Source: Sinohyriopsis cumingii
Lineage: Eukaryota; Mollusca; Bivalvia; Unionida; Unionidae
Assembly: GCA_028554795.2 (NCBI GenBank)
Contig: CM068828.1
Span: 10,301,314-10,365,313, forward strand
Reading direction: 5' to 3'
Length of the DNA stretch: 64,000 nucleotides
How positions within the stretch are numbered: position 1 is the first letter of the stretch; every line of letters starts with the position of its first letter. Below, one piece after another: positions 1 through 64,000 of the stretch. Under the pieces are notes generated by a model. That model was not told the DNA's origin, did not search any database, and saw nothing but the letters and a program-made list of their open reading frames with translations. Made by a program: the position numbers and the translations under genes.

Positions 1-1480
1 CTGTTGGTGCACACATTTTTTATGAAAAGTGTTTGCCAAACCAGACATAACAAATCGGATGAAGATTTTCGGATAACTTAAATGATTTAATTCGTGCAAA
101 TGCAGTCAAGTCAAAATCTGATAATGATCCGTTTATCGATATTCTGGTCATCTCGTGTGTTGGATGTCGAAATCGCTCAAAATATTTCGAACACTCTCCC
201 ATTCCGAGAAAATTCCAAGATAACATGCAACTATATCAACCGAGATAACATCCTTATAATAGTATCTGACATTCCACAACCCATCGTGTCCGTATTCAAC
301 ACATCTGCGTCCGATATCTTCAAGAAATTTCAACCGTATTGGTTTCCATGAATTTTCCTACTGAGCAAAATGAGCAGCAACCGACGGAATGGTAAAACAA
401 TTACTCATTAATTGTTCCGTATCCTCATGGGTGTATTTCAGCGATGAATATCGCTGCGCAATATTTATATTTTTCATTTCTTCGTGGAGAGATTATGTAC
501 GATAAATATCTTAATTAGGTCGTACAAACTAATCATAGTTTCCATTATCTGAACTTTGAAACAGCCACTCGGATACAGGATCGTTTTTACTGATATTTCT
601 GATAAAATCAAACCTATAACCGTTATAGAACTTAACAGTTCAAGTTCGTAGAAATAGTTTTATAGGATTAGTCCACGCATGCGTATTATGATCAATAATA
701 TTTATCGGAGCTCCTTTCGATAAATATTTTGGCTCATATAATATTTCTCCTGTTATTGTTTTTACTATTATTGGGAATTTTAGTGTTTTTCCTAGTTCAC
801 CAACATCATTTATTGTAGCTCATTTATCCTTGACTAATTCATCCCATTTGTTTATGTTTTTACGTCGTAGATCCATTAGTTTATTTCCATGTATCGCGTT
901 TGTAAAATGTTCCATTACTCGTTCGGCTACACAATTTATTTTCGAAAATTTCATTGGTTTTAGATTATTAACGCTGGGTTTAGCATTCAGCGGATATATT
1001 GCATAAATAACTGCGCTCACAGGACACGCTCATTCATAATGCGGTTTGTAAATACCAGTCAACATTCCTGGTTTGGAATTTTTATTTAATGTAAGAATAT
1101 TTCCAGTGTGAAGACGGACGGGGTCGCGTTTGTTACGGATAATCTAAGCATCGTCTACCGAGGTATCTACCGCTACAATAAATTTTAATCTGAAAAAAAT
1201 AGGTTTCATCGTCGAGATAATTGATAAATTTTTCTGCAAGTTGACCATTCATCGTGGCAACGATTGCACCTTTCGTGTTGTGCATACTTCTGAATGCTGG
1301 CCACACATGAGATGCACCAGCGTCGCGAAATTATTTCTTGGCGTCATGAATACTTTTAATGAGAGTTTTTGTTGGATCAACCAGAGCTCTCCTCGGCAAG
1401 TCAGGGGTTCTTCTGTCAAAATCGAATCTAGATTTGAAGGTTCGATTGTAGATAATCTCTCAAACTCTTCCATATTATAA
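1..1480 (-). pseudogene. Decayed virus-like gene, probably a family B DNA polymerase relative (runs off the left edge)
   Basis: On the minus strand, collinear reading-frame pieces at about 1473-1249, 1020-820, 333-148 and 226-20 read as one protein broken by stops and frameshifts. The first piece starts MEEFERLSTIEP. A middle piece contains KPSVNNLKPMKFSK and, after a stop, HNTHAW. The last pieces contain SVDIVACY, which resembles the DxxxxYP motif A of family B polymerases with the proline lost, then FERFRHPTHEMTR and HPICYVWFGKHFS. I recall this block from polymerase-like ORFs of eukaryotic mobile or viral elements, so the family call is inference. The gene is dead and its 3' end lies outside the window. 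Confidence 0.4.
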
Positions 1481-1554
1481 TTAAAACAAATGTAGATTTA
1501 AACCGATATATAATTATATATATAACGATTCAAACAAAGAATAACTGTAGGTGG

Positions 1555-1788
1555 CTATTGATAGATTCTACAACTCCCTGTAACAAAGCCTGTGTAAATG
1601 AATTCTGTGGACTTCACTTACAAAGTGTACGAAGAGAGTGTTTAGGACCAAAACCGTGTTTGAAGTGTAGTGTTAGGGTTAGAGGAGAAGCGCAGTTTTG
1701 TGTGCAATGTGGTGGTAAAAAATACAGAGAGCTGAAACGATATTATGATTTTTTTAAAATAACACCGACAATAATGACAAGGTCATAA
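1555..1788 (+). pseudogene. Small zinc-ribbon-like ORF of the AT-rich virus-like block
   Basis: A short open frame with no ATG at its start contains ordered cysteine pairs: CNKAC, then FCGLHL, PCLKCSV and FCVQCGG, followed by KKYREL. This pattern looks like a small treble-clef or zinc-ribbon protein of the kind found in eukaryotic dsDNA viruses and their endogenous relatives. It is divergent from the minus-strand polymerase-like relic and sits just upstream of an HNH-like ORF, so it probably belonged to the same element. No promoter or start can be fixed. It could be a fragment of a longer gene. Confidence 0.35.
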
Positions 1789-1860
1789 AAAACGCTGAAG
1801 ATTATATTGCCAGATTTTCTAAATACCTTTTTTAAATAAATAATATTATTATTATACAGA

Positions 1861-2199
1861 ATGGAGCGTAATGAGTTTTTAAAACATTCTATCATCAATA
1901 ATTATGAAGCATCTCGTGATGGTATTATCAGAAACTGTCGACTAAAATACCAGTCAGTAATGTCATTAATACTGGTTATCTCAGATTTAATTTCTAAAGA
2001 AAATGTATTTTCTCATAAATTTATATATGAGTGTTTTCACGGAGTAATCGAAAAGGGTCTTGTGATTTATCATATTAACTCAGATCGGAAAAATAATTCG
2101 TTGGGTAATTTACGGGCTATTACACAGAGTCAAAATAGCAAATTTGGAGATGCTGGGAGACGTAAAATAAAATTGCAAGGAGGGTTAATAAATCTGTAA
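1861..2199 (+). CDS. HNH homing-endonuclease-like protein, probably a remnant
   Basis: The ORF begins at an ATG and encodes 112 aa. Residues about 15-25 (NYEASRDGIIRN) resemble a NUMOD4-type DNA-binding segment. The second half (HKFIYECFHG, then VIYHINSDRKNNSLGNLRAIT) resembles the HNH core of group-I-intron and phage-type endonucleases: histidine in YHIN, asparagine in KNN, then NLRAIT. Such enzymes nick or cut DNA for homing and occur in large DNA viruses and phages as well as introns. Downstream sequence to about 2450 still has coding-like pieces (for example SYSKEILKGNN-type stretches) interrupted by stops, so the gene may originally have been longer. The AT-rich composition matches the surrounding block and differs from the 18-38 kb element. 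Confidence 0.5.
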   Translation: MERNEFLKHSIINNYEASRDGIIRNCRLKYQSVMSLILVISDLISKENVFSHKFIYECFHGVIEKGLVIYHINSDRKNNSLGNLRAITQSQNSKFGDAGRRKIKLQGGLINL

Positions 2200-3120
2200 A
2201 TACAGAGACTGGCGAAGAAATAACATTTCTATTGATAAATACAGCTGGGAAATATTTTGATATTCACCAAAATTTGGCACAAAATGTCATGAATAAATTA
2301 TGCAAATCAGCATTTTTAAGAAATACAAGCGAAAAAATTAAGTATTGCATATAGCAAAGAAATTTTGAAGGGAAATAACTCTGTCGAAATACGAAGAGCT
2401 GTTAAAGAGTCACCTCGTTTGTATTTTTACAATATTCTCTTATAAATAAATTATATTTTTTGGTCGGTATTTTCTCCTTTGGTACAACAAGCCAAATCGG
2501 CTTTACAAGCAACTAAAAGATACTGAAAATTTCAATCCTGAAGTAAAATTGGAAACACTCCTATCGTAAGACAGAGTAATCTAATGTTTTATGAGTTCGT
2601 CGATGACACGATCCATCACAGCGTCCTGATGTAATCAGGGGTAATAACCATGTCAGATAAAAGTAGAGCCTGTAATAATAATGAATATTTACTGATGAAT
2701 AATGTTTTCTACTTGTTTTTTCCAGAAACATCATCTTTTTTTCTGGATCTGTCAGGCTTCTTGCTTCATCTACATTTAGTCAGCGATAATAATTAAGAAA
2801 AACAAACAGCAAATAAGCCACGCCCATTGCGTGGGCTACTTTTGGATTTCTGAGTGTTGGTTAGTTTATTTAGCATAGAGCCCGTGTTATAATAGGGATT
2901 TTCCTAAATTTTCGATTTAACAGACAAGCACACCCATCCACCATGTCATCACGTGGTGGGTGCTCTTTAGCACTCACCGGGGTTAATTTTTGGGAAGGGT
3001 GTGCAGAAATGTTGAACATAGAGAAGGCCGTTTATATGTATTGGGTTGTCCATAGAATTAAGTTAGATAAGATTGTATGTTGTGCAGTCCATAGAATTAA
3101 GATTATATATATATCCTCCG
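2200..3120. other. Non-coding, decayed part of the AT-rich block
   Basis: Only short broken frames are visible. A plus-strand stretch near 2460-2640 has coding-like fragments (SVFSPLVQQAK, then YEFVDDTIHH) separated by stops, probably more debris of the virus-like block. Nothing functional is recognised. Confidence 0.4.
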
Positions 3121-3122
3121 AG

Positions 3123-3430
3123 ACCGTTCCAGTGGCTTAGTGGTTAGAGCGTCCGCCTCAGATGCGGGAGGTTGTGGGTTCGAACCACTGCCGAGTCATA
3201 TCAAACACTTATAAAAATAGTACTAAGAGATGCCTCGCTAGGCGCTCAGCATTAAGAGGTTTGTGTTAGGATTGGTTGGCCATGGTGTCAGGATAATGTT
3301 ACTGGGTGGAACATCATGCTACATGCCTGCGGCATGATGTCCCAGTGCTAGACATCACTATAAACTGCCAATCTGCAGATATCGTAGCGATATGACTGAA
3401 AAAAAATTAATACTACGTTAAAAATCTTAA

Positions 3431-3472
<42 letters not shown>
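3123..3472 (+). repeat. tRNA-derived SINE, family 1, with (AC)n tail
   Basis: The head has a pol III A-box-like stretch (GTGGCTTAGTGG) and a B box (GGTTCGAACC), as in a tRNA. A conserved body follows, ending near CTACGTTAAAAATC, then an (AC)n run at about 3433-3472. The same body recurs in the opposite orientation at about 6775, 17117, 46808, 57529 and 61033. The tRNA head plus unrelated body and repeated occurrence identify a SINE rather than a tRNA gene. Confidence 0.8.
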
Positions 3473-3477
<5 letters not shown>

Positions 3478-3930
3478 TACTCCGAACCTGCTAGAACGTC
3501 GTTTGTAATCTAGGTTCTCACATGGGAATTGTACGGTCAACAGAACTAAGTTAATTAAGTTAATGTTGTGCCGTCCATAGAACTAAGTTAATTAAGTAAT
3601 GGTGTGTTGTCCGTAGATCTAAAAATGTATATACTGTAAATATTTCGTGCTTTCTGAACCTGCTAGAATGTCGTTTGGCAGCCTAGGGTTTCACATGTGA
3701 GTTGTTCCGTTCTTAGATCTAATATTTACTGCATATAATTCGTGCTCAATGAACACGCTAGAATGTCGTATGGCAAATTAGGCGTTAACATGGGGGTTGT
3801 GCCGTCCTTAGATCTAAGATTTACTACATATAGTTCATGTCCTCTGAACCTGCTAGAATGTCATTTGGCAATCTAGGAGTTCACATGGGAATTTTGTGTT
3901 CTGTAATTATTTTTTTTTATTTTAAATACG
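3473..3930. repeat. Short tandem, degenerate repeats of about 110-130 bp
   Basis: Three to four diverged copies share the phrases CTGCTAGAATGTCGTTTGGCA, GTTCACATGGGAATTGT and CCGTCCTTAGATCTAA. They lie directly after the SINE tail and may be a local tandem duplication. No coding potential is seen. Confidence 0.55.
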
Positions 3931-3943
3931 TATTTATTATTTA

Positions 3944-4667
3944 ATGAATTACGAAACCATTAATGATATTATTTCTGCAATTACAAAATTTAAACATGAC
4001 GGTATAAAAAAATGATGGGGGCCCCGAGTGGCCGAGTGGTCTAAAGCGCTCTCCGTTACGGATCACTGCCATCTCACCTCTGTCTGCGGCGGTTCGAGTC
4101 TAGGATTCAGCCAATGTGGGTATGTGAGAAAGCTTGCCAGTAGCTTCTCGTGAGTCGGTGGTTCTTTCCGGGGTTTTCCCAGGTTCTTCCTCCACTATTA
4201 ATACTGGCCGCCATGTATAACCTATCGTGTGCTGAAAAATGGCGTTAAGCCCCAAAACAACAAAACAACATAAAAAAATGATGAATTGAACCCTGAAAAA
4301 ATTATTTGTTATTTTAAATCATTACAACAACGAAAATTTGAAGATCGATATACACTACCAGAAGAATACAGATTTATTAAGCTGATTCAACAATCTATGA
4401 TTCAATCATTGGCAACAGTCAAATATACAGAAGTTGAGCAATTCGTTTCTCTCTCACACGCAATTGAAAAAAAATAGATCAGATTTATCTCATGAATACG
4501 AAGCAAAAAACATTTTGAATACACGCGCATTGAGAAAGATTATATCAGATCGTGAAACGAACCATGTGGAAAATGATTGTGAAAGTGAAAGCAGTAAAAA
4601 TGTCACAGATGAAAGTGAAAGTACGGCGATAGCGAACGTTTCAGTTTTGTCTAGTAACGGATTGTGA
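3944..4667 (+). pseudogene. Unidentified gene of the AT-rich block, split by a SINE and frameshifts
   Basis: An ATG at 3944 opens a frame (MNYETINDIISAI) that reaches an A-run, where a SINE with a 14-bp duplication (ATAAAAAAATGATG at 4004-4017 and 4270-4283) interrupts it. Coding resumes after the SINE (NPEKIICYFKSLQQ) and shifts frame again in a second A-run near 4463, before an acidic tail rich in ESES ending at 4667. One single-base indel at each A-run would explain the layout. The product is unknown. The charged C-terminal part and composition match the decayed virus-like block. Confidence 0.5.
4018..4269 (+). mobile_element. tRNA-derived SINE, family 2, inserted in a coding remnant
   Basis: The head (CCCCGAGTGGCCGAGTGG) and B-box-like GGTTCGAGTC resemble a type II tRNA, followed by a body with TATGTGAGAAAGCTTGCCAG and a CAACAAAACAAC tail. 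It is bounded by exact 14-bp duplications. Related copies lie at about 16460, 41431, 46726, 47127 and 54310. Confidence 0.8.
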
Positions 4668-4689
4668 AAAATGAAAAACAATGACTAAT

Positions 4690-5400
4690 TACAAAAGTTT
4701 TAACTCCATTATAATATCTATTCTGATAATAATATTTATTCTGATTCAATCTTATAATTATTACTTTTAGTATTTTTTACCCCCAAAAATTATGAAAATA
4801 GTCCTATAATTATTTTAGTACATTACCCCAACAAAATTTTGAAATCTGAATGATTGTCATGATTTTGAGTAGTATTTACCCCATCAAATTATAAGATCTT
4901 AATGATTTTTACAATTTCGGGTAGCAATTTCCCCAGCAAATTCAATAATCGGTGAAGAATAAAAATTATTCTGATAATAATACTTATTCTGATAATAATA
5001 TTTATGTGATAATATTTATTCTGATAATAAAATTTATTCAGATTACAATATGTGTTATGTAATTTTCTGTTTTTCAATATGATTTTTACAATTTCGAGTA
5101 CGATTTACCTGAAATCTGACTGATGATCAGTACAATATAAATTCTGTTATAATATATGTATTTTTTAATTGACAAAGTCAAGGGTGAAATTATTCTTGTT
5201 ATGTAATATTTTATTTTATTTTCTATTTCCGATGAGATTTTTGTTATTTTGAGTATTATTTACTACATCAGTTTGATGAAATTGTTTTATAATCTGATTT
5301 AATTTGGGTATTTACCCAATCAAATTATAAAATCTGTCGGCCTTGACTTTATTTCCCTGATTAGGAATCAGGATAGAAAATCAATCACGAACTTGAAGAT
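4690..5400. other. AT-rich, internally repetitive non-coding DNA
   Basis: Phrases such as TTCTGATAATAATATTTATT and TTTTTACAATTTCGGGTAG recur several times in degenerate form. No credible reading frame is seen. Confidence 0.5.
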
Positions 5401-6290
5401 CTATGATATTGCGTACAGATTCAAATTCAAAACTTTTTTATTGCAAATCAAGAATGTGTCCGGATAGGTCAGTAAGTTTGAAATGCATCATTGATAATAG
5501 GGGATTATAACATCGCAGATAAACTGGATTAATAGTTTCAAGTACGACCAAAAATCCAGGAGGCACTTGAGGTGTAAATGTATATAAAATATATCCCTGC
5601 TGAGCCTGACTAGATTTTTCAAGATCAACTTGATAGCTGCCATCACTTGCATTACATACAAGACTGACTGCGATCGTTGATGTTATATTAACAATACCTG
5701 GTGAAATATGACGTATGGATCACTGTTATGTTTGAGAATATTTGATGGCGAGGTTATTTTTCTCAATGACTCGACGATTGTAGGAAAATATTTATTGATA
5801 AGACTGATTTATTCAGCTCATCACTGGCAAATCCTGGTACTATGAATGTTGCTAATTGTGCTTCTGTAATCGTATATGCTTTCAGGAAACATTGCTTAAT
5901 TGTTGAGACACGATATATTCTACCGCCATGGTAAATTATATTTTCGATGACAGTTTTATTGGCAAGCTCAAGGTCGGTTATAACCTGATTTAAATGTTGT
6001 ATCTTGCGATGATCTGCTGTTTTATATCGTCGTTGTAATAATGTGTGATGCTTAAAAAAAAATTTGCAGTTCATCGAGCATAGGTTTATATTCTAACTTG
6101 ATATCGCCGGAATATACATCAATTTCTTCTTTGAATAATTCATACTCATTAATGTCCGCATTGTAAGCAAAACCAAGTCTAATTTCAGGAAGCCTTGTAC
6201 CATCGGACGCAATGAAATTATTTTCCGTAGTTCATTGTTCTTTTTGATAATTTGGAAGTTTTATAAATAATTTCCTATCCGTTAGGAAAT
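5400..6290 (-). pseudogene. Minus-strand coding remnant, unidentified
   Basis: Minus-strand frames from about 6230 to 5763 read as one protein with a frameshift near 6060. The upstream part has FIASDGTRLPEIRLGFAY and the downstream part KTVIENIIYHGGRIYRV and FIVPGFASDELN. The sequence looks protein-like and low in complexity bias, but I do not recognise the family. It lies in the same AT-rich block as the polymerase-like and HNH-like remnants and may have been a structural gene of that element. Confidence 0.35.
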
Positions 6291-6429
6291 CATCTCGTTA
6301 TGGTACTGGTGGTCTTTGATATTTCGGCAGGATTTTTGACCATCCTAATATTGTTCGGATTGACGATTGATATATATTTACAGCATAATCTAGGAAATTT
6401 ATTCATTTTGCCGCTGATAATGTTGGTTC

Positions 6430-6720
6430 GTGAACAGTGATAGCAATTTTAGATTCTTTTTTCTATGATAGATATAATTCTGCGCTGAAATTCATCATTG
6501 ATTTTATACTCATTGGGTTGCATACACGATTGATCAACGTGGAATTGTTTATCTTGATTCGTATGGTTGGCTCCACCAAAAGAATTTATAAATTATGTAA
6601 ACACAATAAAAACTCCAGTTCGGTATTCAACATCACCAACACAAAAAATGACAGATCCGTCAATATGCGGCCGTGAAGTAATTGCTGTACTCGACGCTGT
6701 ATCGTGATCAACATTACCAT
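6430..6720 (-). pseudogene. Possible minus-strand coding debris
   Basis: On the minus strand a short stretch (SRPHIDGSVIFCVGDVEY, then GGANHTNQDKQFHVD) looks protein-like but is cut by stops. It is probably part of the same decayed element as the 5400-6290 remnant. No function can be assigned. Confidence 0.25.
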
Positions 6721-6774
6721 CTCATAATGTCGTGCACGATTACACAAGTAGATGATTTAAATAGATCTTAAAGT

Positions 6775-7103
6775 GATGTGATGTGATGTGATGTGATTTG
6801 AATTTTTAACGTAGCTTTAACAATTTTTCAGTCATATCGCTACGATGTCTGCAATGTGGCAGTTTATAGTGATGTCTAGCATTGGGGCATCATGCCGCAG
6901 ACATGTAGCATGATGTCCCACCCAGTCACATTATCCTGACACCGGGCCGACCAGTCCTAACTCTAACCTCTTAATGCTGAGCGCCAAGCGAGGCAGCTGT
7001 TAGTACCGTTTTTGTAAGTCTTTGGTATGACTCGGCCGGGGATGGAACCCACGACCTCCCGCATCCGAGGCGGACGCTCTAACCACTAGGCCACCGGAGC
7101 GGT
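6775..7103 (-). mobile_element. SINE family 1 with 13-bp target duplication
   Basis: Minus-strand copy with a recognisable tRNA-like head at its right end. It is flanked by exact TAGATCTTAAAGT at 6762-6774 and 7104-7116, so the boundaries are well supported. Confidence 0.85.
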
Positions 7104-7236
7104 TAGATCTTAAAGTATAATGGTAGATATTTACGGAAGATCTTCCTGTAAACAAAAACAAAAAAACCCCCGACAAAATATGTAAGTAAACAGATTAGTG
7201 ATAAAATATCTTAATTATTAAATCTTGCAAGTGTAG

Positions 7237-7394
7237 ATTCAAATGAAGTGGTTTTATTTCGAAAAAAGCAAGGAACATTAAAAACGAGTACTCTTTCATA
7301 AAAGATATTATCGTTAAAGTTACTGAAAATGGTTTAGCTCTGTTTGATAGTAATGGAAAAATTAAGCCTGGTGTTATTATGTCAACGATATTAG
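7237..7394 (+). pseudogene. Short coding-like remnant abutting the truncated Polinton copy
   Basis: Plus-strand fragments (VVLFRKKQGTLKTSTL, then IIVKVTENGLALFDSNGK) read like a small protein interrupted by a stop. Homology to the Polinton polymerase starts immediately to the right, so this is the broken junction between the AT-rich block and the older Polinton copy. Unidentified. Confidence 0.3.
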
Positions 7395-9738
7395 GCATAC
7401 GTTTCGATGGTCTTTTCGCCTCCTCTGTTGCGGACATGTTGGATCAATTTGTCTTCCTTGTCGCACAAGTAATGTACCCAACGAAGGTTTTGGCCGAGTA
7501 TTGATGTTTGACAAAGTTGGCCATTTGAGGGCTGATGACAGCCAGGGTATTTTCGGGCGTGAATAGTTGGCGGTACACTAAGGAACACGCTTTGGCGATG
7601 GTGCAGGCTTCTTTGAAAGGATTGATCGCTCCGTGTTACGTAAATAATTATATAAATTTTTCACAGCAACGCCGTAAAATGCCCACGTCGGAACGACAAT
7701 ACTTTAACGTTTCTTCCTGAAAGTCGAAGGGGTCCGAGGCGTGAGTCTGGTACCCAGCGTTGAAAATTCTCGTTGTTTGGTACGCATTTTGTCGGGGTCG
7801 TAGTAGTGAGACGCGTAGAACGGCGTGTTGATTGGCTTCGGTATTGAAAAAGTGTGGAAAGTAGCCTTTGGTCATTTCTGTCATTCCAAAAGTTTTAGGC
7901 ATTCGACTCAAAGGCATGGCCAAGTAGCTCATCGAATCTTTAAACTTCACTTGTCCCACTTGCTTGGAAATTATTTTGGCTCTGTTCGAAATCACTTTTT
8001 TCTGTATAGTATCTCAAAAGAAATTTCCCTTCGTATCCCGAGAAATTGTGAGCCATCACCGTGGCATGGCGATGACAATGTCCGTAACGTTCTATGTCCT
8101 CTTTGCTCCACGTCTCGTCGATGGGGTCTAAGATCCATTGGGCGAAATCGGCTAGAAAGATCGGTCCCCGAAAGCTTTTTTCACGTCCTCCAGGAATCTT
8201 GCTGCAGTGAGGGCAATGACGAAAGATAGGCTCTTTGATGCACTTATCGCATGCTCGATGAGCCATGCAGAAATTAGGAATGTAAATGCCGGTCTCTTGC
8301 ATGCACTCGAAATCGAAAAAGATGAAATTGCTTTTCTTGTTGTCATCGTCCTCATCTTGATGTTTGCAATGATATTTTTGAATGTAGCATTCGTGTTCCA
8401 AGTCCACGATTTGGTGACAAATGTGACATCGTTTCTTTCCTGAACATACGTGTGCCTTGACATTATTGGTACGTATACCTTGTCCACAAGTAGGGCACAA
8501 TCTTAGGAGTTGACAAGCACTTTATTGCAGTGAACCTTGCGTCTTCCGATGTTTTGGGTAACAAACAGGGCTGACAAAAGTGCGCTGACAAGCTGGGCAA
8601 TGCACTCGTTCTTGTCCTTCGTCCAGACAGGTTTGAGAGGCCAAACATCCTGAGCATTTCGATCCACAATGCTTGTGTTGCTCTCGGTTGTTATAACCAT
8701 GGTCACATTCCTCACAGTAATATCCGTATCCCAAGAATGCAGTGATACTGGTGATGGCATCGAAATGTTCATCATCATAATAGACGTGAATGTATTTTCC
8801 GTCTTTGAAATGTTTGCCTCGAAACAATAGCGGTCCACGTACGTCTTGAGGGTGTACTTTCAAGGTACAGCGTGGAGCTAGGACATTTTGCAAATTTTGC
8901 ATTTCAGATATTCCACAGGGTGTGTCATTGGATATCCCCGCTTGCTGTAGCAGGAGTTCTCCTCTTCGTTGTTTGGGTAGGTCCGATCGTTCAATAGTTT
9001 TCCAGGCTCTTTTCCATTCTAACGTGTCGTTCTTGTCGGCATACGTTCATCCACCACGCTGGCATGGGCTAAACACATCTGGTCTTAAGGGTTGTTAATT
9101 TGGACGAGGCTACGCGTGATGATACGAAGGTCGTCCACCAATAACACTTTTCTGGGTTGTTGCGAACAGTCCCTTTGGGGAGAGACACGTGGGTAATGCA
9201 CAGTGTCGCTTTTCCATCGGTGAGGTGAAACGTGTCGTTAGATTGTTGAATCTTTTCGATGACTTTGGAAGGTGTCAATTCTGCGGGATTGCTAAACTCG
9301 ATCCAAACGGGGGACTTCAGACTGTTGTGATGAATGGAAAGTCTCAAGCAATCATCTTCTTTACCTTCACATTGTCGTTTCAGTGTGGTTAACAAAGAAT
9401 CCCACACCCTGGTGATGAAACCCTCTGCTTTCTCCAGTAGTACAATGGACTTGAAATCTTTAAACTTCACCGTGTAAGTGTAAGCCGTCGTTCTAAATTT
9501 ACTCGAGGAGCGCTTTTCCGTTTCTCGAATGTGGTAGTCATTTTCAGGGTTTACTAATGGTGGTGAACTTTTCCTTGGGTGTAGACTTTCTGGGTGTGGA
9601 TTCTTGCTCACTCATGTCATCTTCAAAATCACTAGCATGAATTTGTGCCAAAACGTCAGCTACTGTACGAGGCGAGAAATCACATTTCTGCTTCTTACTT
9701 TCTTCTCCTTTCTCCACGAAATGATGCGATCGTTCCAT
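7395..9738 (-). pseudogene. Broken family B DNA polymerase of the older Polinton copy
   Basis: Minus-strand pieces at about 9738-9544, 9611-9069, 8902-8522, 8500-7940, 7995-7648 and 7588-7391 align in order with residues 1 to about 785 of the intact polymerase. The exonuclease motif I region (FIFFDFECMQETG) and the II region (AHNFSGYEG, with D changed to E) are visible. At least five frame changes and the missing polymerase domain make it non-functional. Its start (MERSHHFVEKGEESK) matches the intact protein's start, which supports the start chosen there. Confidence 0.85.
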
Positions 9739-9821
9739 CTTGATTGCGAAAAGTCAAATGACTACATTGTAAACACCATGGGTCACTTTATATCCATGTC
9801 AGACCAGCGGATATATAAAGA

Positions 9822-10307
9822 GTGTGTGTCTTCCCTTCCAATATTCAATTCACTCTCAAACTGAGCAGAAAGATTCAAGAGCCCACACAGATTGAACTTC
9901 TAATCAGATCTTTGCGAGGTGTCATAAGAAACTTTTCTTCAGACAAGCCGACGGACTACTCATCCTCCTTTCTAGATAAAGGTCAAGATACTTGCTATAT
10001 CTGTAAGAAAACTGTCACTGGGCTACAGAGTGTCCAGACCGTCACAAAAAAACAAACCCAGATGTCAGAAGAGACAAAGGTCAAGATACCTGTTATCATT
10101 GTCAAGAAAAAGGAAACTGCACTTCAGAATGCCCCAAGAAAAAAACAGGTGCAAGAGGAAGAGAGGGATTTTGAACAGGAAGAAGAGGTACCCTCCCTAA
10201 AGGAAGAACCCAGACACGTGCAGAAAGAGAAAAAAGAGAAGAAAAGAAGACGAGGAGAAAGTGAGAATAAAGAGGAGAAAAAATCTGTGAAAGTGAAGAA
10301 ATTATAA
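9822..10307 (+). pseudogene. Broken zinc-knuckle gene of the older Polinton copy
   Basis: Homologous to the intact zinc-knuckle gene: RSLRGVIRNFSSD and TDYSSSF align, then CYIC begins the first knuckle, after which a frameshift destroys both CCHC motifs. The position equivalent to the inferred start codon is ATT instead of ATG. A TATA-like TATATAAAG lies upstream, as in the intact copy, and the basic acidic-lysine tail is retained. Confidence 0.75.
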
Positions 10308-10576
10308 AAAAAAACAGAGAGAGCGAACAAAGAGACAGAAGAAGTCTTTTAACTTTTTAAAGTCTTGTGTTGTGTTGTAAATTGGATTGTAAAATTTGTA
10401 CCAGAATAGACCAGATAGAAACCTAAGTGTCTCTTGGTTTTGATTTTTAAGATTATTGACATACACTCACGAATTCAATCACTCACTCACACACGTACAT
10501 TATTGGTAAAAAAAGGGCTTTTGCGTTTTAATTAAATTTGGCAATTGAAATACTATCTATTTTTGAGAGAAGTGGA

Positions 10577-10592
10577 TGACCCTGAAAAGGGT
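10577..10592 (-). promoter_or_regulatory. Histone-type 3' stem-loop, older copy, coiled-coil gene
   Basis: On the minus strand the sequence reads ACCCTTTTCAGGGT, with a TTTC loop and CTCTC/AAAA downstream. It stands at the position equivalent to the 19719 stem-loop. Relative to that copy, one stem pair has changed from G-C to A-T and a U-G pair has become C-G, so pairing is retained despite the substitutions. Confidence 0.6.
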
Positions 10593-10828
10593 ATTTGTTT
10601 ATAAACAAACTCAGGAACGGGACGTAATCATCTTTAACTGCCTTACGTCTTTGCCACGGCCAAGGCCTATTTCTGGACTGGCTCCTGTCGATGATGATTT
10701 GGTAGAAATCACTAGGGGTGGTATCGCAGGCGCAGTAACAGGGTTGGGTTGTTTGGCTCAAGAAGGTCTTTTTCTCTTGGGTCGTAATAAATAAGTCTGA
10801 TGCATTTGTTTGAAACTCCTTAACTCTG

Positions 10829-11204
10829 CTAAATGTCTAAGAGTAACGTCACCATTTGACTTTCACTGTCCTCCTTCTCTCTTAGACCTTGTTTATTCTC
10901 TAATGATCCTTCCTGTCGTTTCCTTATTGTCTCTTCTTCTTCTCGCAGTTGCTGATGAAGCAGAAAAGCTTGTTCTGCTTCTTTCTTCTGTTGTAAAAAT
11001 TTATCCAATTCTTCTCTCTGTCTCTGCTTTAAATCCTCGACGTGTGATAAAGAAGGAGACGATGGTGAAGGTACGGGTACCGGAACATATTCTTGCAAAG
11101 AAGAATGAATATCGACAAAATCCCAATTTATAATCGACCTCTTCTGGAAGTAAGCCTGTGTTGACTTTGGTAGCCGCTGCTATTCCATCGCTTCTCGTCT
11201 TCAC
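10829..11204 (-). pseudogene. Broken coiled-coil gene of the older Polinton copy
   Basis: Minus-strand pieces align with the intact 194-aa coiled-coil protein: GLLPEEVDY, then after a frameshift QEYVPVPVP and LKQRQREELDKFLQQKKEAE. The glutamine tracts of the intact copy are shorter here, as expected of repeat-length variation. Frameshifts and a truncated C-terminal half make it a pseudogene. Confidence 0.75.
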
Positions 11205-11477
11205 GGCCGGTGCACCCTATTTCATTGTCTTCTTAGTTTCCGTCATGTTTGAAAATTCTGTTGCATGAATTGAATGCGCACAGACACTAGTGAATCTATG
11301 TAGGGAATGTGACGTCACAGTCCGCTCTCTTCGGATTGGAAGACTGATTCTGTGTTGTGACTGAATTTTGTAACGCGTGTTTGGATAGGTGAATAAACTC
11401 AGTCCGTTTCGATTCGCACTTCCCCTATAAATAACCACATTTCGCTGCACTCCCTTCACATGTTCTCGTCACAAAAT

Positions 11478-11735
11478 ATGGACAAACGTAGAATCATCTA
11501 CTCTCGTATCGTCAATGCTGTTCCGTACGGACTAACCCATGTTTGTGAAATCATCATGGACAATTATCAGAATCACCGATACGAGTATTTGGAAAAGAAG
11601 AATTTATGTGGAGAGACAAGGCTGTTTAAAGAGAGTTCTCATCTACGGACCAGCAGTCAGAAGAAGTTTCAGGAAGAGAAGAAGACCTATGCGTTGCCCT
11701 CTATGTCAACGGAATGATGCTAACAAAAACCAAAG
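11478..11735 (+). pseudogene. Broken arginine-rich small gene of the older Polinton copy
   Basis: The frame aligned with the intact 78-aa gene reads VESSTLVSSMLFRTD, stop, then RRIYVERQGCLKRVL and RKRRRPMRCPLC. The intact ATG is replaced by ATA and one in-frame stop follows. A TATAAATA box lies at about 11427, matching the TATAAAT of the intact gene. The arginine-rich C-terminus is almost identical between copies while flanks are not, which suggests the product was under selection before decay. Confidence 0.75.
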
Positions 11736-11737
11736 GC

Positions 11738-11760
11738 CCTCTTCAGGGCTACTCATATAC
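11738..11760 (+). promoter_or_regulatory. Histone-type 3' stem-loop, older copy, arginine-rich gene
   Basis: The sequence CCAAAGGCCCTCTTCAGGGC, followed by CTCGAAAAGA, matches the stem-loop plus purine-rich downstream element of the intact element's left end. The loop reads CTTC instead of TTTC. Confidence 0.65.
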
Positions 11761-12154
11761 CTCGAAAAGATTTGCTTTCTCGCCTAAAAATTTTTTGTTA
11801 GTTGTATAGTTGTTTGTATAGTATCTATTGTCTGTGTTTTCTCTGTCTCTGTCCCGTTGCCGCCAAGCGTTCTGGCTTTTTCCCGCTCTTTGGTCCCGAT
11901 TGAGGTTAGCCCCTTGCTACATTATTGATAATCGTCAGTACCGTGACGTCACCTTACCTGTAATGTATTTTCGAATTGTCGCTAAACATCTTGTCGCTTT
12001 ATCGTTCGTGACACTATATCGTCCCAGGGGGTCTTGTAATATTAAATCCCTTTGTCGCTATAAATCGTGTCGCCATATCGTCCCGGGTGTGTATGTGTGT
12101 GTGTGTCTTGTAATGCTAATTCCCATTATCGCTATATCGTCCCCCTTCAATACT

Positions 12155-13890
12155 CACATAGTGGCTTAAGGGTAAAGGTTTTCAGGTCAACTGTGACCTG
12201 ATCTTAATGTACATCTCCACTGTCTTTATCTTTACAGTATGTGTTTTGCGGATTTTGTAACACATTCCTCATCGCTAGCCACCACAATACGCGCATTAAT
12301 AACACCGGCATTTATCGGAAGAGTAAGGATACAATTTTGAACCACGAGGTTTAGCTCACCCAGCAACTAGGGGTTCCCCATGGGGGGTTATTTAGCAGCA
12401 TTGTTTCGAACAAAAAAAGTTTACATTTACTGGGGTTCTTCAAGCACCTAATCCCTAAATGTTGAGAATTGCATGCTTTGATAGCAATCTCTAAGAACAC
12501 CCTAATTATTTAAGATTACAATAATGGTATGTTACGAGTCTGTGTTCTTAAAATAAGTAACAGAAAAGAGTGAAGACAACAAGCTTTGTAAAATTTAACA
12601 AATAATTTATTTCCCTAAGATACAAAGTGAAAAATGAGAAATAAGAACTTACGGTTTTAAGAATAAAATCCGAAAATAATCCAAGAATTAAAAAAAACAA
12701 GTCCTATCAATGAAAAGTTCTAAGTGAATCTCAGTTCAAATCTCGATGAAATGCAAGATGGAATGCGATGACGTCTGTAATAGTCAGCGTTGTACTGATG
12801 TATCAAGTCTCTTGTTGAAACACAGAAAATATTATTCCAGTTTTTGAATTCCGTATAAATTCCAGTAAATGTCTTTGTCTACGAATTATTAGAGCACTTT
12901 TGTATTTCCAGGGAAAACAATCACTTGAATTAAAAAATTTATAGAAAAATAAATAAAATTCAGCCCAAACTGGTCACAACATAATACAACTTAACGTGTC
13001 AAGTGTTTAAAGCCTGACTGACGGAACTTTTATCAGAACATCAGTTATACACCTAATTAAGACGCAAAACAGATTCCCGGATGGTGGTCAAAAGTTCATC
13101 CTTCTGGAAAAATAGAAGTTTGTTTACCAATTGACGCATGCGTAATGACATTTAGTCCAGGTATGACCTTGACTCAACTTACTGATTCTTACTCTGAGAA
13201 AGATAAAAAAATGTTGTTTACCAAACCTGTCACTGATTTTGGAACAAGGTCATCAACTAATTACAATGTTTCAATTCTGAAAAATGTCAAATCCAGTAAA
13301 CAATGTTATATTTTATAATAGCATGTAATGGAATAAAAAATTAAAATCTAACAAACAGTTAAATTAAATGTACATAACATATTTAGATATGTTAAATCAG
13401 ATATGTGTGAAAAAAGATCACCGAATTTACGCCTGATATTATCAATGAATGACTTGAGTAATCAACTTAATAACTGCAGTGCGGATTACATATGTTTCCT
13501 AGCAAATGAGTGGGGGAAAATGTAGATATAATCTTTTACAGAGACATATGCATCGTTTTTTGTGTCGATCTTGTAAATAAAAGACCCACGCAATTAGGTA
13601 CCCATGAATAAGTACCTTTTACCAAAACTACTAAATTTGAAACCCACGAAAATAAAGTGTTTCACGGTATGAACGTGGTGACCGTCCCACCAGAATGCAC
13701 AATCGACGAACACTTAAATATTCCTTAAACAGAGATTTCTATAATTGTATAACAGTTGTACCAGTCAAAAAGGTAATTGGTTGGAAGTGCGTGTGCGTGT
13801 TGCACCTGATGAAAGTCGGTCGGTCTAGCAATTCTACTTCGCGATTACATTACTGATAGAAGAACTATGATACCGACGCGAGAAAATATT
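12155..13890. other. Non-coding host DNA
   Basis: No convincing gene is seen. The DNA is AT-rich with scattered short repeats and nothing recognisable on either strand. Confidence 0.5.
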
Positions 13891-14152
13891 CGAAGTGGAG
13901 CATCAACTCCTAGATGAAGTAACTAAAAGAACTGCGCTACTTCTGAAATACGAACACATGGTCGTAGATGCTATTTGCGGGCTCACCGCGGCAGCAGCGT
14001 TTGGTCTTGGTGCGACGGGAATCACAACAACAGCAATCATTATAAGTACATCAATCGGAATAGTTGTCTGTGTTTTTCCCTTAGTAACCGGTGACACGGG
14101 CAATGCTGGTAAAATAATTTCGTCACGGCTACTTCAGCGAATACGTGTCTAA
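13870..14152 (+). CDS. Possible host exon or remnant with a hydrophobic segment
   Basis: An open frame without an ATG at its start encodes KIFEVEHQLLDEVTKRTALLL, then an alanine/glycine/isoleucine-rich stretch (about 30 residues from CGLTAAAAFGLG to VVCVFPLV) that looks like one or two membrane helices. A stop lies at 14150-14152. Downstream DNA to 14310 has further coding-like pieces (DTVLAEMESH, RLQSQIR). I do not recognise the protein, and it may be a decayed gene. Confidence 0.25.
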
Positions 14153-14159
14153 TGAAAAC

Positions 14160-14700
14160 TTCTCGTGGTGGCACAAAGTAGAGATCTTGACACGAATACT
14201 AAACTAAGTTCAGTGGCTATCGAGGATAAAATAAACCGCATGGCCGAGTTCGACACTGTGTTGGCAGAAATGGAAAGTCACAGGCGACTCCAGTCACAAA
14301 TACGGAAGTAAAAATCTTTTAAGCGATCAAAAGGCCTAGAAATTTCAATTCCTAAAACCTAGATTACATAGTTTTTACGCTTGCCAATATTGCTACATAA
14401 AATCATTCACACTAACTTTCTAATTATATTGTTATGGTCACACGGTGGTGATACGAGTGGTTCTGGTAAAATATTATTTTTTTAAAATTTTGATTCTCAG
14501 AGCCACGTTTCCACATTTTGATAAAATGTTGCTACCCTCAGATAAAAAGTCTGACGACCTCCATAACGTCCTCGCGACCCTGGTGTGCGTGTGTGTGTGT
14601 GTGCACTTTAAGGAAAAGACGGCACACACACACGCCCGGGATCTGGTATGATACCTGCTCGCTTCTATTAGAGCACTATTGAAATAATCTTGCCGTTCAT
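14160..14700. other. Non-coding DNA with a GT/CA-rich stretch
   Basis: Short GTGTGTG and CACACAC runs near 14585-14635 form a small inverted dinucleotide repeat. No gene is seen. Confidence 0.4.
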
Positions 14701-14709
14701 TAGCAGTCT

Positions 14710-16340
14710 TTGAATCCGGCAATTGTCATAAACTGTGGAAGAATACCAATATCGGTCCTATACACAAGTGCGGTGACGAGCGATCCAATATATAGAGGCA
14801 TCTCCTTTGTTAATACACTGTGCACGATTGTTACTGATATACTGAATACTCGTATGTACATGGGGTCAGAAGACAGTGGTCTGATAGACAAAGCACAAGC
14901 AGGGTTTAGGAAAAAAATATTCTGCATGCAACATTATGTTCATTTTTCAGGCTTTAGTTCAAAAAAATATCTCTAAAAAGGGTGGATTTTACTGTCTTTT
15001 GTAGATTTAATTTTAAAAAAAGAACTTTGATAAAGTACAGCATGCTAAGTTATGGTCGTCAATAATAAATAAAGGTATGAATGGTAAAACAGTACACATT
15101 TTGAGAGATATGTATAGAAACCTGAAAAGCTGTGTCCGAGCACCTGAAGATTTAATTATTTCGAATTGATACAGCGGCTTTGAGTCCTATGCTGTGTTCC
15201 CCCTTTGATTAATGATTTGATTCCACATTTTTTTTAGCTCGACTGAAGAAGAGGTGGTATTTATGTCAAAATATATTGATGATATTTTTGCAATACTCTA
15301 CGCTGAGGATGTTACTAACTATTCTGATACAGTTGGACTCCTGCAGCAACCAACATTTGTCATCGAACGTTTCTGTGATAAAACTGGTGTGATGGTCAAT
15401 CTCGATAAAATTGAAATCAGTTTTCAAAACTGGGGGATATCATAAGTACAAGGAGGTTGGGTTTTTCAAAGAAAGACGTATTGAAAGTGTACCTTACTAT
15501 GAACATATGGGCTTATTTTGGTATGGACAAACTCAAAGCAGACACTAGCGGCTCAGACAAAGAAAGAAAATACAAGGATTTTGAATGATCAAAAACGATT
15601 TGGCAGTTTTAGTGTAGAGGATGTTTCTAAAGTTTTTAATTCTGTGTTAAAACTAATTGTTTGCAATGGGTCAGAAATTTGGGGATGTGGATTTAGTACG
15701 TATCTTGAAATTGTGCAATGGAATCTTTGCAAATAGTATTTTTATTGTACATAAACCTACCAATAATGCGAATGTGGTCGGAGAGTGAGGAAGATAGCCA
15801 CTTTGTACCTTGTATTTTTAAGATGAATTAAATACTGGCTAAAAGTTGTAAGTATGCCTTCAACTTGCTACCCAAGCCAATGTTATTTCATTTTGAAAGG
15901 ATTAGATAAAACGAACTGTGTCAACTGGGCTGCCAAAGTCAATTACATGTTATTTTGCTTCGATTTTGGGTATGTCTGCCTAAACCAAGATGTTGGAGAC
16001 AACAATTTCTTCTCTCACTATTTTCACAAAGAATTGTGGATTCGGCATTCCAAAATTGGCAAAGCGATATTAACAATGGACATAAATATGTGTATAAAAC
16101 GGACTTACAACCGGAAAAATATTTATCATGTGGATTGTCATATTTATTTAGGAAGTTACTTGTTAAATTCAGGTGCTCAGCGCATACGCTAAAAATAAGA
16201 CAGGTAGGCATAATTAGACTGAGAAAAATAATAGATACTGTGAATAATGCCGGAAAAATAATGTTTAATGGGTAGAAGATGAATTCCATTTTTTTTGCAT
16301 TTGTCCAGATTACGACCATTTAAGAAAGAAATACTTTATA
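14710..16340 (+). pseudogene. Decayed LINE-type non-LTR retrotransposon (reverse transcriptase fragments)
   Basis: Plus-strand pieces in changing frames match the conserved order of a LINE reverse transcriptase. IDKAQAGFRK (14890) is followed by FDKVQHAKLW-like sequence (15030), LYAEDV (15296, in place of the YADD box) and then GVMVNLDKIE. An SEIWGCG stretch (15673) and a C-terminal NWAAKVNYML...FGYVCLNQDVGD region (15918-16000) follow. Several frameshifts and an altered catalytic box show it is dead. The clade cannot be fixed from these pieces. Confidence 0.7.
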
Positions 16341-16459
16341 AAGTTTATTATCTTTATCAGTCTGAAGACAATTGTTTATCCCTTATGAGTCATAGTAATA
16401 TATTAATTATAAGGTATATTTCTTACTGTATAAATTCGGCTTCGTCTTATTGTTGTTTT

Positions 16460-16692
16460 TTGAGTTTAACGCCATTTTTCAGCACACGATAGGCTATACA
16501 TGGCGGCCAGTATAACTGGCTGAGGAAGAACCCTGGAAAACTCCGGGAAGAACCACCGACCCGCGAGAAACTACTGACAAGCTTTCTCACGTACCCACGT
16601 TAGCCGAGCCTAAGACTCGAACCCACGCAAAGGTGAGATGGCAGTAATGCGGAACGGTGAGCGCTTTAGACCACTCGGCCATTCGGGGGCCC
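16460..16692 (-). repeat. SINE family 2, minus-strand copy
   Basis: Reverse copy of the 4018-4269 SINE, with the tRNA-like head at the right (GACCACTCGGCCATTCGGGG) and TTTTTCAGCACACGATAGGC at the left. Confidence 0.75.
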
Positions 16693-17116
16693 AGGCTTCG
16701 TCTTAGACAAGCTTTGAAAATTCGTACGAATGGTGAATAATACATTTAGTGATAGTAGCATCCTTATATCATACATTGATTCTTTATAGGAAATTGTTTT
16801 GTATATGCAGGACCAAATGAAGGGGAGGGGATTTGGCTGGGCTTCAACCTCTAAGGACATTCGAAAGCGTTTTTTTTTTTTTTGTTTTTTATTTCCTTTT
16901 TTTATATTTTTTAAAAATTAAATTAATATATACACTTCGTTGTATACTTCCTCGTTTTAAACTTTTATATAGTAAATCATATGGGCTTGTTTTTTTTTTA
17001 ATTGAAAATTTCAAGATAATCAGGACCTAGGAGCCACAAACTCTCGAATTGGCCCAGGACTCTCACAGACTCTGAAGCGGCCTATGTATACGTTTCTTGA
17101 TCAACATAAATTACTG

Positions 17117-17433
17117 TGTTTGTGATTTGGATTTTTAAAGTAGCTTTAACAATTTTTCAGTCATATCGCTACGATGTCTGCAGTGTGACAGTTTATAGTG
17201 ATATATAGCACTGGGGCATCATGCCGCAGACATGTAGCATGATGCCCCACCCAGTCACATTATCCTGACACCAGGCCGACCAGTCCTAACACTAACCTCT
17301 TAATGCTGGGCGCAAAGCGAGGCAGCTGTTATTACAATTTTTGTTAAGTCTTTGGTATGACTCGGCCGGGGATGGAACCCACGACCTCCCGGATCCGAGG
17401 CGGACGCTCCCACCACTAGGCCACCGGAGCGGT
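17117..17433 (-). repeat. SINE family 1, minus-strand copy
   Basis: Near full length and very similar to the 6775-7103 copy. The tRNA-like head ends at GCCACCGGAGCGGT. Short imperfect flanking AATTACTG may be the remnant of a target duplication. Confidence 0.8.
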
Positions 17434-17456
17434 CCATCAATTACTGAACGAAGCAT

Positions 17457-17460
<4 letters not shown>

Positions 17461-17526
<66 letters not shown>
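17461..17526. repeat. (AT)n microsatellite
   Basis: Uninterrupted AT dinucleotide run of about 65 bp. The tyrosine/isoleucine ORF over it is an artefact. Confidence 0.95.
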
Positions 17527-17528
<2 letters not shown>

Positions 17529-17954
17529 AGGGGGACTTATAATGATTTCCTTTGATTATTATTTTGTTTAACACCTGTTTAGATGCCTGTTTCATGTCTT
17601 TTTTGTTGGTGTGTTTCTCATAGATATATTGTTAAGGAAATACATTTAGACGAATTATATAGACATAAACAGATTTTACCTAAATTATAATTCGTCAAAT
17701 TTATTTCCTTGTTTTTGTACATTTATCCTGTGTTATATGCCTAGTAACTTTCGTCATCCCTCTCCACAACGAACATGTTCATGTGCCGTAAAACACCGAA
17801 TAAAACAACCAGCATATTTGTTGTGGGAATGTATTACTGAATGTATTGCCAATAATCATCGAGATTAACATAGCTCCGGTTCTTGAACCAATTTATTAGT
17901 GACTTTTATTCAAAGGTCCTTGTTGTTGTCATTGTTGTTGGTATTTCTAGCTAC

Positions 17955-18194
17955 CACAGTATAAGCTATATTTCATATATTTCACAGTATTAGCTATATT
18001 TCATATATTTCACAGTATTAGCTATATTTTATATATTTCACAGTATTAGCTATATTTCATATATTTCACAGTATTAGCTATATTTTATATATTTCACAGT
18101 ATTAGCTATATTTCATATATTTCACAGTATTAGCTATATTTCATATATTTAACAGTATTAGCTATATTTCATATATTTCACAGTATTAGCTATA
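17955..18194. repeat. 28-bp minisatellite, target of the Polinton insertion
   Basis: About eight and a half copies of a 28-bp unit containing CACAGTATTAGCTATATTTC. The last unit ends in GCTATA, which is the target site duplicated by the Polinton at 18195. Confidence 0.9.
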
Positions 18195-18638
18195 AGTAGT
18201 ATATGGGGATCTTATAGGGTCTATGGGATTTATCATTACAGACCCCCTTGGGAACATATAGGGTCTATGTAAATTTAACATGGAGAAAAATCGTGGGAAC
18301 ATATAGGGTCTATGGGAATTAACATGGCCAAAAACCCTGGGACAATATAGGGTCTATGTAAATTTAACATGGAGAAAAATCGTGGGAACATATAGGGTCT
18401 ATGGGAATTAACATGGCCAAAAACCCTGGGACAATATAGGGTCTATGTAAATTTAACATGGACATAAACCCTTGGGACTGTATAGGGTCTATGTAAAATT
18501 GAAACAGGGAGGGTCTCTATTTTTTTTAAAATAAAATAAAAAAATAAAATAAAAAATAAAATAAAAAAAGGGGTAGGCAATTCAAAGACTATCTCTTTTC
18601 GAGAAATATGGCTGGCCCTGAAAAGGGCCTTTGGGTTT
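18195..18638 (+). repeat. Left terminal inverted repeat
   Basis: Matches the reverse complement of about 38080-38497. It contains seven copies of ATAGGGTCTATG in a loosely tandem 45-55 bp array, an A-rich tract (18520-18567, longer than in the right TIR) and, at its inner edge, the histone-type stem-loop of the leftmost gene. Confidence 0.95.
18614..18629 (-). promoter_or_regulatory. Histone-type mRNA 3' stem-loop for the leftmost gene
   Basis: On the minus strand this is GGCCCTTTTCAGGGCC: a perfect 6-bp stem and TTTC loop, preceded by CCCAAA and followed by AGCCA and, 14 nt after the stem, CGAAAAGAG. This fits the metazoan histone stem-loop (flanks CCAAA and ACCCA) plus histone downstream element. 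It lies 22 nt after the stop codon of the 78-aa gene and inside the left TIR. Confidence 0.8.
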
Positions 18639-18650
18639 ATGTTAATGTAT

Positions 18651-18887
18651 TCATAAACATAAATGGCACCGCATTGGTCTTCTTCTTCTCCTTAGGCTGC
18701 GTCTTACTGTTGGTCCGTACATCAGCACTCTTTTCAGGCATCCTTGTCTTTCCACGTAGATCCTACGTATCCACAGGCTGGTGTTTGTCCTGTGGACAAC
18801 GGTCCACTTCGATCGGACATACATAAGCAAGTCTGTCCGAAACATCATGGAAGACACAAGGGTGGATGACTCAACTGTAGTCCACAT
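18651..18887 (-). CDS. Small arginine-rich basic protein (leftmost gene)
   Basis: A 78-aa protein starting MWTTVESSTLVSS. The C-terminal half is strongly basic (RRIYVERQGCLKRVL, then RRSLRRRRRPMRC) and ends in a CxxC pair, which suggests nucleic-acid binding or a protamine-like or core role; that is inference. The frame is recognisable in the older copy at 11478-11735, which supports it as a real gene. A TATAAAT box lies about 40-50 nt upstream (18927-18940), and the gene is divergent from the coiled-coil gene across a 219-bp spacer. Its 3' end has a histone-type stem-loop within the TIR. No family is recognised. Confidence 0.65.
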   Translation of the reverse strand: MWTTVESSTLVSSMMFRTDLLMYVRSKWTVVHRTNTSLWIRRIYVERQGCLKRVLMYGPTVRRSLRRRRRPMRCHLCL

Positions 18888-19106
18888 CTTGAAGCGACGA
18901 GAATAGGTGAATCAATGCAGTGAACGGCGCTTATTTATAGGGACAGGAGGGATTGAAACGGATTGAGTTCATTCACCAATCCGAACACGCGTTACAGAAT
19001 TCAGTCAGCCCGCATCCAATCCGAAGAGAGCAGTCTGTGACGTCACGTAGTCAATATAGATTCGCTAACGCTTGTGTGCAGTCAATCTATGCGACAGTGA
19101 TTCAAC
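18888..19106. promoter_or_regulatory. Bidirectional promoter region
   Basis: The spacer between divergent genes contains a minus-strand TATAAAT (about 18932) and CG-containing palindromic-like sequence with GTGACGTCAC near 19036. GTGACGTCAC contains a CRE/ATF-type TGACGTCA. The older copy has the same GTGACGTCAC at about 11309-11318, so the site is conserved between copies. Confidence 0.5.
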
Positions 19107-19691
19107 ATGACGGAAACTCAGAAAACGATCCATTGGGCTGCACCAGCAGGGGAGACTGCCCAAGGGAACTCGGACTTACTTTCAGAAGAAGTGAATTGGG
19201 ATTTTGTGGATTTTCTCTCCTCGCAAGAATTTGTTCCGGAACCTTCGTTACCTTCTTCATTACCGCAAGTGGAGAATTTTAGACAGAGACAGAAAGAAGA
19301 ATTGGAGAAATTTATGCAACGACAAAAGGAAGCGGAACAAGCTTTTCTCCTACAGCAACAGCAACAAGAAGAAGAGGTAAGAAAAAAACAACAGCAGCAA
19401 CAACAAGAAGAAGTAACAGCAAAGAAACAAGAGGGTGAAAATGAAACGGCCACGGTACTGTTGGACATTTTAGCGGAGTTAAGAAGTCTGAAACAAATGT
19501 ATCAGACTTCTTTATCACGACCGAAGAGAATACGACCTTCCCGAGCTAAACACGTTAACCCTGTGACTAAGCCTACCGTACCACCCTTAGTGATTTCAAC
19601 CCAATCATTATCATCATCATCAACATTACGCAGTCCAGAAGTAGGCCTTGGCCGTGGCAAAGGCATAAGGCAGTTAAAGTTGATTGCTTAA
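19107..19691 (+). CDS. Glutamine/glutamate-rich coiled-coil protein
   Basis: A 194-aa protein starting MTETQKTIHWAAP. Residues about 30-50 have an acidic/aromatic stretch (LSEEVNWDFVDFL). Residues 55-115 form a long charged coiled coil with glutamine tracts, then TATVLLDILAELRSL continues heptads. The C-terminal third is basic and serine-rich (SRPKRIRPSRAK). The homologous broken gene is at 10829-11204. A coiled-coil scaffold or DNA-associated role is possible, but no family is recognised. It is followed 27 nt after the stop by a histone-type stem-loop, with an AATAAA further on (about 19790). Confidence 0.7.
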   Translation: MTETQKTIHWAAPAGETAQGNSDLLSEEVNWDFVDFLSSQEFVPEPSLPSSLPQVENFRQRQKEELEKFMQRQKEAEQAFLLQQQQQEEEVRKKQQQQQQEEVTAKKQEGENETATVLLDILAELRSLKQMYQTSLSRPKRIRPSRAKHVNPVTKPTVPPLVISTQSLSSSSTLRSPEVGLGRGKGIRQLKLIA

Positions 19692-19718
19692 ACTCACCCC
19701 TACATCGTAAAGAAAAAA

Positions 19719-19734
19719 GGTCCTTTTCAGGGCC
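19719..19734 (+). promoter_or_regulatory. Histone-type mRNA 3' stem-loop for the coiled-coil gene
   Basis: GGTCCTTTTCAGGGCC (one G-U pair) followed by ACCCA, exactly the canonical 3' flank. CTCGAAAAGAA follows about 11-14 nt later. A possible back-up AATAAA lies near 19790. Confidence 0.8.
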
Positions 19735-19900
19735 ACCCACATATCTCGAAAAGAAATACAATTTCAATTTGCCAATAACTCAAAACAAAAAATAAACCCC
19801 ACCCATTTTTACCCTTATAGTACGTGCCTGTGTATGAGTGCGTGAGTGTAGCTTCTTATTTTAAAATCAAAACTCAAAGACTCTTACCTTATATCATTCA

Positions 19901-19959
19901 TTTATTCTTTTCTCCATTTTTTACAATCCAATTCACAATTCACAACACAACACTTTAAT
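19901..19959 (-). terminator. Poly(A) signals for the zinc-knuckle gene
   Basis: On the minus strand ATTAAA (about 19954-19959) and AATAAA (19901-19906) follow the stop at 19993. No histone-type stem-loop is present for this gene, in contrast to its neighbour. Confidence 0.5.
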
Positions 19960-19992
19960 AAAAAGTTCATTGATTTCTTCTTTTCTCCTTGT

Positions 19993-20433
19993 TTAGTCTC
20001 TCTGTTTTTTGAATTTCTTCACCGTCACACTCTTTTCCTCTTCTTCCTCCTCGCTTTCTTCCCTTCTTTTTTTCGTCTCCTGTTTCTTTTTCTTCACCTG
20101 TCTGCTTTCTTCCTCTGAAGAATCCCTCTCTTCTTCTGAAGAATCCTTCTTTTCTTCTGACTCCTCTTGTTTCTTTTTTGGGCAATCTGGAGACCAATGT
20201 CCTTTTTCTTTACAATAATAACAGGTATCTTTACTTTTGTCTTTTTTAGCTCCTGTTTTTTGACGGTCTGGACACTCTGAAGACCAATGCCCTTTCTTCT
20301 GACAGATATAGCAAGTATCTTGACTTTTATCTCGAAAGGAAGGAGAGTAGTCCGTAGGATGGTCTGAAGAGAATTTTCTAATGACCCCTCGCAAAGCTCT
20401 GACGAAACGTTCCATCTGGTTAGTCTCTTCCAT
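19993..20433 (-). CDS. Two-zinc-knuckle (CCHC) protein with charged tail
   Basis: Two CX2CX4HX4C knuckles are present, CYICQKKGHWSSEC and CYYCKEKGHWSPDC, separated by a lysine-rich linker. They are followed by a long acidic/basic tail with repeated SSEEE blocks. This is the zinc knuckle known from retroviral nucleocapsids and cellular RNA-binding proteins, so single-stranded nucleic-acid binding is likely. The start is taken at the internal ATG (20433, MEETNQMERF). The upstream ATG at 20481 is only about 10 nt from a TATATAAAA box (about 20490-20500), too close to be in the mRNA. The gene is divergent from the polymerase. A broken copy is at 9822-10307. Confidence 0.75.
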   Translation of the reverse strand: MEETNQMERFVRALRGVIRKFSSDHPTDYSPSFRDKSQDTCYICQKKGHWSSECPDRQKTGAKKDKSKDTCYYCKEKGHWSPDCPKKKQEESEEKKDSSEEERDSSEEESRQVKKKKQETKKRREESEEEEEEKSVTVKKFKKQRD

Positions 20434-20567
20434 CGTTGTGCTCGGCTTGAGAGTGAAATGAATAGTGAAAGGACAAGACACACACCCTTTTATATACGCT
20501 GGTCTGCTATGACTATAAAGTAGTTCATGGTGTTTGAACTTGAGTCATTTGACTTTTTGCTTTCAAG
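20434..20567. promoter_or_regulatory. Divergent promoter between zinc-knuckle and polymerase genes
   Basis: Only 134 bp separate the inferred starts. A TATATAAAA on the minus strand (about 20490-20500) and ACTATAAAG on the plus strand (about 20511-20519) face opposite ways. The older copy keeps the same arrangement around 9780-9820. Confidence 0.6.
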
Positions 20568-23500
20568 ATGAAACGATCCCATTCATTCGAGAAGAAAGAA
20601 GAAGAAAGTAAGAGGCAGAAACGTGATCTATCGCCTCGTACCAGGGCTGAAATATTGACACAAATTCATGCCAGTGATTTTGAAGAGGACATGAGTGAAC
20701 CAGAATCCGAACCCTCTAAACCAAGTCCACCACCCTTTGTCAACCCTGAAAAGTACTATTCCATTCGAGAGACGGAAAAGCGCTCCTCTAGAAAATTTAG
20801 AACCACGGCTTACAAATACACGGTGAAGTTTAAAGATTTCAAGTCCGAAGTACCGTTAGAGAAAGCAGAAGGGTTCATCACCGGAGTGTGGGATTCTCTG
20901 CTCACTGCACTCAAGCGACAATGTCAACCCAAAGAAGACGATCGCTTGAGACTTTCCATACAACACGACGGTTTGAAATCCCCTGTTTGGATCGAGTTTA
21001 GCACCCCTGCAGAATTGACCGCTTCCAAAGTCATGGACAAGATTCAACACGTGCAACAATCTAATGACCAGTTTGACATCACCGATGGAAAAGCCACATT
21101 GGACATGACCCACGTCTCTCCTCCTCAAGGGACCGGACGCAAAAAGATGTTATTGGTGAACGACCTTCGCAGCATTAAGCGTAGCCTTGTCCAAATTCAC
21201 AATCCTCATGACCAGATGTGTTTAGCCCGTGCCATCGTGGTGGGACGAACCTATGCCAACAAGAACGACACGGTAGAATGGAAAAGAGACTGGGAGAACA
21301 TTCGACAATCGGACCGAGCCAAACAACGAAGTGAAGCAGAACTCCTGTTACGACAAGCTGGCATGTCCAAAGACACACCCTGTGGCATTCCTGAGATGCA
21401 AAAATTGCAAGATGCCCTAGCTCCACGATACACTTTGAAAGTGCACCCTCAAGAAGTGCGCGGGTCTCTGTTGTTTCGAGGGCAAGATTTTAAGGACGGA
21501 AAATACATTCATGTTTATCATCACGATGACCATTTCGATACCATTACCAGTATCACCGGATTCCTAGGATACGGTTATTACTGTGAGAAATGTGACCATG
21601 GTTATAATAATCGAGAGCAACACAAGCATTGTGGATCGAAATGCTCAGGATGTTTGGCCTCTTCACCCTGTCTGAGCGAAGAACCAGTGCCTTGTTCCAC
21701 TTGTCTGCGCACGTTTGTCAGCCCTACCTGTTACCAACAACATCTGAAAACGCAAGGTTCACAGCAGAAATGTGCTTGTCAACTCCTGAGATTGTGCCCT
21801 ACGTGTGGACAAGGCATACGTACCAATAGTACCAAGGCACACGTATGTTCAGGAAAAAAGAAATGTCACATTTGTCACCACATCGTGGACTTGGAACACC
21901 AATGTTACGTGCAAAAATACCAGCCCCCACCAGAGAAAGAGGACGGTCACAAGAAGAAAGGCAATTTCATCTTTTTCGATTTCGAATGCATGCAAGAGAC
22001 TGGCATTCACATTCCTAATTTCTGCGTGGCTCATCGAGCGTGCGAGAAGTGCATTCAAGAACCTATCTTCAGTCATTGCCCTCACTGCAGCAAGATTCCT
22101 GGAGGGCGTGAAAAAATCTTTCGGGGGCCAAACACGTTAGCCGATTTTGCCCAATGGGTCTTAGACCCCATCGACAAGACGTGGAGCCAAGAGGACATCG
22201 GACTTTACGGAGATTGTCATCGTCATGCCACGGTGATGGCTCACAATTTCTCCGGATACGATGGACAGTTTCTTTTGAGGTACTATACGGAACAAGGCAC
22301 CGAGCGTCCTAAAGTGACTTTGAACGGAGCCAAAATCATTTTCATGCAAGTGGGACAAGTACAGTTTAAAGATTCGATGAGCTATTTGGCCATGCCTTTG
22401 AGTCGAATGCCTAAAACGTTTGGAATGACAGAAATGGCTAAAGGGTACTTTCCACACTTTTTCAATACGGAAGCCAATCAACATGCCGTTCTACCCCATT
22501 TGCCTGAGGCTCACTATTACGACCCCAACAACATGCGTACCGAACAACGAGAAGCTTTCTACGCTTGGTACCAGATTCACGCCTCGGACCCTTTCGACTT
22601 TCAGGAAGAAATGCTAAAGTATTGTCGTTCCGACGTGGACATTTTACGGCGTTGCTGTGGAAAATTTCGAGAACTGTTCATGGAACACGGAGGGGTCGAT
22701 CCTTTGAAAGAAGCTTGCACCATTGCCAAAGCGTGTTCCTTAGTGTACCGCCAACGATTCATGCCTGAAAATACCGTGGCTGTCATCAGTCCTCAAACGA
22801 CCCACTATGTCAAGCGTCAATACTCGGTCAAAGCCCTACGTTGGTTACATTACTTGTGCGACAAGGAAGACAAGTGGATTCAGCATGCCCGCAACGGAGG
22901 GGGTGAAAAGACCATCGGAACGTATTCGGTCGATGGCTGGGACTTAGAAAACCCCAAGATCGTGTACGAGTTTAACGGTTGCTTATTTCACGGATGTCCC
23001 GTTTGTTATCCTGACCGTGGCACTAAAAATCAGTTTTTGCAACGAACCATGGAAGACTTGTACCAGGACACTTGTCAGCGACGCCTAAAGTTAGAACAGC
23101 AAGGATACCAAGTGGTGGAAATGTGGGAACACGAGTACGATCACCGTATGAAAACCGATCCCGAGTTTAAACGCCTCGTGGAAAGTTACCAGTTCATGGA
23201 CCCGCTAAACCCGAGGGATAGTTTGTACGGAGGAAGGACCAATGCCACCTGTTTGCTGTACCAAGCCGACGAAGAGAACGGAGAAGAAATCAAATACTTG
23301 GACGTGTGTTCGCTGTATCCCTACGTGTGCAAATATTGTCGCTTTCCTGTAGGGCACCCGCAATTGTTCACGGAACACATCGACCTGGTCAACATTCGAC
23401 AATACGAAGGCTTGATCAAGTGTAAAGTTTTGCCTCCCACGAACCTATACCATCCCGTCTTACCTCACCATTGTCAAGGCAAACTGATGTTTCCCTTGTG

Positions 23501-24629
23501 CCGTACTTGTGCCGAAACGTGCAACCAAGACCAGCCTTGTCATCACAGCCAGGAAGAACGGGCCTTGACCGGAACCTGGGTCAGCGTAGAATTGTTCAAA
23601 GCTCTGGACATGGGATACCAACTGTTAGAAGTGTACGAAATTTGCCACTTTCCCAAGACACAACAATACCACAAGGGTGACCCCACTCAGAAAGGCATTT
23701 TCGCAGACTACGTGGATGCCTTTTTGAAACTGAAGCAAGAAGCCAGTGGCTATCCTTCCTGGTGTCACACTCCCGAAGACCAAATACAATTCAAAGAGAA
23801 ATACTACGAACAAGAAGGCATCACTTTAGACCACATCGAGAAAAACGAAGGCAGGCGATCGTTTGCCAAAGTGATGTTAAATTGCTTGTGGGGTAAAATG
23901 GCACAACGCCCGTGTTTACCCAAGACGGAATATTTGACAGAACCTTCCCGCTACTTTCAGATGATTCACGACAAAACCAAATTCATGAAACACGTGGACA
24001 TCGTTCGCGAGGATTTGATCTTAGTCAATTACGAAGAAGATCTGGACTTTGTACAAGACGACCCCTTTGGAAATGTCATCATTGCGGCTTACGTGACAGC
24101 CCATGCTCGCTTAAAATTGTACGAAGCTTTAGAACTGTTAGAAGAACGCGTCCTGTACTTTGACACGGACAGTTGCATTTACATCCATCACCCGATTCAA
24201 CATCACCCTGACATCGAAGGAGACCGTTTAGGAGCCTGGACAGACGAGCATCCCGACGACAAGATTCTAAGTTTCGTCAGTGGCGGTCCCAAAAATTACG
24301 GCTACGAATACCGGGACAAACAAGGAGAAGTGCACACGACGTGCAAAGTGAAAGGACTGACTCTGAATTATCGTACCAGTCGAGTGGTCAACTTTGGGGT
24401 ATTGAAAGAAGCCTTGCAATCGGAAGAGGATGGAAACTTTAAAGTGACCACCTATCAACCGAACAAGATTGTACGTTTACCCACTCACCACATCGTCAGT
24501 CGACCCTTGGAAAAAGTCTATCAAATCGTGTACCAGAAGCGAGTGCGACTTCCCAATCACTTTACGTTACCGTACGGTCACGTCGGTATTGGTCTGTATA
24601 TAAAAAGGAACCCTAGACAAGATCGATAG
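20568..24629 (+). CDS. polB: Protein-primed family B DNA polymerase
   Basis: A 1353-aa polymerase that would replicate the linear element from a terminal-protein primer. An N-terminal region of about 330 residues is followed by a cysteine/histidine-rich zinc-binding region (about 339-458). The exonuclease motifs are FDFE (D471, E473), HNFSGYD (N560, D565) and YCRSD (Y685, D689). The polymerase motifs are DVCSLYP (D912-P918), KVMLNCLWG (K1101-G1109) and YFDTD (Y1197-D1201). Between exonuclease and polymerase, residues 801-811 (EFNGCLFHGCP) resemble the core of a Vsr-type endonuclease fold, as in other Polinton polymerases. All catalytic residues are present. The older copy has the same N-terminal start. 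Confidence 0.95.
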   Translation: MKRSHSFEKKEEESKRQKRDLSPRTRAEILTQIHASDFEEDMSEPESEPSKPSPPPFVNPEKYYSIRETEKRSSRKFRTTAYKYTVKFKDFKSEVPLEKAEGFITGVWDSLLTALKRQCQPKEDDRLRLSIQHDGLKSPVWIEFSTPAELTASKVMDKIQHVQQSNDQFDITDGKATLDMTHVSPPQGTGRKKMLLVNDLRSIKRSLVQIHNPHDQMCLARAIVVGRTYANKNDTVEWKRDWENIRQSDRAKQRSEAELLLRQAGMSKDTPCGIPEMQKLQDALAPRYTLKVHPQEVRGSLLFRGQDFKDGKYIHVYHHDDHFDTITSITGFLGYGYYCEKCDHGYNNREQHKHCGSKCSGCLASSPCLSEEPVPCSTCLRTFVSPTCYQQHLKTQGSQQKCACQLLRLCPTCGQGIRTNSTKAHVCSGKKKCHICHHIVDLEHQCYVQKYQPPPEKEDGHKKKGNFIFFDFECMQETGIHIPNFCVAHRACEKCIQEPIFSHCPHCSKIPGGREKIFRGPNTLADFAQWVLDPIDKTWSQEDIGLYGDCHRHATVMAHNFSGYDGQFLLRYYTEQGTERPKVTLNGAKIIFMQVGQVQFKDSMSYLAMPLSRMPKTFGMTEMAKGYFPHFFNTEANQHAVLPHLPEAHYYDPNNMRTEQREAFYAWYQIHASDPFDFQEEMLKYCRSDVDILRRCCGKFRELFMEHGGVDPLKEACTIAKACSLVYRQRFMPENTVAVISPQTTHYVKRQYSVKALRWLHYLCDKEDKWIQHARNGGGEKTIGTYSVDGWDLENPKIVYEFNGCLFHGCPVCYPDRGTKNQFLQRTMEDLYQDTCQRRLKLEQQGYQVVEMWEHEYDHRMKTDPEFKRLVESYQFMDPLNPRDSLYGGRTNATCLLYQADEENGEEIKYLDVCSLYPYVCKYCRFPVGHPQLFTEHIDLVNIRQYEGLIKCKVLPPTNLYHPVLPHHCQGKLMFPLCRTCAETCNQDQPCHHSQEERALTGTWVSVELFKALDMGYQLLEVYEICHFPKTQQYHKGDPTQKGIFADYVDAFLKLKQEASGYPSWCHTPEDQIQFKEKYYEQEGITLDHIEKNEGRRSFAKVMLNCLWGKMAQRPCLPKTEYLTEPSRYFQMIHDKTKFMKHVDIVREDLILVNYEEDLDFVQDDPFGNVIIAAYVTAHARLKLYEALELLEERVLYFDTDSCIYIHHPIQHHPDIEGDRLGAWTDEHPDDKILSFVSGGPKNYGYEYRDKQGEVHTTCKVKGLTLNYRTSRVVNFGVLKEALQSEEDGNFKVTTYQPNKIVRLPTHHIVSRPLEKVYQIVYQKRVRLPNHFTLPYGHVGIGLYIKRNPRQDR
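24597..24606 (+). promoter_or_regulatory. TATA box of the BIR gene, inside the polymerase 3' end
   Basis: TATATAAAAA lies 56 nt before the ATG of the next gene and within the last codons of the polymerase ORF. Confidence 0.55.
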
Positions 24630-24661
24630 TTCATTGTGACTACCAAGACCGAGCAAACAAG

Positions 24662-25405
24662 ATGAATACTTTGAAAGAGACATCGTTCCAGTTTGGGGAT
24701 TGTAAAAAAGTTGTATCTTCCTCTAGTGTGACTAATATTGGATGGATAAGACCCAGGCATTGCGACGGAAAATGTCCGGAAGGAAACTGCGATTGTCCAT
24801 GTGGTTACCATTGTAATTGCGTCACGGAGTTTGCAGACGAGTGCGATTGTGAGCCTTGCGATGGATACGATGCTGTACGTTGTGACCTGAGCGATGCCGT
24901 AAAGCATCATGGGAACTTTAGTGCCCCTACCCCTATCATGGAAAGTGATGCTGTGCGTGTCAAACCTGTCGGATGCGAAAGTGATGCCGCTCGTCCTCTT
25001 GGACATTTTACTGGGTTTCGTTTTAAAGGGGAATGTTCACCTTCACGTCTACCCCCCTACGGATGTCATCCAGCCTTGAGCAAACTCCTACCCATGTCAC
25101 TCAACCCTCATCGAAACGAACCTGTGAAAAACGAATATTCGTTTCCTGTGCGTTTGTCGGAATACTGCGACTTTGAAAATCGTCTTCAATCGTTCAAAGG
25201 AAAATGGCCAAAGTATCTGGGAGGACCGACCCCCGAAGAATTAGCCAGAGCCGGATTTTTCTACTTGGGCGAAGGAGATAAAGTCAGGTGCTTCAGTTGC
25301 GATGTGACACTTCACCACTGGGAACCGCAAGATTCGGCCTACGTAGAACATGCTCGATGGTCACCGAATTGTCATTACTTACCCTTAGTGGGACCGAGAC
25401 ATTGA
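24662..25405 (+). CDS. BIR-domain (IAP-like) protein
   Basis: A 247-aa protein. The C-terminal 75 residues form a BIR domain (baculovirus IAP repeat): RLQSFKGKW, AGFFYLGEGDKVRCFSC, then C210 and C213, H230 and C237 in CX2CX16HX6C spacing. BIR domains bind zinc and, in IAP proteins, caspases or IAP antagonists, so suppression of host cell death is the likely role; that is inference. No RING or CARD follows. The N-terminal third has a cysteine-rich cluster (CDGKCPEGNCDCPCG) of unknown function. It may be a captured host gene, and it sits between the polymerase and the F-box-like pair. Confidence 0.85.
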   Translation: MNTLKETSFQFGDCKKVVSSSSVTNIGWIRPRHCDGKCPEGNCDCPCGYHCNCVTEFADECDCEPCDGYDAVRCDLSDAVKHHGNFSAPTPIMESDAVRVKPVGCESDAARPLGHFTGFRFKGECSPSRLPPYGCHPALSKLLPMSLNPHRNEPVKNEYSFPVRLSEYCDFENRLQSFKGKWPKYLGGPTPEELARAGFFYLGEGDKVRCFSCDVTLHHWEPQDSAYVEHARWSPNCHYLPLVGPRH

Positions 25406-25433
25406 AGTAACTTCTTACCATAATAATCTGTTC

Positions 25434-25889
25434 ATGGATACTTTACAAGAGAACATTCGTGCTTTGCCTGTGGAGTTGAGAGAACGCATTTACCGAGAGC
25501 TGGTCAAAATACAAGTGAAACGTAAAGAACAATTGCATCCGTTACGTCACCGGTGTTTGAACCACTGGTACCTGAAGGCTATACAAGGATTGATTCAATT
25601 GAAAGTGTTCCATCGGACAGACATTGATCAACGATCCTCTAGTTTTAAAAAGGATTGGTTTGGTATGGACGATTCTACCTACATCATTGTAAACGTACTG
25701 CATCGAATTCCAGAGGAAGAGTTAACGAATTACCAACATCTTGAACACAATGTCAACTTAGTGAAAGAGGAAACTTCTGAACGAATTGTAATGTGTAGAT
25801 TAGTGACTCAACGATTTAAATTTGACACTGAAGTGAAACCATGTTTGTGCAAAGAGTACATTTCTTGTGTCAGACCAAAGAGGATTTAG
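25434..25889 (+). CDS. F-box-like protein, paralogue 1
   Basis: A 151-aa protein. The N-terminus (IRALPVELRERIYRELVK) resembles an F-box core (LPxELxxxIxxxL), which would recruit SKP1/Cullin ubiquitin ligases; this is a motif-level inference. The remainder (tryptophan, tyrosine and charged residues) has no recognised family. It starts at the first ATG, 28 bp after the BIR stop. It is a tandem paralogue of the next gene: the first ~150 nt are almost identical and the remainder diverges sharply. Confidence 0.6.
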   Translation: MDTLQENIRALPVELRERIYRELVKIQVKRKEQLHPLRHRCLNHWYLKAIQGLIQLKVFHRTDIDQRSSSFKKDWFGMDDSTYIIVNVLHRIPEEELTNYQHLEHNVNLVKEETSERIVMCRLVTQRFKFDTEVKPCLCKEYISCVRPKRI

Positions 25890-25901
25890 TATGACCTATT
25901 C

Positions 25902-26420
25902 ATGGATACTTTGCTAGAGAACATTCGTGCTTTGCCTGTGGAGTTGAGAGAACGCATTTACCGAGAGCTGGTGAAAATACAAGTGAAACGTAAAGAACAA
26001 TTGCATCCGTTACGTCACCAGATCTTTAACCACTGGTACCTGAATGGTATAAGAGAACTGATTCGTCAGAAATTGTTTCAGTGGTCAGACCTTGTTCAAC
26101 ACTTTGAGTTAGTGAATGATCGAAATGTTCATTATTTTGGTTACTTCGAGATTCACCTACAGCAATACATTGAGGAAGACAAGTTAAAGGATTATCAACA
26201 TATTTTACGTGGAATCTACTTAGAGGAAGAGGAAACTTCTAAACGAACTCTGAAGTTTCGGTTACAGTATGCAAGATTTAGATTCCCTACTGGAGAACGA
26301 AGATCTCTGGCTAGAAAGTACGTGTATTGTTTCCGAAACAAAGAGACTATAAAAACAGGCTGCCATGCCACGACTTATGTCACATGTCATCCAACAGATT
26401 CCGTGGAAGGAACTCAATGA
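25902..26420 (+). CDS. F-box-like protein, paralogue 2
   Basis: A 172-aa protein. Residues 1-45 are nearly identical to paralogue 1 (one leucine for glutamine near the start), then the sequences diverge, keeping spaced tyrosine/histidine and EETS motifs. It begins only 12 nt after the paralogue 1 stop. The last part overlaps the start of the next small ORF in another frame, and a TATAAAAAC (26348-26356) lies within its 3' end. Substrate and role are unknown. Confidence 0.6.
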   Translation: MDTLLENIRALPVELRERIYRELVKIQVKRKEQLHPLRHQIFNHWYLNGIRELIRQKLFQWSDLVQHFELVNDRNVHYFGYFEIHLQQYIEEDKLKDYQHILRGIYLEEEETSKRTLKFRLQYARFRFPTGERRSLARKYVYCFRNKETIKTGCHATTYVTCHPTDSVEGTQ

Positions 26421-26589
26421 CCATATTCAAACCGTGGATCATTACCATCGATTATTACAAGAACTGTATCCATTCAATTTGGGACGACAAGTGGTGTGTG
26501 TCTTAGTGACTTGTTTTTTGGGATTTCGTTTACCAGCCGATTCTTTGTGGACTCTTTACGATCAGTACTTACCACCTCCATGGCCTTAA
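26377..26589 (+). CDS. Small protein with a hydrophobic segment
   Basis: A short frame from an ATG at 26377 (26365 is also possible) reads HVIQQIPWKELNDHIQTVD, then RQVVCVLVTCFLGFRL. The start is about 20-30 nt after a TATAAAAAC. The hydrophobic block could be a membrane helix. It overlaps both neighbours in different frames, so it may be spurious. Confidence 0.4.
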   Translation: MSHVIQQIPWKELNDHIQTVDHYHRLLQELYPFNLGRQVVCVLVTCFLGFRLPADSLWTLYDQYLPPPWP

Positions 26590-27090
26590 ATGGTCACGAA
26601 AAACTCCTTTTGCTCAAAGCCTTGCGTTTTCATCTGGATACTTCTCGACCTCTACGGGAAAAAAAGATTCGTCAACTTTTAGCGACCCAAGACGTGTATG
26701 ACGATGTGTGTGTAGCTTGTGACTTACATCCCCATTGGACAGATGTCCGTGCCTGGAAAGAATGGGATTTTGAGGCTTGGACCCAAGAAGTGGCCCAGTA
26801 TGCACGAGAGTTGTTCAAGGAAAAAAGTTACTTTTCAACCCGTGTTAGTGACGGTGCCAGAAGAACCCGTCACCCAGGACAGGACTGTCGTGGACAGACC
26901 TGAAAGACCCTTTTGGGAGGACACTTGTGTGACCTTACCCCCTGTTGAACTGGTTAGAACATTACCCAAAAGATGTGATTGTTGTACAGACACTTGTGTT
27001 TATTCCACGTTCATCGTTATCATGTGCCTTTTATCCTTGTACTTAAGCCTTTGGCTTTTATGTATTTTTGTCTTTCGTATTCATGTTTGA
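26582..27090 (+). pseudogene. Membrane-anchored protein apparently split by a frameshift in an A6 run
   Basis: Frame 1 (ATG 26582, ALNGHEKLLLLKAL...) is protein-like to about 26820 (AWTQEVAQYARELFKE), then becomes arginine/glycine-rich nonsense. The next frame over becomes protein-like exactly there (KVTFQPVLVTVPEEPVTQD), has a CDCCTDTC cluster and ends in a strong membrane helix (VIMCLLSLYLSLWLLCIFVF) before the stop at 27088-27090. The run AAAAAA (26821-26826) is the likely indel site. It is either a recently broken gene, an assembly error or a +1 frameshift signal. Function unknown. Confidence 0.5.
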
Positions 27091-27124
27091 TAAAAAAACA
27101 TTCAATAAACGTGTTCTGAAAAAG

Positions 27125-27132
27125 TATATAAA
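27125..27132 (+). promoter_or_regulatory. TATA box of the packaging ATPase gene
   Basis: TATATAAA lies 47-54 nt before the chosen ATG at 27179. Because of it, the upstream ATG-like start at 27068 is unlikely to be in the mRNA. Confidence 0.6.
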
Positions 27133-27178
27133 CTCTTGTCTTGTTTGTTTTCGTGTCACAAGTGACATTTCTCACACC

Positions 27179-27934
27179 ATGGCTACCTCTGCTGTCTCTG
27201 CTCCCTCTTCCTCTACTGTCAAAGTCATCGACGAACACTTAGATCGTGCCAGTTGGGAGGCTTTGTATCTTCGCCATCCCTTTAACATGCTCATTGCTGG
27301 ACCTAGCGGTTCAGGCAAAACCGAATTCGTCAAACGTTTGATCGAACATAAACATCATTTGATCGATCGACCCCCTCAACGGATCGTGTGGTGTTACAAA
27401 GAGTGGCAATCGGCGTACAGCCTCTTGCGAGAAAGTCAAGGCGATTCCATCGTGTTTGTGGAAGGCATTCCTAAAGAAGACGACGGCATCGTCTCTGACT
27501 CCCGTCAAACCCATTTGGTCATTTTCGACGACATGTTAGGAGAAGACGAAGAAGAAATTAAATTGTGGTTCACGCGCAAAGGGCATCACCGTAATGCCAG
27601 TGTCATTTACATCACCCAAAATTTGTTTCAACAAAGTAAAGCCCATCGCACCATCAGTCTCAATGCGCATTACGTGGTCTTGTTTAAAAGCCCTCGAGAT
27701 AAATCGCAAGTGCAAGTCTTAGCCAAACAGTTAGGAACGCCTTGGCTGACTCAGGCGTACGACGATGCCACTCAAACGCCACACGCCTATTTACTCGTCG
27801 ATTTGAAACCTACGACCCCCGAGGATTTGCGATTTCGTACCCACTTGTTTCACCACTGGTGCCAAGACGGAGGGCCTGTCCTGTACACGTCTCCGTCCTC
27901 GACTTCATTTCACTCCCCATCAAAAAATCTATAA
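27179..27934 (+). CDS. FtsK/HerA-type genome-packaging ATPase
   Basis: A 251-aa P-loop ATPase. The Walker A motif is GPSGSGKT (41-48) and Walker B is LVIFDD (113-118). These are followed by a conserved YITQNLFQQ region (sensor/arginine-finger area) and a C-terminal segment with HHWCQDG. This is the A32-like family shared by Polintons, virophages and NCLDV, which pumps DNA into capsids. The start at 27179 (MATSAVSAPSSS) is preferred because of the TATA box. The stop codon is overlapped by the TATA box of the next gene. Confidence 0.9.
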   Translation: MATSAVSAPSSSTVKVIDEHLDRASWEALYLRHPFNMLIAGPSGSGKTEFVKRLIEHKHHLIDRPPQRIVWCYKEWQSAYSLLRESQGDSIVFVEGIPKEDDGIVSDSRQTHLVIFDDMLGEDEEEIKLWFTRKGHHRNASVIYITQNLFQQSKAHRTISLNAHYVVLFKSPRDKSQVQVLAKQLGTPWLTQAYDDATQTPHAYLLVDLKPTTPEDLRFRTHLFHHWCQDGGPVLYTSPSSTSFHSPSKNL

Positions 27935-27937
27935 AAA
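27930..27937 (+). promoter_or_regulatory. TATA box overlapping the ATPase stop codon
   Basis: TATAAAAA spans the ATPase stop (27932-27934) and lies about 40 nt before the ATG of the lysine-rich core protein gene. Confidence 0.55.
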
Positions 27938-27975
27938 CCTCAGACCCTTTTTCGTCTGTCTCACACAGTGTGAAC

Positions 27976-28932
27976 ATGACGTCCCTTCAGTCGCATCTTC
28001 CCGTCAAATTGATTCGTGCCTTGTATGGCATCAGTCGAGAAAAAAATCCACAAACACGAGCCCGTGTCTTAGAAGCTAGTCTCAAAGAAGTCTTACGATG
28101 GTTCACGGTGACGGCACGTCAATTACTCCAAGGAATCATTCAGATTCCTCATCAAACCCAACGCTTTTTCGATCGAAACAAAGTCGCTTTGGTCCAACTG
28201 GCCGATCCCCGCATCGACACTCAAACCAAAAAACAAATCATTTTGAAACCTGGAGGGAGCGGTACTCTAGGAGGGGTCATCATTCGCTCACTCTTAAGAT
28301 GGGATCCTAATGCCCCCAAAGTTATCCCCAAGACAAAAGTCCAACGAAGCCCCAAGAAGAAAAAGAAAAAGACCAGGTCCCCAAGAAGAATAACTTCTCC
28401 AGTGGCAGGACCCTCCTCTTACCAGACACCACCACCCCGGAAAAAGAAAAGAAGCCCCCAGAAAAAGAAACAGAGAAAAAGTCCCCAGAAAAAGAAAAGT
28501 CCACAGAAGAAAACTAGTCGCAAGAGAGGCACTTCGGCCAGGACGCAACCTTACACTCGCAAACCACGACCTGCCACGGCAGTGACTGCGTCTCCGGCAT
28601 CCTCACGTTCATCCACTTCTCCGTTGATGACACCCAGAACTGAAGAGTACTTGGAGACGTTGATCACACCAAGAACATCTCCGTTGATGACCCCCAAAAG
28701 AACTTCCCCAGTGGCAGGACCCTCCAATTTAGTGGCAGTGGCTGCTGCTCACAAAGTACCTTCTCCCAAAATCAAAGTCCAAGAAAGATCGGGCATGTTA
28801 CAAAGTTTACTGGATTTGTCCAAGCAAGAACTGGCTCGATTTAGTCCGTTGCGTACCCCTGCACGACGTGTCATGCCTGTCCTCAAACTGATAAAACGTA
28901 AAGACAATCAGTGGCGACGCGTTCCAGTATAA
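27976..28932 (+). CDS. Lysine-rich, histone H1-like virion core protein
   Basis: A 318-aa protein from ATG 27976. The upstream open frame to 27742 overlaps the ATPase and precedes the TATA box. The N-terminal part (VKLIRALYGISREK, then LKPGGSGTLGGVIIRSLLR) resembles a short conserved domain seen in Polinton core proteins. The C-terminal two-thirds are repeats of SPKKKK/PQKKK type with serine/threonine/proline, as in histone H1 or virion condensing proteins. Condensing the packaged DNA is the likely role; that is inference. The gene is followed immediately by other basic small genes. Confidence 0.7.
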   Translation: MTSLQSHLPVKLIRALYGISREKNPQTRARVLEASLKEVLRWFTVTARQLLQGIIQIPHQTQRFFDRNKVALVQLADPRIDTQTKKQIILKPGGSGTLGGVIIRSLLRWDPNAPKVIPKTKVQRSPKKKKKKTRSPRRITSPVAGPSSYQTPPPRKKKRSPQKKKQRKSPQKKKSPQKKTSRKRGTSARTQPYTRKPRPATAVTASPASSRSSTSPLMTPRTEEYLETLITPRTSPLMTPKRTSPVAGPSNLVAVAAAHKVPSPKIKVQERSGMLQSLLDLSKQELARFSPLRTPARRVMPVLKLIKRKDNQWRRVPV

Positions 28933-28936
28933 AAAG
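28928..28936 (+). promoter_or_regulatory. TATA box overlapping the core protein stop codon
   Basis: TATAAAAAG spans the stop (28930-28932), 43-51 nt before the ATG at 28979. Confidence 0.5.
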
Positions 28937-28978
28937 AGCCTGTGACCAAGTCGGGGTATCAGTGAACTTGTAAAAAAG

Positions 28979-29167
28979 ATGTCACCTCCAAGAAGCCACA
29001 AAAGAAAGAGACAAAGGCAGACGCGTCATCCGACAAAGCGCTTAGCCAAGCATCGACATTACCCTAAGAAAAGACACAGTCGTTCCAAGAAAAAGAGGCG
29101 TCAACAAAGGGGAGGATTCCTTGGTGATTTTGGGAAAAACATTGTCACCTTTATGACAAAGCGATAG
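28979..29167 (+). CDS. Small highly basic core peptide (adenovirus pX/mu-like)
   Basis: A 62-aa protein: arginine/lysine/histidine-rich body (HKRKRQRQTRHPTKRLAKHR) with a QQRGGFLGDFG tail. Small basic precursor peptides of this kind are known in adenoviruses and adintoviruses as core proteins (pX/mu). The match is by composition and the GG motif, so it is inferred. Confidence 0.6.
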   Translation: MSPPRSHKRKRQRQTRHPTKRLAKHRHYPKKRHSRSKKKRRQQRGGFLGDFGKNIVTFMTKR

Positions 29168-29227
29168 TCCCAAAAAAAAGATAAAAGGGTGTGGGTTAAG
29201 TCATCGACGTTAGTGTCTGTTCGGTGA

Positions 29228-29638
29228 ATGTCCCGGAACCACAAGCAAAAAATGTCACCCTCCAGAAAACCCCAAGGAAAGAAAAGGAAAGGACTGCCAC
29301 CACGTTTAGCTAAACATGGGGACCTGTTATCTGTCCTGTCCAAAGCTTCTTCACCCCTACGAAAAAAACTCATTCAAACGGCCTCCAAAGAGGTCATCGA
29401 TACCGTGTGCGAATGTTGTTTGAACGTTTTGAAAGGCACGATCCCTTTGTCCAAACACCAGAAACAATGCTTAGGCAAACATCGTCACGTTCTTCGCCAA
29501 ATGGTTCAAAAGAAAATTCCCATTCGTCAAAAAAAGAAGATGTTGGTCCAACGTGGAGGCATTTTACCTCTCTTGTTAGGCCCCATACTGAAAGGAGTCT
29601 TGGGAACCATGTTGGGAGGACTGGTGGGAGCAAGATAA
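29228..29638 (+). CDS. Basic protein with a glycine-rich hydrophobic tail, conserved in Polintons
   Basis: A 136-aa protein. The lysine-rich start is followed by VCECCLNVLKGTIPLSKHQK, a segment I recall as recurrent in Polinton and adintovirus ORFs, then IRQKKKMLVQRGGILPLLL and a hydrophobic glycine-rich C-terminus (LKGVLGTMLGGLVG). The tail looks like an amphipathic or membrane-active segment, as in adenovirus pVI-type proteins, but this is inference. ATG at 29228, after a GATAAAAG box. Confidence 0.65.
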   Translation: MSRNHKQKMSPSRKPQGKKRKGLPPRLAKHGDLLSVLSKASSPLRKKLIQTASKEVIDTVCECCLNVLKGTIPLSKHQKQCLGKHRHVLRQMVQKKIPIRQKKKMLVQRGGILPLLLGPILKGVLGTMLGGLVGAR

Positions 29639-29686
29639 AAAGGCCTCGGAAGTTCCAAGATCTCAGAATCGACCCCTGACAACCCC

Positions 29687-30391
29687 ATGGAAGGACGAAA
29701 ACTAGCTTTAGTGCCTTACAAACGATGGATGGAATACCATCGGTGGCAAGAACAACGCACCCCGCATTTACCTCCCAATCCCAATTTGAGCGAGATGTCC
29801 CAGTTACAACACGAATTGCAATCCTTGATGGATCGCCAAGATTTGTCCGAAACAGAAAAATCGCAAAAGTACGGTCAACTGTTGCAAAGACTCCAACTCT
29901 TTCACCAGAAAGCTTTAGACGAAACAGCTTTACCCACTCTAAAAGATTTTAAGACCTTGATGAAAAGTCCAGCACCATCATCATCATTACCACCACCACT
30001 ACCATCCCCATGGGTCACCAGAGATGCTACCCCACAAAGACCTGAGGAAGAAGAGATGCGCGAAGTGTTTCAAACACCGTCAGCAGCTCCCATTTCGAGT
30101 AAGATTGCAGCATCCTTGTTGACCCCGTCCCCCACACCCCAACGAGAAGAAATGAAAGCTTGGGTTAAAAAGATGATGTCCACGCCTCCTTCGACAGAAG
30201 TGAAAAAGAAAGAAGGGAAACCAGAAGCGAAAAAAGAAAAGAAAACCAAAGCCATTCCATTGCCACCTCCACCTCCATCACCACTACCTTCGACTTCTAC
30301 CCCCGTAGCCCATCGGACACGAAAATCCGTTTCCAAACCACCCTTTCGACCCACCCAAAGTAGCATCACCGAAGAGTGGGTGACTTATTAA
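29687..30391 (+). CDS. Polinton conserved protein of unknown function, proline-rich
   Basis: A 234-aa protein starting MEGRKLALVPYKRWMEY. Residues 35-80 (LQHELQSLMDRQDLSETEK, QKYGQLLQRLQLF) form the conserved coiled-coil block found just upstream of Polinton integrases. The C-terminal half is proline/serine and lysine rich. The position directly before the integrase, only 12 nt apart, is typical. Role unknown. Confidence 0.65.
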   Translation: MEGRKLALVPYKRWMEYHRWQEQRTPHLPPNPNLSEMSQLQHELQSLMDRQDLSETEKSQKYGQLLQRLQLFHQKALDETALPTLKDFKTLMKSPAPSSSLPPPLPSPWVTRDATPQRPEEEEMREVFQTPSAAPISSKIAASLLTPSPTPQREEMKAWVKKMMSTPPSTEVKKKEGKPEAKKEKKTKAIPLPPPPPSPLPSTSTPVAHRTRKSVSKPPFRPTQSSITEEWVTY

Positions 30392-30403
30392 CACAGCAAA
30401 AAA

Positions 30404-31513
30404 ATGGAAAAAGTCTTAGCTAGCATTTACTACGATCCCTCGCATCCTGCAGGTTACGCAGGAGTTCAAAAATTGTATCGTGCTGCCAAAACGCGACTGA
30501 AAAGTCTCCGTTTACCTCAAGTGCAACGATGGTTACAAGAACAAGCTACCTACACTTTACACAAACCCATTCGACGCAAGTTTGCCAGAAGTCGCACCCG
30601 AGTGGAAGGCATCGATCATCAATGGCAAGCCGATTTAGCCGATGTCTCTCATTTGGCCAGCTACAATCGTGGCTACAAATATCTGTTTTGTGTCATCGAC
30701 GTCTTTTCCAAATTTGCCTGGGTCGTACCCTTGACTTCCAAATCCAGCAGCGAGTTAGTGCGAGCCCTGCAACGAGTGTTGAAACAAAGCGGCCGTCACC
30801 CTCTTCGATGGCAAACGGACAAAGGCACCGAATTTCTGAACCAAGCTTTCCAAAAAGAATTAAAGAAACGTGACATTCATTTTTTTACCACCGAGAATCC
30901 CGAAACCAAAGCCAGCATCGTGGAGCGTTTTCAACGCACTTTGAAAGAACGCATGTGGAAATATTTTACGCATCACCACACTCTGAAGTACATCGACATC
31001 TTACCGCACCTGGTGCAAGCGTACAACCAATCTTACCATCGAAGCATCGGACGTGCCCCGCAAGACGTGACTCCCGACAATGAAGTGTTGGTGTTTGAGC
31101 GTCTGTTCGGTACGTCCCCGACGAGGGCTGTCCCCAAGAAAAGTGGAGAGTTGGCCGTAGGAGATTGGGTGCGCATTGGCAAAACCAAACGCACTTTCGA
31201 CAAAGGTTACTTACCTAACTGGACGACCGAATTGTTTCGCGTCACTGGACGAGTGCATGGCCGTCATCCTGCCGTCTATAAATTGGAAGACATGAACGGA
31301 GAAGTGCTCAAAGGAACGTTTTATTTGCCCGAGTTACAACGTGTCACCAAAAAAGAAGACGACGTGTACGACATCGAAAGCATTCTCGAACGCAGAACCC
31401 GTAAAGTGGGCAAACGACGTGTCAAAGAAGTCAAAGTACGTTGGAAAGGATATCCACCCAGTTTCGATTCTTGGATCGACGCTTCGCAAGTCATCGACTA
31501 TAAAAAGAAGTGA
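30404..31513 (+). CDS. int: Retroviral-type integrase (DD35E) with C-terminal chromodomain
   Basis: A 369-aa integrase that would join the element's 3' ends to host DNA and create the 6-bp duplication. Catalytic residues are D77 (WQADLADV), D139 (QTDKGTEF) and E174 (SIVERFQRT), giving DD35E spacing. The N-terminal domain is short and its HHCC motif is unclear. Residues about 316-369 form a chromodomain (VYDIESILERR, VRWKGYPPSFDSW), which in other elements tethers integration to methylated histone H3; that targeting is inference here. The stop is followed at once by the next gene. Confidence 0.95.
   Translation: MEKVLASIYYDPSHPAGYAGVQKLYRAAKTRLKSLRLPQVQRWLQEQATYTLHKPIRRKFARSRTRVEGIDHQWQADLADVSHLASYNRGYKYLFCVIDVFSKFAWVVPLTSKSSSELVRALQRVLKQSGRHPLRWQTDKGTEFLNQAFQKELKKRDIHFFTTENPETKASIVERFQRTLKERMWKYFTHHHTLKYIDILPHLVQAYNQSYHRSIGRAPQDVTPDNEVLVFERLFGTSPTRAVPKKSGELAVGDWVRIGKTKRTFDKGYLPNWTTELFRVTGRVHGRHPAVYKLEDMNGEVLKGTFYLPELQRVTKKEDDVYDIESILERRTRKVGKRRVKEVKVRWKGYPPSFDSWIDASQVIDYKKK
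31499..31507 (+). promoter_or_regulatory. TATA-like box at the integrase 3' end
   Basis: TATAAAAAG lies just before the integrase stop. It is about 12-20 nt from the ATG at 31519, so it is closer than at other genes and could serve downstream genes instead. Confidence 0.3.
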
Positions 31514-31518
31514 CCATC

Positions 31519-31935
31519 ATGCCCTTTCACACATCAGACGCAGCTACGTCGACCACTCCTCCTTCTTCACCCAGTTCTTCTGTGCAAGATTTACAAAAAC
31601 AACCCTTGTGGGTGTGGTGTGGAGAACGTGTGCCTAAAACGCAAATCGTCTTTTTCTGCCAAATCTTCGTGGTGTATTGTGTCATCGGGGCAGCCATCGC
31701 CAATTTGAGTTTGCAACAAGGAGACAAACAATTGTGGACCATTTTATTGAGCAGTTGCATCGGTTACCTGCTTCCCAATCCCTCCCTGAAATTCTCCTCG
31801 AACGGGAACGTTGTGTCCAGTGCCAGTGCCAGCCACCACTCCAACAACAACCACAACCAGAACCCCATTTTGGGCGGAGACACGCCTCTGACGTTCACTA
31901 ACCCCTCGGACAGCCACAGAACTCTGGAATTATGA
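31519..31935 (+). CDS. Polinton conserved two-helix membrane protein
   Basis: A 138-aa protein. The start MPFHTSDAATS is taken at the ATG 31519; the frame opens earlier only with GTG. A serine/threonine/proline-rich N-terminus is followed by hydrophobic segments (IVFFCQIFVVYCVIGAAIA and WTILLSSCIGYLLPNPSL) separated by a short polar loop, then a serine/asparagine-rich C-terminus. This protein between integrase and penton is common in Polintons, and its role is unknown. Its stop overlaps the next ATG (ATGA). Confidence 0.7.
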   Translation: MPFHTSDAATSTTPPSSPSSSVQDLQKQPLWVWCGERVPKTQIVFFCQIFVVYCVIGAAIANLSLQQGDKQLWTILLSSCIGYLLPNPSLKFSSNGNVVSSASASHHSNNNHNQNPILGGDTPLTFTNPSDSHRTLEL

Positions 31936-32852
31936 GTCACCAAAACCAATTTTACTTAACCTTACCCAGTGACAGTTCCATGGAGGTGTTTCCTAAGAAC
32001 ACGTTGTGCTGTTACACGGCTAAATTACCTCAGGCCATCCCCTTAGATCACGAAGCCCATTGGGAAGTGGCTTTAGTAGAAATGATTCACCCTACACAAA
32101 TCCAAAACATCACCGAAAAACAAAACTTTTTTGAGGTCGAAATCCTGAACGAACAATTACAAAAGACCATAAATGAAATCGGCGGGTTTTCAGGGATCAC
32201 AACACAAGCCAGCAATCCAGCCTTCAAAATCTACACCTTGAAAATTCCACCAGGGTTTTATTTTAGTGGCCAACATTTGGTGGACACTATTGCGGACAGG
32301 TTCGAGTTAGCCTTTGGCAAAGCCCTGAACAAACTAACTAAACGTGTCATCCTGGAGTACCATAAAGTGGCTCGTCGCTTACTGATGAAATTTCAGGACA
32401 CCCAAATATTGTCCCTCAGGTTCAATGGTAGTTTGTTTGAAATTTTGGGTGGACATCCAACAATGGTCGCAAACAATTGGAGCCCCAAGATCAACAGTAA
32501 TATGGATTTTTACAGAGCTTTTGGAAACCCGGTAGAACTGAACCAAGGACTGAATTTAATGTTCGTGTACTCCGATGTGGTGGAGTACAACGTGGTGGGA
32601 CACACCTCTGTGCCATTACTGCGTGTCATTCCTTTCAAAGTGGATTCTACTACGAACACTGACGAGGAAGGTGGAAACACTTACCACGTCCACCGCGAAT
32701 TTGTACATCCTCATTATTTACCCGTCAGCAAGTCGTATTTGGACACGGTCAACATTACTATAAAAGGAGATTTGGGACAAAATATTCCATTCACCAAAGG
32801 AAAAGTCACGGTGAAACTCCATTTTCGAAAACGGTTCTCTCACGACTCGTAA
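31932..32852 (+). CDS. Minor capsid (penton-like) protein
   Basis: A 306-aa protein starting MSHQNQFYLTLPSDSS. The N-terminal block (TLPSDSSMEVFPKNT, WEVALVEMIHP) and its place immediately before the basic minor protein and the major capsid gene match the Polinton minor capsid/penton family, a single jelly-roll that closes capsid vertices. The start codon overlaps the previous stop as ATGA, so either reinitiation or a separate mRNA start inside the upstream gene is needed. The full length is intact. Confidence 0.75.
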   Translation: MSHQNQFYLTLPSDSSMEVFPKNTLCCYTAKLPQAIPLDHEAHWEVALVEMIHPTQIQNITEKQNFFEVEILNEQLQKTINEIGGFSGITTQASNPAFKIYTLKIPPGFYFSGQHLVDTIADRFELAFGKALNKLTKRVILEYHKVARRLLMKFQDTQILSLRFNGSLFEILGGHPTMVANNWSPKINSNMDFYRAFGNPVELNQGLNLMFVYSDVVEYNVVGHTSVPLLRVIPFKVDSTTNTDEEGGNTYHVHREFVHPHYLPVSKSYLDTVNITIKGDLGQNIPFTKGKVTVKLHFRKRFSHDS

Positions 32853-32859
32853 GTAAGTC

Positions 32860-33276
32860 ATGTATCCAGTGTACCGAGGGGTGGCTCGACAGCGAGGACA
32901 CGGTTTAGGAGACATGTTAAAATCGGCCTTTCGTTCGGTGGTCCCGGTGTTGAAACCGATGGTGACACGCGGATTGCACGCCTTGAAAGATGCGGCACTG
33001 ACGCAAGGCAAAGAATTTCTCCAAAATGTCATCATCGACAAACAAAACCCTAAAGAAGCCTTCATGAGGGCAGGCAAAAATGTCTTGCTGCAAACGGGCA
33101 AAGACATTTTGGGCCGACGAGACACACCTATAAATGCCCTGCACGCTACCGAATCAGCCATTCAGCAAGGACAAGGCAGAAAGAGACGACGACGAAAACA
33201 CCCTTTCACCAGACTTCAAGCGAGAAAGGCCAAGAAAAGAAAAACCGTTCGAGACTTAGACGTTTTCGATTATTGA
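32860..33276 (+). CDS. Basic virion-associated protein (adenovirus pVI-like position)
   Basis: A 138-aa protein starting MYPVYRGVARQRGHG. The N-terminus is glycine-rich, the middle helical (LKDAALTQGKEFLQNV), and the C-terminus strongly basic (GRKRRRRKHP and RKAKKRKT), ending DLDVFDY. This layout between penton and major capsid is typical of Polintons and recalls adenoviral minor core proteins. The function is inferred from position and composition only. Confidence 0.65.
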   Translation: MYPVYRGVARQRGHGLGDMLKSAFRSVVPVLKPMVTRGLHALKDAALTQGKEFLQNVIIDKQNPKEAFMRAGKNVLLQTGKDILGRRDTPINALHATESAIQQGQGRKRRRRKHPFTRLQARKAKKRKTVRDLDVFDY

Positions 33277-33289
33277 GAAAGAGAAAAAA

Positions 33290-34609
33290 ATGATGCACCG
33301 AGAGTCTTGCGCTTGTTCCAAGACGGAACTGGATCTGTTTGCCATGCCCCCCACCATGATGACGATGCAAGAATCCCAGTGGGTGGAATTTCATCCCGTC
33401 TCCTCATTGACAGCCTCAGCTCCCATCGAGTTTGAAATCAAAGGACAGCCCGAAGATTACATCGATCTGAATAGCAGTTACTTGTACTTGAAAGTCAAAG
33501 TTATCGAAGATGACAATTCGCCCCTAGAAAGTACTGATGTAATAGCTCCCGTCAACAATTTCATGCATTCCTTGTTTAGCGGAGTGGACTTGTACTTGAA
33601 TAACAAACTGGTCAGCAGCAGCATGGATACTTACCCTTATCGAGCGTACCTGGAAAATCTCTTGACGTACGGAATAGACGCCAAGAACACTCATCTCGAT
33701 GCCTGTGTGGTATGGGAAGCTGACGATGCTAACGAGTTTGAAACAAAAGAAATTGATACAAAGGATAAAACTAAATCAACAAATGATGGATTTATAGAAC
33801 GAAGAAACAGAATCATAGAAAACAAAAGTTTAGAACTGATGGATCGTTTGCATTTGGACATGTGGTTGCAAGAGAAATATTTGCTGAACGGGGTGGATGT
33901 CCGCCTGAGACTGAATCGGAGCAGTGCCGCGTTCCATTTGATAGGTAATGATGCTTGCAAAACTGTCATCGAGGAAGCCAGGCTCTACGTACGACGCGTG
34001 GAAGTGTTACCTAAAGTGGGTAACGACATCAGTCAAACATTGAGCAGAACAACCGCCAAGTATCCCATACGACGCGTGGAAGTGAAAACGTTCACCATTC
34101 CCAAGGGACAGCGATCCATGATCGAAGATCATTTGTTCCAAGGACAGTTACCCAAACGTTTGATCATTGGTATCGTCGAGAATACAGCCTTCAACGGAGA
34201 TTTAGGTAAAAATCCTTTTAACTTTCATCACTTTGGCGTGTCCAAAATCGAAGTCAGTCGCGATGGCAAGACCTTGTGTACCCGACCTTTCGAGCCTAAC
34301 TTTACCCAGAACAATTACTTGAGATCGTACTTGTCCCTGTACGAAGCCACGGGTCAGTTAGGAACCAACACTAGTCACGGCATTACGTACAAAGATTACG
34401 CAGGAGGCTATGCTTTGTGGGCTTTCGATTTCACTCCAGACCAAGGCAGCGACGAGGGACATTTCCACCCTATAAAATCTGGCCAGATTCGTGTGGAAAT
34501 TCAGTTTAAAGACCGAACCCCTGATGAAACGGTGAACGTCATCCTGTATGCAGAATTCGATAATACCATAGAAATCAACAGTTTGAGAGAAGTCATTCTA
34601 GATTATTAG
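33290..34609 (+). CDS. mcp: Major capsid protein (double jelly-roll type)
   Basis: A 439-aa protein. The conserved N-terminal block (ELDLFAMPPT, WVEFHPVSSL, DYIDLNSSYLYLKVKV) and VNNFMHSLFSGVDLYLN, then TYPYRAYLENLLTYG, are hallmarks of the Polinton major capsid protein, whose double jelly-roll is shared with virophages. The first ATG (33290) follows a run of As, a good context. The ORF is intact. With the penton-like protein, ATPase and protease it makes a full morphogenesis module. Confidence 0.9.
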   Translation: MMHRESCACSKTELDLFAMPPTMMTMQESQWVEFHPVSSLTASAPIEFEIKGQPEDYIDLNSSYLYLKVKVIEDDNSPLESTDVIAPVNNFMHSLFSGVDLYLNNKLVSSSMDTYPYRAYLENLLTYGIDAKNTHLDACVVWEADDANEFETKEIDTKDKTKSTNDGFIERRNRIIENKSLELMDRLHLDMWLQEKYLLNGVDVRLRLNRSSAAFHLIGNDACKTVIEEARLYVRRVEVLPKVGNDISQTLSRTTAKYPIRRVEVKTFTIPKGQRSMIEDHLFQGQLPKRLIIGIVENTAFNGDLGKNPFNFHHFGVSKIEVSRDGKTLCTRPFEPNFTQNNYLRSYLSLYEATGQLGTNTSHGITYKDYAGGYALWAFDFTPDQGSDEGHFHPIKSGQIRVEIQFKDRTPDETVNVILYAEFDNTIEINSLREVILDY

Positions 34610-34614
34610 AAGCC

Positions 34615-35097
34615 ATGGAAGACTGCTATCCCTCTTTACAAAGTGGAGAAACTTTGGACATGAAATGTGAGGAGACTGTGGAAGAAGAAGTGATCATGAT
34701 GAAGTCAAGATGGCCAGAACAAGAAGCCCATTTAGTCTCCTGTTTTGCCAAACACTTGGTCGACAAAATGACGGAATTGATCAAGAAAAATTGCTATGGA
34801 TGTCAAAACGATCATCCCAGTCAAATTCAACACGATAAATGCCTGATGTTGAGTCAAGAAGAAAAATTGGACGAGTATCTGGACGAAGCTTGGAGCCTCA
34901 TCTCGAACAAAGACGTGTTGTACCAGTGGTATAAAGACTTGCGTGAACATTCTTGTCCACCATTAACCACTCAAGAGATCCATCGTATCGAAGCTCTCCT
35001 GAATCAGAGTGAAGAAACAGAACGAATCACCGTTTATTCGTCAGACATTTTCAAGCAAAAAGTCAGAATCGAATTGACGACTTATTATTACCTGTGA
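34615..35097 (+). CDS. Polinton conserved protein of unknown function
   Basis: A 160-aa acidic protein. A conserved CYGCQNDHPSQIQHDKCLM segment (residues about 61-79) contains a possible zinc site and is known from Polinton proteins located between capsid and protease genes. The remainder is helical. It starts 6 nt after the capsid stop. Function unknown. Confidence 0.65.
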   Translation: MEDCYPSLQSGETLDMKCEETVEEEVIMMKSRWPEQEAHLVSCFAKHLVDKMTELIKKNCYGCQNDHPSQIQHDKCLMLSQEEKLDEYLDEAWSLISNKDVLYQWYKDLREHSCPPLTTQEIHRIEALLNQSEETERITVYSSDIFKQKVRIELTTYYYL

Positions 35098-35115
35098 AGA
35101 AAAAACACAAAAACA

Positions 35116-35676
35116 ATGGATACCTGGGAACTTTATTACCTTTTGAACCACAGTTCGTATACGGCTTCTTGGAATCCTGTCGTCTGTGCTAAAGATGAAC
35201 TCCCTCATCGCAAACCTAAAGACCATCAAGCTTACGTGATCAACACGGACGACAGTCATCTCCCAGGAACCCACTGGGTAGCCGTCTACTTTCCTCAAGA
35301 AGGATGTGTGGAATATTTCGATTCGTACGGATTGCCCCCTTTGGAAGACGATATCATCGACTTTATGAGAAGAAATGCTCAAACCACCCGATTCAATAAC
35401 GTGAAATTACAAGGCACAGATTCCTTGGTGTGTGGACAGTACTGTGTGTATTTTCTGCATCATCGCAGCCTGGGCTATTCCTTAGAACATTTAGTGACTC
35501 ATTTCGATCCTCGTTCTTCTGCTAGAAACGATGTGAAAGTAGATCGATGGTTTTGTGACCATTATGCTTATCTTTTGTCTCAAGCTAGGAAACGTAGTGT
35601 CCATCAATGGCCTAATGATTTCCAACAGTGGAAATCACAATTTCATTCACAACGTTGTCAGCCTTGTTTAAAGTAG
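35116..35676 (+). CDS. pro: Adenain-like cysteine protease (ULP1 superfamily)
   Basis: A 186-aa protease that would cleave virion precursor proteins during maturation. The triad is visible as H53 (GTHWVAVYF), D69 (EYFDSYG) and C106 (VCGQYC), with Q99 seven residues before the cysteine forming the oxyanion hole, as in adenovirus protease. Length is usual for Polinton proteases. The gene starts 18 nt after the previous stop, and an AATAAA (35787) follows it. Confidence 0.9.
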   Translation: MDTWELYYLLNHSSYTASWNPVVCAKDELPHRKPKDHQAYVINTDDSHLPGTHWVAVYFPQEGCVEYFDSYGLPPLEDDIIDFMRRNAQTTRFNNVKLQGTDSLVCGQYCVYFLHHRSLGYSLEHLVTHFDPRSSARNDVKVDRWFCDHYAYLLSQARKRSVHQWPNDFQQWKSQFHSQRCQPCLK

Positions 35677-35786
35677 ATTGTCCATTGAGAAAAAAATGTT
35701 AGTGATATGAAAAAATTGTTTGATGTTATAGTGTTGGATTATTGTTAAAAATGTTAGAGTTGTTGTTTAGTGTTAAGTGATTTTTG

Positions 35787-35792
35787 AATAAA
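35787..35792 (+). terminator. Poly(A) signal after the main gene block
   Basis: AATAAA about 110 nt after the protease stop. It marks the probable common 3' end of the rightward capsid genes, in contrast to the stem-loop ends of the accessory genes. Confidence 0.55.
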
Positions 35793-35918
35793 AAATGTTG
35801 TGTTTTGAAAAAATGCTTTTGTCTTTTGTTTAGCTATAAGAATGTTGAATTGATGCTCTTTCATTTCTTACTATCCCTCTCATGACAATCACTGAACGTT
35901 GCGAATCGAAAACCGTGT

Positions 35919-35957
35919 GGGGGATGTTTTCCTTCACGTCCGCGCTTTCACTATAAG
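35919..35957 (+). promoter_or_regulatory. Shared promoter box, copy 1
   Basis: GGGGGATGTTTTCCTTCACG followed by TCCGCGCTTTCACTATAAG, immediately upstream of the first right-end accessory gene. The same box is repeated at 36780 and 37580. Confidence 0.8.
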
Positions 35958-36011
35958 AACCGGGGTTGTTTCCAGTCTAGCCATCCATTGTCGACTCATC
36001 CTCCTAAGAAG

Positions 36012-36371
36012 ATGTGTTCCAAACTAGCTAAGCTCAACGAAGCCTACGTGAATTTGCATAGGGTCAGACACAGTCTGATACCGAAGCCAGAAGAAATAGA
36101 GAATGTGAGAATGTTAAAAATCACTGAAGACCTGATAGAAGAGCTCTTCAGAGAAGAAGTGAACAGGGAAAAAGAAGAATGGACGGAGAAGTACAGACTT
36201 CAGAGACAGCAGCAACAGCAGCAACAACAGCAACAGCAGCAACAACCTGAAGCTGACAGAGGCTTTGTCGATTGTCGTATCGACACCAAAGAGTTCTTCT
36301 TCTCTTTCCGAAGAAGCAGACCTATCGCCAGAAAGTCTATCCTCAGAGGACATCGCATTCTTAGAAACTAA
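36012..36371 (+). CDS. Right-end accessory protein 1 (helical, glutamine tract)
   Basis: A 119-aa protein from ATG 36012 (MCSKLAKLNEAYVNLHRV). The upstream frame opens only with TTG. The N-terminal helix resembles that of accessory protein 2 (MNTRLEKLLELHVHLEYA). A poly-glutamine tract of 13 residues lies in the middle, followed by a basic C-terminus (RRSRPIARKSILRGHRIL). It is followed 30 nt after the stop by a histone-type stem-loop and downstream AATAAA. No family is recognised. Confidence 0.6.
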   Translation: MCSKLAKLNEAYVNLHRVRHSLIPKPEEIENVRMLKITEDLIEELFREEVNREKEEWTEKYRLQRQQQQQQQQQQQQQPEADRGFVDCRIDTKEFFFSFRRSRPIARKSILRGHRILRN

Positions 36372-36401
36372 AAAAGAATGCCATAGCAAAACAAAAAAAA
36401 C

Positions 36402-36417
36402 AGCCCTTTTCAGGGCT
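36402..36417 (+). promoter_or_regulatory. Histone-type mRNA 3' stem-loop for accessory gene 1
   Basis: AGCCCTTTTCAGGGCT, a perfect 6-bp stem with TTTC loop, followed by ACCCC and AGAAAAGAAG 14 nt later. A possible back-up AATAAA lies at about 36485. Confidence 0.75.
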
Positions 36418-36419
36418 AC

Positions 36420-36779
36420 CCCAATACTCTAGAAAAGAAGTAACGATCGATTTGCCAATGTGTGTGTAGGTAGAGTAGTGTGAAAATAAACACTAACTCT
36501 TTATTGATAGTGAAAGTGTATGTGTTGGTGTGTTTGTGTTTGTAAGAGCTCAAGTAAGTTGGTGTGGATAGTAGATTAAAATGATATCTTTTATTAGTGT
36601 TTGAGGTGTATATTAGGAGTGAGATTGAATTGCTTTGCGTATGTGGATAGTCTATTGAAGTGATTTATAAAAAATTTTAAAATAGTGATGGGTAGCATAA
36701 AAAGTGAGTGTTTCTTTTAGGTCCGCGCGTTGTTGTTTTTTTTGGTCATGATCTAGGTAAGATGAATTTTATGTTATTA
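36420..36779. other. Spacer between accessory genes 1 and 2
   Basis: Repeated in the next cassette: GATCGATTTGCCAATGTGTG and AACACTAACTCTTTATTGAT occur again at about 37305-37365. A partial promoter-like stretch (TCCGCGCGTTGTTG, then GGTCATGATCTAGGTAAGAT) precedes the box. Confidence 0.6.
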
Positions 36780-36818
36780 GGGGGATGTTTTCCTTCACGT
36801 CCGCGCTTTCAGTATAAA
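36780..36818 (+). promoter_or_regulatory. Shared promoter box, copy 2
   Basis: Same box as at 35919 with TATAAA at its end (AGTATAAATT), 54 nt before the ATG of accessory gene 2. Confidence 0.8.
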
Positions 36819-36871
36819 TTGAAACTCGTTCGGCAGTCCAGCTACCCTTGTTGATTGATCAACACCCAAAA

Positions 36872-37234
36872 ATGAACACGAGACTTGAGAAACTGTTGGA
36901 GCTTCATGTGCATCTGGAATATGCCAGGCGCATATTAAATGAACTGGCCGCGGAAGCCATTGTCGAGGAGGGAAGGATAAGAGAGGAGGAAAGAAGAAAC
37001 AAAGAAGAGGAGGAGAGAAGATATAAAGAAGAAGAAGAAAGAAGATATAAAGAGGAAAGAAGAAACAAAGAAGAGGAGGAGGAAAAGGAGAGAAGAAATT
37101 TCAAAATCCCAGAGAGCGAAAATTGGGATTCTGAAGCGACATATCCTGTCTCTGCTCTCTCCCCCCAAAAGGCAAAAAGTAACTGGGGGATAAGATGTGT
37201 ATGTGGCGCCAGGCCTGGAAGGTGCCACCATTAA
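36872..37234 (+). CDS. Right-end accessory protein 2 (long charged helix)
   Basis: A 120-aa protein from ATG 36872 (MNTRLEKLLELHVHL), a paralogue of accessory protein 1 by its N-terminal helix and cassette. The middle is a run of EERR(N/Y)KEEE repeats (RRYKEEEERRYKEE), a typical single-alpha-helix or coiled-coil pattern. The C-terminus has two cysteine residues (IRCVCGARPGRC). Followed 29 nt after the stop by a histone-type stem-loop. Confidence 0.6.
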   Translation: MNTRLEKLLELHVHLEYARRILNELAAEAIVEEGRIREEERRNKEEEERRYKEEEERRYKEERRNKEEEEEKERRNFKIPESENWDSEATYPVSALSPQKAKSNWGIRCVCGARPGRCHH

Positions 37235-37263
37235 CCAGGTGTCCATGAAGTTCCAAACAAAAC

Positions 37264-37279
37264 AGCCCTTTTCAGGGCT
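37264..37279 (+). promoter_or_regulatory. Histone-type mRNA 3' stem-loop for accessory gene 2
   Basis: AGCCCTTTTCAGGGCT followed by ACCCA (the canonical 3' flank) and TAGAAAAGAA at 37291. Confidence 0.8.
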
Positions 37280-37509
37280 ACCCAATACTCTAGAAAAGAA
37301 ATAACGATCGATTTGCCAATGTGTGTAGGTAGAGTAGTGTGAAAATAAACACTAACTCTTTATTGATAGTGGGAGTGTATGTGATTGTGTGTTTGTGTTA
37401 GTAACTAATAAAGTAAGTTTGTGTGAATAGTAGATTATGGGTTTCTTTATTGTTTCTTAGCGTATGTGGAGAGTATAGTTTGGGTTATATTATATGAAAT
37501 GAGAAAAGT

Positions 37510-37618
37510 GGGGATGTTTTCCTTCACGTTCGCGCGTTGTTGGGTCATGATCTAGGTAAGATAGATTTTATGTTTTTTAGGGGGATGTTTTCCATCACGT
37601 CCGCGCTTTCACTATAAT
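37510..37618 (+). promoter_or_regulatory. Shared promoter box, copies 3 (partial) and 4
   Basis: A partial box without TATA (37510-37540) is followed by GGTCATGATCTAGGTAAGAT and a full box (37580-37618) ending CACTATAATA, which lies 50 nt before the ATG of accessory gene 3. Confidence 0.75.
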
Positions 37619-37667
37619 AACCCACAGTGTTCGTTGTTCAAACCATTCTGCAAAGAATAAAAAGAAG

Positions 37668-38054
37668 ATGGCGTCAAACCAAATCGACAAAATTCAAACC
37701 TTGCAAGACGTTTTAGACAACTTAGGAATAATGGAACAGATGCTATTAAGACTGGTTGAAGACCATTATTCCTATAGTCCCCATCGTGTGAAGATGGAAA
37801 TTAATAATTTAAGGAAAGCAAAGGACAAGATTAGTGGTGTCATGAAAGAGATCAAGGAGGAGAAGGAGGATGAAGAGGAAAGAACAAGAATACGCAAATG
37901 GAATGAAAAGATTGAAAAAGAAGAAGAAAATGAAAAGAGAAAGAAAGAAGAGGAGGAAGAGAAGAAGAAAGAAGAGGAGGAGAAGAAAAAAAAGAAAGAG
38001 AAGAAGAGTGTAGGAGATAAAATAAGAACTTGGTGGAGGAAAAGAAGAAATTAG
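37668..38054 (+). CDS. Right-end accessory protein 3 (lysine/glutamate-rich helix)
   Basis: A 128-aa protein from ATG 37668 (MASNQIDKIQTLQDVLDNLG). The N-terminal helix is like the other two accessory proteins in pattern but weak in sequence. Residues 63-110 are a glutamate/lysine-rich helix (EEEEEKKKEEEEKKKKKE), ending in an aromatic/basic tail (IRTWWRKRRN). Its stop is 28 nt from a histone-type stem-loop inside the right TIR. It is transcribed outward, mirror-like to the 78-aa gene at the other end. Confidence 0.6.
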   Translation: MASNQIDKIQTLQDVLDNLGIMEQMLLRLVEDHYSYSPHRVKMEINNLRKAKDKISGVMKEIKEEKEDEEERTRIRKWNEKIEKEEENEKRKKEEEEEKKKEEEEKKKKKEKKSVGDKIRTWWRKRRN

Positions 38055-38079
38055 AAGAAGAAGAAGAAGAAGAAAACCC

Positions 38080-38497
38080 AAAGGCCCTTTTCAGGGCCAG
38101 CCATATTTCTCGAAAAGAGATAGTCTTTGAATTGCCTACCCCTTTTTTTATTTTATTTTTTTAAAAAAAAAATAGAGACCCTCCCTGTTTCAATTTTACA
38201 TAGACCCTATACAGTCCCAAGGGTTTATGTCCATGTTAAATTTACATAGACCCTATATTGTCCCAGGGTTTTTGGCCATGTTAATTCCCATAGACCCTAT
38301 ATGTTCCCACGATTTTTCTCCATGTTAAATTTACATAGACCCTATATTGTCCCAGGGTTTTTGGCCATGTTAATTCCCATAGACCCTATATGTTCCCACG
38401 ATTTTTCTCCATGTTAAATTTACATAGACCCTATATGTTCCCAAGGGGGTCTGTAATGATAAATCCCATAGACCCTATAAGATCCCCATATACTACT
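38080..38497 (-). repeat. Right terminal inverted repeat
   Basis: Reverse complement of the left TIR, including seven ATAGGGTCTATG motifs. Its A-rich (here T-rich) tract is shorter than on the left. The outer end ATACTACT is followed by the GCTATA duplication at 38498-38503. Confidence 0.95.
38083..38098 (+). promoter_or_regulatory. Histone-type mRNA 3' stem-loop for accessory gene 3
   Basis: GGCCCTTTTCAGGGCC preceded by CCCAAA, followed by AGCCA and CGAAAAGAG at 38111. Identical to the left-end stem-loop because both are in the TIR. Confidence 0.8.
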
Positions 38498-38503
38498 GCT
38501 ATA

Positions 38504-39738
38504 TTACAGCAGTCTTAGCATTTACAACACGTCGACTGATCGCAAGAACACACACACCCACACTTAGGCTTTGTTCAACCTACACTCTTTGCGTGTGAGA
38601 TTAGTTTTTATTTCATATATATTTTATATACGGCATTAATGTACATATTTTACTTCATTTATAGGTACGCAAACCTAGATGCATATAGTTTTAATGCTCT
38701 ACTTGGATTGCACAAGCCAATAGGCCTGTTCTAGTCAAGTACCTTTGAAATACATACCTTTAGGCTAGTCATGCTTGTTTCTCGATAATGATCATCGAAA
38801 CGAGAATACCATATAGTTTCAAATTAAAATATCCATTGAAAGGCAGGGTCTTTATTATTAACCACACGTTACCCCACCGCTATGAACATTATTCTACCAA
38901 ATTACCGCCCTGGTTAATAAGTCAGATCACGACTTCAGGTAATAGCCCTCACCTGATCAATTATGAACCTATCAGACAAGGACCCAATTATGTACATGAC
39001 AAAAGTTAAGTTATACCTATTGATCCAAACGTAAATGTAAAAAATGAGCCCAAACGAGCGGCATGCGGGTATCTGTATATACATCCTTTCCTGGAAATAA
39101 TAATAATAATAATAAAAAAGAGCCTCCCACAACCTCGTGCAGAATATACAAGTGTCCAAGATTATATATATATTGGAAGAAGTGTTCCAACCATTAATTA
39201 AAACATTTTTAAATGGGGATAAAGTTATCTCTCCTTCTGTGATTGAATGCAGTAATTAGATAAAATAGAAGTGTTTGAAGTGTCTGAGTATGTATGTATG
39301 TATGCACGGATGTATATATGTGCGAGCTATCTGAGCACTTAAGGTATAAAAGTCACAAATCCAGAGTTGAACTGATACAGAATGCTCTCTAAATAAATAG
39401 ATAAATAAATAAATAATAATTATAAAAATAACAGCATTAGCTGTGTAAATTTAACCTTTTATTATCTGCTTTGTCTGGCACTGATACTGCTGAACTTTAA
39501 AACGGCAGTCCAAGGACAAAAGTAGACGATGCTCAAAGAAGTACAATAAAGGTAGTAGGGAGATATAGAGCAAGAATTGAAGTGGGTAGGTAAACAAACA
39601 AAATTATCCATCTAAGAAGCCCCTCGTAGTAATATTTGCAGACTGTTGCTTAAGCAAAGAGTAATGCAGTCAAAATGGCAGAGTTCTGACCGAGACCGAT
39701 TGAGACATCACCATTAAAATGGACATATATAAAATGTT
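38504..39738. other. Non-coding host DNA right of the element
   Basis: AT-rich with a short (AAT)n run (39098-39116). No gene or splice-site-bounded exon is recognised. Confidence 0.5.
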
Positions 39739-41076
39739 CTACAACGTATCTACCCATACCTGTATAAATTCGACATCTTCTATCTCAATATAACCGCGGC
39801 TATATAATTCTGCATACAAAAAGGAAATGTTGTCAACATAATTTGAATTTTGTAAGTGTGAAAGAAGATCCGCTAGCCTCTTAACCTTTTGATAAATGTC
39901 ATTTTCTGCATTGAAATCTCCAAGAATTTCATGTACGTTCCTGTACTGAGTAACGTAAGGGGGTACAAACGCTAAACGCATGTTTTCTCGATGAAGGAAA
40001 AATTGAGTAAAATAACTACGCCAGATGTCGCTGACGCGACCATGGACGCTAATTGGCAAAGCCAAGTATTTGAACGCTGGCTCCATCCAAAGTGTTGCCT
40101 GAGCATTGAATGGTGCATACACGCCGGCTGGAAGAACAACAGGCAGGTGACTTTCTGTGGTGGCGCCGAAGTTAAACGGAGTATCCCTCGTGAACCTGTA
40201 AATTGCATCTACATCTGGTTGCAGGTTGGCCAGGGACTGAACAACACCTACTTTTATAGGTCTACTCGACTGACACAGTTTCGGAATAATGTCTTTATTT
40301 CGGATATCCTCCAAAGGAATCCCTCTGGGCCATGTATAAGATTCATTCACAACAAAGTAGGGGTACGGATTAAGAAGGTTAGACTTATATTCCGAACAAA
40401 CCGTCAAGTACTTCCAGTTCTCTTGCAATATACTGGCATTCACAACTCCAAGGTTATCATCGTCAAAGTCCCATATTAACTTCGCTCCATGATGAATGGC
40501 GTATAAATATCCAATATTTTTCCTTCCGAAATGTGCACGGGGAATAAGTGTTGATATCTCAGGGTAGAGAGCATCCTGTTCCTCAAGTGTCAGGAACTTA
40601 ACATTGACAGGACGTTTAATAGCACTTAAGTAAACCTCTTTTTTCGGCGTCTTTGTGTCGGCAGCTATAACAAGACACCATGTGCTATCCGCCGCCAATA
40701 ACTGCACAGCTGATGATGGGCTGTAAATTGTAGTCATCACCGCCCAATGCGTGCAGTTTAAAGTGTCATCCTTGGCATGAGATATCTGCCTTGGTCGCGA
40801 AATATCCGGGCGTTCTCTAAATATATCTCCTTTGAATACCGGTGCAGACAGACCGCTAATGAATTTTTGTACAGTAGGCATATGTTTCGCAGATCTGAAA
40901 CTACTTCCAGCTACATGTTCACATTTTCCTGGGTCGGTCTTAATGTGCCAGTTGTATACTATATACAACATGGTAATCGCGAAGAATACAGCAACACATG
41001 TCAGGACAGATGAATTCCTCATTTTTGTTTCCAAGTTCCCAACTGAAGCGACTATGGAGTACAAACAATTATGCAT
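39739..41076 (-). CDS. DUF288/STELLO-like glycosyltransferase, type II membrane protein
   Basis: A 445-aa single frame. A short cytoplasmic N-terminus is followed by a signal-anchor helix (SVLTCVAVFFAITMLYIVYN, about 24-43), then a lumenal domain. Conserved DUF288 features are WAVMTTIYSPSSAVQ, WCLVIAADTKTP, HFGRKNIGYLYAIHHGA and WDFDDDN, the last a likely metal-binding DxD-type site. Golgi glycan synthesis or organisation of glycosyltransferases is the family role. M19 is an alternative start. A CAG|GTATGG at 39760/39759 near the stop is a good splice donor, so the true protein may continue in another exon. Confidence 0.75.
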   Translation of the reverse strand: MHNCLYSIVASVGNLETKMRNSSVLTCVAVFFAITMLYIVYNWHIKTDPGKCEHVAGSSFRSAKHMPTVQKFISGLSAPVFKGDIFRERPDISRPRQISHAKDDTLNCTHWAVMTTIYSPSSAVQLLAADSTWCLVIAADTKTPKKEVYLSAIKRPVNVKFLTLEEQDALYPEISTLIPRAHFGRKNIGYLYAIHHGAKLIWDFDDDNLGVVNASILQENWKYLTVCSEYKSNLLNPYPYFVVNESYTWPRGIPLEDIRNKDIIPKLCQSSRPIKVGVVQSLANLQPDVDAIYRFTRDTPFNFGATTESHLPVVLPAGVYAPFNAQATLWMEPAFKYLALPISVHGRVSDIWRSYFTQFFLHRENMRLAFVPPYVTQYRNVHEILGDFNAENDIYQKVKRLADLLSHLQNSNYVDNISFLYAELYSRGYIEIEDVEFIQVWVDTL

Positions 41077-41099
41077 CCATGTCGCTTTACACTGTGCCT

Positions 41100-41430
41100 A
41101 GTAATATCGATGACTTGCTAGTTCATTGTTTGGAACACTATTTTTGACGTGTATCCAACCGGCAAGTAACTTTATTATGTTACTACCACTGCGCGTGCGC
41201 GATATTCTCCCGTGAATCAAATTTCGAGACCTCGTCAGGATAATATGATCATTGACAGGGAATAGGTTTCTTTAAGGTACGACACGCCCTAAGCGATCGG
41301 TGTGGCAGTACTACCTGAATAAAAAAATTAAGAGTCCTGCAATTTTAAAAAGAATTATTATGGTTTTCTTCACGCGATACGTTATATGTGATTTTTTGGC
41401 TCCGCGAAGTCTAAACTGTTGGGGGTGGGG
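41100..41430. other. Non-coding, possible promoter region of the glycosyltransferase gene
   Basis: Upstream of a minus-strand gene. It has a GCGCGTGCGCG stretch near 41190-41200. No TATA is evident. Confidence 0.3.
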
Positions 41431-41657
41431 GAGGGGTCCGGGTGGTGTAAAGCGTTCGCTTTACCGATCACTGCAATATCACATCTGTCCGCGTGGGTTC
41501 GAACTCCATCTAGCTCGACAACGTGTTTATATGAGAAAGCTTGCCAGTTTTTATCGCTGTTTTCCAAGTTTCTTCCTTCACTAATTATACTGGCTGCCAG
41601 AGAGAGCCTATCGTGTACTAAAAAATGGCGTTTAGGCCTAACACCCAACAACAACCT
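41431..41657 (+). repeat. SINE family 2, diverged copy
   Basis: Contains TATGAGAAAGCTTGCCAG and ends CCTAACACCCAACAACAACC. The tRNA-like head is diverged. Confidence 0.65.
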
Positions 41658-43810
41658 CAAAGCTGTTAAACACTCATCTGCGTCGGACTTGGTGTCAACA
41701 CTTATAAAAATATAAAGCATTATTTCCTGGTCCTTGACAACAGTGTGCAGTCCGTTTCATAGAGCGGATGCAGACAATGAGGCATTGAACGTTGGGGGGT
41801 GGGGTGGCGGCAGCCACCACCATCACTCACAGCTCTTGCATTTTAAGCGTTCTCATGGCATAATTTTAGCTTCGTAACTGTAAAGGGGGCGCTCACCTGT
41901 TAATATGTACTTCTGAGAGAGTGACGTATGTAAGGTGAAGTAGTTCGCATTTAAAACATGCACAATGGAGAGAATGTTGGCATACCTCTATGCTACATTA
42001 ATGTAATGTGGATGATATTTCTTTGGATATTGTACTTTTGGAAATTTTACATGATTTAAGCACACTGCTAACTAAAATGACTGCTCCATTGTGTTAAAAA
42101 ATAGCCTGAATTAGTCTAAAGTACACTATACATAGCAGCTATTAAAATAGGGAAAATGAATTTTGCCAGACTAGACAATACCAGCTTCTGAAAGTGCAAT
42201 GAATGAATTACCAAATATATAAAATGTAAAAAAATGTATCAGCTCTTTTTTATACAATTTACCTCTGCAGTTCAGGAAGTGAAAATGACCAAGTAGAGCT
42301 AGCACTTTTTTGAAAGGTGCACATCTGGAGTAAGGCCAAGCTGTATATTTTATAACCCATAGTACACCCATCAATCATACACCAAAATAAAGGCAATTAA
42401 AGGTTCTTTGAATTATACCTAAGATATACAAGGTCTTTTTTAAATAGCCAGTATAACCAGTGAGGAAAGCCGGGGAAATTCTTTTTCTTTAAAATCTATG
42501 CAAAATACGAAACTGTAGAGCGCCACTAAAGAAAAGTTCGTCTAGGAATGTTAATTGTTCCGGTCAGCACCCTCTTCCCTAATCTGCCTACTAGTGGTGG
42601 AGGGCGCTATCTTTCACTCATGTTTCAAGTTTATTTCACAAGCTTGGTTCATGATTAACTTGTTAGATTAGATGATTGTATTTATCTCTTTTAGTATTAC
42701 ACCTTTACAACAAAAGACATTGTAAAATAATTTCACATTTTAATGTCACAAGTTAATTTTTGTATTAATTTATCTCGTGACCAGCTATATTTGTTTAAAT
42801 CCCAGTACACATAATGTTATACTGGAAACATGAAACTCGGCAAGGAGCTGCATCTTGGTGAGTACTACACCTGCATAAAAAGTATGTCTCTGTGGCCCAT
42901 AGTTCATTCTTCACTGGTGTTGGTTACATTTTATGCTTTGGGTTTATTTATCAAGTTCTGTTCATACAATAGTCATCAATCATCCTTATTACTAAAACAC
43001 ACAACAAAAAGTCATGTTAAGTTTTTGCAATTACCTCATGACTACACAGGCTTTTTGCACCATGTATACATATTGCTATACCTAGAATCATGAAACGTGC
43101 TTATGGGAATACTTAATAAGTACTACACATCTATCATATAAATAGGTCACTGTGGCCCATATTTCATGCTTAACTGACTTTAGTTTAATTGTGTTAATTT
43201 GTTAATCATTTTTCATGCTAGACTTTTTACAATATGAATGAATGCATCTCTGATAGTACAAAATTATTACAACAAAAGAGGGTCACTATGACCTACATTT
43301 CAGATTTACTGGGCTGCAGGAAGAGAAGTGTCACAAATAGTTTTTTTTCCTACATCTGCACATTAGTGTTTTGTTCGCTAGATCTTATATTCACTTAAGC
43401 ATTTTAAAATACCGTCATTTTGCTGCCACGTAAATTTTCCGCCATACATCTTGGCAGTAGCATGGGGCGGAGGGGGGTTTAATATGAGTGCAAGAGGTCT
43501 TGTGGTACCAAAACCATGGGTGCTGGCGGTCTTCGGATGCCAAAACCCCTTTGGGCCATCCTTGTTGCCCATTTACCCTTAGGATGCCACTGGGCATGGG
43601 CCTATAGTTAGCGAGTTCTCATGCAACTAGAGACCTTGCCTTTGACCTAGTTCCATCCTGTTTCAGTAATGAGCGCATGTCCATGTGATACTGAGTGCAG
43701 GTACAAGAGTTCTAGGAGAATGTTGCCGTTACTCGTGTCATGCATTCTTTTCCTGCTTGCAATGAATTATTAACTAATCTATTCGAATATAATGGTGTAT
43801 GTATATAGTT
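41658..43810. other. Non-coding host DNA
   Basis: No gene seen. A C/G-rich patch at 41793-41825 and scattered short frames (for example 42830-43093) lack support. Confidence 0.5.
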
Positions 43811-43813
43811 AGC

Positions 43814-43815
<2 letters not shown>

Positions 43816-43861
<46 letters not shown>
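43816..43861. repeat. (AT)n microsatellite
   Basis: About 45 bp of AT repeats. Confidence 0.9.
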
Positions 43862-43863
<2 letters not shown>

Positions 43864-46720
43864 ATTTTCTTGAGTGCACATAACTATGGTGACTTCAGAT
43901 ACATTAGTAAAGAAATGATAGAAAATTTAAACCCATTATAAAAATTCTGAAGGGAAGGGATGGCCTCCAGGATGTAACACATTAAATGATATGATGGTAT
44001 CTAACATACTACAATGTTGCCAAAATCATCTCAAGCAAATGTAATAGAAATACAAACAGAAATATTGTGGGTGACTTTGGATGAGACATTGAGACAGCTC
44101 TTTACACCTAACATGAAGAACACTGCTACTGAATGTTGCTCTCAAACTGAGAACTCATATCACCTCTAAAGCGGGAGCAGAGAAGAACAACGATAGTGGA
44201 AAATGCCAAATGTGATGCACTTTTTTAATTTTTATTGTGGTGCCCACAACTAGGAACATCTGTTAACATGTATTTAGCATTAGGGTGAAATTCCAAACCA
44301 GGCTGCCCAAGGATTGCCTTCCCACCACTTACTCTGACAGCTCTCCACACTCTCAGTCCTGAAATATTGTGAGGTATTGCGAGAAAAGTACAATGTCTGC
44401 ACAGAAATATACTGCAAACAACCCACCTCATTTTTTGCATACAACGCCACACATCGGCGTAGAGCAATATCTGCCAGCACATAATGCAAAGGCAGATCTG
44501 GGTCTAATCTATCCGTAGTCGGCTGTAACTTGTACACAGGTTGAATATGGTGATTATCAGCTAAAATATCTGTAACTGTACAGGTATTTTACTAATTATA
44601 GGTGTTGGCATGAGTCTTCCATATAGGATTCATGAAATATCATAATGAACTGCATCGCTTACCACAACATTCTCACCTCATTTAACTTTTAAAAAAAGCA
44701 TTCAACAAAGATGAATTGGCCACTAAGAAACTGTCAGATTTGGAAATTTCAAATGATAGAAAACGAGAATGTGAATTTTTTTCATCCAATATAACAATCA
44801 AGCAACATTCCCGGAGGCAAATGTCTACATAAAATATGTAATTCAAAACCCCTGTAAGGAGGCCTTTATAGTGGTAATAAAAACAGTGCATGCATTACAC
44901 ACAAAGCCACATCATCTAAATTATTTGATTCCCGTTCATGAACATTTCTTCTCCTGTGTTCAATGCCATTTTTAGTACCTGATAGGCTGGCTGTACAAGG
45001 GTTGCTAGTACAACTGGTGGAGGATGAATCTGGGAAGAATTACTGACCTATGGGAAGCTACTGATAAGCTTTATGACTTCTGGAAATTTCAAAAGCTAAA
45101 AAAACACACACACAAATTTATAAAATGGTTAGTTAAAATAACTCTAAAATTGGAACACATGGCAACCTTAAACAATGCTGATACCTCCTGGAGCTAAAAC
45201 CTATCGGGATCAAACTTGAAATGGGCTGAAACCTCTGGCAGCCATAGAGAGTAGCTCAAAGAAATGCCTTTTTCTGCATGGATATGAAAAGACCGATACA
45301 AATCTAGAAAGTTCCATCGAAAACAAATTATCCCTGGTCATATGACTAGTTGCCCAGGTCTGACCTTAGTACATATACTAGGATTGCCTAATGTGGGCAA
45401 GATATTTTTGCTTAAAGTGATAAAAACCAGGAACTTTTATATACAATGCACAATTCTCTAGCACAACTCATTTTCCAGTGATCTAATGGACTAAAATAAT
45501 TGAAAAATATTCTTTTTGGACAACACGATAAAAGATGTGTAAAACAGTTGCTTGGGTTTTGAATGATTTACCTAACCCATTACTGCCCTCCTTAATATCC
45601 ATATCTTTTGACGTCAACACTGATGATCACTGTAAATTTATCTAGGTCAACAATGCAAGCCCCATAGAAAATGGACTACTTGGGATGTTTTCTGTGATAA
45701 ATTACAGAAATACACATGTAGGAGATTATAAAATTATGTCTTTGTATAGGTAAGTAGAGATAGTTTGATTCTTAGAATGTGTACCATGTTACAAAGTGAT
45801 GCGGATAATGGTAATTTATTGCATGTTAAATCTGTCAGATTATCTAGAATTTTATTACATCTGGAGCAATAAATTTGATATTGTGATTACAGTCTGTTAA
45901 ACAAGAAACAGTTTCAGATCAATACAAGCAAAAATAGATATCTTCTGTGAAGTCATCAAACAAGCGAGAGTATTTTTGATTTTCATCCAACAAGATACAG
46001 CTCACATTAAAATTGCCCCAATTAGATTTTGAACAGAATCACATAACTTGAATACAGAAATGAGTTGTTATGAGTATATTCAATGAAAGAACAGCTACGT
46101 AATAGGTGTAATTTAAGAACTGTCAAAAATGAATATCACCTTTTGCGTTTTCCATTTTATAGGAGCTGAGAAGAAAATATTAACCATGATATTATTGTTC
46201 ACGACCGAATATAGAAACATTTAAAGCCATTATATCTGCAAATTCAAAAAGAAATCTTACTACATAGTTTAAACAACAGAAATGATCTAAAAATAACAGA
46301 GTACAAGTGATTACAATTATATTAATATTAATTTGGCTTGTATATTTTATGTAATTGAGAATTTATACTCACTAAATGCAGTCGTTATTTAATATTCAAT
46401 AAAATTATGTTACTTATCTTTTGTAGTAATACAAGTTTGCACCACAGCATCTGTAGCTATAAATAGTTTTTGCAAATGAATGCTAAGAAAGATTTTAGTT
46501 CTGCTCAGTTTATGGATACAGTTGCTAGGGAGATGTATGGGTGATTAAGTGAATGGATGAGTAAGAAATAACAATCATAGCTGGAAAGCTAGCAAAAAAA
46601 CCCCACATGGACCAATGTTTGGTCAGGTATGAGTTCGTACTTGGTTAGGTATGAGTTTGTACATCACTGTCATCATTATTATGCACTAGGACTACCATAC
46701 ATGTACCCAGCTTGTTAATC
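43862..46720. other. Non-coding host DNA with diverged repeats
   Basis: A degenerate SINE family 2 fragment lies at about 44962-45085 (minus), and 44400-44540 contains AGACCCAGATCTGCC, a phrase shared with the foldback repeats at 58360 and 59190. No exon is supported. Confidence 0.5.
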
Positions 46721-46725
46721 CCAGA

Positions 46726-47312
46726 TAGGGGCCTGGGTGGCCCAGTGCTCTAAAGTGCTCACCATTACTGATCATAGCCATCTCACCTCTGTCCACATGG
46801 GTTTGTGTGTGTGCATGTCATTTGGATTTTTAATGTAGCTTTAACAATTTTTCAGTCATACTGCTACAATGTATGCAGTGTGGCAGTTTATAGTGATGTC
46901 TAGCACTGGGGCATCATGTCGCAGACATGTAGCATGATGTCCCACCCAGTCACATTATCCTGCCACCAGGCCGACCAGTCCTAACACTAACCTCGTAATG
47001 CTGAGTGCCAAGCAAGGAAGCTGTTAGTACCATTTTTGTAAGTCTTTGGTGTGACTTGGCTGGGAATTGTACCCACAACCTCCCTCATCCGAGGCGGACG
47101 CTCTAACCACTAGGCCATCGGAACAGTCACGTGGGTTTGAGTCTTGGGTTCGGCCAATGTGGATTGTGAGAAAGCTGCCAGTAGCTTCCAGTGGGTCAGT
47201 GGTTCTTACTGGGATTTTCCCTGATTCTTCCTCTACCAGTTATACTATCCGCCATATACAGCCTATTTTGCACAGAGAATGGTGTTAAACCCCACAACAA
47301 CACAACAAACAA
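46726..47312 (+). mobile_element. SINE family 2 interrupted by a SINE family 1
   Basis: The tRNA-like head of family 2 (GGGCCTGGGTGGCCCAGTGC) begins at 46726 and stops at CATGGGTTT (46797-46805). Family 1 follows in minus orientation (about 46808-47126). The family 2 body then resumes at CGTGGGTTTGAGTC, ending CCCACAACAACACAACAAAC. The near-repeated CACATGGGTTT/CACGTGGGTTT is a plausible target duplication. Confidence 0.8.
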
Positions 47313-48992
47313 CAAAATCTCAACTATGAAAGATTTTACTAATATGCAGACAAAAATGCGTGCATTTGGGCGACACTACAAAATCTTAATAACTGACATT
47401 TTCATATAATCTATCACTTTATATGGGCTTAAATGAATGAATGTAAAAATAGAAAGTAGCGGACAGTTTTTTTATTTGATTTTAAATATGTTAATGTATT
47501 CATATTTTTAAATAGCAATATACATACATTTACAAGGAATAGCTTCTATACAAAATGTACAATAATTTAACCAATAAGCATATTTTCATACAAAGAATTA
47601 CATGTACTCAGTTAGAAAAACACACAATTTATGTACTGTATGAAAGGAGAAGTTAAGAATAAGAATGAAAATTAAATGCCCAAAGAAAAACACACAAAGC
47701 ATAAAAAATAGCATGGACACTGTAACATAAACTAGTATTCTGTAGAAACCAGTATCTCATCCGCATCTAGGCATCAACATTTCCCCGGCCTCAACCTCAA
47801 ATCTCTGACTTGGGAAAACTTAATTCATAACTTTAAGGTTGATGCTGTCACCACTGCTGGAAAAGAGATACATGTTTCTTCAGGCTTACAGAAGTGAGAC
47901 AACAAGGAATCTTCACTAACTTTACCAAACGATTAGTTATAATTTACTATCTGCATGTCAACATGTAACTACATGCAACTTGAATATGCTATTAGCAAGC
48001 ACTAAAAATTGTATTACCATAAGACAAAGCATGAGATTCCCAAACAATAGAGCACTTTAAATGGTACCAAGTCCCTTATATTTCTCACTTCATACAAGAG
48101 CTTTCAACAACAATGTTTATTTCTCTACAGAAGAGAATTTAAATCATGCCTCTACTCATGATACCCTCATATCTACCCTAGTTAACGCTGCAATTCAAAT
48201 TCTAACAATGAATACCAAGAATATTACATATATCACATTGAGAAGCATATTGTATATACTCGCTCACAAGTCTAGTTCAACTGCAAGCTTCACAAACCGA
48301 GATCTGCCACTGCAAAATACATCAGTAAATCTGGGTCCACGAAGTTTGTTATGAGTAATCAGTATAACAAACAAAACAGACTCTGATCTGCACGTGCATT
48401 ATACAACAATAGATCAGAGTTAATGTTGTTTTAAGTTGGAATTGACTTATAAACGAGTAAAGACCACATTCATTTTCAAGCACTGTGAATTTATTATTTA
48501 TCGTGGGTAGCAATTTTAGTGGTTTTTGCAAAAACTAGATCCGTCAGTAAGCAGATGCTTACGGAATGTCCACAGCAAGATATGGAGTGCAAATATAGTT
48601 TTCAACAAATGAAGAGGTAACTCTATAAGCACTAATCAGACAGCTGTTACAAGTTCTTAAAAATTTCATAAGAATATCTCGAATGGTTTTGGATACATTA
48701 ATGGACAAGAGTCTGAAGGTCCGCCAGACAGGCAGACAGACAGAAGAACACAATAAAGATAGCTCTTAAAATGCCAAGCACAGAGACTCAATTGTTTTTA
48801 CAGAGCAGAATATTCTTGTCACAATGCAAAAATATACCAAGTTTCATGAAGATGTAAATTATTAAGTCAACAAAAGTGTGATGGACTAACAGACAAGATA
48901 ACTTCATTATACCCCTTCCCCCATGTTCCATGTACTTTGATCGTTACTTTAATTAATTACCAATATGCTTCAGATGGGGAAGAAGATCTTGT
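47313..48992. other. Non-coding host DNA
   Basis: No gene is supported. A fragment of the CAGATC-type foldback repeat lies near 48300-48420. Confidence 0.5.
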
Positions 48993-49215
48993 TTATTTTC
49001 CAGAGGAATTTTTATTCATTCGATCTGCAAAGTCTTGGTTTGTAGCAACTAGGAAATCAACGATAATTGGTACCCCACTTACAAGTGAGAATTCAGAATA
49101 AGATTCAAGAAAATTACCCCTTCTAATATTAAAGAAGATGTCTTCTACAATAAGATCTTTTATTCTTCTAGAGCACTTATCTGGCTTGTTAAATCCTGTC
49201 ATCATGCTACTATCA
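48993..49215 (-). CDS. Probable terminal exon of an unidentified host gene
   Basis: On the minus strand a splice acceptor (TTTTTTCCTTCCTAG, AG at 49217-49216) is followed by an open frame from 49215: after one base, codons read DSSMMTGFNKPDKCSRRIKD and end at a stop after GK. The sequence is protein-like (VEDIFFNIRRGNFLESY), with no recognised family. A polypyrimidine acceptor next to a full open exon supports a real exon. It may belong to the same gene as the exons to the right. Confidence 0.5.
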
Positions 49216-49602
49216 CTAGGAAGGAAAAAAATAATGACTTTAATTAAAATGTCTGGCAGTGTTTGCTAATTGTTCTGAACTTTCATAATCTTGTCATGAA
49301 TGAAAATATTCATGATACTTGCAATTATAAAGTCAACAGTGTTTGAGACAGATTTCCAAATCACCATATTTCACATTACATGATGATGCAAGAATTTCCA
49401 TAAATAATGGAAAATGTGCAATGCAGCATTCAGTCCATTCCACATCAATAAATGTTTGAAATATTTGTCTGTATCCATTATATCCATTTTTGTGTGTGTG
49501 AGTATGTTGGCCTTTCATCATGGAAACATCTTCAGCAAATGCTTGCAATTCAAACTTCTAAAGAAATATTTAATTTCTTTCAATCTGGGTCATCAAAAGG
49601 TC

Positions 49603-49731
49603 CTACTTCCAGGCTGGGACTTTGCTTTGACCACCTTTGGGGGCTGGACCAGGACCAGCTACTTTTCTGTCCACCTTCTTGGCCTGGCTGGACTTGACTG
49701 AATCTTGTTTGGGTTGAGATGCTTCTGGTGC
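49603..49731 (-). CDS. Probable host exon, lysine/alanine/proline-rich C-terminus
   Basis: A splice acceptor (TTTTATGTTGCAG) is followed by an open frame of 42 codons, rich in A, K, P and Q (SSQAKKVDRKVAGPGPAPK), ending in a stop at 49603-49605. The low-complexity basic tail suggests a nuclear or chromatin-related protein, but no family is recognised. Likely part of a minus-strand multi-exon gene with exons at 59570, 61968 and 63800. Confidence 0.5.
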   Translation of the reverse strand, partial: APEASQPKQDSVKSSQAKKVDRKVAGPGPAPKGGQSKVPAWK

Positions 49732-49918
49732 CTGCAACATAAAATGAGGCTGTAAAGTAAAAAAGGCAAGGTAGAAGAAGGAGGCAGAAAAATGGTTTTG
49801 AAACAAAGATATTGGTGGTGGTGATGACAATAACGATGATGATGAACAAGACAATGGTGTGATTGAGGTGGCTGTGAAGATGATATTGATGGCCATAATG
49901 GGAGTGATTACTATATAG

Positions 49919-50520
49919 CCCCCCCCATATCTGATGTTAGAGCATAAACAGTCTTTGTGCACCTCTCCCCCCCAGCCATATCCAATGGTAAAGTATCACT
50001 CATCTGTGTGCAACCCACCCCCCATATCTGATGTTAGAGCATAAATAGTCTTTGTACACCTCTCCCCCCCCCAGCCATATCCAATGTTAAAGTATCACTC
50101 ATCTGTGTGCAAACCCCCCATATCTGATGTTAGAGCATAAAGTCTTTGTGCACCAACCCCCCCAGCCATATCCAATGGCAAAGTATCAATCCTCTGTGTG
50201 CAAACCACCCCCATATCTGATGTTAGAACATAAACAGTCTTTGTGCACCTCCCCCCACAGCCATATCCAATGGTAAAGTATCACTCATCTGTGTGCAACC
50301 ATCCCCCACATATCTGATGTTAGAGCATAAACAGTCTTTGTGCACCTCCCCCCCAAGCCATATCCAATGGTAAAGTATCATTAACCCAAGTGCACCTACC
50401 CCAGTTATATCCAACAGTAAAATATCACTAATCTCTGTGTGCCCCCCCCCCTTTCCAGCCATATCCAATGGTAGAGTATCCACAGTCTGTGTGCACCTCA
50501 TATCAAATGATAAAGCATCA
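49919..50520. repeat. C-rich minisatellite, unit about 95-115 bp
   Basis: About five copies of a unit containing CCATATCTGATGTTAGAGCA and CAGCCATATCCAATGGTAAA, separated by runs of C (6-9 nt). Minus-strand ORFs over it are artefacts. Confidence 0.85.
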
Positions 50521-50689
50521 CCAGTTTGTGTGTTTATTTTATATATTTATAGTGATACATTTATGAAAGCGGATGAAGAATGGCAATGTGCTGATGCAAT
50601 TTATTCATATGCAAAATTTCAACAAACATCCAACTAATGCAAGGATTATGTCTAATGGTCAGTACTGGATTTACCATTGTGCTTAGTCA

Positions 50690-53004
50690 ATAACTCCAAG
50701 TACAAGTAGATCCACAGACACGGAAGCTTCAGTTTCCCCCACCAAATGTACAGAAGTGAGTGTTGGCTCTTCTACTGATTTCATTGTCAAGAATGATAAA
50801 GGTTTATGGACCACATTGAGCAATGAAGAAATTTCATACTGGATTGAGAAAGGCCCTTTGGAATGTCAACACTGGGAGAGACCTTTCACAACTTCGAAGC
50901 GAACCTACAAAAACCAAACTCGTTAATGCTCAAGAAGTTTATTCTTCTCCACTAAAATAAATGGAGAAACCTACCCTCGGGAATGGCTAGTATATTCTCT
51001 AGCAGAAGGAAATGTCTACTGTTTTGTGTGCAAACTTTTCTCAAAATTCTCTAGGAATGTTTTTTCAACTACAGCTCTAGCTTCTTCAGGATTTGATAAC
51101 TGGTCTCATCCTCAAATTATTAACACCCATGAAAATTCAAAAAGTCATATGGACTCTATGTTGACCTACTTAACAAGAAAATGTGGTCAGACGCTTACAA
51201 CAAAACTTGTTGTGCAAGTCAAAGCAGAACAGGAATACTGGAGGCATGTACTTCAACGAGTGATGGCAGTGATTTGTCTGTTGGCAGAACGTGGATTGGC
51301 TTTTAGAGGAGATGATGAAACCTTCGGCTCACCAAACAATGGAAACTTTCTCGGTTTGCTGGAACTGATTGCCAAATTTGATCCCTTCTTATGTACCCAC
51401 ATAAACCAGTATGGAAATAAAGGATCTGGCCATCCACCATACCTATCCAAAACCATATGTGAAGAAGTTATCCAGCTAATGGCTAAAAAAGTTCATGACG
51501 AAATAGTGAAAGAAATCAAAGAAGCATGGTATTTTAGTGTATCGGTCGATTCAACACCTGATGTTTCCAATGTTGATCAACTCACTGTAATTGTTAGATA
51601 TGTTTCTCCCCTTGATGGAATACCAGTTGAACGATTCTTGACATTTATTGACCTGAAGAATCACACAGGTGAAGGAATGGCTGAATTGATACTGAACTTC
51701 TCTGAAGAACTTGAAATTGATTTCAGTAAATGCAGGGGTCAATCATATGACAATGCATCTAACATGGCTGGAAAGTATAATGGCGTTCAACTGAAAATTC
51801 TGGAAAAGAATAAGTTTTCAAAATTTATTCCCTGTGCTGGACATTCCTTAAATCTGGTTGGAAGAGCTACAGTTGACTCTTGCCTGGATGCAGTGAATTT
51901 CTTTGGTGTGGTCAATGAACTTTATTGCTTTTTCTCAGCCTCTACAAGATGGTAGGCAGTGCTGAAAAACTTCTTGCCACCACAGTCAAATGTTCTGCAA
52001 CATTTATCTGACACACGATGGGAGGCCCATGCCAGAGCTACGACAGCCATCAGTGAAAGTTATGCTCACATTCTTGAAGCAGTCACATCCATGATGATGA
52101 CACTGAAAAGGATGATACTAGACGACAAGCTCAAAATCTATTGCAAAAAATGGAAGAATTTGAATTTGTGTTCATGCTTCTTCGATGGACAGGTTTGCTT
52201 GAGCAGTTTCACAAAGTAAGTAATGCCCTTCAAAGTACACAGATTTCATTGACCACATGTGCAAACCTATGCAGTTCACTTCTGCAATTTGTTTCCAACA
52301 CATGGGAAAACTTTGATGAGATTGAGGAGCAAGCAAAAACTACTCTACCTGATGTAGAGTACAGAACTCTCCAAAGAAGGCATAGAGTACGAAAACGACA
52401 ACACAATGATGGCAGTGCAACTGAAGCCTTGGATGAAATTGAAATTCCTCCAAGAGATAAGTTTAGGATACATTCATTTATCCCTGTAACTGATACTCTT
52501 CACTCAAATTTAGAAAGAAAAGCTATTGTGTATAGGAGTGTTGCTGACAATTTCTCATTTTTAATTGATATGCAAGCAATGAGGGAACAAATTCTCCATG
52601 GTGTCAAGAGACTAGAACAAGAATATCCAAAGGATGTTGATCTCAGTCTTGTTGATGAACTCTTGACTTTCCGCTTGTATGTCAAACAGGCTCATGCAGA
52701 AAAAGAAAGCTTCAGCCACCAAGACATGTACAAGATAATAAAACAGGAGAAAATTCAGGCTGCTTTCCCAAATGTGGAAACAATTTTTAGATTGTTCCTG
52801 TGTTTGATGGTCACTAACTGTTCTGGAGAGAGATCATTTTCTAGGCTGAAAAGGATCAAAAGTGACCTTCGTTCAACAATGTCACAAGAGCGGCTATCTG
52901 GTCTGAGTATTCTCTGTATAGAGAATGATAAACTGCGACTTACTAATTTTAATGAAATCACTGATGAGTTTGCAGTCAGGAAAGCTCGAAGGAAGATGTT
53001 CTGA
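50690..53004 (+). pseudogene. Decayed hAT-superfamily transposase (ZMYM1/DUF4371-like)
   Basis: Pieces in three frames align in order with a hAT transposase. A TTF-type zinc finger region lies around 50860-51040 (YPREWLVYSLAEGNVYCFVC), then a DUF4371 block (HPPYLSKTICEEVIQLMAKK, SVSVDSTPDVSNVDQLTV). After that comes a stop where TGG is followed by TAG (51953-51955), a shift near 52140-52200, and the C-terminal dimerisation region (NCSGERSFSRLKRIKSDLRS). The catalytic core is broken by the stop and frameshifts, so it is inactive. TIRs and an 8-bp duplication were not located. Confidence 0.85.
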
Positions 53005-54300
<1,296 letters not shown>

Positions 54301-54309
54301 TTAGACATG

Positions 54310-54520
54310 ATTGTTGTTGTTATTGTTGTAGGGTTTAACACCATTTTTCAGCACATGATAGGCTATACATGGCGGCCAGTATTAATGGTGGAGGAAGAAC
54401 ACTGGAAAACCCCGGAAAGAACCACCGACCCACGAGAAGTTACTGGCAAGCTTTCTCTCATACCCACATTGGCCGAATCCAAGACTCAAACCCACACAGA
54501 CAAGGGTGAGATGGCATGAA
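54310..54520 (-). repeat. SINE family 2, minus-strand copy without full head
   Basis: Contains TTTTTCAGCACATGATAGGC and CTGGCAAGCTTTCTC. The tRNA-like head at its right end is truncated. Confidence 0.75.
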
Positions 54521-55860
54521 AAATATTGACAATGATAAACTCATCACATTAACTACATTACTGCAGGAAGCATGTTTGCTTGCTTGAAAATGCATGAAAG
54601 TGAATGTCAGTATTATTTTCACTTAATACTTTCCATAATTTGGGAGTTTTGTTTTTTTTTCTTCAAATTACAAATCTATTAAATTCAGTACCCATGAATA
54701 AGCAATTTCCGCCCAAACAATGAAATCTGACACCCACAAATACCCCAACACCATACCAGAAAAGCTAAACTAAACACAAAACTTATAAACCATACACATA
54801 TAGAAAGACAACACTAACATTATTTGCCTTGAGCACATTCATGGTGAAGTATACAAAAGCCTAATTTTAATTAATAAGTTCCTGAAAGTAAGTCAGAGTC
54901 CACAGGGATCCCTACTATGGCAAGAATTAATTAAATATTGGAACCAAAAGGGCAATAACTTGCTTTAAAAAGTACGAGTAAATCTGAAGATTTTTTAAAA
55001 CTGACAAATAAATCTGTCAGCTAGTAGCCAATTTAAGATGTTTACAAACAGCAGCATGCAGAAATGGTACATTTCTAATTAAGGACCATAACTCTGTCAA
55101 AGCAGGGATTATGAACAGACAATACCATTCCTGCCAAACCCAACAGTGAAATAAGCATAACCAATATATTACATGTAATAATTACTAAACCCTACAGAGA
55201 AATAAGCATAGTGTATACATGTAATAATTACTACACTCTATGAATTTGACAGTTAAATCTGTCAGCTAGTTGCTGATCCATGATCTTTACAAATGGCAGC
55301 ATGATGAAATGGTACATTATCTAATCAGGGACCATAACTCTGTCAAGGTATGGAGATGAAAAGATAATACCATACCTGCCAACCCTTACACTTGTATAAG
55401 TGGAATCTAAGTGGAAAAAACCATAACCTGATCATAAATGTAATCTATATATTACAGTCATAATTAAAATAAAATGTATGAAAAATGTACATTTATTTCT
55501 GCTACTAGCTGGAATCTGTAGCTGATTAAAGCTCTTGTCATAAATGGGCAAAATTCATACAAGCACAAAACATATGGACAATTTATACAACTAACTTTCA
55601 CTGAGTGAACATAAAGTTAACTCCATAAATCCTGCAATGACCACGGACCCTGGTGGTGTGCTAAACATGGTATCAAGGTAAGGCATTTTTTTAAAAAAAA
55701 AACAATATATATATATATATATATATGACAGGGTAGTTTAAATCTTCAAACAGTTCATATAAAAATTATACAAAAAACTAAATCAGATGTATGGGTGACT
55801 ACTTCAAGATGAAAGTGCCTTCCCTGGGTTCCATGTATAAAGGACTCCTGGCTCAGCAGT
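54521..55860. other. Non-coding DNA with two diverged direct repeats
   Basis: A segment with AATCTGTCAGCTAGT...GGACCATAACTCTGTCAA occurs at about 55010-55110 and again at about 55252-55345, a local duplication. No gene is seen. Confidence 0.55.
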
Positions 55861-55869
55861 TTTGATTAA

Positions 55870-57525
55870 GGTCTGTGCAGTCAGAAATAACTCGAAGCGC
55901 TTTTACGATGACCTGAATGCTGTCTATCGACCCTGGTCCTCTGGGTCCTCTCCACTCCCAAGTGCAGATGCTTACTGAAAAGGATCAGATCCTGGAGCAA
56001 TGGTGTCCTCAACGATGAAGCCACAGAACTGTCAGTGCTGTGACAACTGACAGCGGAATCTCCCTCTAGTCAATCGCTGGTAATGTCCTGGTCAATCATC
56101 TCAGTCACCATCTTGAGCAGGGTCAACATCCAGAAAGTCAGTTTGGTTTCCGTGCAGGCCATAGGACAGTCGACATAAATCTGCTTCATGACAACTCCAG
56201 GAGAAATGCCAGAAGCAACACAGAGACCTATTCACAACCTTTGCTGATCTGAGCGATGTGTTCAATACAGTCAGTAGAGATAGACTAGGAAGAACATGGC
56301 AAAATTCAGCTGCCCATATAGGTCTGTCACAGTTCCATGATGGCAGGAACCTTCAGATGCCTTCCCAAACACAAATGGCATCAAACAAGGCTGCATTCTG
56401 GTGTCCCCTACTTCAACATGATGTTCACTGCCATGTTCACAGATGATAGTGATGAAGTCATCCATGTCAGATACAGGACTGACAGGAAGTTGTTCAACCC
56501 ATGCAACTGCAGGCAGTCATGAAGATGAAGGAAACATTCATCAGGGACATCCTCTTTGCTGATGACTGTGCCATAGTAGCCAGCTCAGAAGAGGACAAGC
56601 AGACCAGCATGGACAGGTTCACTGAGGCATGCTACGACTACAGCTCCACAATCAGCACAAAACAGACTGAAGTTAAGTACCAGCCTGCCCCTGAGAAGCC
56701 ATATTGTTAACCAAATATCACAGTGAAGGATCGGAAACTTCAGCATGTTGACAGCTTCACATATCTGGGCAGCAAACCTCCCATGAGCAGTCAACACTGA
56801 CATTGAGGTCAACAGTAGAATTGCCACAGCCAGCTCAGCCTTTGTGAGACTATGTGGGGTATGTGTGGGACCGCTGATAAATCAGTCTTACCACAAAACT
56901 GAGAGTGTACCATGCTGCGGTGCTCACCACCCTCATGATTATGTCAATAGCAGAATTACCAGTGAGATGTGGGCTGTCAATAGCAGTATTACCAGTGAGA
57001 CGTGGGCTGTCAACAGCAGAATTCCTGGCAATTCACTCAATTTCATATGAACTGTCTCTGAAGGATAAGGCTGCAACACAAAATTCCTGATACTGAGGTT
57101 CTCATGAGGGCCAACATCTGTCTTCATGTTGCTGCAGAGGACCCAATTAAGTGGGCAAGACACATCATCCACATACTCGAGGAACGGATTCCAAAACAGC
57201 TGCTCCATGGCAAACTCTGCACGGGAAAGCACACTTTTGGAGGAAAAAAGAAACACTTCAAGGACTCAGTGAAGTTGTTCTTGAAAAACTGGCATACCAA
57301 CTGTGCCTCATTGTAGACCTTGCTCAAGACTGTCCTTCCTGGCACAGGAAGGTCACATATTGTGCCCACGTAGCAAAACAACAGAAGCTCCGAGAAAACA
57401 TGCCTCTCATAAGGCCAGAGCTGCCAATAACTCTACTTCTATACCAATCCTTGTGTGCTCCACATGTGGGGGAGACTTCCGTCCTCGGCTTGGCCTCACT
57501 ACTCATCTCTGTACACACCGCCTGA
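55870..57525 (+). pseudogene. Decayed LINE-type reverse transcriptase with C2H2-like tail
   Basis: Plus-strand pieces in several frames follow the order of a non-LTR reverse transcriptase. SQFGFRAGHRTVDI-like sequence (56138) is followed by DILFADDCAIVASSEEDKQT (56547, with the FADD catalytic box), STKQTEV and PAPEKPY. A later region reads LHGKLCTGKHTFGGKKKHFK, and the tail is CSTCGGDFRPRLGLTTH, a degenerate zinc finger. Stops and shifts throughout make it dead. Clade is not assigned. Confidence 0.75.
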
Positions 57526-57528
57526 CAA

Positions 57529-57745
57529 GTGTGTGTTTTTGGATTTTTAATTTAGCTTTAATAATGAGTCATATTGCTAACATATCAGCAATGAAGCAGT
57601 TTATAGTGATATTCAACACTGGGGCTACATGCCGTAGAGATGTGGCATCATGTCCCACCCAGTGGCTTTATCCTGACACCAGGCCAACCAGTCCTAACAC
57701 TAACCTCTTAATGTTGAGCGCCAAGCGAGGCAGCTGTTAGTGCCA
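57529..57745 (-). repeat. SINE family 1, partial copy
   Basis: Lacks the tRNA-like head. Contains CCAACCAGTCCTAACACTAAC. It starts directly at the LINE end. Confidence 0.7.
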
Positions 57746-58355
57746 TTTTTACAAGATACCAATGGACAAACATCAACTGGAACAGCCCATACATCACTCA
57801 CATGTTACATTTTAAAATTTCTACAGTGCTATTGATTTTTCCTTTTTCTCGTCTGACATAATTTAAAGTTTAAAAAAAAAACACCTCTGTTCTGAAGCTT
57901 TTTGTACAGTCATTTAACTCTCAAGAGTTGCACTGATAAAGCCTCCTTTTGTTGACATCTTGTGCCATTATTTACAATATAGACAGGTCTTCATTAATAT
58001 AATGAAGTCTATATGGCATGGTTTCAGATTGAAGAAACCAGTCTATTTTCTTGGAAATCTGTCATTTAGAGCTGCTGTACTCTTATGTACTCTTATGCTA
58101 ACATTATGTAGAAGCCTTCTGTTCTAGAATATAATGTGTATGATGTGAGATAAAGAGATGATAACAAAACTTACAACACAACTTTTTATGACTTTTTCCA
58201 CTGTGTACCAAATAACCATAATCCATACAGAGTTGAGGTAAGATGTAATCGAGTGAAAAAACTATAGTGAAAAAAAACAGAATAATGAAAGTACCCAAAA
58301 AACATAATGGTTAGAAGGTATTCAATACTCTCATGAAGTGTCTTGATTCTGGAGC
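57746..58355. other. Non-coding host DNA
   Basis: No feature recognised. Confidence 0.5.
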
Positions 58356-58662
58356 TTATACCGTAATAATCACTTCTGAGTCGAGTCCCACTGCAAACAG
58401 AGATCCTGATCTGCCATAGCATATTGCACCTGCAGATCAGGGTCTATGTTGTTTGTTCTACTGATTACTCCTAACAAACTGCACAGACCCAGATCTACCT
58501 GTGCATTATGCACCTGCAGATCAGGGTATATGTTGTTTGTTCTACTGATTACTCCTAACAAACTGCACAGACCCAGATCTACCTGTGCATTATGCGATGG
58601 CAGATCTGGATATGTACAGTTTGCAGTTGGTCTCGACGTAGGAGTATATACGGTAGCTAGAT
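58356..58662. repeat. Foldback, MITE-like element with internal tandem duplication
   Basis: Ends TACCGTAATAATCACTTC and TATATACGGTA, with inner GAGTCGAGTCCCACTGCAAA facing TTTGCAGTTGGTCTCGAC, so the termini are imperfect inverted repeats. Between them a unit of about 85 bp (TGTTTGTTCTACTGATTACT, CTGCACAGACCCAGATC) is duplicated. Confidence 0.6.
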
Positions 58663-59189
58663 TACAGTAATGAAATGACTTTTTGTTGATTAGTACTTGT
58701 TCCTAGCAACAAACTAAAAACCATATGAGTTGTTACTCATGCTTTTGGGTCAGTTTTTCACAGTGACATAAAGACTTAAAAGATCAATGCTGGAATGTTA
58801 AAGGAGGATTAACTGACATCTAATTAAACACCTGATTGGTCAATTAAGTGCCTGCTTATTTTAATAGTCAAACATGGCCTCAACTCCTGTACAGGTAAAA
58901 CTACTAGTTTCCAGAATCATGATGTGAGTAAGATTACCAGGTAAAAGTGGTTGTACCAGGCATTTTGCATGTACTTTGTGCAAGGACTCTTGGGATATTG
59001 AAAATTTCACAGCTAATAATTCACAGCAAATATAAATATGGTGTATAACATTTAGAATATAAATCAGGTGTGCTAAGATTTGTGTACATGATCTATGATC
59101 TATGAGTATGTATAATAGTGTTGTGTTGTTCTGGATCAATGAATCAGAAAATAGTTTACATATAGCTTTTACCACACTAACACATTCAT

Positions 59190-59415
59190 ACCATATATAT
59201 AAGTCGACTCCAACTGCAAATAAAAAAATTCCTGATCTGCCATAGCACAATGTGCATGTATATCAGGGTGTATGTTGTTTGTTGTACTGATTACTTCTAA
59301 CAAAGTGCACAGACCTGGATCTGCCAGTACATTATGCTACAGCAGACCTGGGTCAGCACATTATGCTATGGCAGATCTGGGTCTCTGCAGTTGGACTCAT
59401 CTTATAAGCCAGTAT
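59190..59415. repeat. Second foldback element of the same kind
   Basis: ATAAGTCGACTCCAACTGCA near 59200 faces TGCAGTTGGACTCATCTTAT near 59387. The interior shares GTACTGATTAC and CAGATCTGGGTC phrases with the 58356 copy. Confidence 0.6.
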
Positions 59416-59569
59416 AGATGGCAAATAAAATAGCACTACTACAGATTATCTGGGATGACAGGATATGAAGCTTAAAACTCTCAGTACTAGAAAAGATTTT
59501 ATCAATTTGGAATAATATGTATGGGTGTATATTATTAAAATTGTAAATTCAGCATAATGATATAATTAC

Positions 59570-59702
59570 AGTATCTTTGTTCCGATTCTCAGTCTTTGTT
59601 GTCTGCTGGAAGTTCAAAGTTCTCTTCACTTTGTTCAGTTCCTTTGTCCTGTCTGGAGTTCTCCTTCTCTCAGATTGTCCCTTCTTACTTCTAAGGGGAC
59701 TC
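59570..59702 (-). CDS. Probable host exon, basic
   Basis: On the minus strand an acceptor (TTCTTGTTAAAG) is followed by an open frame: SPLRSKKGQSERRRTPDRTK, then ELNKVKRTLNFQQTTKTENR. The exact 3' end is uncertain (a GTAATT near 59572 may be the donor). The serine/arginine/lysine-rich composition resembles the other exons of this strand. Confidence 0.45.
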
Positions 59703-61030
59703 CTTTAACAAGAAACAAAAAATTATATTCCTGCATTCAGGTGCTATATTTTCCCTTTTCTACCCCCCCCCCCCCACAAAAAAACATTAACTCAAGGTGA
59801 ATATCACATCAAATCAGTTAAGTTTCAATTAACAAAAATTTTCATGCTAAGAAAAGGTGTTATAACCAAGGATTTATTTTCTGTCACTGAGACTAACTAT
59901 ATGACAGAATAACAATTTTTTATTAAATATTTTCATACAAGAGAAAATATTCATAAGTGTCTGAAATTTAAAACAAGGGTAAATTGACATCCTTAATTAC
60001 ACAATACAACTAGGAACATTTCAATAGGATTCCAATTTTGGAATATTCCTTGCCGAAAGACAAATGAATTTAAAATTTTTATTTGACTATTTCCATTTTC
60101 ACTTTCTCTGTATAGGCTTGTTATGAGTATTATTAGAATTTTTCTCAAAAGGTACTCTGCGTCTGGATATTTCCTTGCCTTGAGAATATTAACTTGCCCT
60201 GTGAAACGGAATTTCAAAGGCCTGCATATGACACAAAAGGATGTTTTTCCTGACTGCAATGAATATAGCTCCCAGTCAAACTGACTTTGTGGCTCAAGGC
60301 ATCTATTACTACATAAAATATTCCTGGTTTGTTGCTGGGCAGTTGTTGTTTTGACGAATGCATCCAACTTCTAACACAGCAGACCCAGATCCACTGTCAC
60401 ATATTGGGCTAGCAGATCTGAGTCTATGTGGCTTGCCCCTCACATACCTGTGGTAGTATGATGAAAACCCACAAATGAAATGACAAGAACAAGTCTTGAA
60501 AAATAAATCAGAGCTGTTCCAGTAAATTATACTTGGAAGGAATTTTTAATGTGGAGCTCACCAATGGATGCAATTTAAAATTCTGTATTTTATTTTCATA
60601 TTAACTCAGAGTAATCAAAAGAACCATGGCATGTATATTCATTTTTAATAAGCACATTCCAGGGGTAAAATGTATGTTTAAATGGTACAGCCCCCCAGGG
60701 AGAGGCCATCATATATATCTGCATTTTTTTTATTTTTGCCCCACCACACCACCATAATGACCTTCCCCAGCTCCCTTGAACTACATTAAGAATTCAAATT
60801 TGTATTGTTGTTTGCTCATCAAATTGAAACATATGCAATGTGATCACTCTCCCTCAAGTGGATTAGATGGAGTTGAGGTTAAATGGACGAGTCCATATCA
60901 CCAATTACAATGTCACTTTTGACTCCCAATTCATCGTTCCTTCAGGGAAATGTTCATTTTAATCTAATCATCCTCCTAAAACATAATATCAAATATGATC
61001 ACTCTCCTTCAATAGCTCATTTGGCGTTAA
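59703..61030. other. Non-coding, probably intronic DNA
   Basis: C-run at 59765-59776. A fragment with CAGACCCAGATCCACTGTCA (60381) belongs to the foldback repeat family. The minus frame at 59993-60367 is not supported by splice sites. Confidence 0.5.
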
Positions 61031-61032
61031 TG

Positions 61033-61305
61033 GTGTGATGTGATTTGGATTTTTATTGTGGCAGATTATAGTGATGTCTAGCATTGGGGCATCATGCTGC
61101 AGACATATAGCATGATGTCCCACCCAGTCACATTATCCTGACGCCAGGCCGACCAGTCCTAACACTAACTTCGTAATGCTGAGCGCCAAGTGAGGCACAA
61201 GTTAGTACCATTTTTGTAAGTCTTTGGTATGACTTGGCCGGGGATCGAACCCATGACCTCCCACATCCAAGGAGGATGCTCTAACCACTAGGCCACCGGA
61301 GCGGT
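61033..61305 (-). repeat. SINE family 1, minus copy with internal deletion
   Basis: The tRNA-like head ends GGCCACCGGAGCGGT. About 40 bp of the usual body near the left end is missing. Confidence 0.75.
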
Positions 61306-61967
61306 CGTCATAAATGGAGTTAAGCTCAAAATATATAATAGTGAGGACTGATGGATAGATGCACACAAACAAACAGACACTATCACATTATTTCTTCAAC
61401 TGTGTTGATAACAAAAAACTTTCAAGCAAAGCATACATCACCCAACCCCAAGATTATAAAACAATTCTTAAGCTCATAATCAGAATCAACTCATAGCTCT
61501 CATGTCTGATTGGGCTAACATTCAGTAATTGACAAATCAGAAATCAGATGTCTGGCTAAAATCCAATAAGTGACCAATCAGATGTCTGATTGGCTAACGT
61601 CTAAAAATAAATCAATCAGATGTCAGACAGCCAGGTGACATTTAATAACTGACCTACCAGAGGCCAGAGTCTTAGTTAAGTACGAGTTTAAATCTGAGCT
61701 TGAGCATGACAAGTTTTATAATACTGGAACCTAATGTTGCCTGAATTACTAATATATGTCAAGTTTACTTTGGTGAAGTTCACCGCAGTCAAGTCCATAA
61801 AAACCTTATCTTTACCAACATTCATTTCAGATAGGTCAATTAGAATTCATATTTTGCAAGCATTCAAAGCAGATTAGTCCATCAAGACATCAGCATGATT
61901 CAGCATCAGTGAAATCACCTAAAATACATATCAGTAACAACAACTAAAATCAATAATATCTACTAAC
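61306..61967. other. Non-coding, probably intronic DNA
   Basis: Several diverged copies of a CAATCAGATGTCTGATTGG-like phrase lie between 61500 and 61650. No gene. Confidence 0.4.
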
Positions 61968-62166
61968 ATGGAAGTCTGCATGTGTTGAAGCATGCCGATA
62001 AGTTGTGCAATCTGGGCTTGATCAGGGTTCTGGTTGCTGGGTTGCTGTTCGATGGGATGCTTCAGCTCCCCTTCCCTCTCTTCCTGTCGTTGCTGGGTAA
62101 TGTAGTTTTCCAAGAACTTGGAAATGTTAGCAAGCTGCTCTGGTCTTAGGATCTTTCCTGTCCTCT
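61968..62166 (-). CDS. Probable host exon, glutamine-rich helical segment
   Basis: Bounded on the minus strand by an acceptor (AATTAATTGTAG, exon from 62166) and a donor (CCAT|GTTAGT, exon end 61968). The frame encodes RTGKILRPEQLANISKFLEN, then glutamine/glutamate-rich sequence ending AQIAQLIGMLQHMQTSM. It is open throughout and helical in pattern. No family assigned. Confidence 0.6.
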
Positions 62167-62870
62167 CTACAATTAATAAATTAATAACATTTTCCTAATC
62201 ATAAACTTTTTCTGTACTAAATGTGCAAATACAACATATTTACATCACCAGCAACATTTCATATAATGCATTGCAGGAATGAGAATTTTGCCATGTTCTA
62301 TATCATTAACATGCCAACTCTCGTGACTTCTCAAAATGTTATAAGTTTCAGGTGTCATTTACAATGTTAAAAGGACAATACAAAACATGTTACAAGCAAT
62401 ACTGCCTCAAATGAAAATATATCTACGTTACCATTTCAACATGAAGATCGAGTGTTTATTGACACATGTAATAACTTTAATCAAAACTTTGACTGGAGAC
62501 ATTTCTGTATGATAAAAGTTCATTTTTGTTCACAAATCTTAACACTTTTTAATTTTTTCTTACATTTCTGGCTAATGATATTTTTTGTGACAATGATTTA
62601 TTGCAATCAAATTATCATAAACATAGCAGAGACGCAGCTCTGTGATCTTCAAAAGTGCCAAACATATTTCCAAAAGATTTTTTTTTGAACAAAATGGAAC
62701 CAAATGTATATCATCATATAGTTCCAAAACACATCTGCAGTATATTCAAAACTTTTTTTTTTCTTCTCTTTCTCCCTCAAGAATAGCTGCATTTGAATAG
62801 TACAGAAAGATTGCATAGAGAGATAAATAACATGGATCAATAGATAGATGTACGTGGGGCAAAACAGCAA
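62167..62870. other. Non-coding, probably intronic DNA
   Basis: No feature recognised. Confidence 0.4.
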
Positions 62871-63620
62871 GTAAATACAAAGATCAATAATAGACAGAAG
62901 TATATGGAGAAAAAATGGCAAGTAAAATACATAAATCAATAACAGATGTATATGGAGAAAAATGGCAAGTACATACAAAGATCAATAATAGATGTGTATG
63001 GAGAAAAATGGCAAGTACATACAAAGATCAATAATAGATGTATATGGAGAAAAATAGTAAATACATGGATCAGTAATAGAAGTATATGGAGAAAAATGGC
63101 AAGTACATACAAAGATCAATAATAGATGTAAATGGAGAAAAATGGCAAGTACATACAAAGATCAATAACAGATGTATATGGAGAAAAATGGCAAGCAAAA
63201 TACATGGATCAGTAGACAGATGTATGTGGAGAAAAATAGTAAATACATGGATCAGTAATAGAAGTATATGGAGAAAAATGGCAAGTACATACAAAGATCA
63301 ATAATAGATGTAAATGGAGAAAAATGGCAAGTACATACAAAGATCAATAACAGATGTATATGGAGAAAAATGGCAAGCAAAATACATGGATCAGTAGACA
63401 GATGTATGTGGAGAAAAATAGTAAATACATGGATCAGTAATAGAAGTATATGGAGAAAAATGGCAAGTACATACAAAGATCAATAATAGATGTAAATGGA
63501 GAAAAATGGCAAGTACATACAAAGATCAATAACAGATGTATATGGAGAAAAATGGCAAGCAAAATACATGGATCAGTAGACAGATGTATGTGGAGAAAAA
63601 TAACAAGGAAATACATGAAC
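62870..63620. repeat. Tandem repeat of a ~45-bp unit with 182-bp higher-order periods
   Basis: The unit contains ATGGAGAAAAATGGCAAGTA and CAAAGATCAATAATAGATG. Positions 63059-63240, 63241-63422 and 63423-63604 are almost identical 182-bp blocks, showing recent expansion of a four-unit block. Frames over it are artefacts. Confidence 0.9.
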
Positions 63621-63799
63621 CAATAGATGTATGTATGTTGGGCAGGGGAGAGTAAATAAAGATGTAGTAGTGTCCAATTCAGTGGTAATATTATGCACAC
63701 TGAAATAAGCTAAGAATATACTGAGTTACATGCAGTACAGACTGAGAATATGTGTAGGTATTAACACAACATACAATATTTAATTGTAGGAGATTTTAC

Positions 63800-63878
63800 C
63801 ATGGTCAGATGTTGCGTTGGTTTCATCTTTCTCTGATTGGTTACTTGAAAAACCTCTTCCCTGGTCTGCCCCTGATGC
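63800..63878 (-). CDS. Probable host exon, serine/acidic
   Basis: A 79-nt exon on the minus strand: acceptor TTTATTAAAG and donor CATG|GTAAAA. The frame reads ASGADQGRGFSSNQSEKDET and on. Together with the exons at 61968, 59570 and 49603 it suggests one long minus-strand gene with large, repeat-filled introns. Confidence 0.55.
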
Positions 63879-64000
63879 CTTTAATAAATAAGAAAAACTG
63901 AACTACAAAATGTTTGTTCCAACATATTTTTTCTTTGACATGACTACATAAATAAATTATGTAGGTTGCATGCCAGACTTGTAACCTATCACTGGATCAA

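Follow-up and report, generated by a model that had tools for sequence, protein, structure and literature searches.

Histone-type 3' stem-loops and histone promoter-type elements at accessory genes of a Polinton in Sinohyriopsis cumingii

The Polinton and its genes

The window, that is, the whole 64 kb stretch of Sinohyriopsis cumingii DNA analysed here, holds a Polinton with a terminal repeat at each end and a target duplication of 6 bp. Like Polintons/Mavericks and adintoviruses, the element has long terminal inverted repeats (18195-18638 and 38074-38497), a 6-bp target-site duplication (GCTATA at either end), a family B DNA polymerase, an rve integrase and an A32-type ATPase, the three enzymes being identified by Pfam. 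It also has a candidate capsid protein and a candidate protease. Five accessory genes lie near the ends. The features are as follows.

18189..18194, target-site duplication GCTATA, left, from sequence
18195..18638, left terminal inverted repeat, with arms 18195-18549 and 18551-18638
18651..18887, minus strand, gene0, an ORF of 78 aa with an Arg-rich C-terminal part
19107..19691, plus strand, geneA, 194 aa, divergent partner of gene0
19993..20433, minus strand, zinc-knuckle gene, Pfam zf-CCHC
20568..24629, plus strand, DNA polymerase B, Pfam DNA_pol_B_2 2.3e-41
24662..25405, plus strand, BIR-domain (IAP-like) gene, Pfam BIR 1.9e-23
27083..27934, plus strand, packaging ATPase candidate (Pox_A32-like), Pfam 6.9e-8
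30404..31513, plus strand, integrase with chromodomain, Pfam rve 2.2e-14 and Chromo 1.2e-7
33290..34609, plus strand, major capsid protein candidate, from sequence homologs
35116..35676, plus strand, adenovirus-type protease candidate, Pfam Peptidase_C5 E 0.0084, under the cut-off
36012..36371, plus strand, geneB, 119 aa
36872..37234, plus strand, geneC, 120 aa
37668..38054, plus strand, geneD, 128 aa
38074..38497, right terminal inverted repeat
38498..38503, target-site duplication GCTATA, right, from sequence

The capsid candidate has 1332 homologs at E <= 0.001 and gave no match in the Pfam search. Among the accessory proteins, geneA has 20 homologs, with identities of 57-96%, and gene0 has 2. 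A 77-aa stretch of gene0 recurs at 74% identity in a degraded second Polinton. Neither IMG/VR, scanned with the polymerase and with the capsid protein, both alone and as an alignment of 23 rows, nor GTDB, scanned once, yielded a confirmed relative, and all elements examined here lie within one genome.

Stem-loops behind the accessory genes

Each accessory gene is followed by a histone-type stem-loop with a 6-bp stem and a 4-nt loop, scored here against the Rfam histone stem-loop model RF00032.

18614-18629, minus strand, stem-loop of gene0, 35.6 bits, within the terminal repeat
19719-19734, plus strand, stem-loop of geneA, 33.8 bits, GAAAAGA downstream
36402-36417, plus strand, stem-loop of geneB, 27.7 bits, below the gathering score, A-U closing pair
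37264-37279, plus strand, stem-loop of geneC, 31.0 bits, below the gathering score, A-U closing pair
38083-38098, plus strand, stem-loop of geneD, 35.6 bits, within the terminal repeat

All five had been noticed in a preliminary description of this DNA, which placed them 22-30 nt after the stop codon; the distances are 21, 27, 30, 29 and 28 nt in gene0, geneA, geneB, geneC and geneD, respectively, giving a range of 21-30 nt. The Rfam scan that it had proposed for the Polinton returned full-length matches (positions 1-46 of 46) of 27.7-35.6 bits at 5/5 stem-loops, with the gathering score of 34 reached by the two in the terminal repeats only (2/5). The gene0 match, 18634-18589, takes in the downstream element. 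This element, GAAAAGA, is present in all five accessory genes 13-14 nt 3' of the stem (about 11-14 nt in the preliminary description), and the flank of the stem-loops is ACCCA- or AGCCA-like.

Allowing up to three mismatches, the stem-loop pattern matches seven times in the 64 kb, compared with a mean of 0.17 and a maximum of 1 in 100 shuffles. Two more stem-loops, both mutated, are found at 10578 (minus strand) and 11735 (plus strand) in the degraded second Polinton. Four of the 3' cassettes fold only modestly better than shuffled sequence (z -1.3 to -1.6). Stem pairs changed on both sides were counted in seven cassettes, and 52 of 500 shuffles reached an equal number; as the copies are related to one another, such counts of pairs are not independent. 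Although all five stem-loops are real, they amount to about three independent cases in the window, because the terminal repeat accounts for both the one at 18614 and the one at 38083, and because geneB and geneC, whose 3' regions are nearly identical, look duplicated.

In agreement with the earlier account, no stem-loop was found in the window scan at the polymerase or at the zinc-knuckle gene. Nor was one found at the protease candidate, which is the final gene of the capsid block and ends at an AATAAA signal (35787).

Comparison with the host histone genes

Two stretches of host histone tandem repeats from the same genome (L062 and L063) were examined. Host H3, H4, H2B, H2A and H1 have a stem-loop 27-38 nt after the stop codon (35.0-39.4 bits), and 13-14 nt beyond the stem comes GAAAAGA in four of the five gene types, or GAAAAGG in H2A. 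The layout of replication-dependent histone genes previously ascribed to the Polinton genes is thus indeed that of the host: the stem-loop is near-identical, and the stop distance, the downstream element and its spacing are the same. The H2B stem-loop agrees with that of the terminal repeats in all 16 nt, and the Polinton 3' cassettes align with one host histone repeat with E values down to 1.6e-10.

Unlike the host genes, the Polinton genes reside on a mobile element with many dispersed copies, three of them have an AATAAA farther downstream, and their five proteins lack a histone domain. The Pfam matches of these proteins (E up to 0.1) include no histone family; they are few and all below cut-offs (P22_portal, MAP7, TAF4, Paf1 and DUF5427).

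An Rfam search for U7 in this genome gave no match, the controls being silent too. A pattern search for U7 returned 14 matches, against 12 with the reversed pattern; eight of the 14 were inspected and none was convincing, and duplex energies obtained with one candidate were disregarded because that candidate is at chance level. SLBP was likewise not matched by Pfam at E <= 0.001 in this genome, where the controls were again silent and SLBP exons may be split.

Elements upstream of the accessory genes

The regions before geneB, geneC and geneD also share elements with host histone genes.

35923..35946, plus strand, H2B-promoter-type element before geneB, 23/24
36711..36731, plus strand, H4-promoter-type element before geneC, 21/21 against the host H4 upstream region
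36784..36807, plus strand, H2B-promoter-type element before geneC, 23/24
37513..37536, plus strand, second, weaker H2B-type element before geneD, 21/24
37584..37607, plus strand, H2B-promoter-type element before geneD, 24/24 against the host H2B upstream region

The sequences immediately preceding host H2B and H1 share the 24-bp element of these three genes. Against one host repeat, the agreement is 24/24 for H2B, 25/26 for H1 and 21/21 for H4. With up to five mismatches, the H2B-type element occurs four times in the window, every time in the geneB-D region, and not once in ten Markov sequences. It is absent upstream of gene0 and geneA. In BLAST, the upstream element has modest E-values, between 2.3e-4 and 0.05, and the control with host flanks gave 1.2e-4 for a microsatellite, so the claim rests on identity, position and counts.

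The preliminary description had overlooked these elements common to the Polinton and the host histone genes. TATA and CCAAT boxes lie upstream of gene0. A likeness of the gene0 and geneA promoters to those of host H3 and H2A, seen by eye as CCAAT plus TATA in both, was set aside as too weak.

Copies elsewhere in the genome

Polinton copies hold 30/30 of the loci retrieved after an RF00032 search of the genome (the best-scoring 30 of 75 scored matches). The exact stem-loop pattern occurs 33,189 times genome-wide and the promoter pattern 31,228 times; the reversed control of each gave 0. For 47 of the first 60 A-closed stem-loops listed, the promoter element precedes the stem-loop in the same orientation at a distance of 413-502 nt, compared with 0 on the opposite strand and a mean of 0.27 after random shifts. 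The remaining 13/60 are without an exact promoter element. Conversely, only 50/92 promoter elements among the matches listed have an exact stem-loop 300-900 nt downstream. When 200 nt were read in this direction for 12 pieces, a stem-loop was present in nine and missing from three.

The genomic copies sampled repeat the same architecture. A stem-loop was seen in 5/7 copies of gene0, 5/6 of geneA (the sixth missing one stem pair), 4/4 of geneB (one mispaired), 3/3 of geneC and 2/3 of geneD, the copies having been sampled via the end opposite to the stem-loop. It was seen in 0/4 copies of the protease gene. Random placement in related elements, which the preliminary description had named as an argument against its own reading, was not observed in the sampled copies.

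A scan of IMG/VR with the stem-loop pattern gave a single contig, judged phage-like from its long overlapping frames. Rfam gave it no match that reached the gathering score, and it was attributed to chance.

Alternative explanations

Downstream of geneA (19791), geneB and geneC, AATAAA follows 56-67 nt after the stem (67 nt in geneB and 64 nt in geneC), with GT-rich sequence after it in geneB and geneC. These signals weaken the claim of non-polyadenylated ends. They would be expected if the stem-loops were carried along and the mRNAs polyadenylated at the downstream AATAAA, with histone-type processing minor or absent. This course of events is unlikely. Neither AATAAA nor ATTAAA occurs within 160 nt of the terminal-repeat stem-loops of gene0 and geneD, and the same is true of 21/30 RF00032 loci, with 9/30 having such a signal; host H4 itself has one, 21 nt after its own stem-loop. 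Moreover, the segment from the stem-loop to the downstream element is the best conserved part of the gene0 3' region when compared with the degraded Polinton (29/35 matching positions, against 22/35 before it and 13/35 after it), with a weaker contrast in geneA (26/35, against 15/35 and 24/35). The AATAAA signals of these three genes had escaped the preliminary description.

Passive capture, by which histone gene fragments were acquired from the host, spread by duplication and left unused, would be in keeping with the near identity of the geneB and geneC cassettes and with the likeness of the terminal-repeat and geneA cassettes to the 3' end of host H2B, which is approximately 78% across 56-64 nt. 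Nevertheless, it is improbable, because the upstream elements, of the H2B/H1 type plus one exact H4, point to more than one host gene type, because the closing pair among 100 listed stem-loops is A-U in 60, G-C in 40 and never mixed, and because the stem-loop sites are retained in the second Polinton, where the polymerase shows 70-77% identity in its three largest pieces. That the hairpin is instead a DNA-level element (a replication, packaging or transposition signal) with a mere resemblance to the histone stem-loop is scarcely credible: although the terminal repeats hold 2/5 stem-loops, the other 3/5 are located elsewhere, in sense orientation, right after stops and with the host downstream element, and geneB-D carry the upstream element common to host histone genes.

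Histone-like expression of the accessory genes

The histone-type 3' signals of five genes, together with the upstream elements of three, make it likely that gene0 and geneA-D are expressed like the replication-dependent histone genes of the host. As judged from sequence, the best reading is that the accessory genes mimic these genes at both ends. The shared upstream elements strengthen the S-phase reading, according to which the Polinton probably switches its accessory genes on during host DNA copying.

In such a mechanism, host SLBP would bind the stem-loop of the accessory transcripts and U7 snRNP would bind the downstream element, the transcript being cut soon after the stem and left with no poly(A) tail. 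The shared upstream elements would bring in the factors responsible for driving histone genes during S phase. The capsid block would be polyadenylated in the ordinary manner, and the AATAAA downstream of geneA, geneB and geneC may provide a fallback end. The purpose could be to have the end-proximal genes expressed during host DNA replication, as a DNA element replicating in the nucleus would need.

With rather less assurance, we favour a broader proposal, in which a virus-like transposon has made non-histone genes members of the histone expression class by means of copied promoter and 3' signals. These genes would be transcribed by histone factors and have poly(A)-less ends in S phase, and the approximately 33,000 scattered stem-loops could compete for SLBP and U7 snRNP.

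Relation to previous work

To our knowledge, non-polyadenylated histone-type ends are confined to histone genes, and among the titles listed by literature searches, some of them on neighbouring topics, none dealt with histone stem-loops of Polintons. If true, the use of such ends by a mobile element for other proteins, together with matching upstream elements, would be a direct way to time genes to host S phase. With many natural variants in one genome, the sequences that define histone-gene control in the host would become testable, as would the question of whether such a signal load burdens the host histone supply.

In the vertebrate Maverick paper PMC8097293, a word search showed 'histone', 'stem-loop' and 'polyadenyl' to be absent. 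A word search of PMC11071296 showed 'histone' to refer solely to histone-like proteins from other viruses, with 'stem-loop' and 'polyadenyl' absent, and one of PMC9145170 gave zero occurrences. S-phase histone mRNAs are described in PMC12819152 as the sole non-polyadenylated protein-coding transcripts in animals. A related case, presented in PMC12819152, is the histone H4 of Cotesia plutellae bracovirus, in which a virus influences the control of host histone genes. That virus, however, encodes a histone protein, whereas the Polinton has non-histone genes with histone control signals.

The Polinton and its accessory genes

The element flanked by terminal inverted repeats is a Polinton. A 6-bp target-site duplication, GCTATA, lies on both outer sides of the repeats. 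Pfam identifies DNA polymerase B, an rve integrase with a chromodomain and an A32-type ATPase, as well as a weak adenovirus-protease match. The capsid candidate has 1332 relatives (E <= 0.001); among the 120 listed, the 14 with a named organism are 13 bivalve rows and one Thiodiazotropha MAG, which makes a bivalve the likely host. No relatives were found in the viral (IMG/VR) and GTDB collections. Repeats with a 28-bp step (17956-18194) adjoin the left end of the Polinton and include its target site. Elsewhere in the window, the open frames at 50927-53004 resemble a hAT-type transposase.

Features of the window (stop-to-stem distances in brackets)
7394-11770, reverse orientation: degraded second Polinton, matching the left part of the first at 77.9% identity across 4460 columns
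18195-18638: left terminal inverted repeat
18651-18887, minus strand: accessory gene0 (21 nt)
19107-19691, plus strand: accessory geneA (27 nt)
24662-25405: Polinton gene with a BIR domain (Pfam), which may encode an apoptosis inhibitor
36012-36371, plus strand: accessory geneB (30 nt)
36872-37234, plus strand: accessory geneC (29 nt)
37668-38054, plus strand: accessory geneD (28 nt)
38074-38497: right terminal inverted repeat

The preliminary description placed histone-type stem-loops behind the five end-proximal genes. This was confirmed with the Rfam histone 3' stem-loop model, RF00032, which spans all 46 model positions at each of the five sites, with stems 21-30 nt past the stops. The scores are 35.6 (gene0), 33.8 (geneA), 27.7 (geneB), 31.0 (geneC) and 35.6 bits (geneD), with E-values of 4.5e-7 to 4e-4; two of the five reach the gathering score of 34 bits. 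The outermost stem-loops, those of gene0 and geneD, are one terminal-repeat sequence. Seven sites in the 64-kb window, these five among them, lie within three mismatches of GGCCCTTTTCAGGGCC, the mean in 100 shuffles being 0.17. The downstream element GAAAAGA follows the stem by 13-14 nt, and geneA, geneB and geneC also have AATAAA at 56-67 nt past the stem.

Between 35923 and 38098, geneB, geneC and geneD show the same order of upstream element, short charged gene and stem-loop; one unit follows the next at about 0.80-0.86 kb, an arrangement that looks like tandem duplication.

Comparison with the host histone genes

The host histone genes form tandem repeats of about 8.3 kb, two stretches of which (L062 and L063) were fetched for comparison. 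H3, H4, H2B, H2A and H1 each have a stem-loop 27-38 nt past the stop, followed 13-14 nt after the stem by GAAAAGA (GAAAAGG in H2A). The last loop base varies and H1 differs by one stem pair, while the 16 nt of the H2B stem-loop are identical to those of the terminal repeats. Among the five gene types, only H4 has an AATAAA-type signal within 160 nt after the stem-loop.

When the Polinton was aligned to one host histone repeat using BLASTN, the 3' cassettes (stem-loop plus downstream element) matched with E-values down to 1.6e-10; simple repeats were also aligned. Unexpectedly, upstream elements aligned as well. Positions 37584-37607 are identical in 24 of 24 bases to sequence upstream of host H2B, the host H1 copy differing by one base, and positions 36711-36731 are identical in 21 of 21 bases to sequence upstream of host H4. 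The E-values of these upstream alignments are modest (2.3e-4 and weaker; a microsatellite in the host-flank control reached 1.2e-4), and the claim is therefore carried by counts of the element. With up to five mismatches, the H2B-type element occurs four times in the window, always upstream of geneB, geneC or geneD (twice for geneD), and never in ten Markov sequences. The same scan did not find it in the divergent promoter region common to gene0 and geneA, which has CCAAT and TATA boxes.

Other copies in the genome

Searching the 2.905-Gb genome with RF00032 gave 75 scored matches among many more candidates. The 30 best-scoring of the 75 loci, which were fetched, all carry Polinton accessory genes. 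The gene adjoining the stem-loop is recognisable as gene0, geneA or geneD in all of them except L009, some geneD matches being merely 22-30% identical. All but one of the 30 have AAAAG at 14 nt past the stem, and nine have AATAAA or ATTAAA within 160 nt after the stem-loop.

Since these loci had been picked by stem-loop score, copies were also sampled by the opposite end. Twelve left ends included six geneA ends, seven gene0 ends and four with neither. The stem-loop is present at five geneA ends, the sixth having lost one stem pair, and at five gene0 ends; the remaining two (L069, L070) are disrupted at that place. In six right ends it follows geneB in 4/4 (one mispaired), geneC in 3/3 and geneD in 2/3, likeness in L079 stopping inside geneD; L081 contains none of these three. 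AATAAA lies roughly 100-130 nt past the protease gene in four sampled copies and the window (by eye), and none of those four copies has a stem-loop there.

In L070 the right end of one Polinton seemingly lies beside the left end of another, with geneB/C-type stem-loops at 1526 and 2412, a further one at 3560 and gene0 at 3943-4149.

Genome-wide, GATGTTTTCNNTCACGTCCGCGC (the H2B-type promoter element, host H2B and H1 copies included) occurs 31,228 times and RGCCCTTTTCAGGGCYACCC (the stem-loop) 33,189 times; the reversed controls of both are absent. Such numbers suggest, from sequence matches, thousands of Polinton copies in the 2.9-Gb genome. Among the first 100 listed stem-loops, on contig 1, 60 are closed by A-U and 40 by G-C, the two mixed forms allowed by the pattern being absent. 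In 47 of the 60 A-U forms the promoter element precedes the stem-loop by 413-502 nt on its own strand, and in none does it lie on the opposite strand (random shifts average 0.27). It accompanies three of the 40 G-C forms, in line with its absence from gene0 and geneA. Conversely, an exact stem-loop lies 300-900 nt downstream of 50 of 92 listed promoter elements, and 200-nt pieces taken for the first 12 listed contained a stem-loop (<=3 mismatches) with AAAAG behind it in nine cases. Counts across copies are not independent because the copies are related.

Age and constraint

The polymerase of the degraded Polinton survives as six matching pieces, 57-81% identical. Both stem-loop sites are kept, with mutations. 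For gene0, 29 of the 35 columns from the stem to the downstream element match, compared with 22 in the preceding stretch and 13 in the following one. The corresponding counts for geneA are 26 from stem to downstream element, 15 in front and 24 behind. Across seven cassettes, two stem pairs have both partners changed, and the share of cells that pair is 97.6%; of 500 shuffles, four reached this share and 52 the number of doubly changed pairs.

Proposed 3'-end formation

SLBP and U7 snRNP, as described in PMC9133132, bind the stem-loop and the downstream element, and cleavage occurs between them without polyadenylation. Since the Polinton keeps both signals at the spacing seen in the host, cleavage of its accessory transcripts is predicted to fall a short way past the stem. 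The AATAAA downstream of geneA, geneB and geneC could provide a fallback end or the main one. The common upstream elements would recruit histone-gene transcription factors, leading to expression in S phase. The analysis rests on the DNA of one genome, in which insensitive searches found neither U7 nor SLBP. Searches of an open-access library brought up no report of histone-type stem-loops in Polintons.

A conserved GLGRGKG-like motif is found at the geneA C-terminus. It resembles the GRGKG of histone H4 and H2A tails, which the L062 genes show too; the likeness may be due to chance, but is odd for a gene under the proposed histone-type control.
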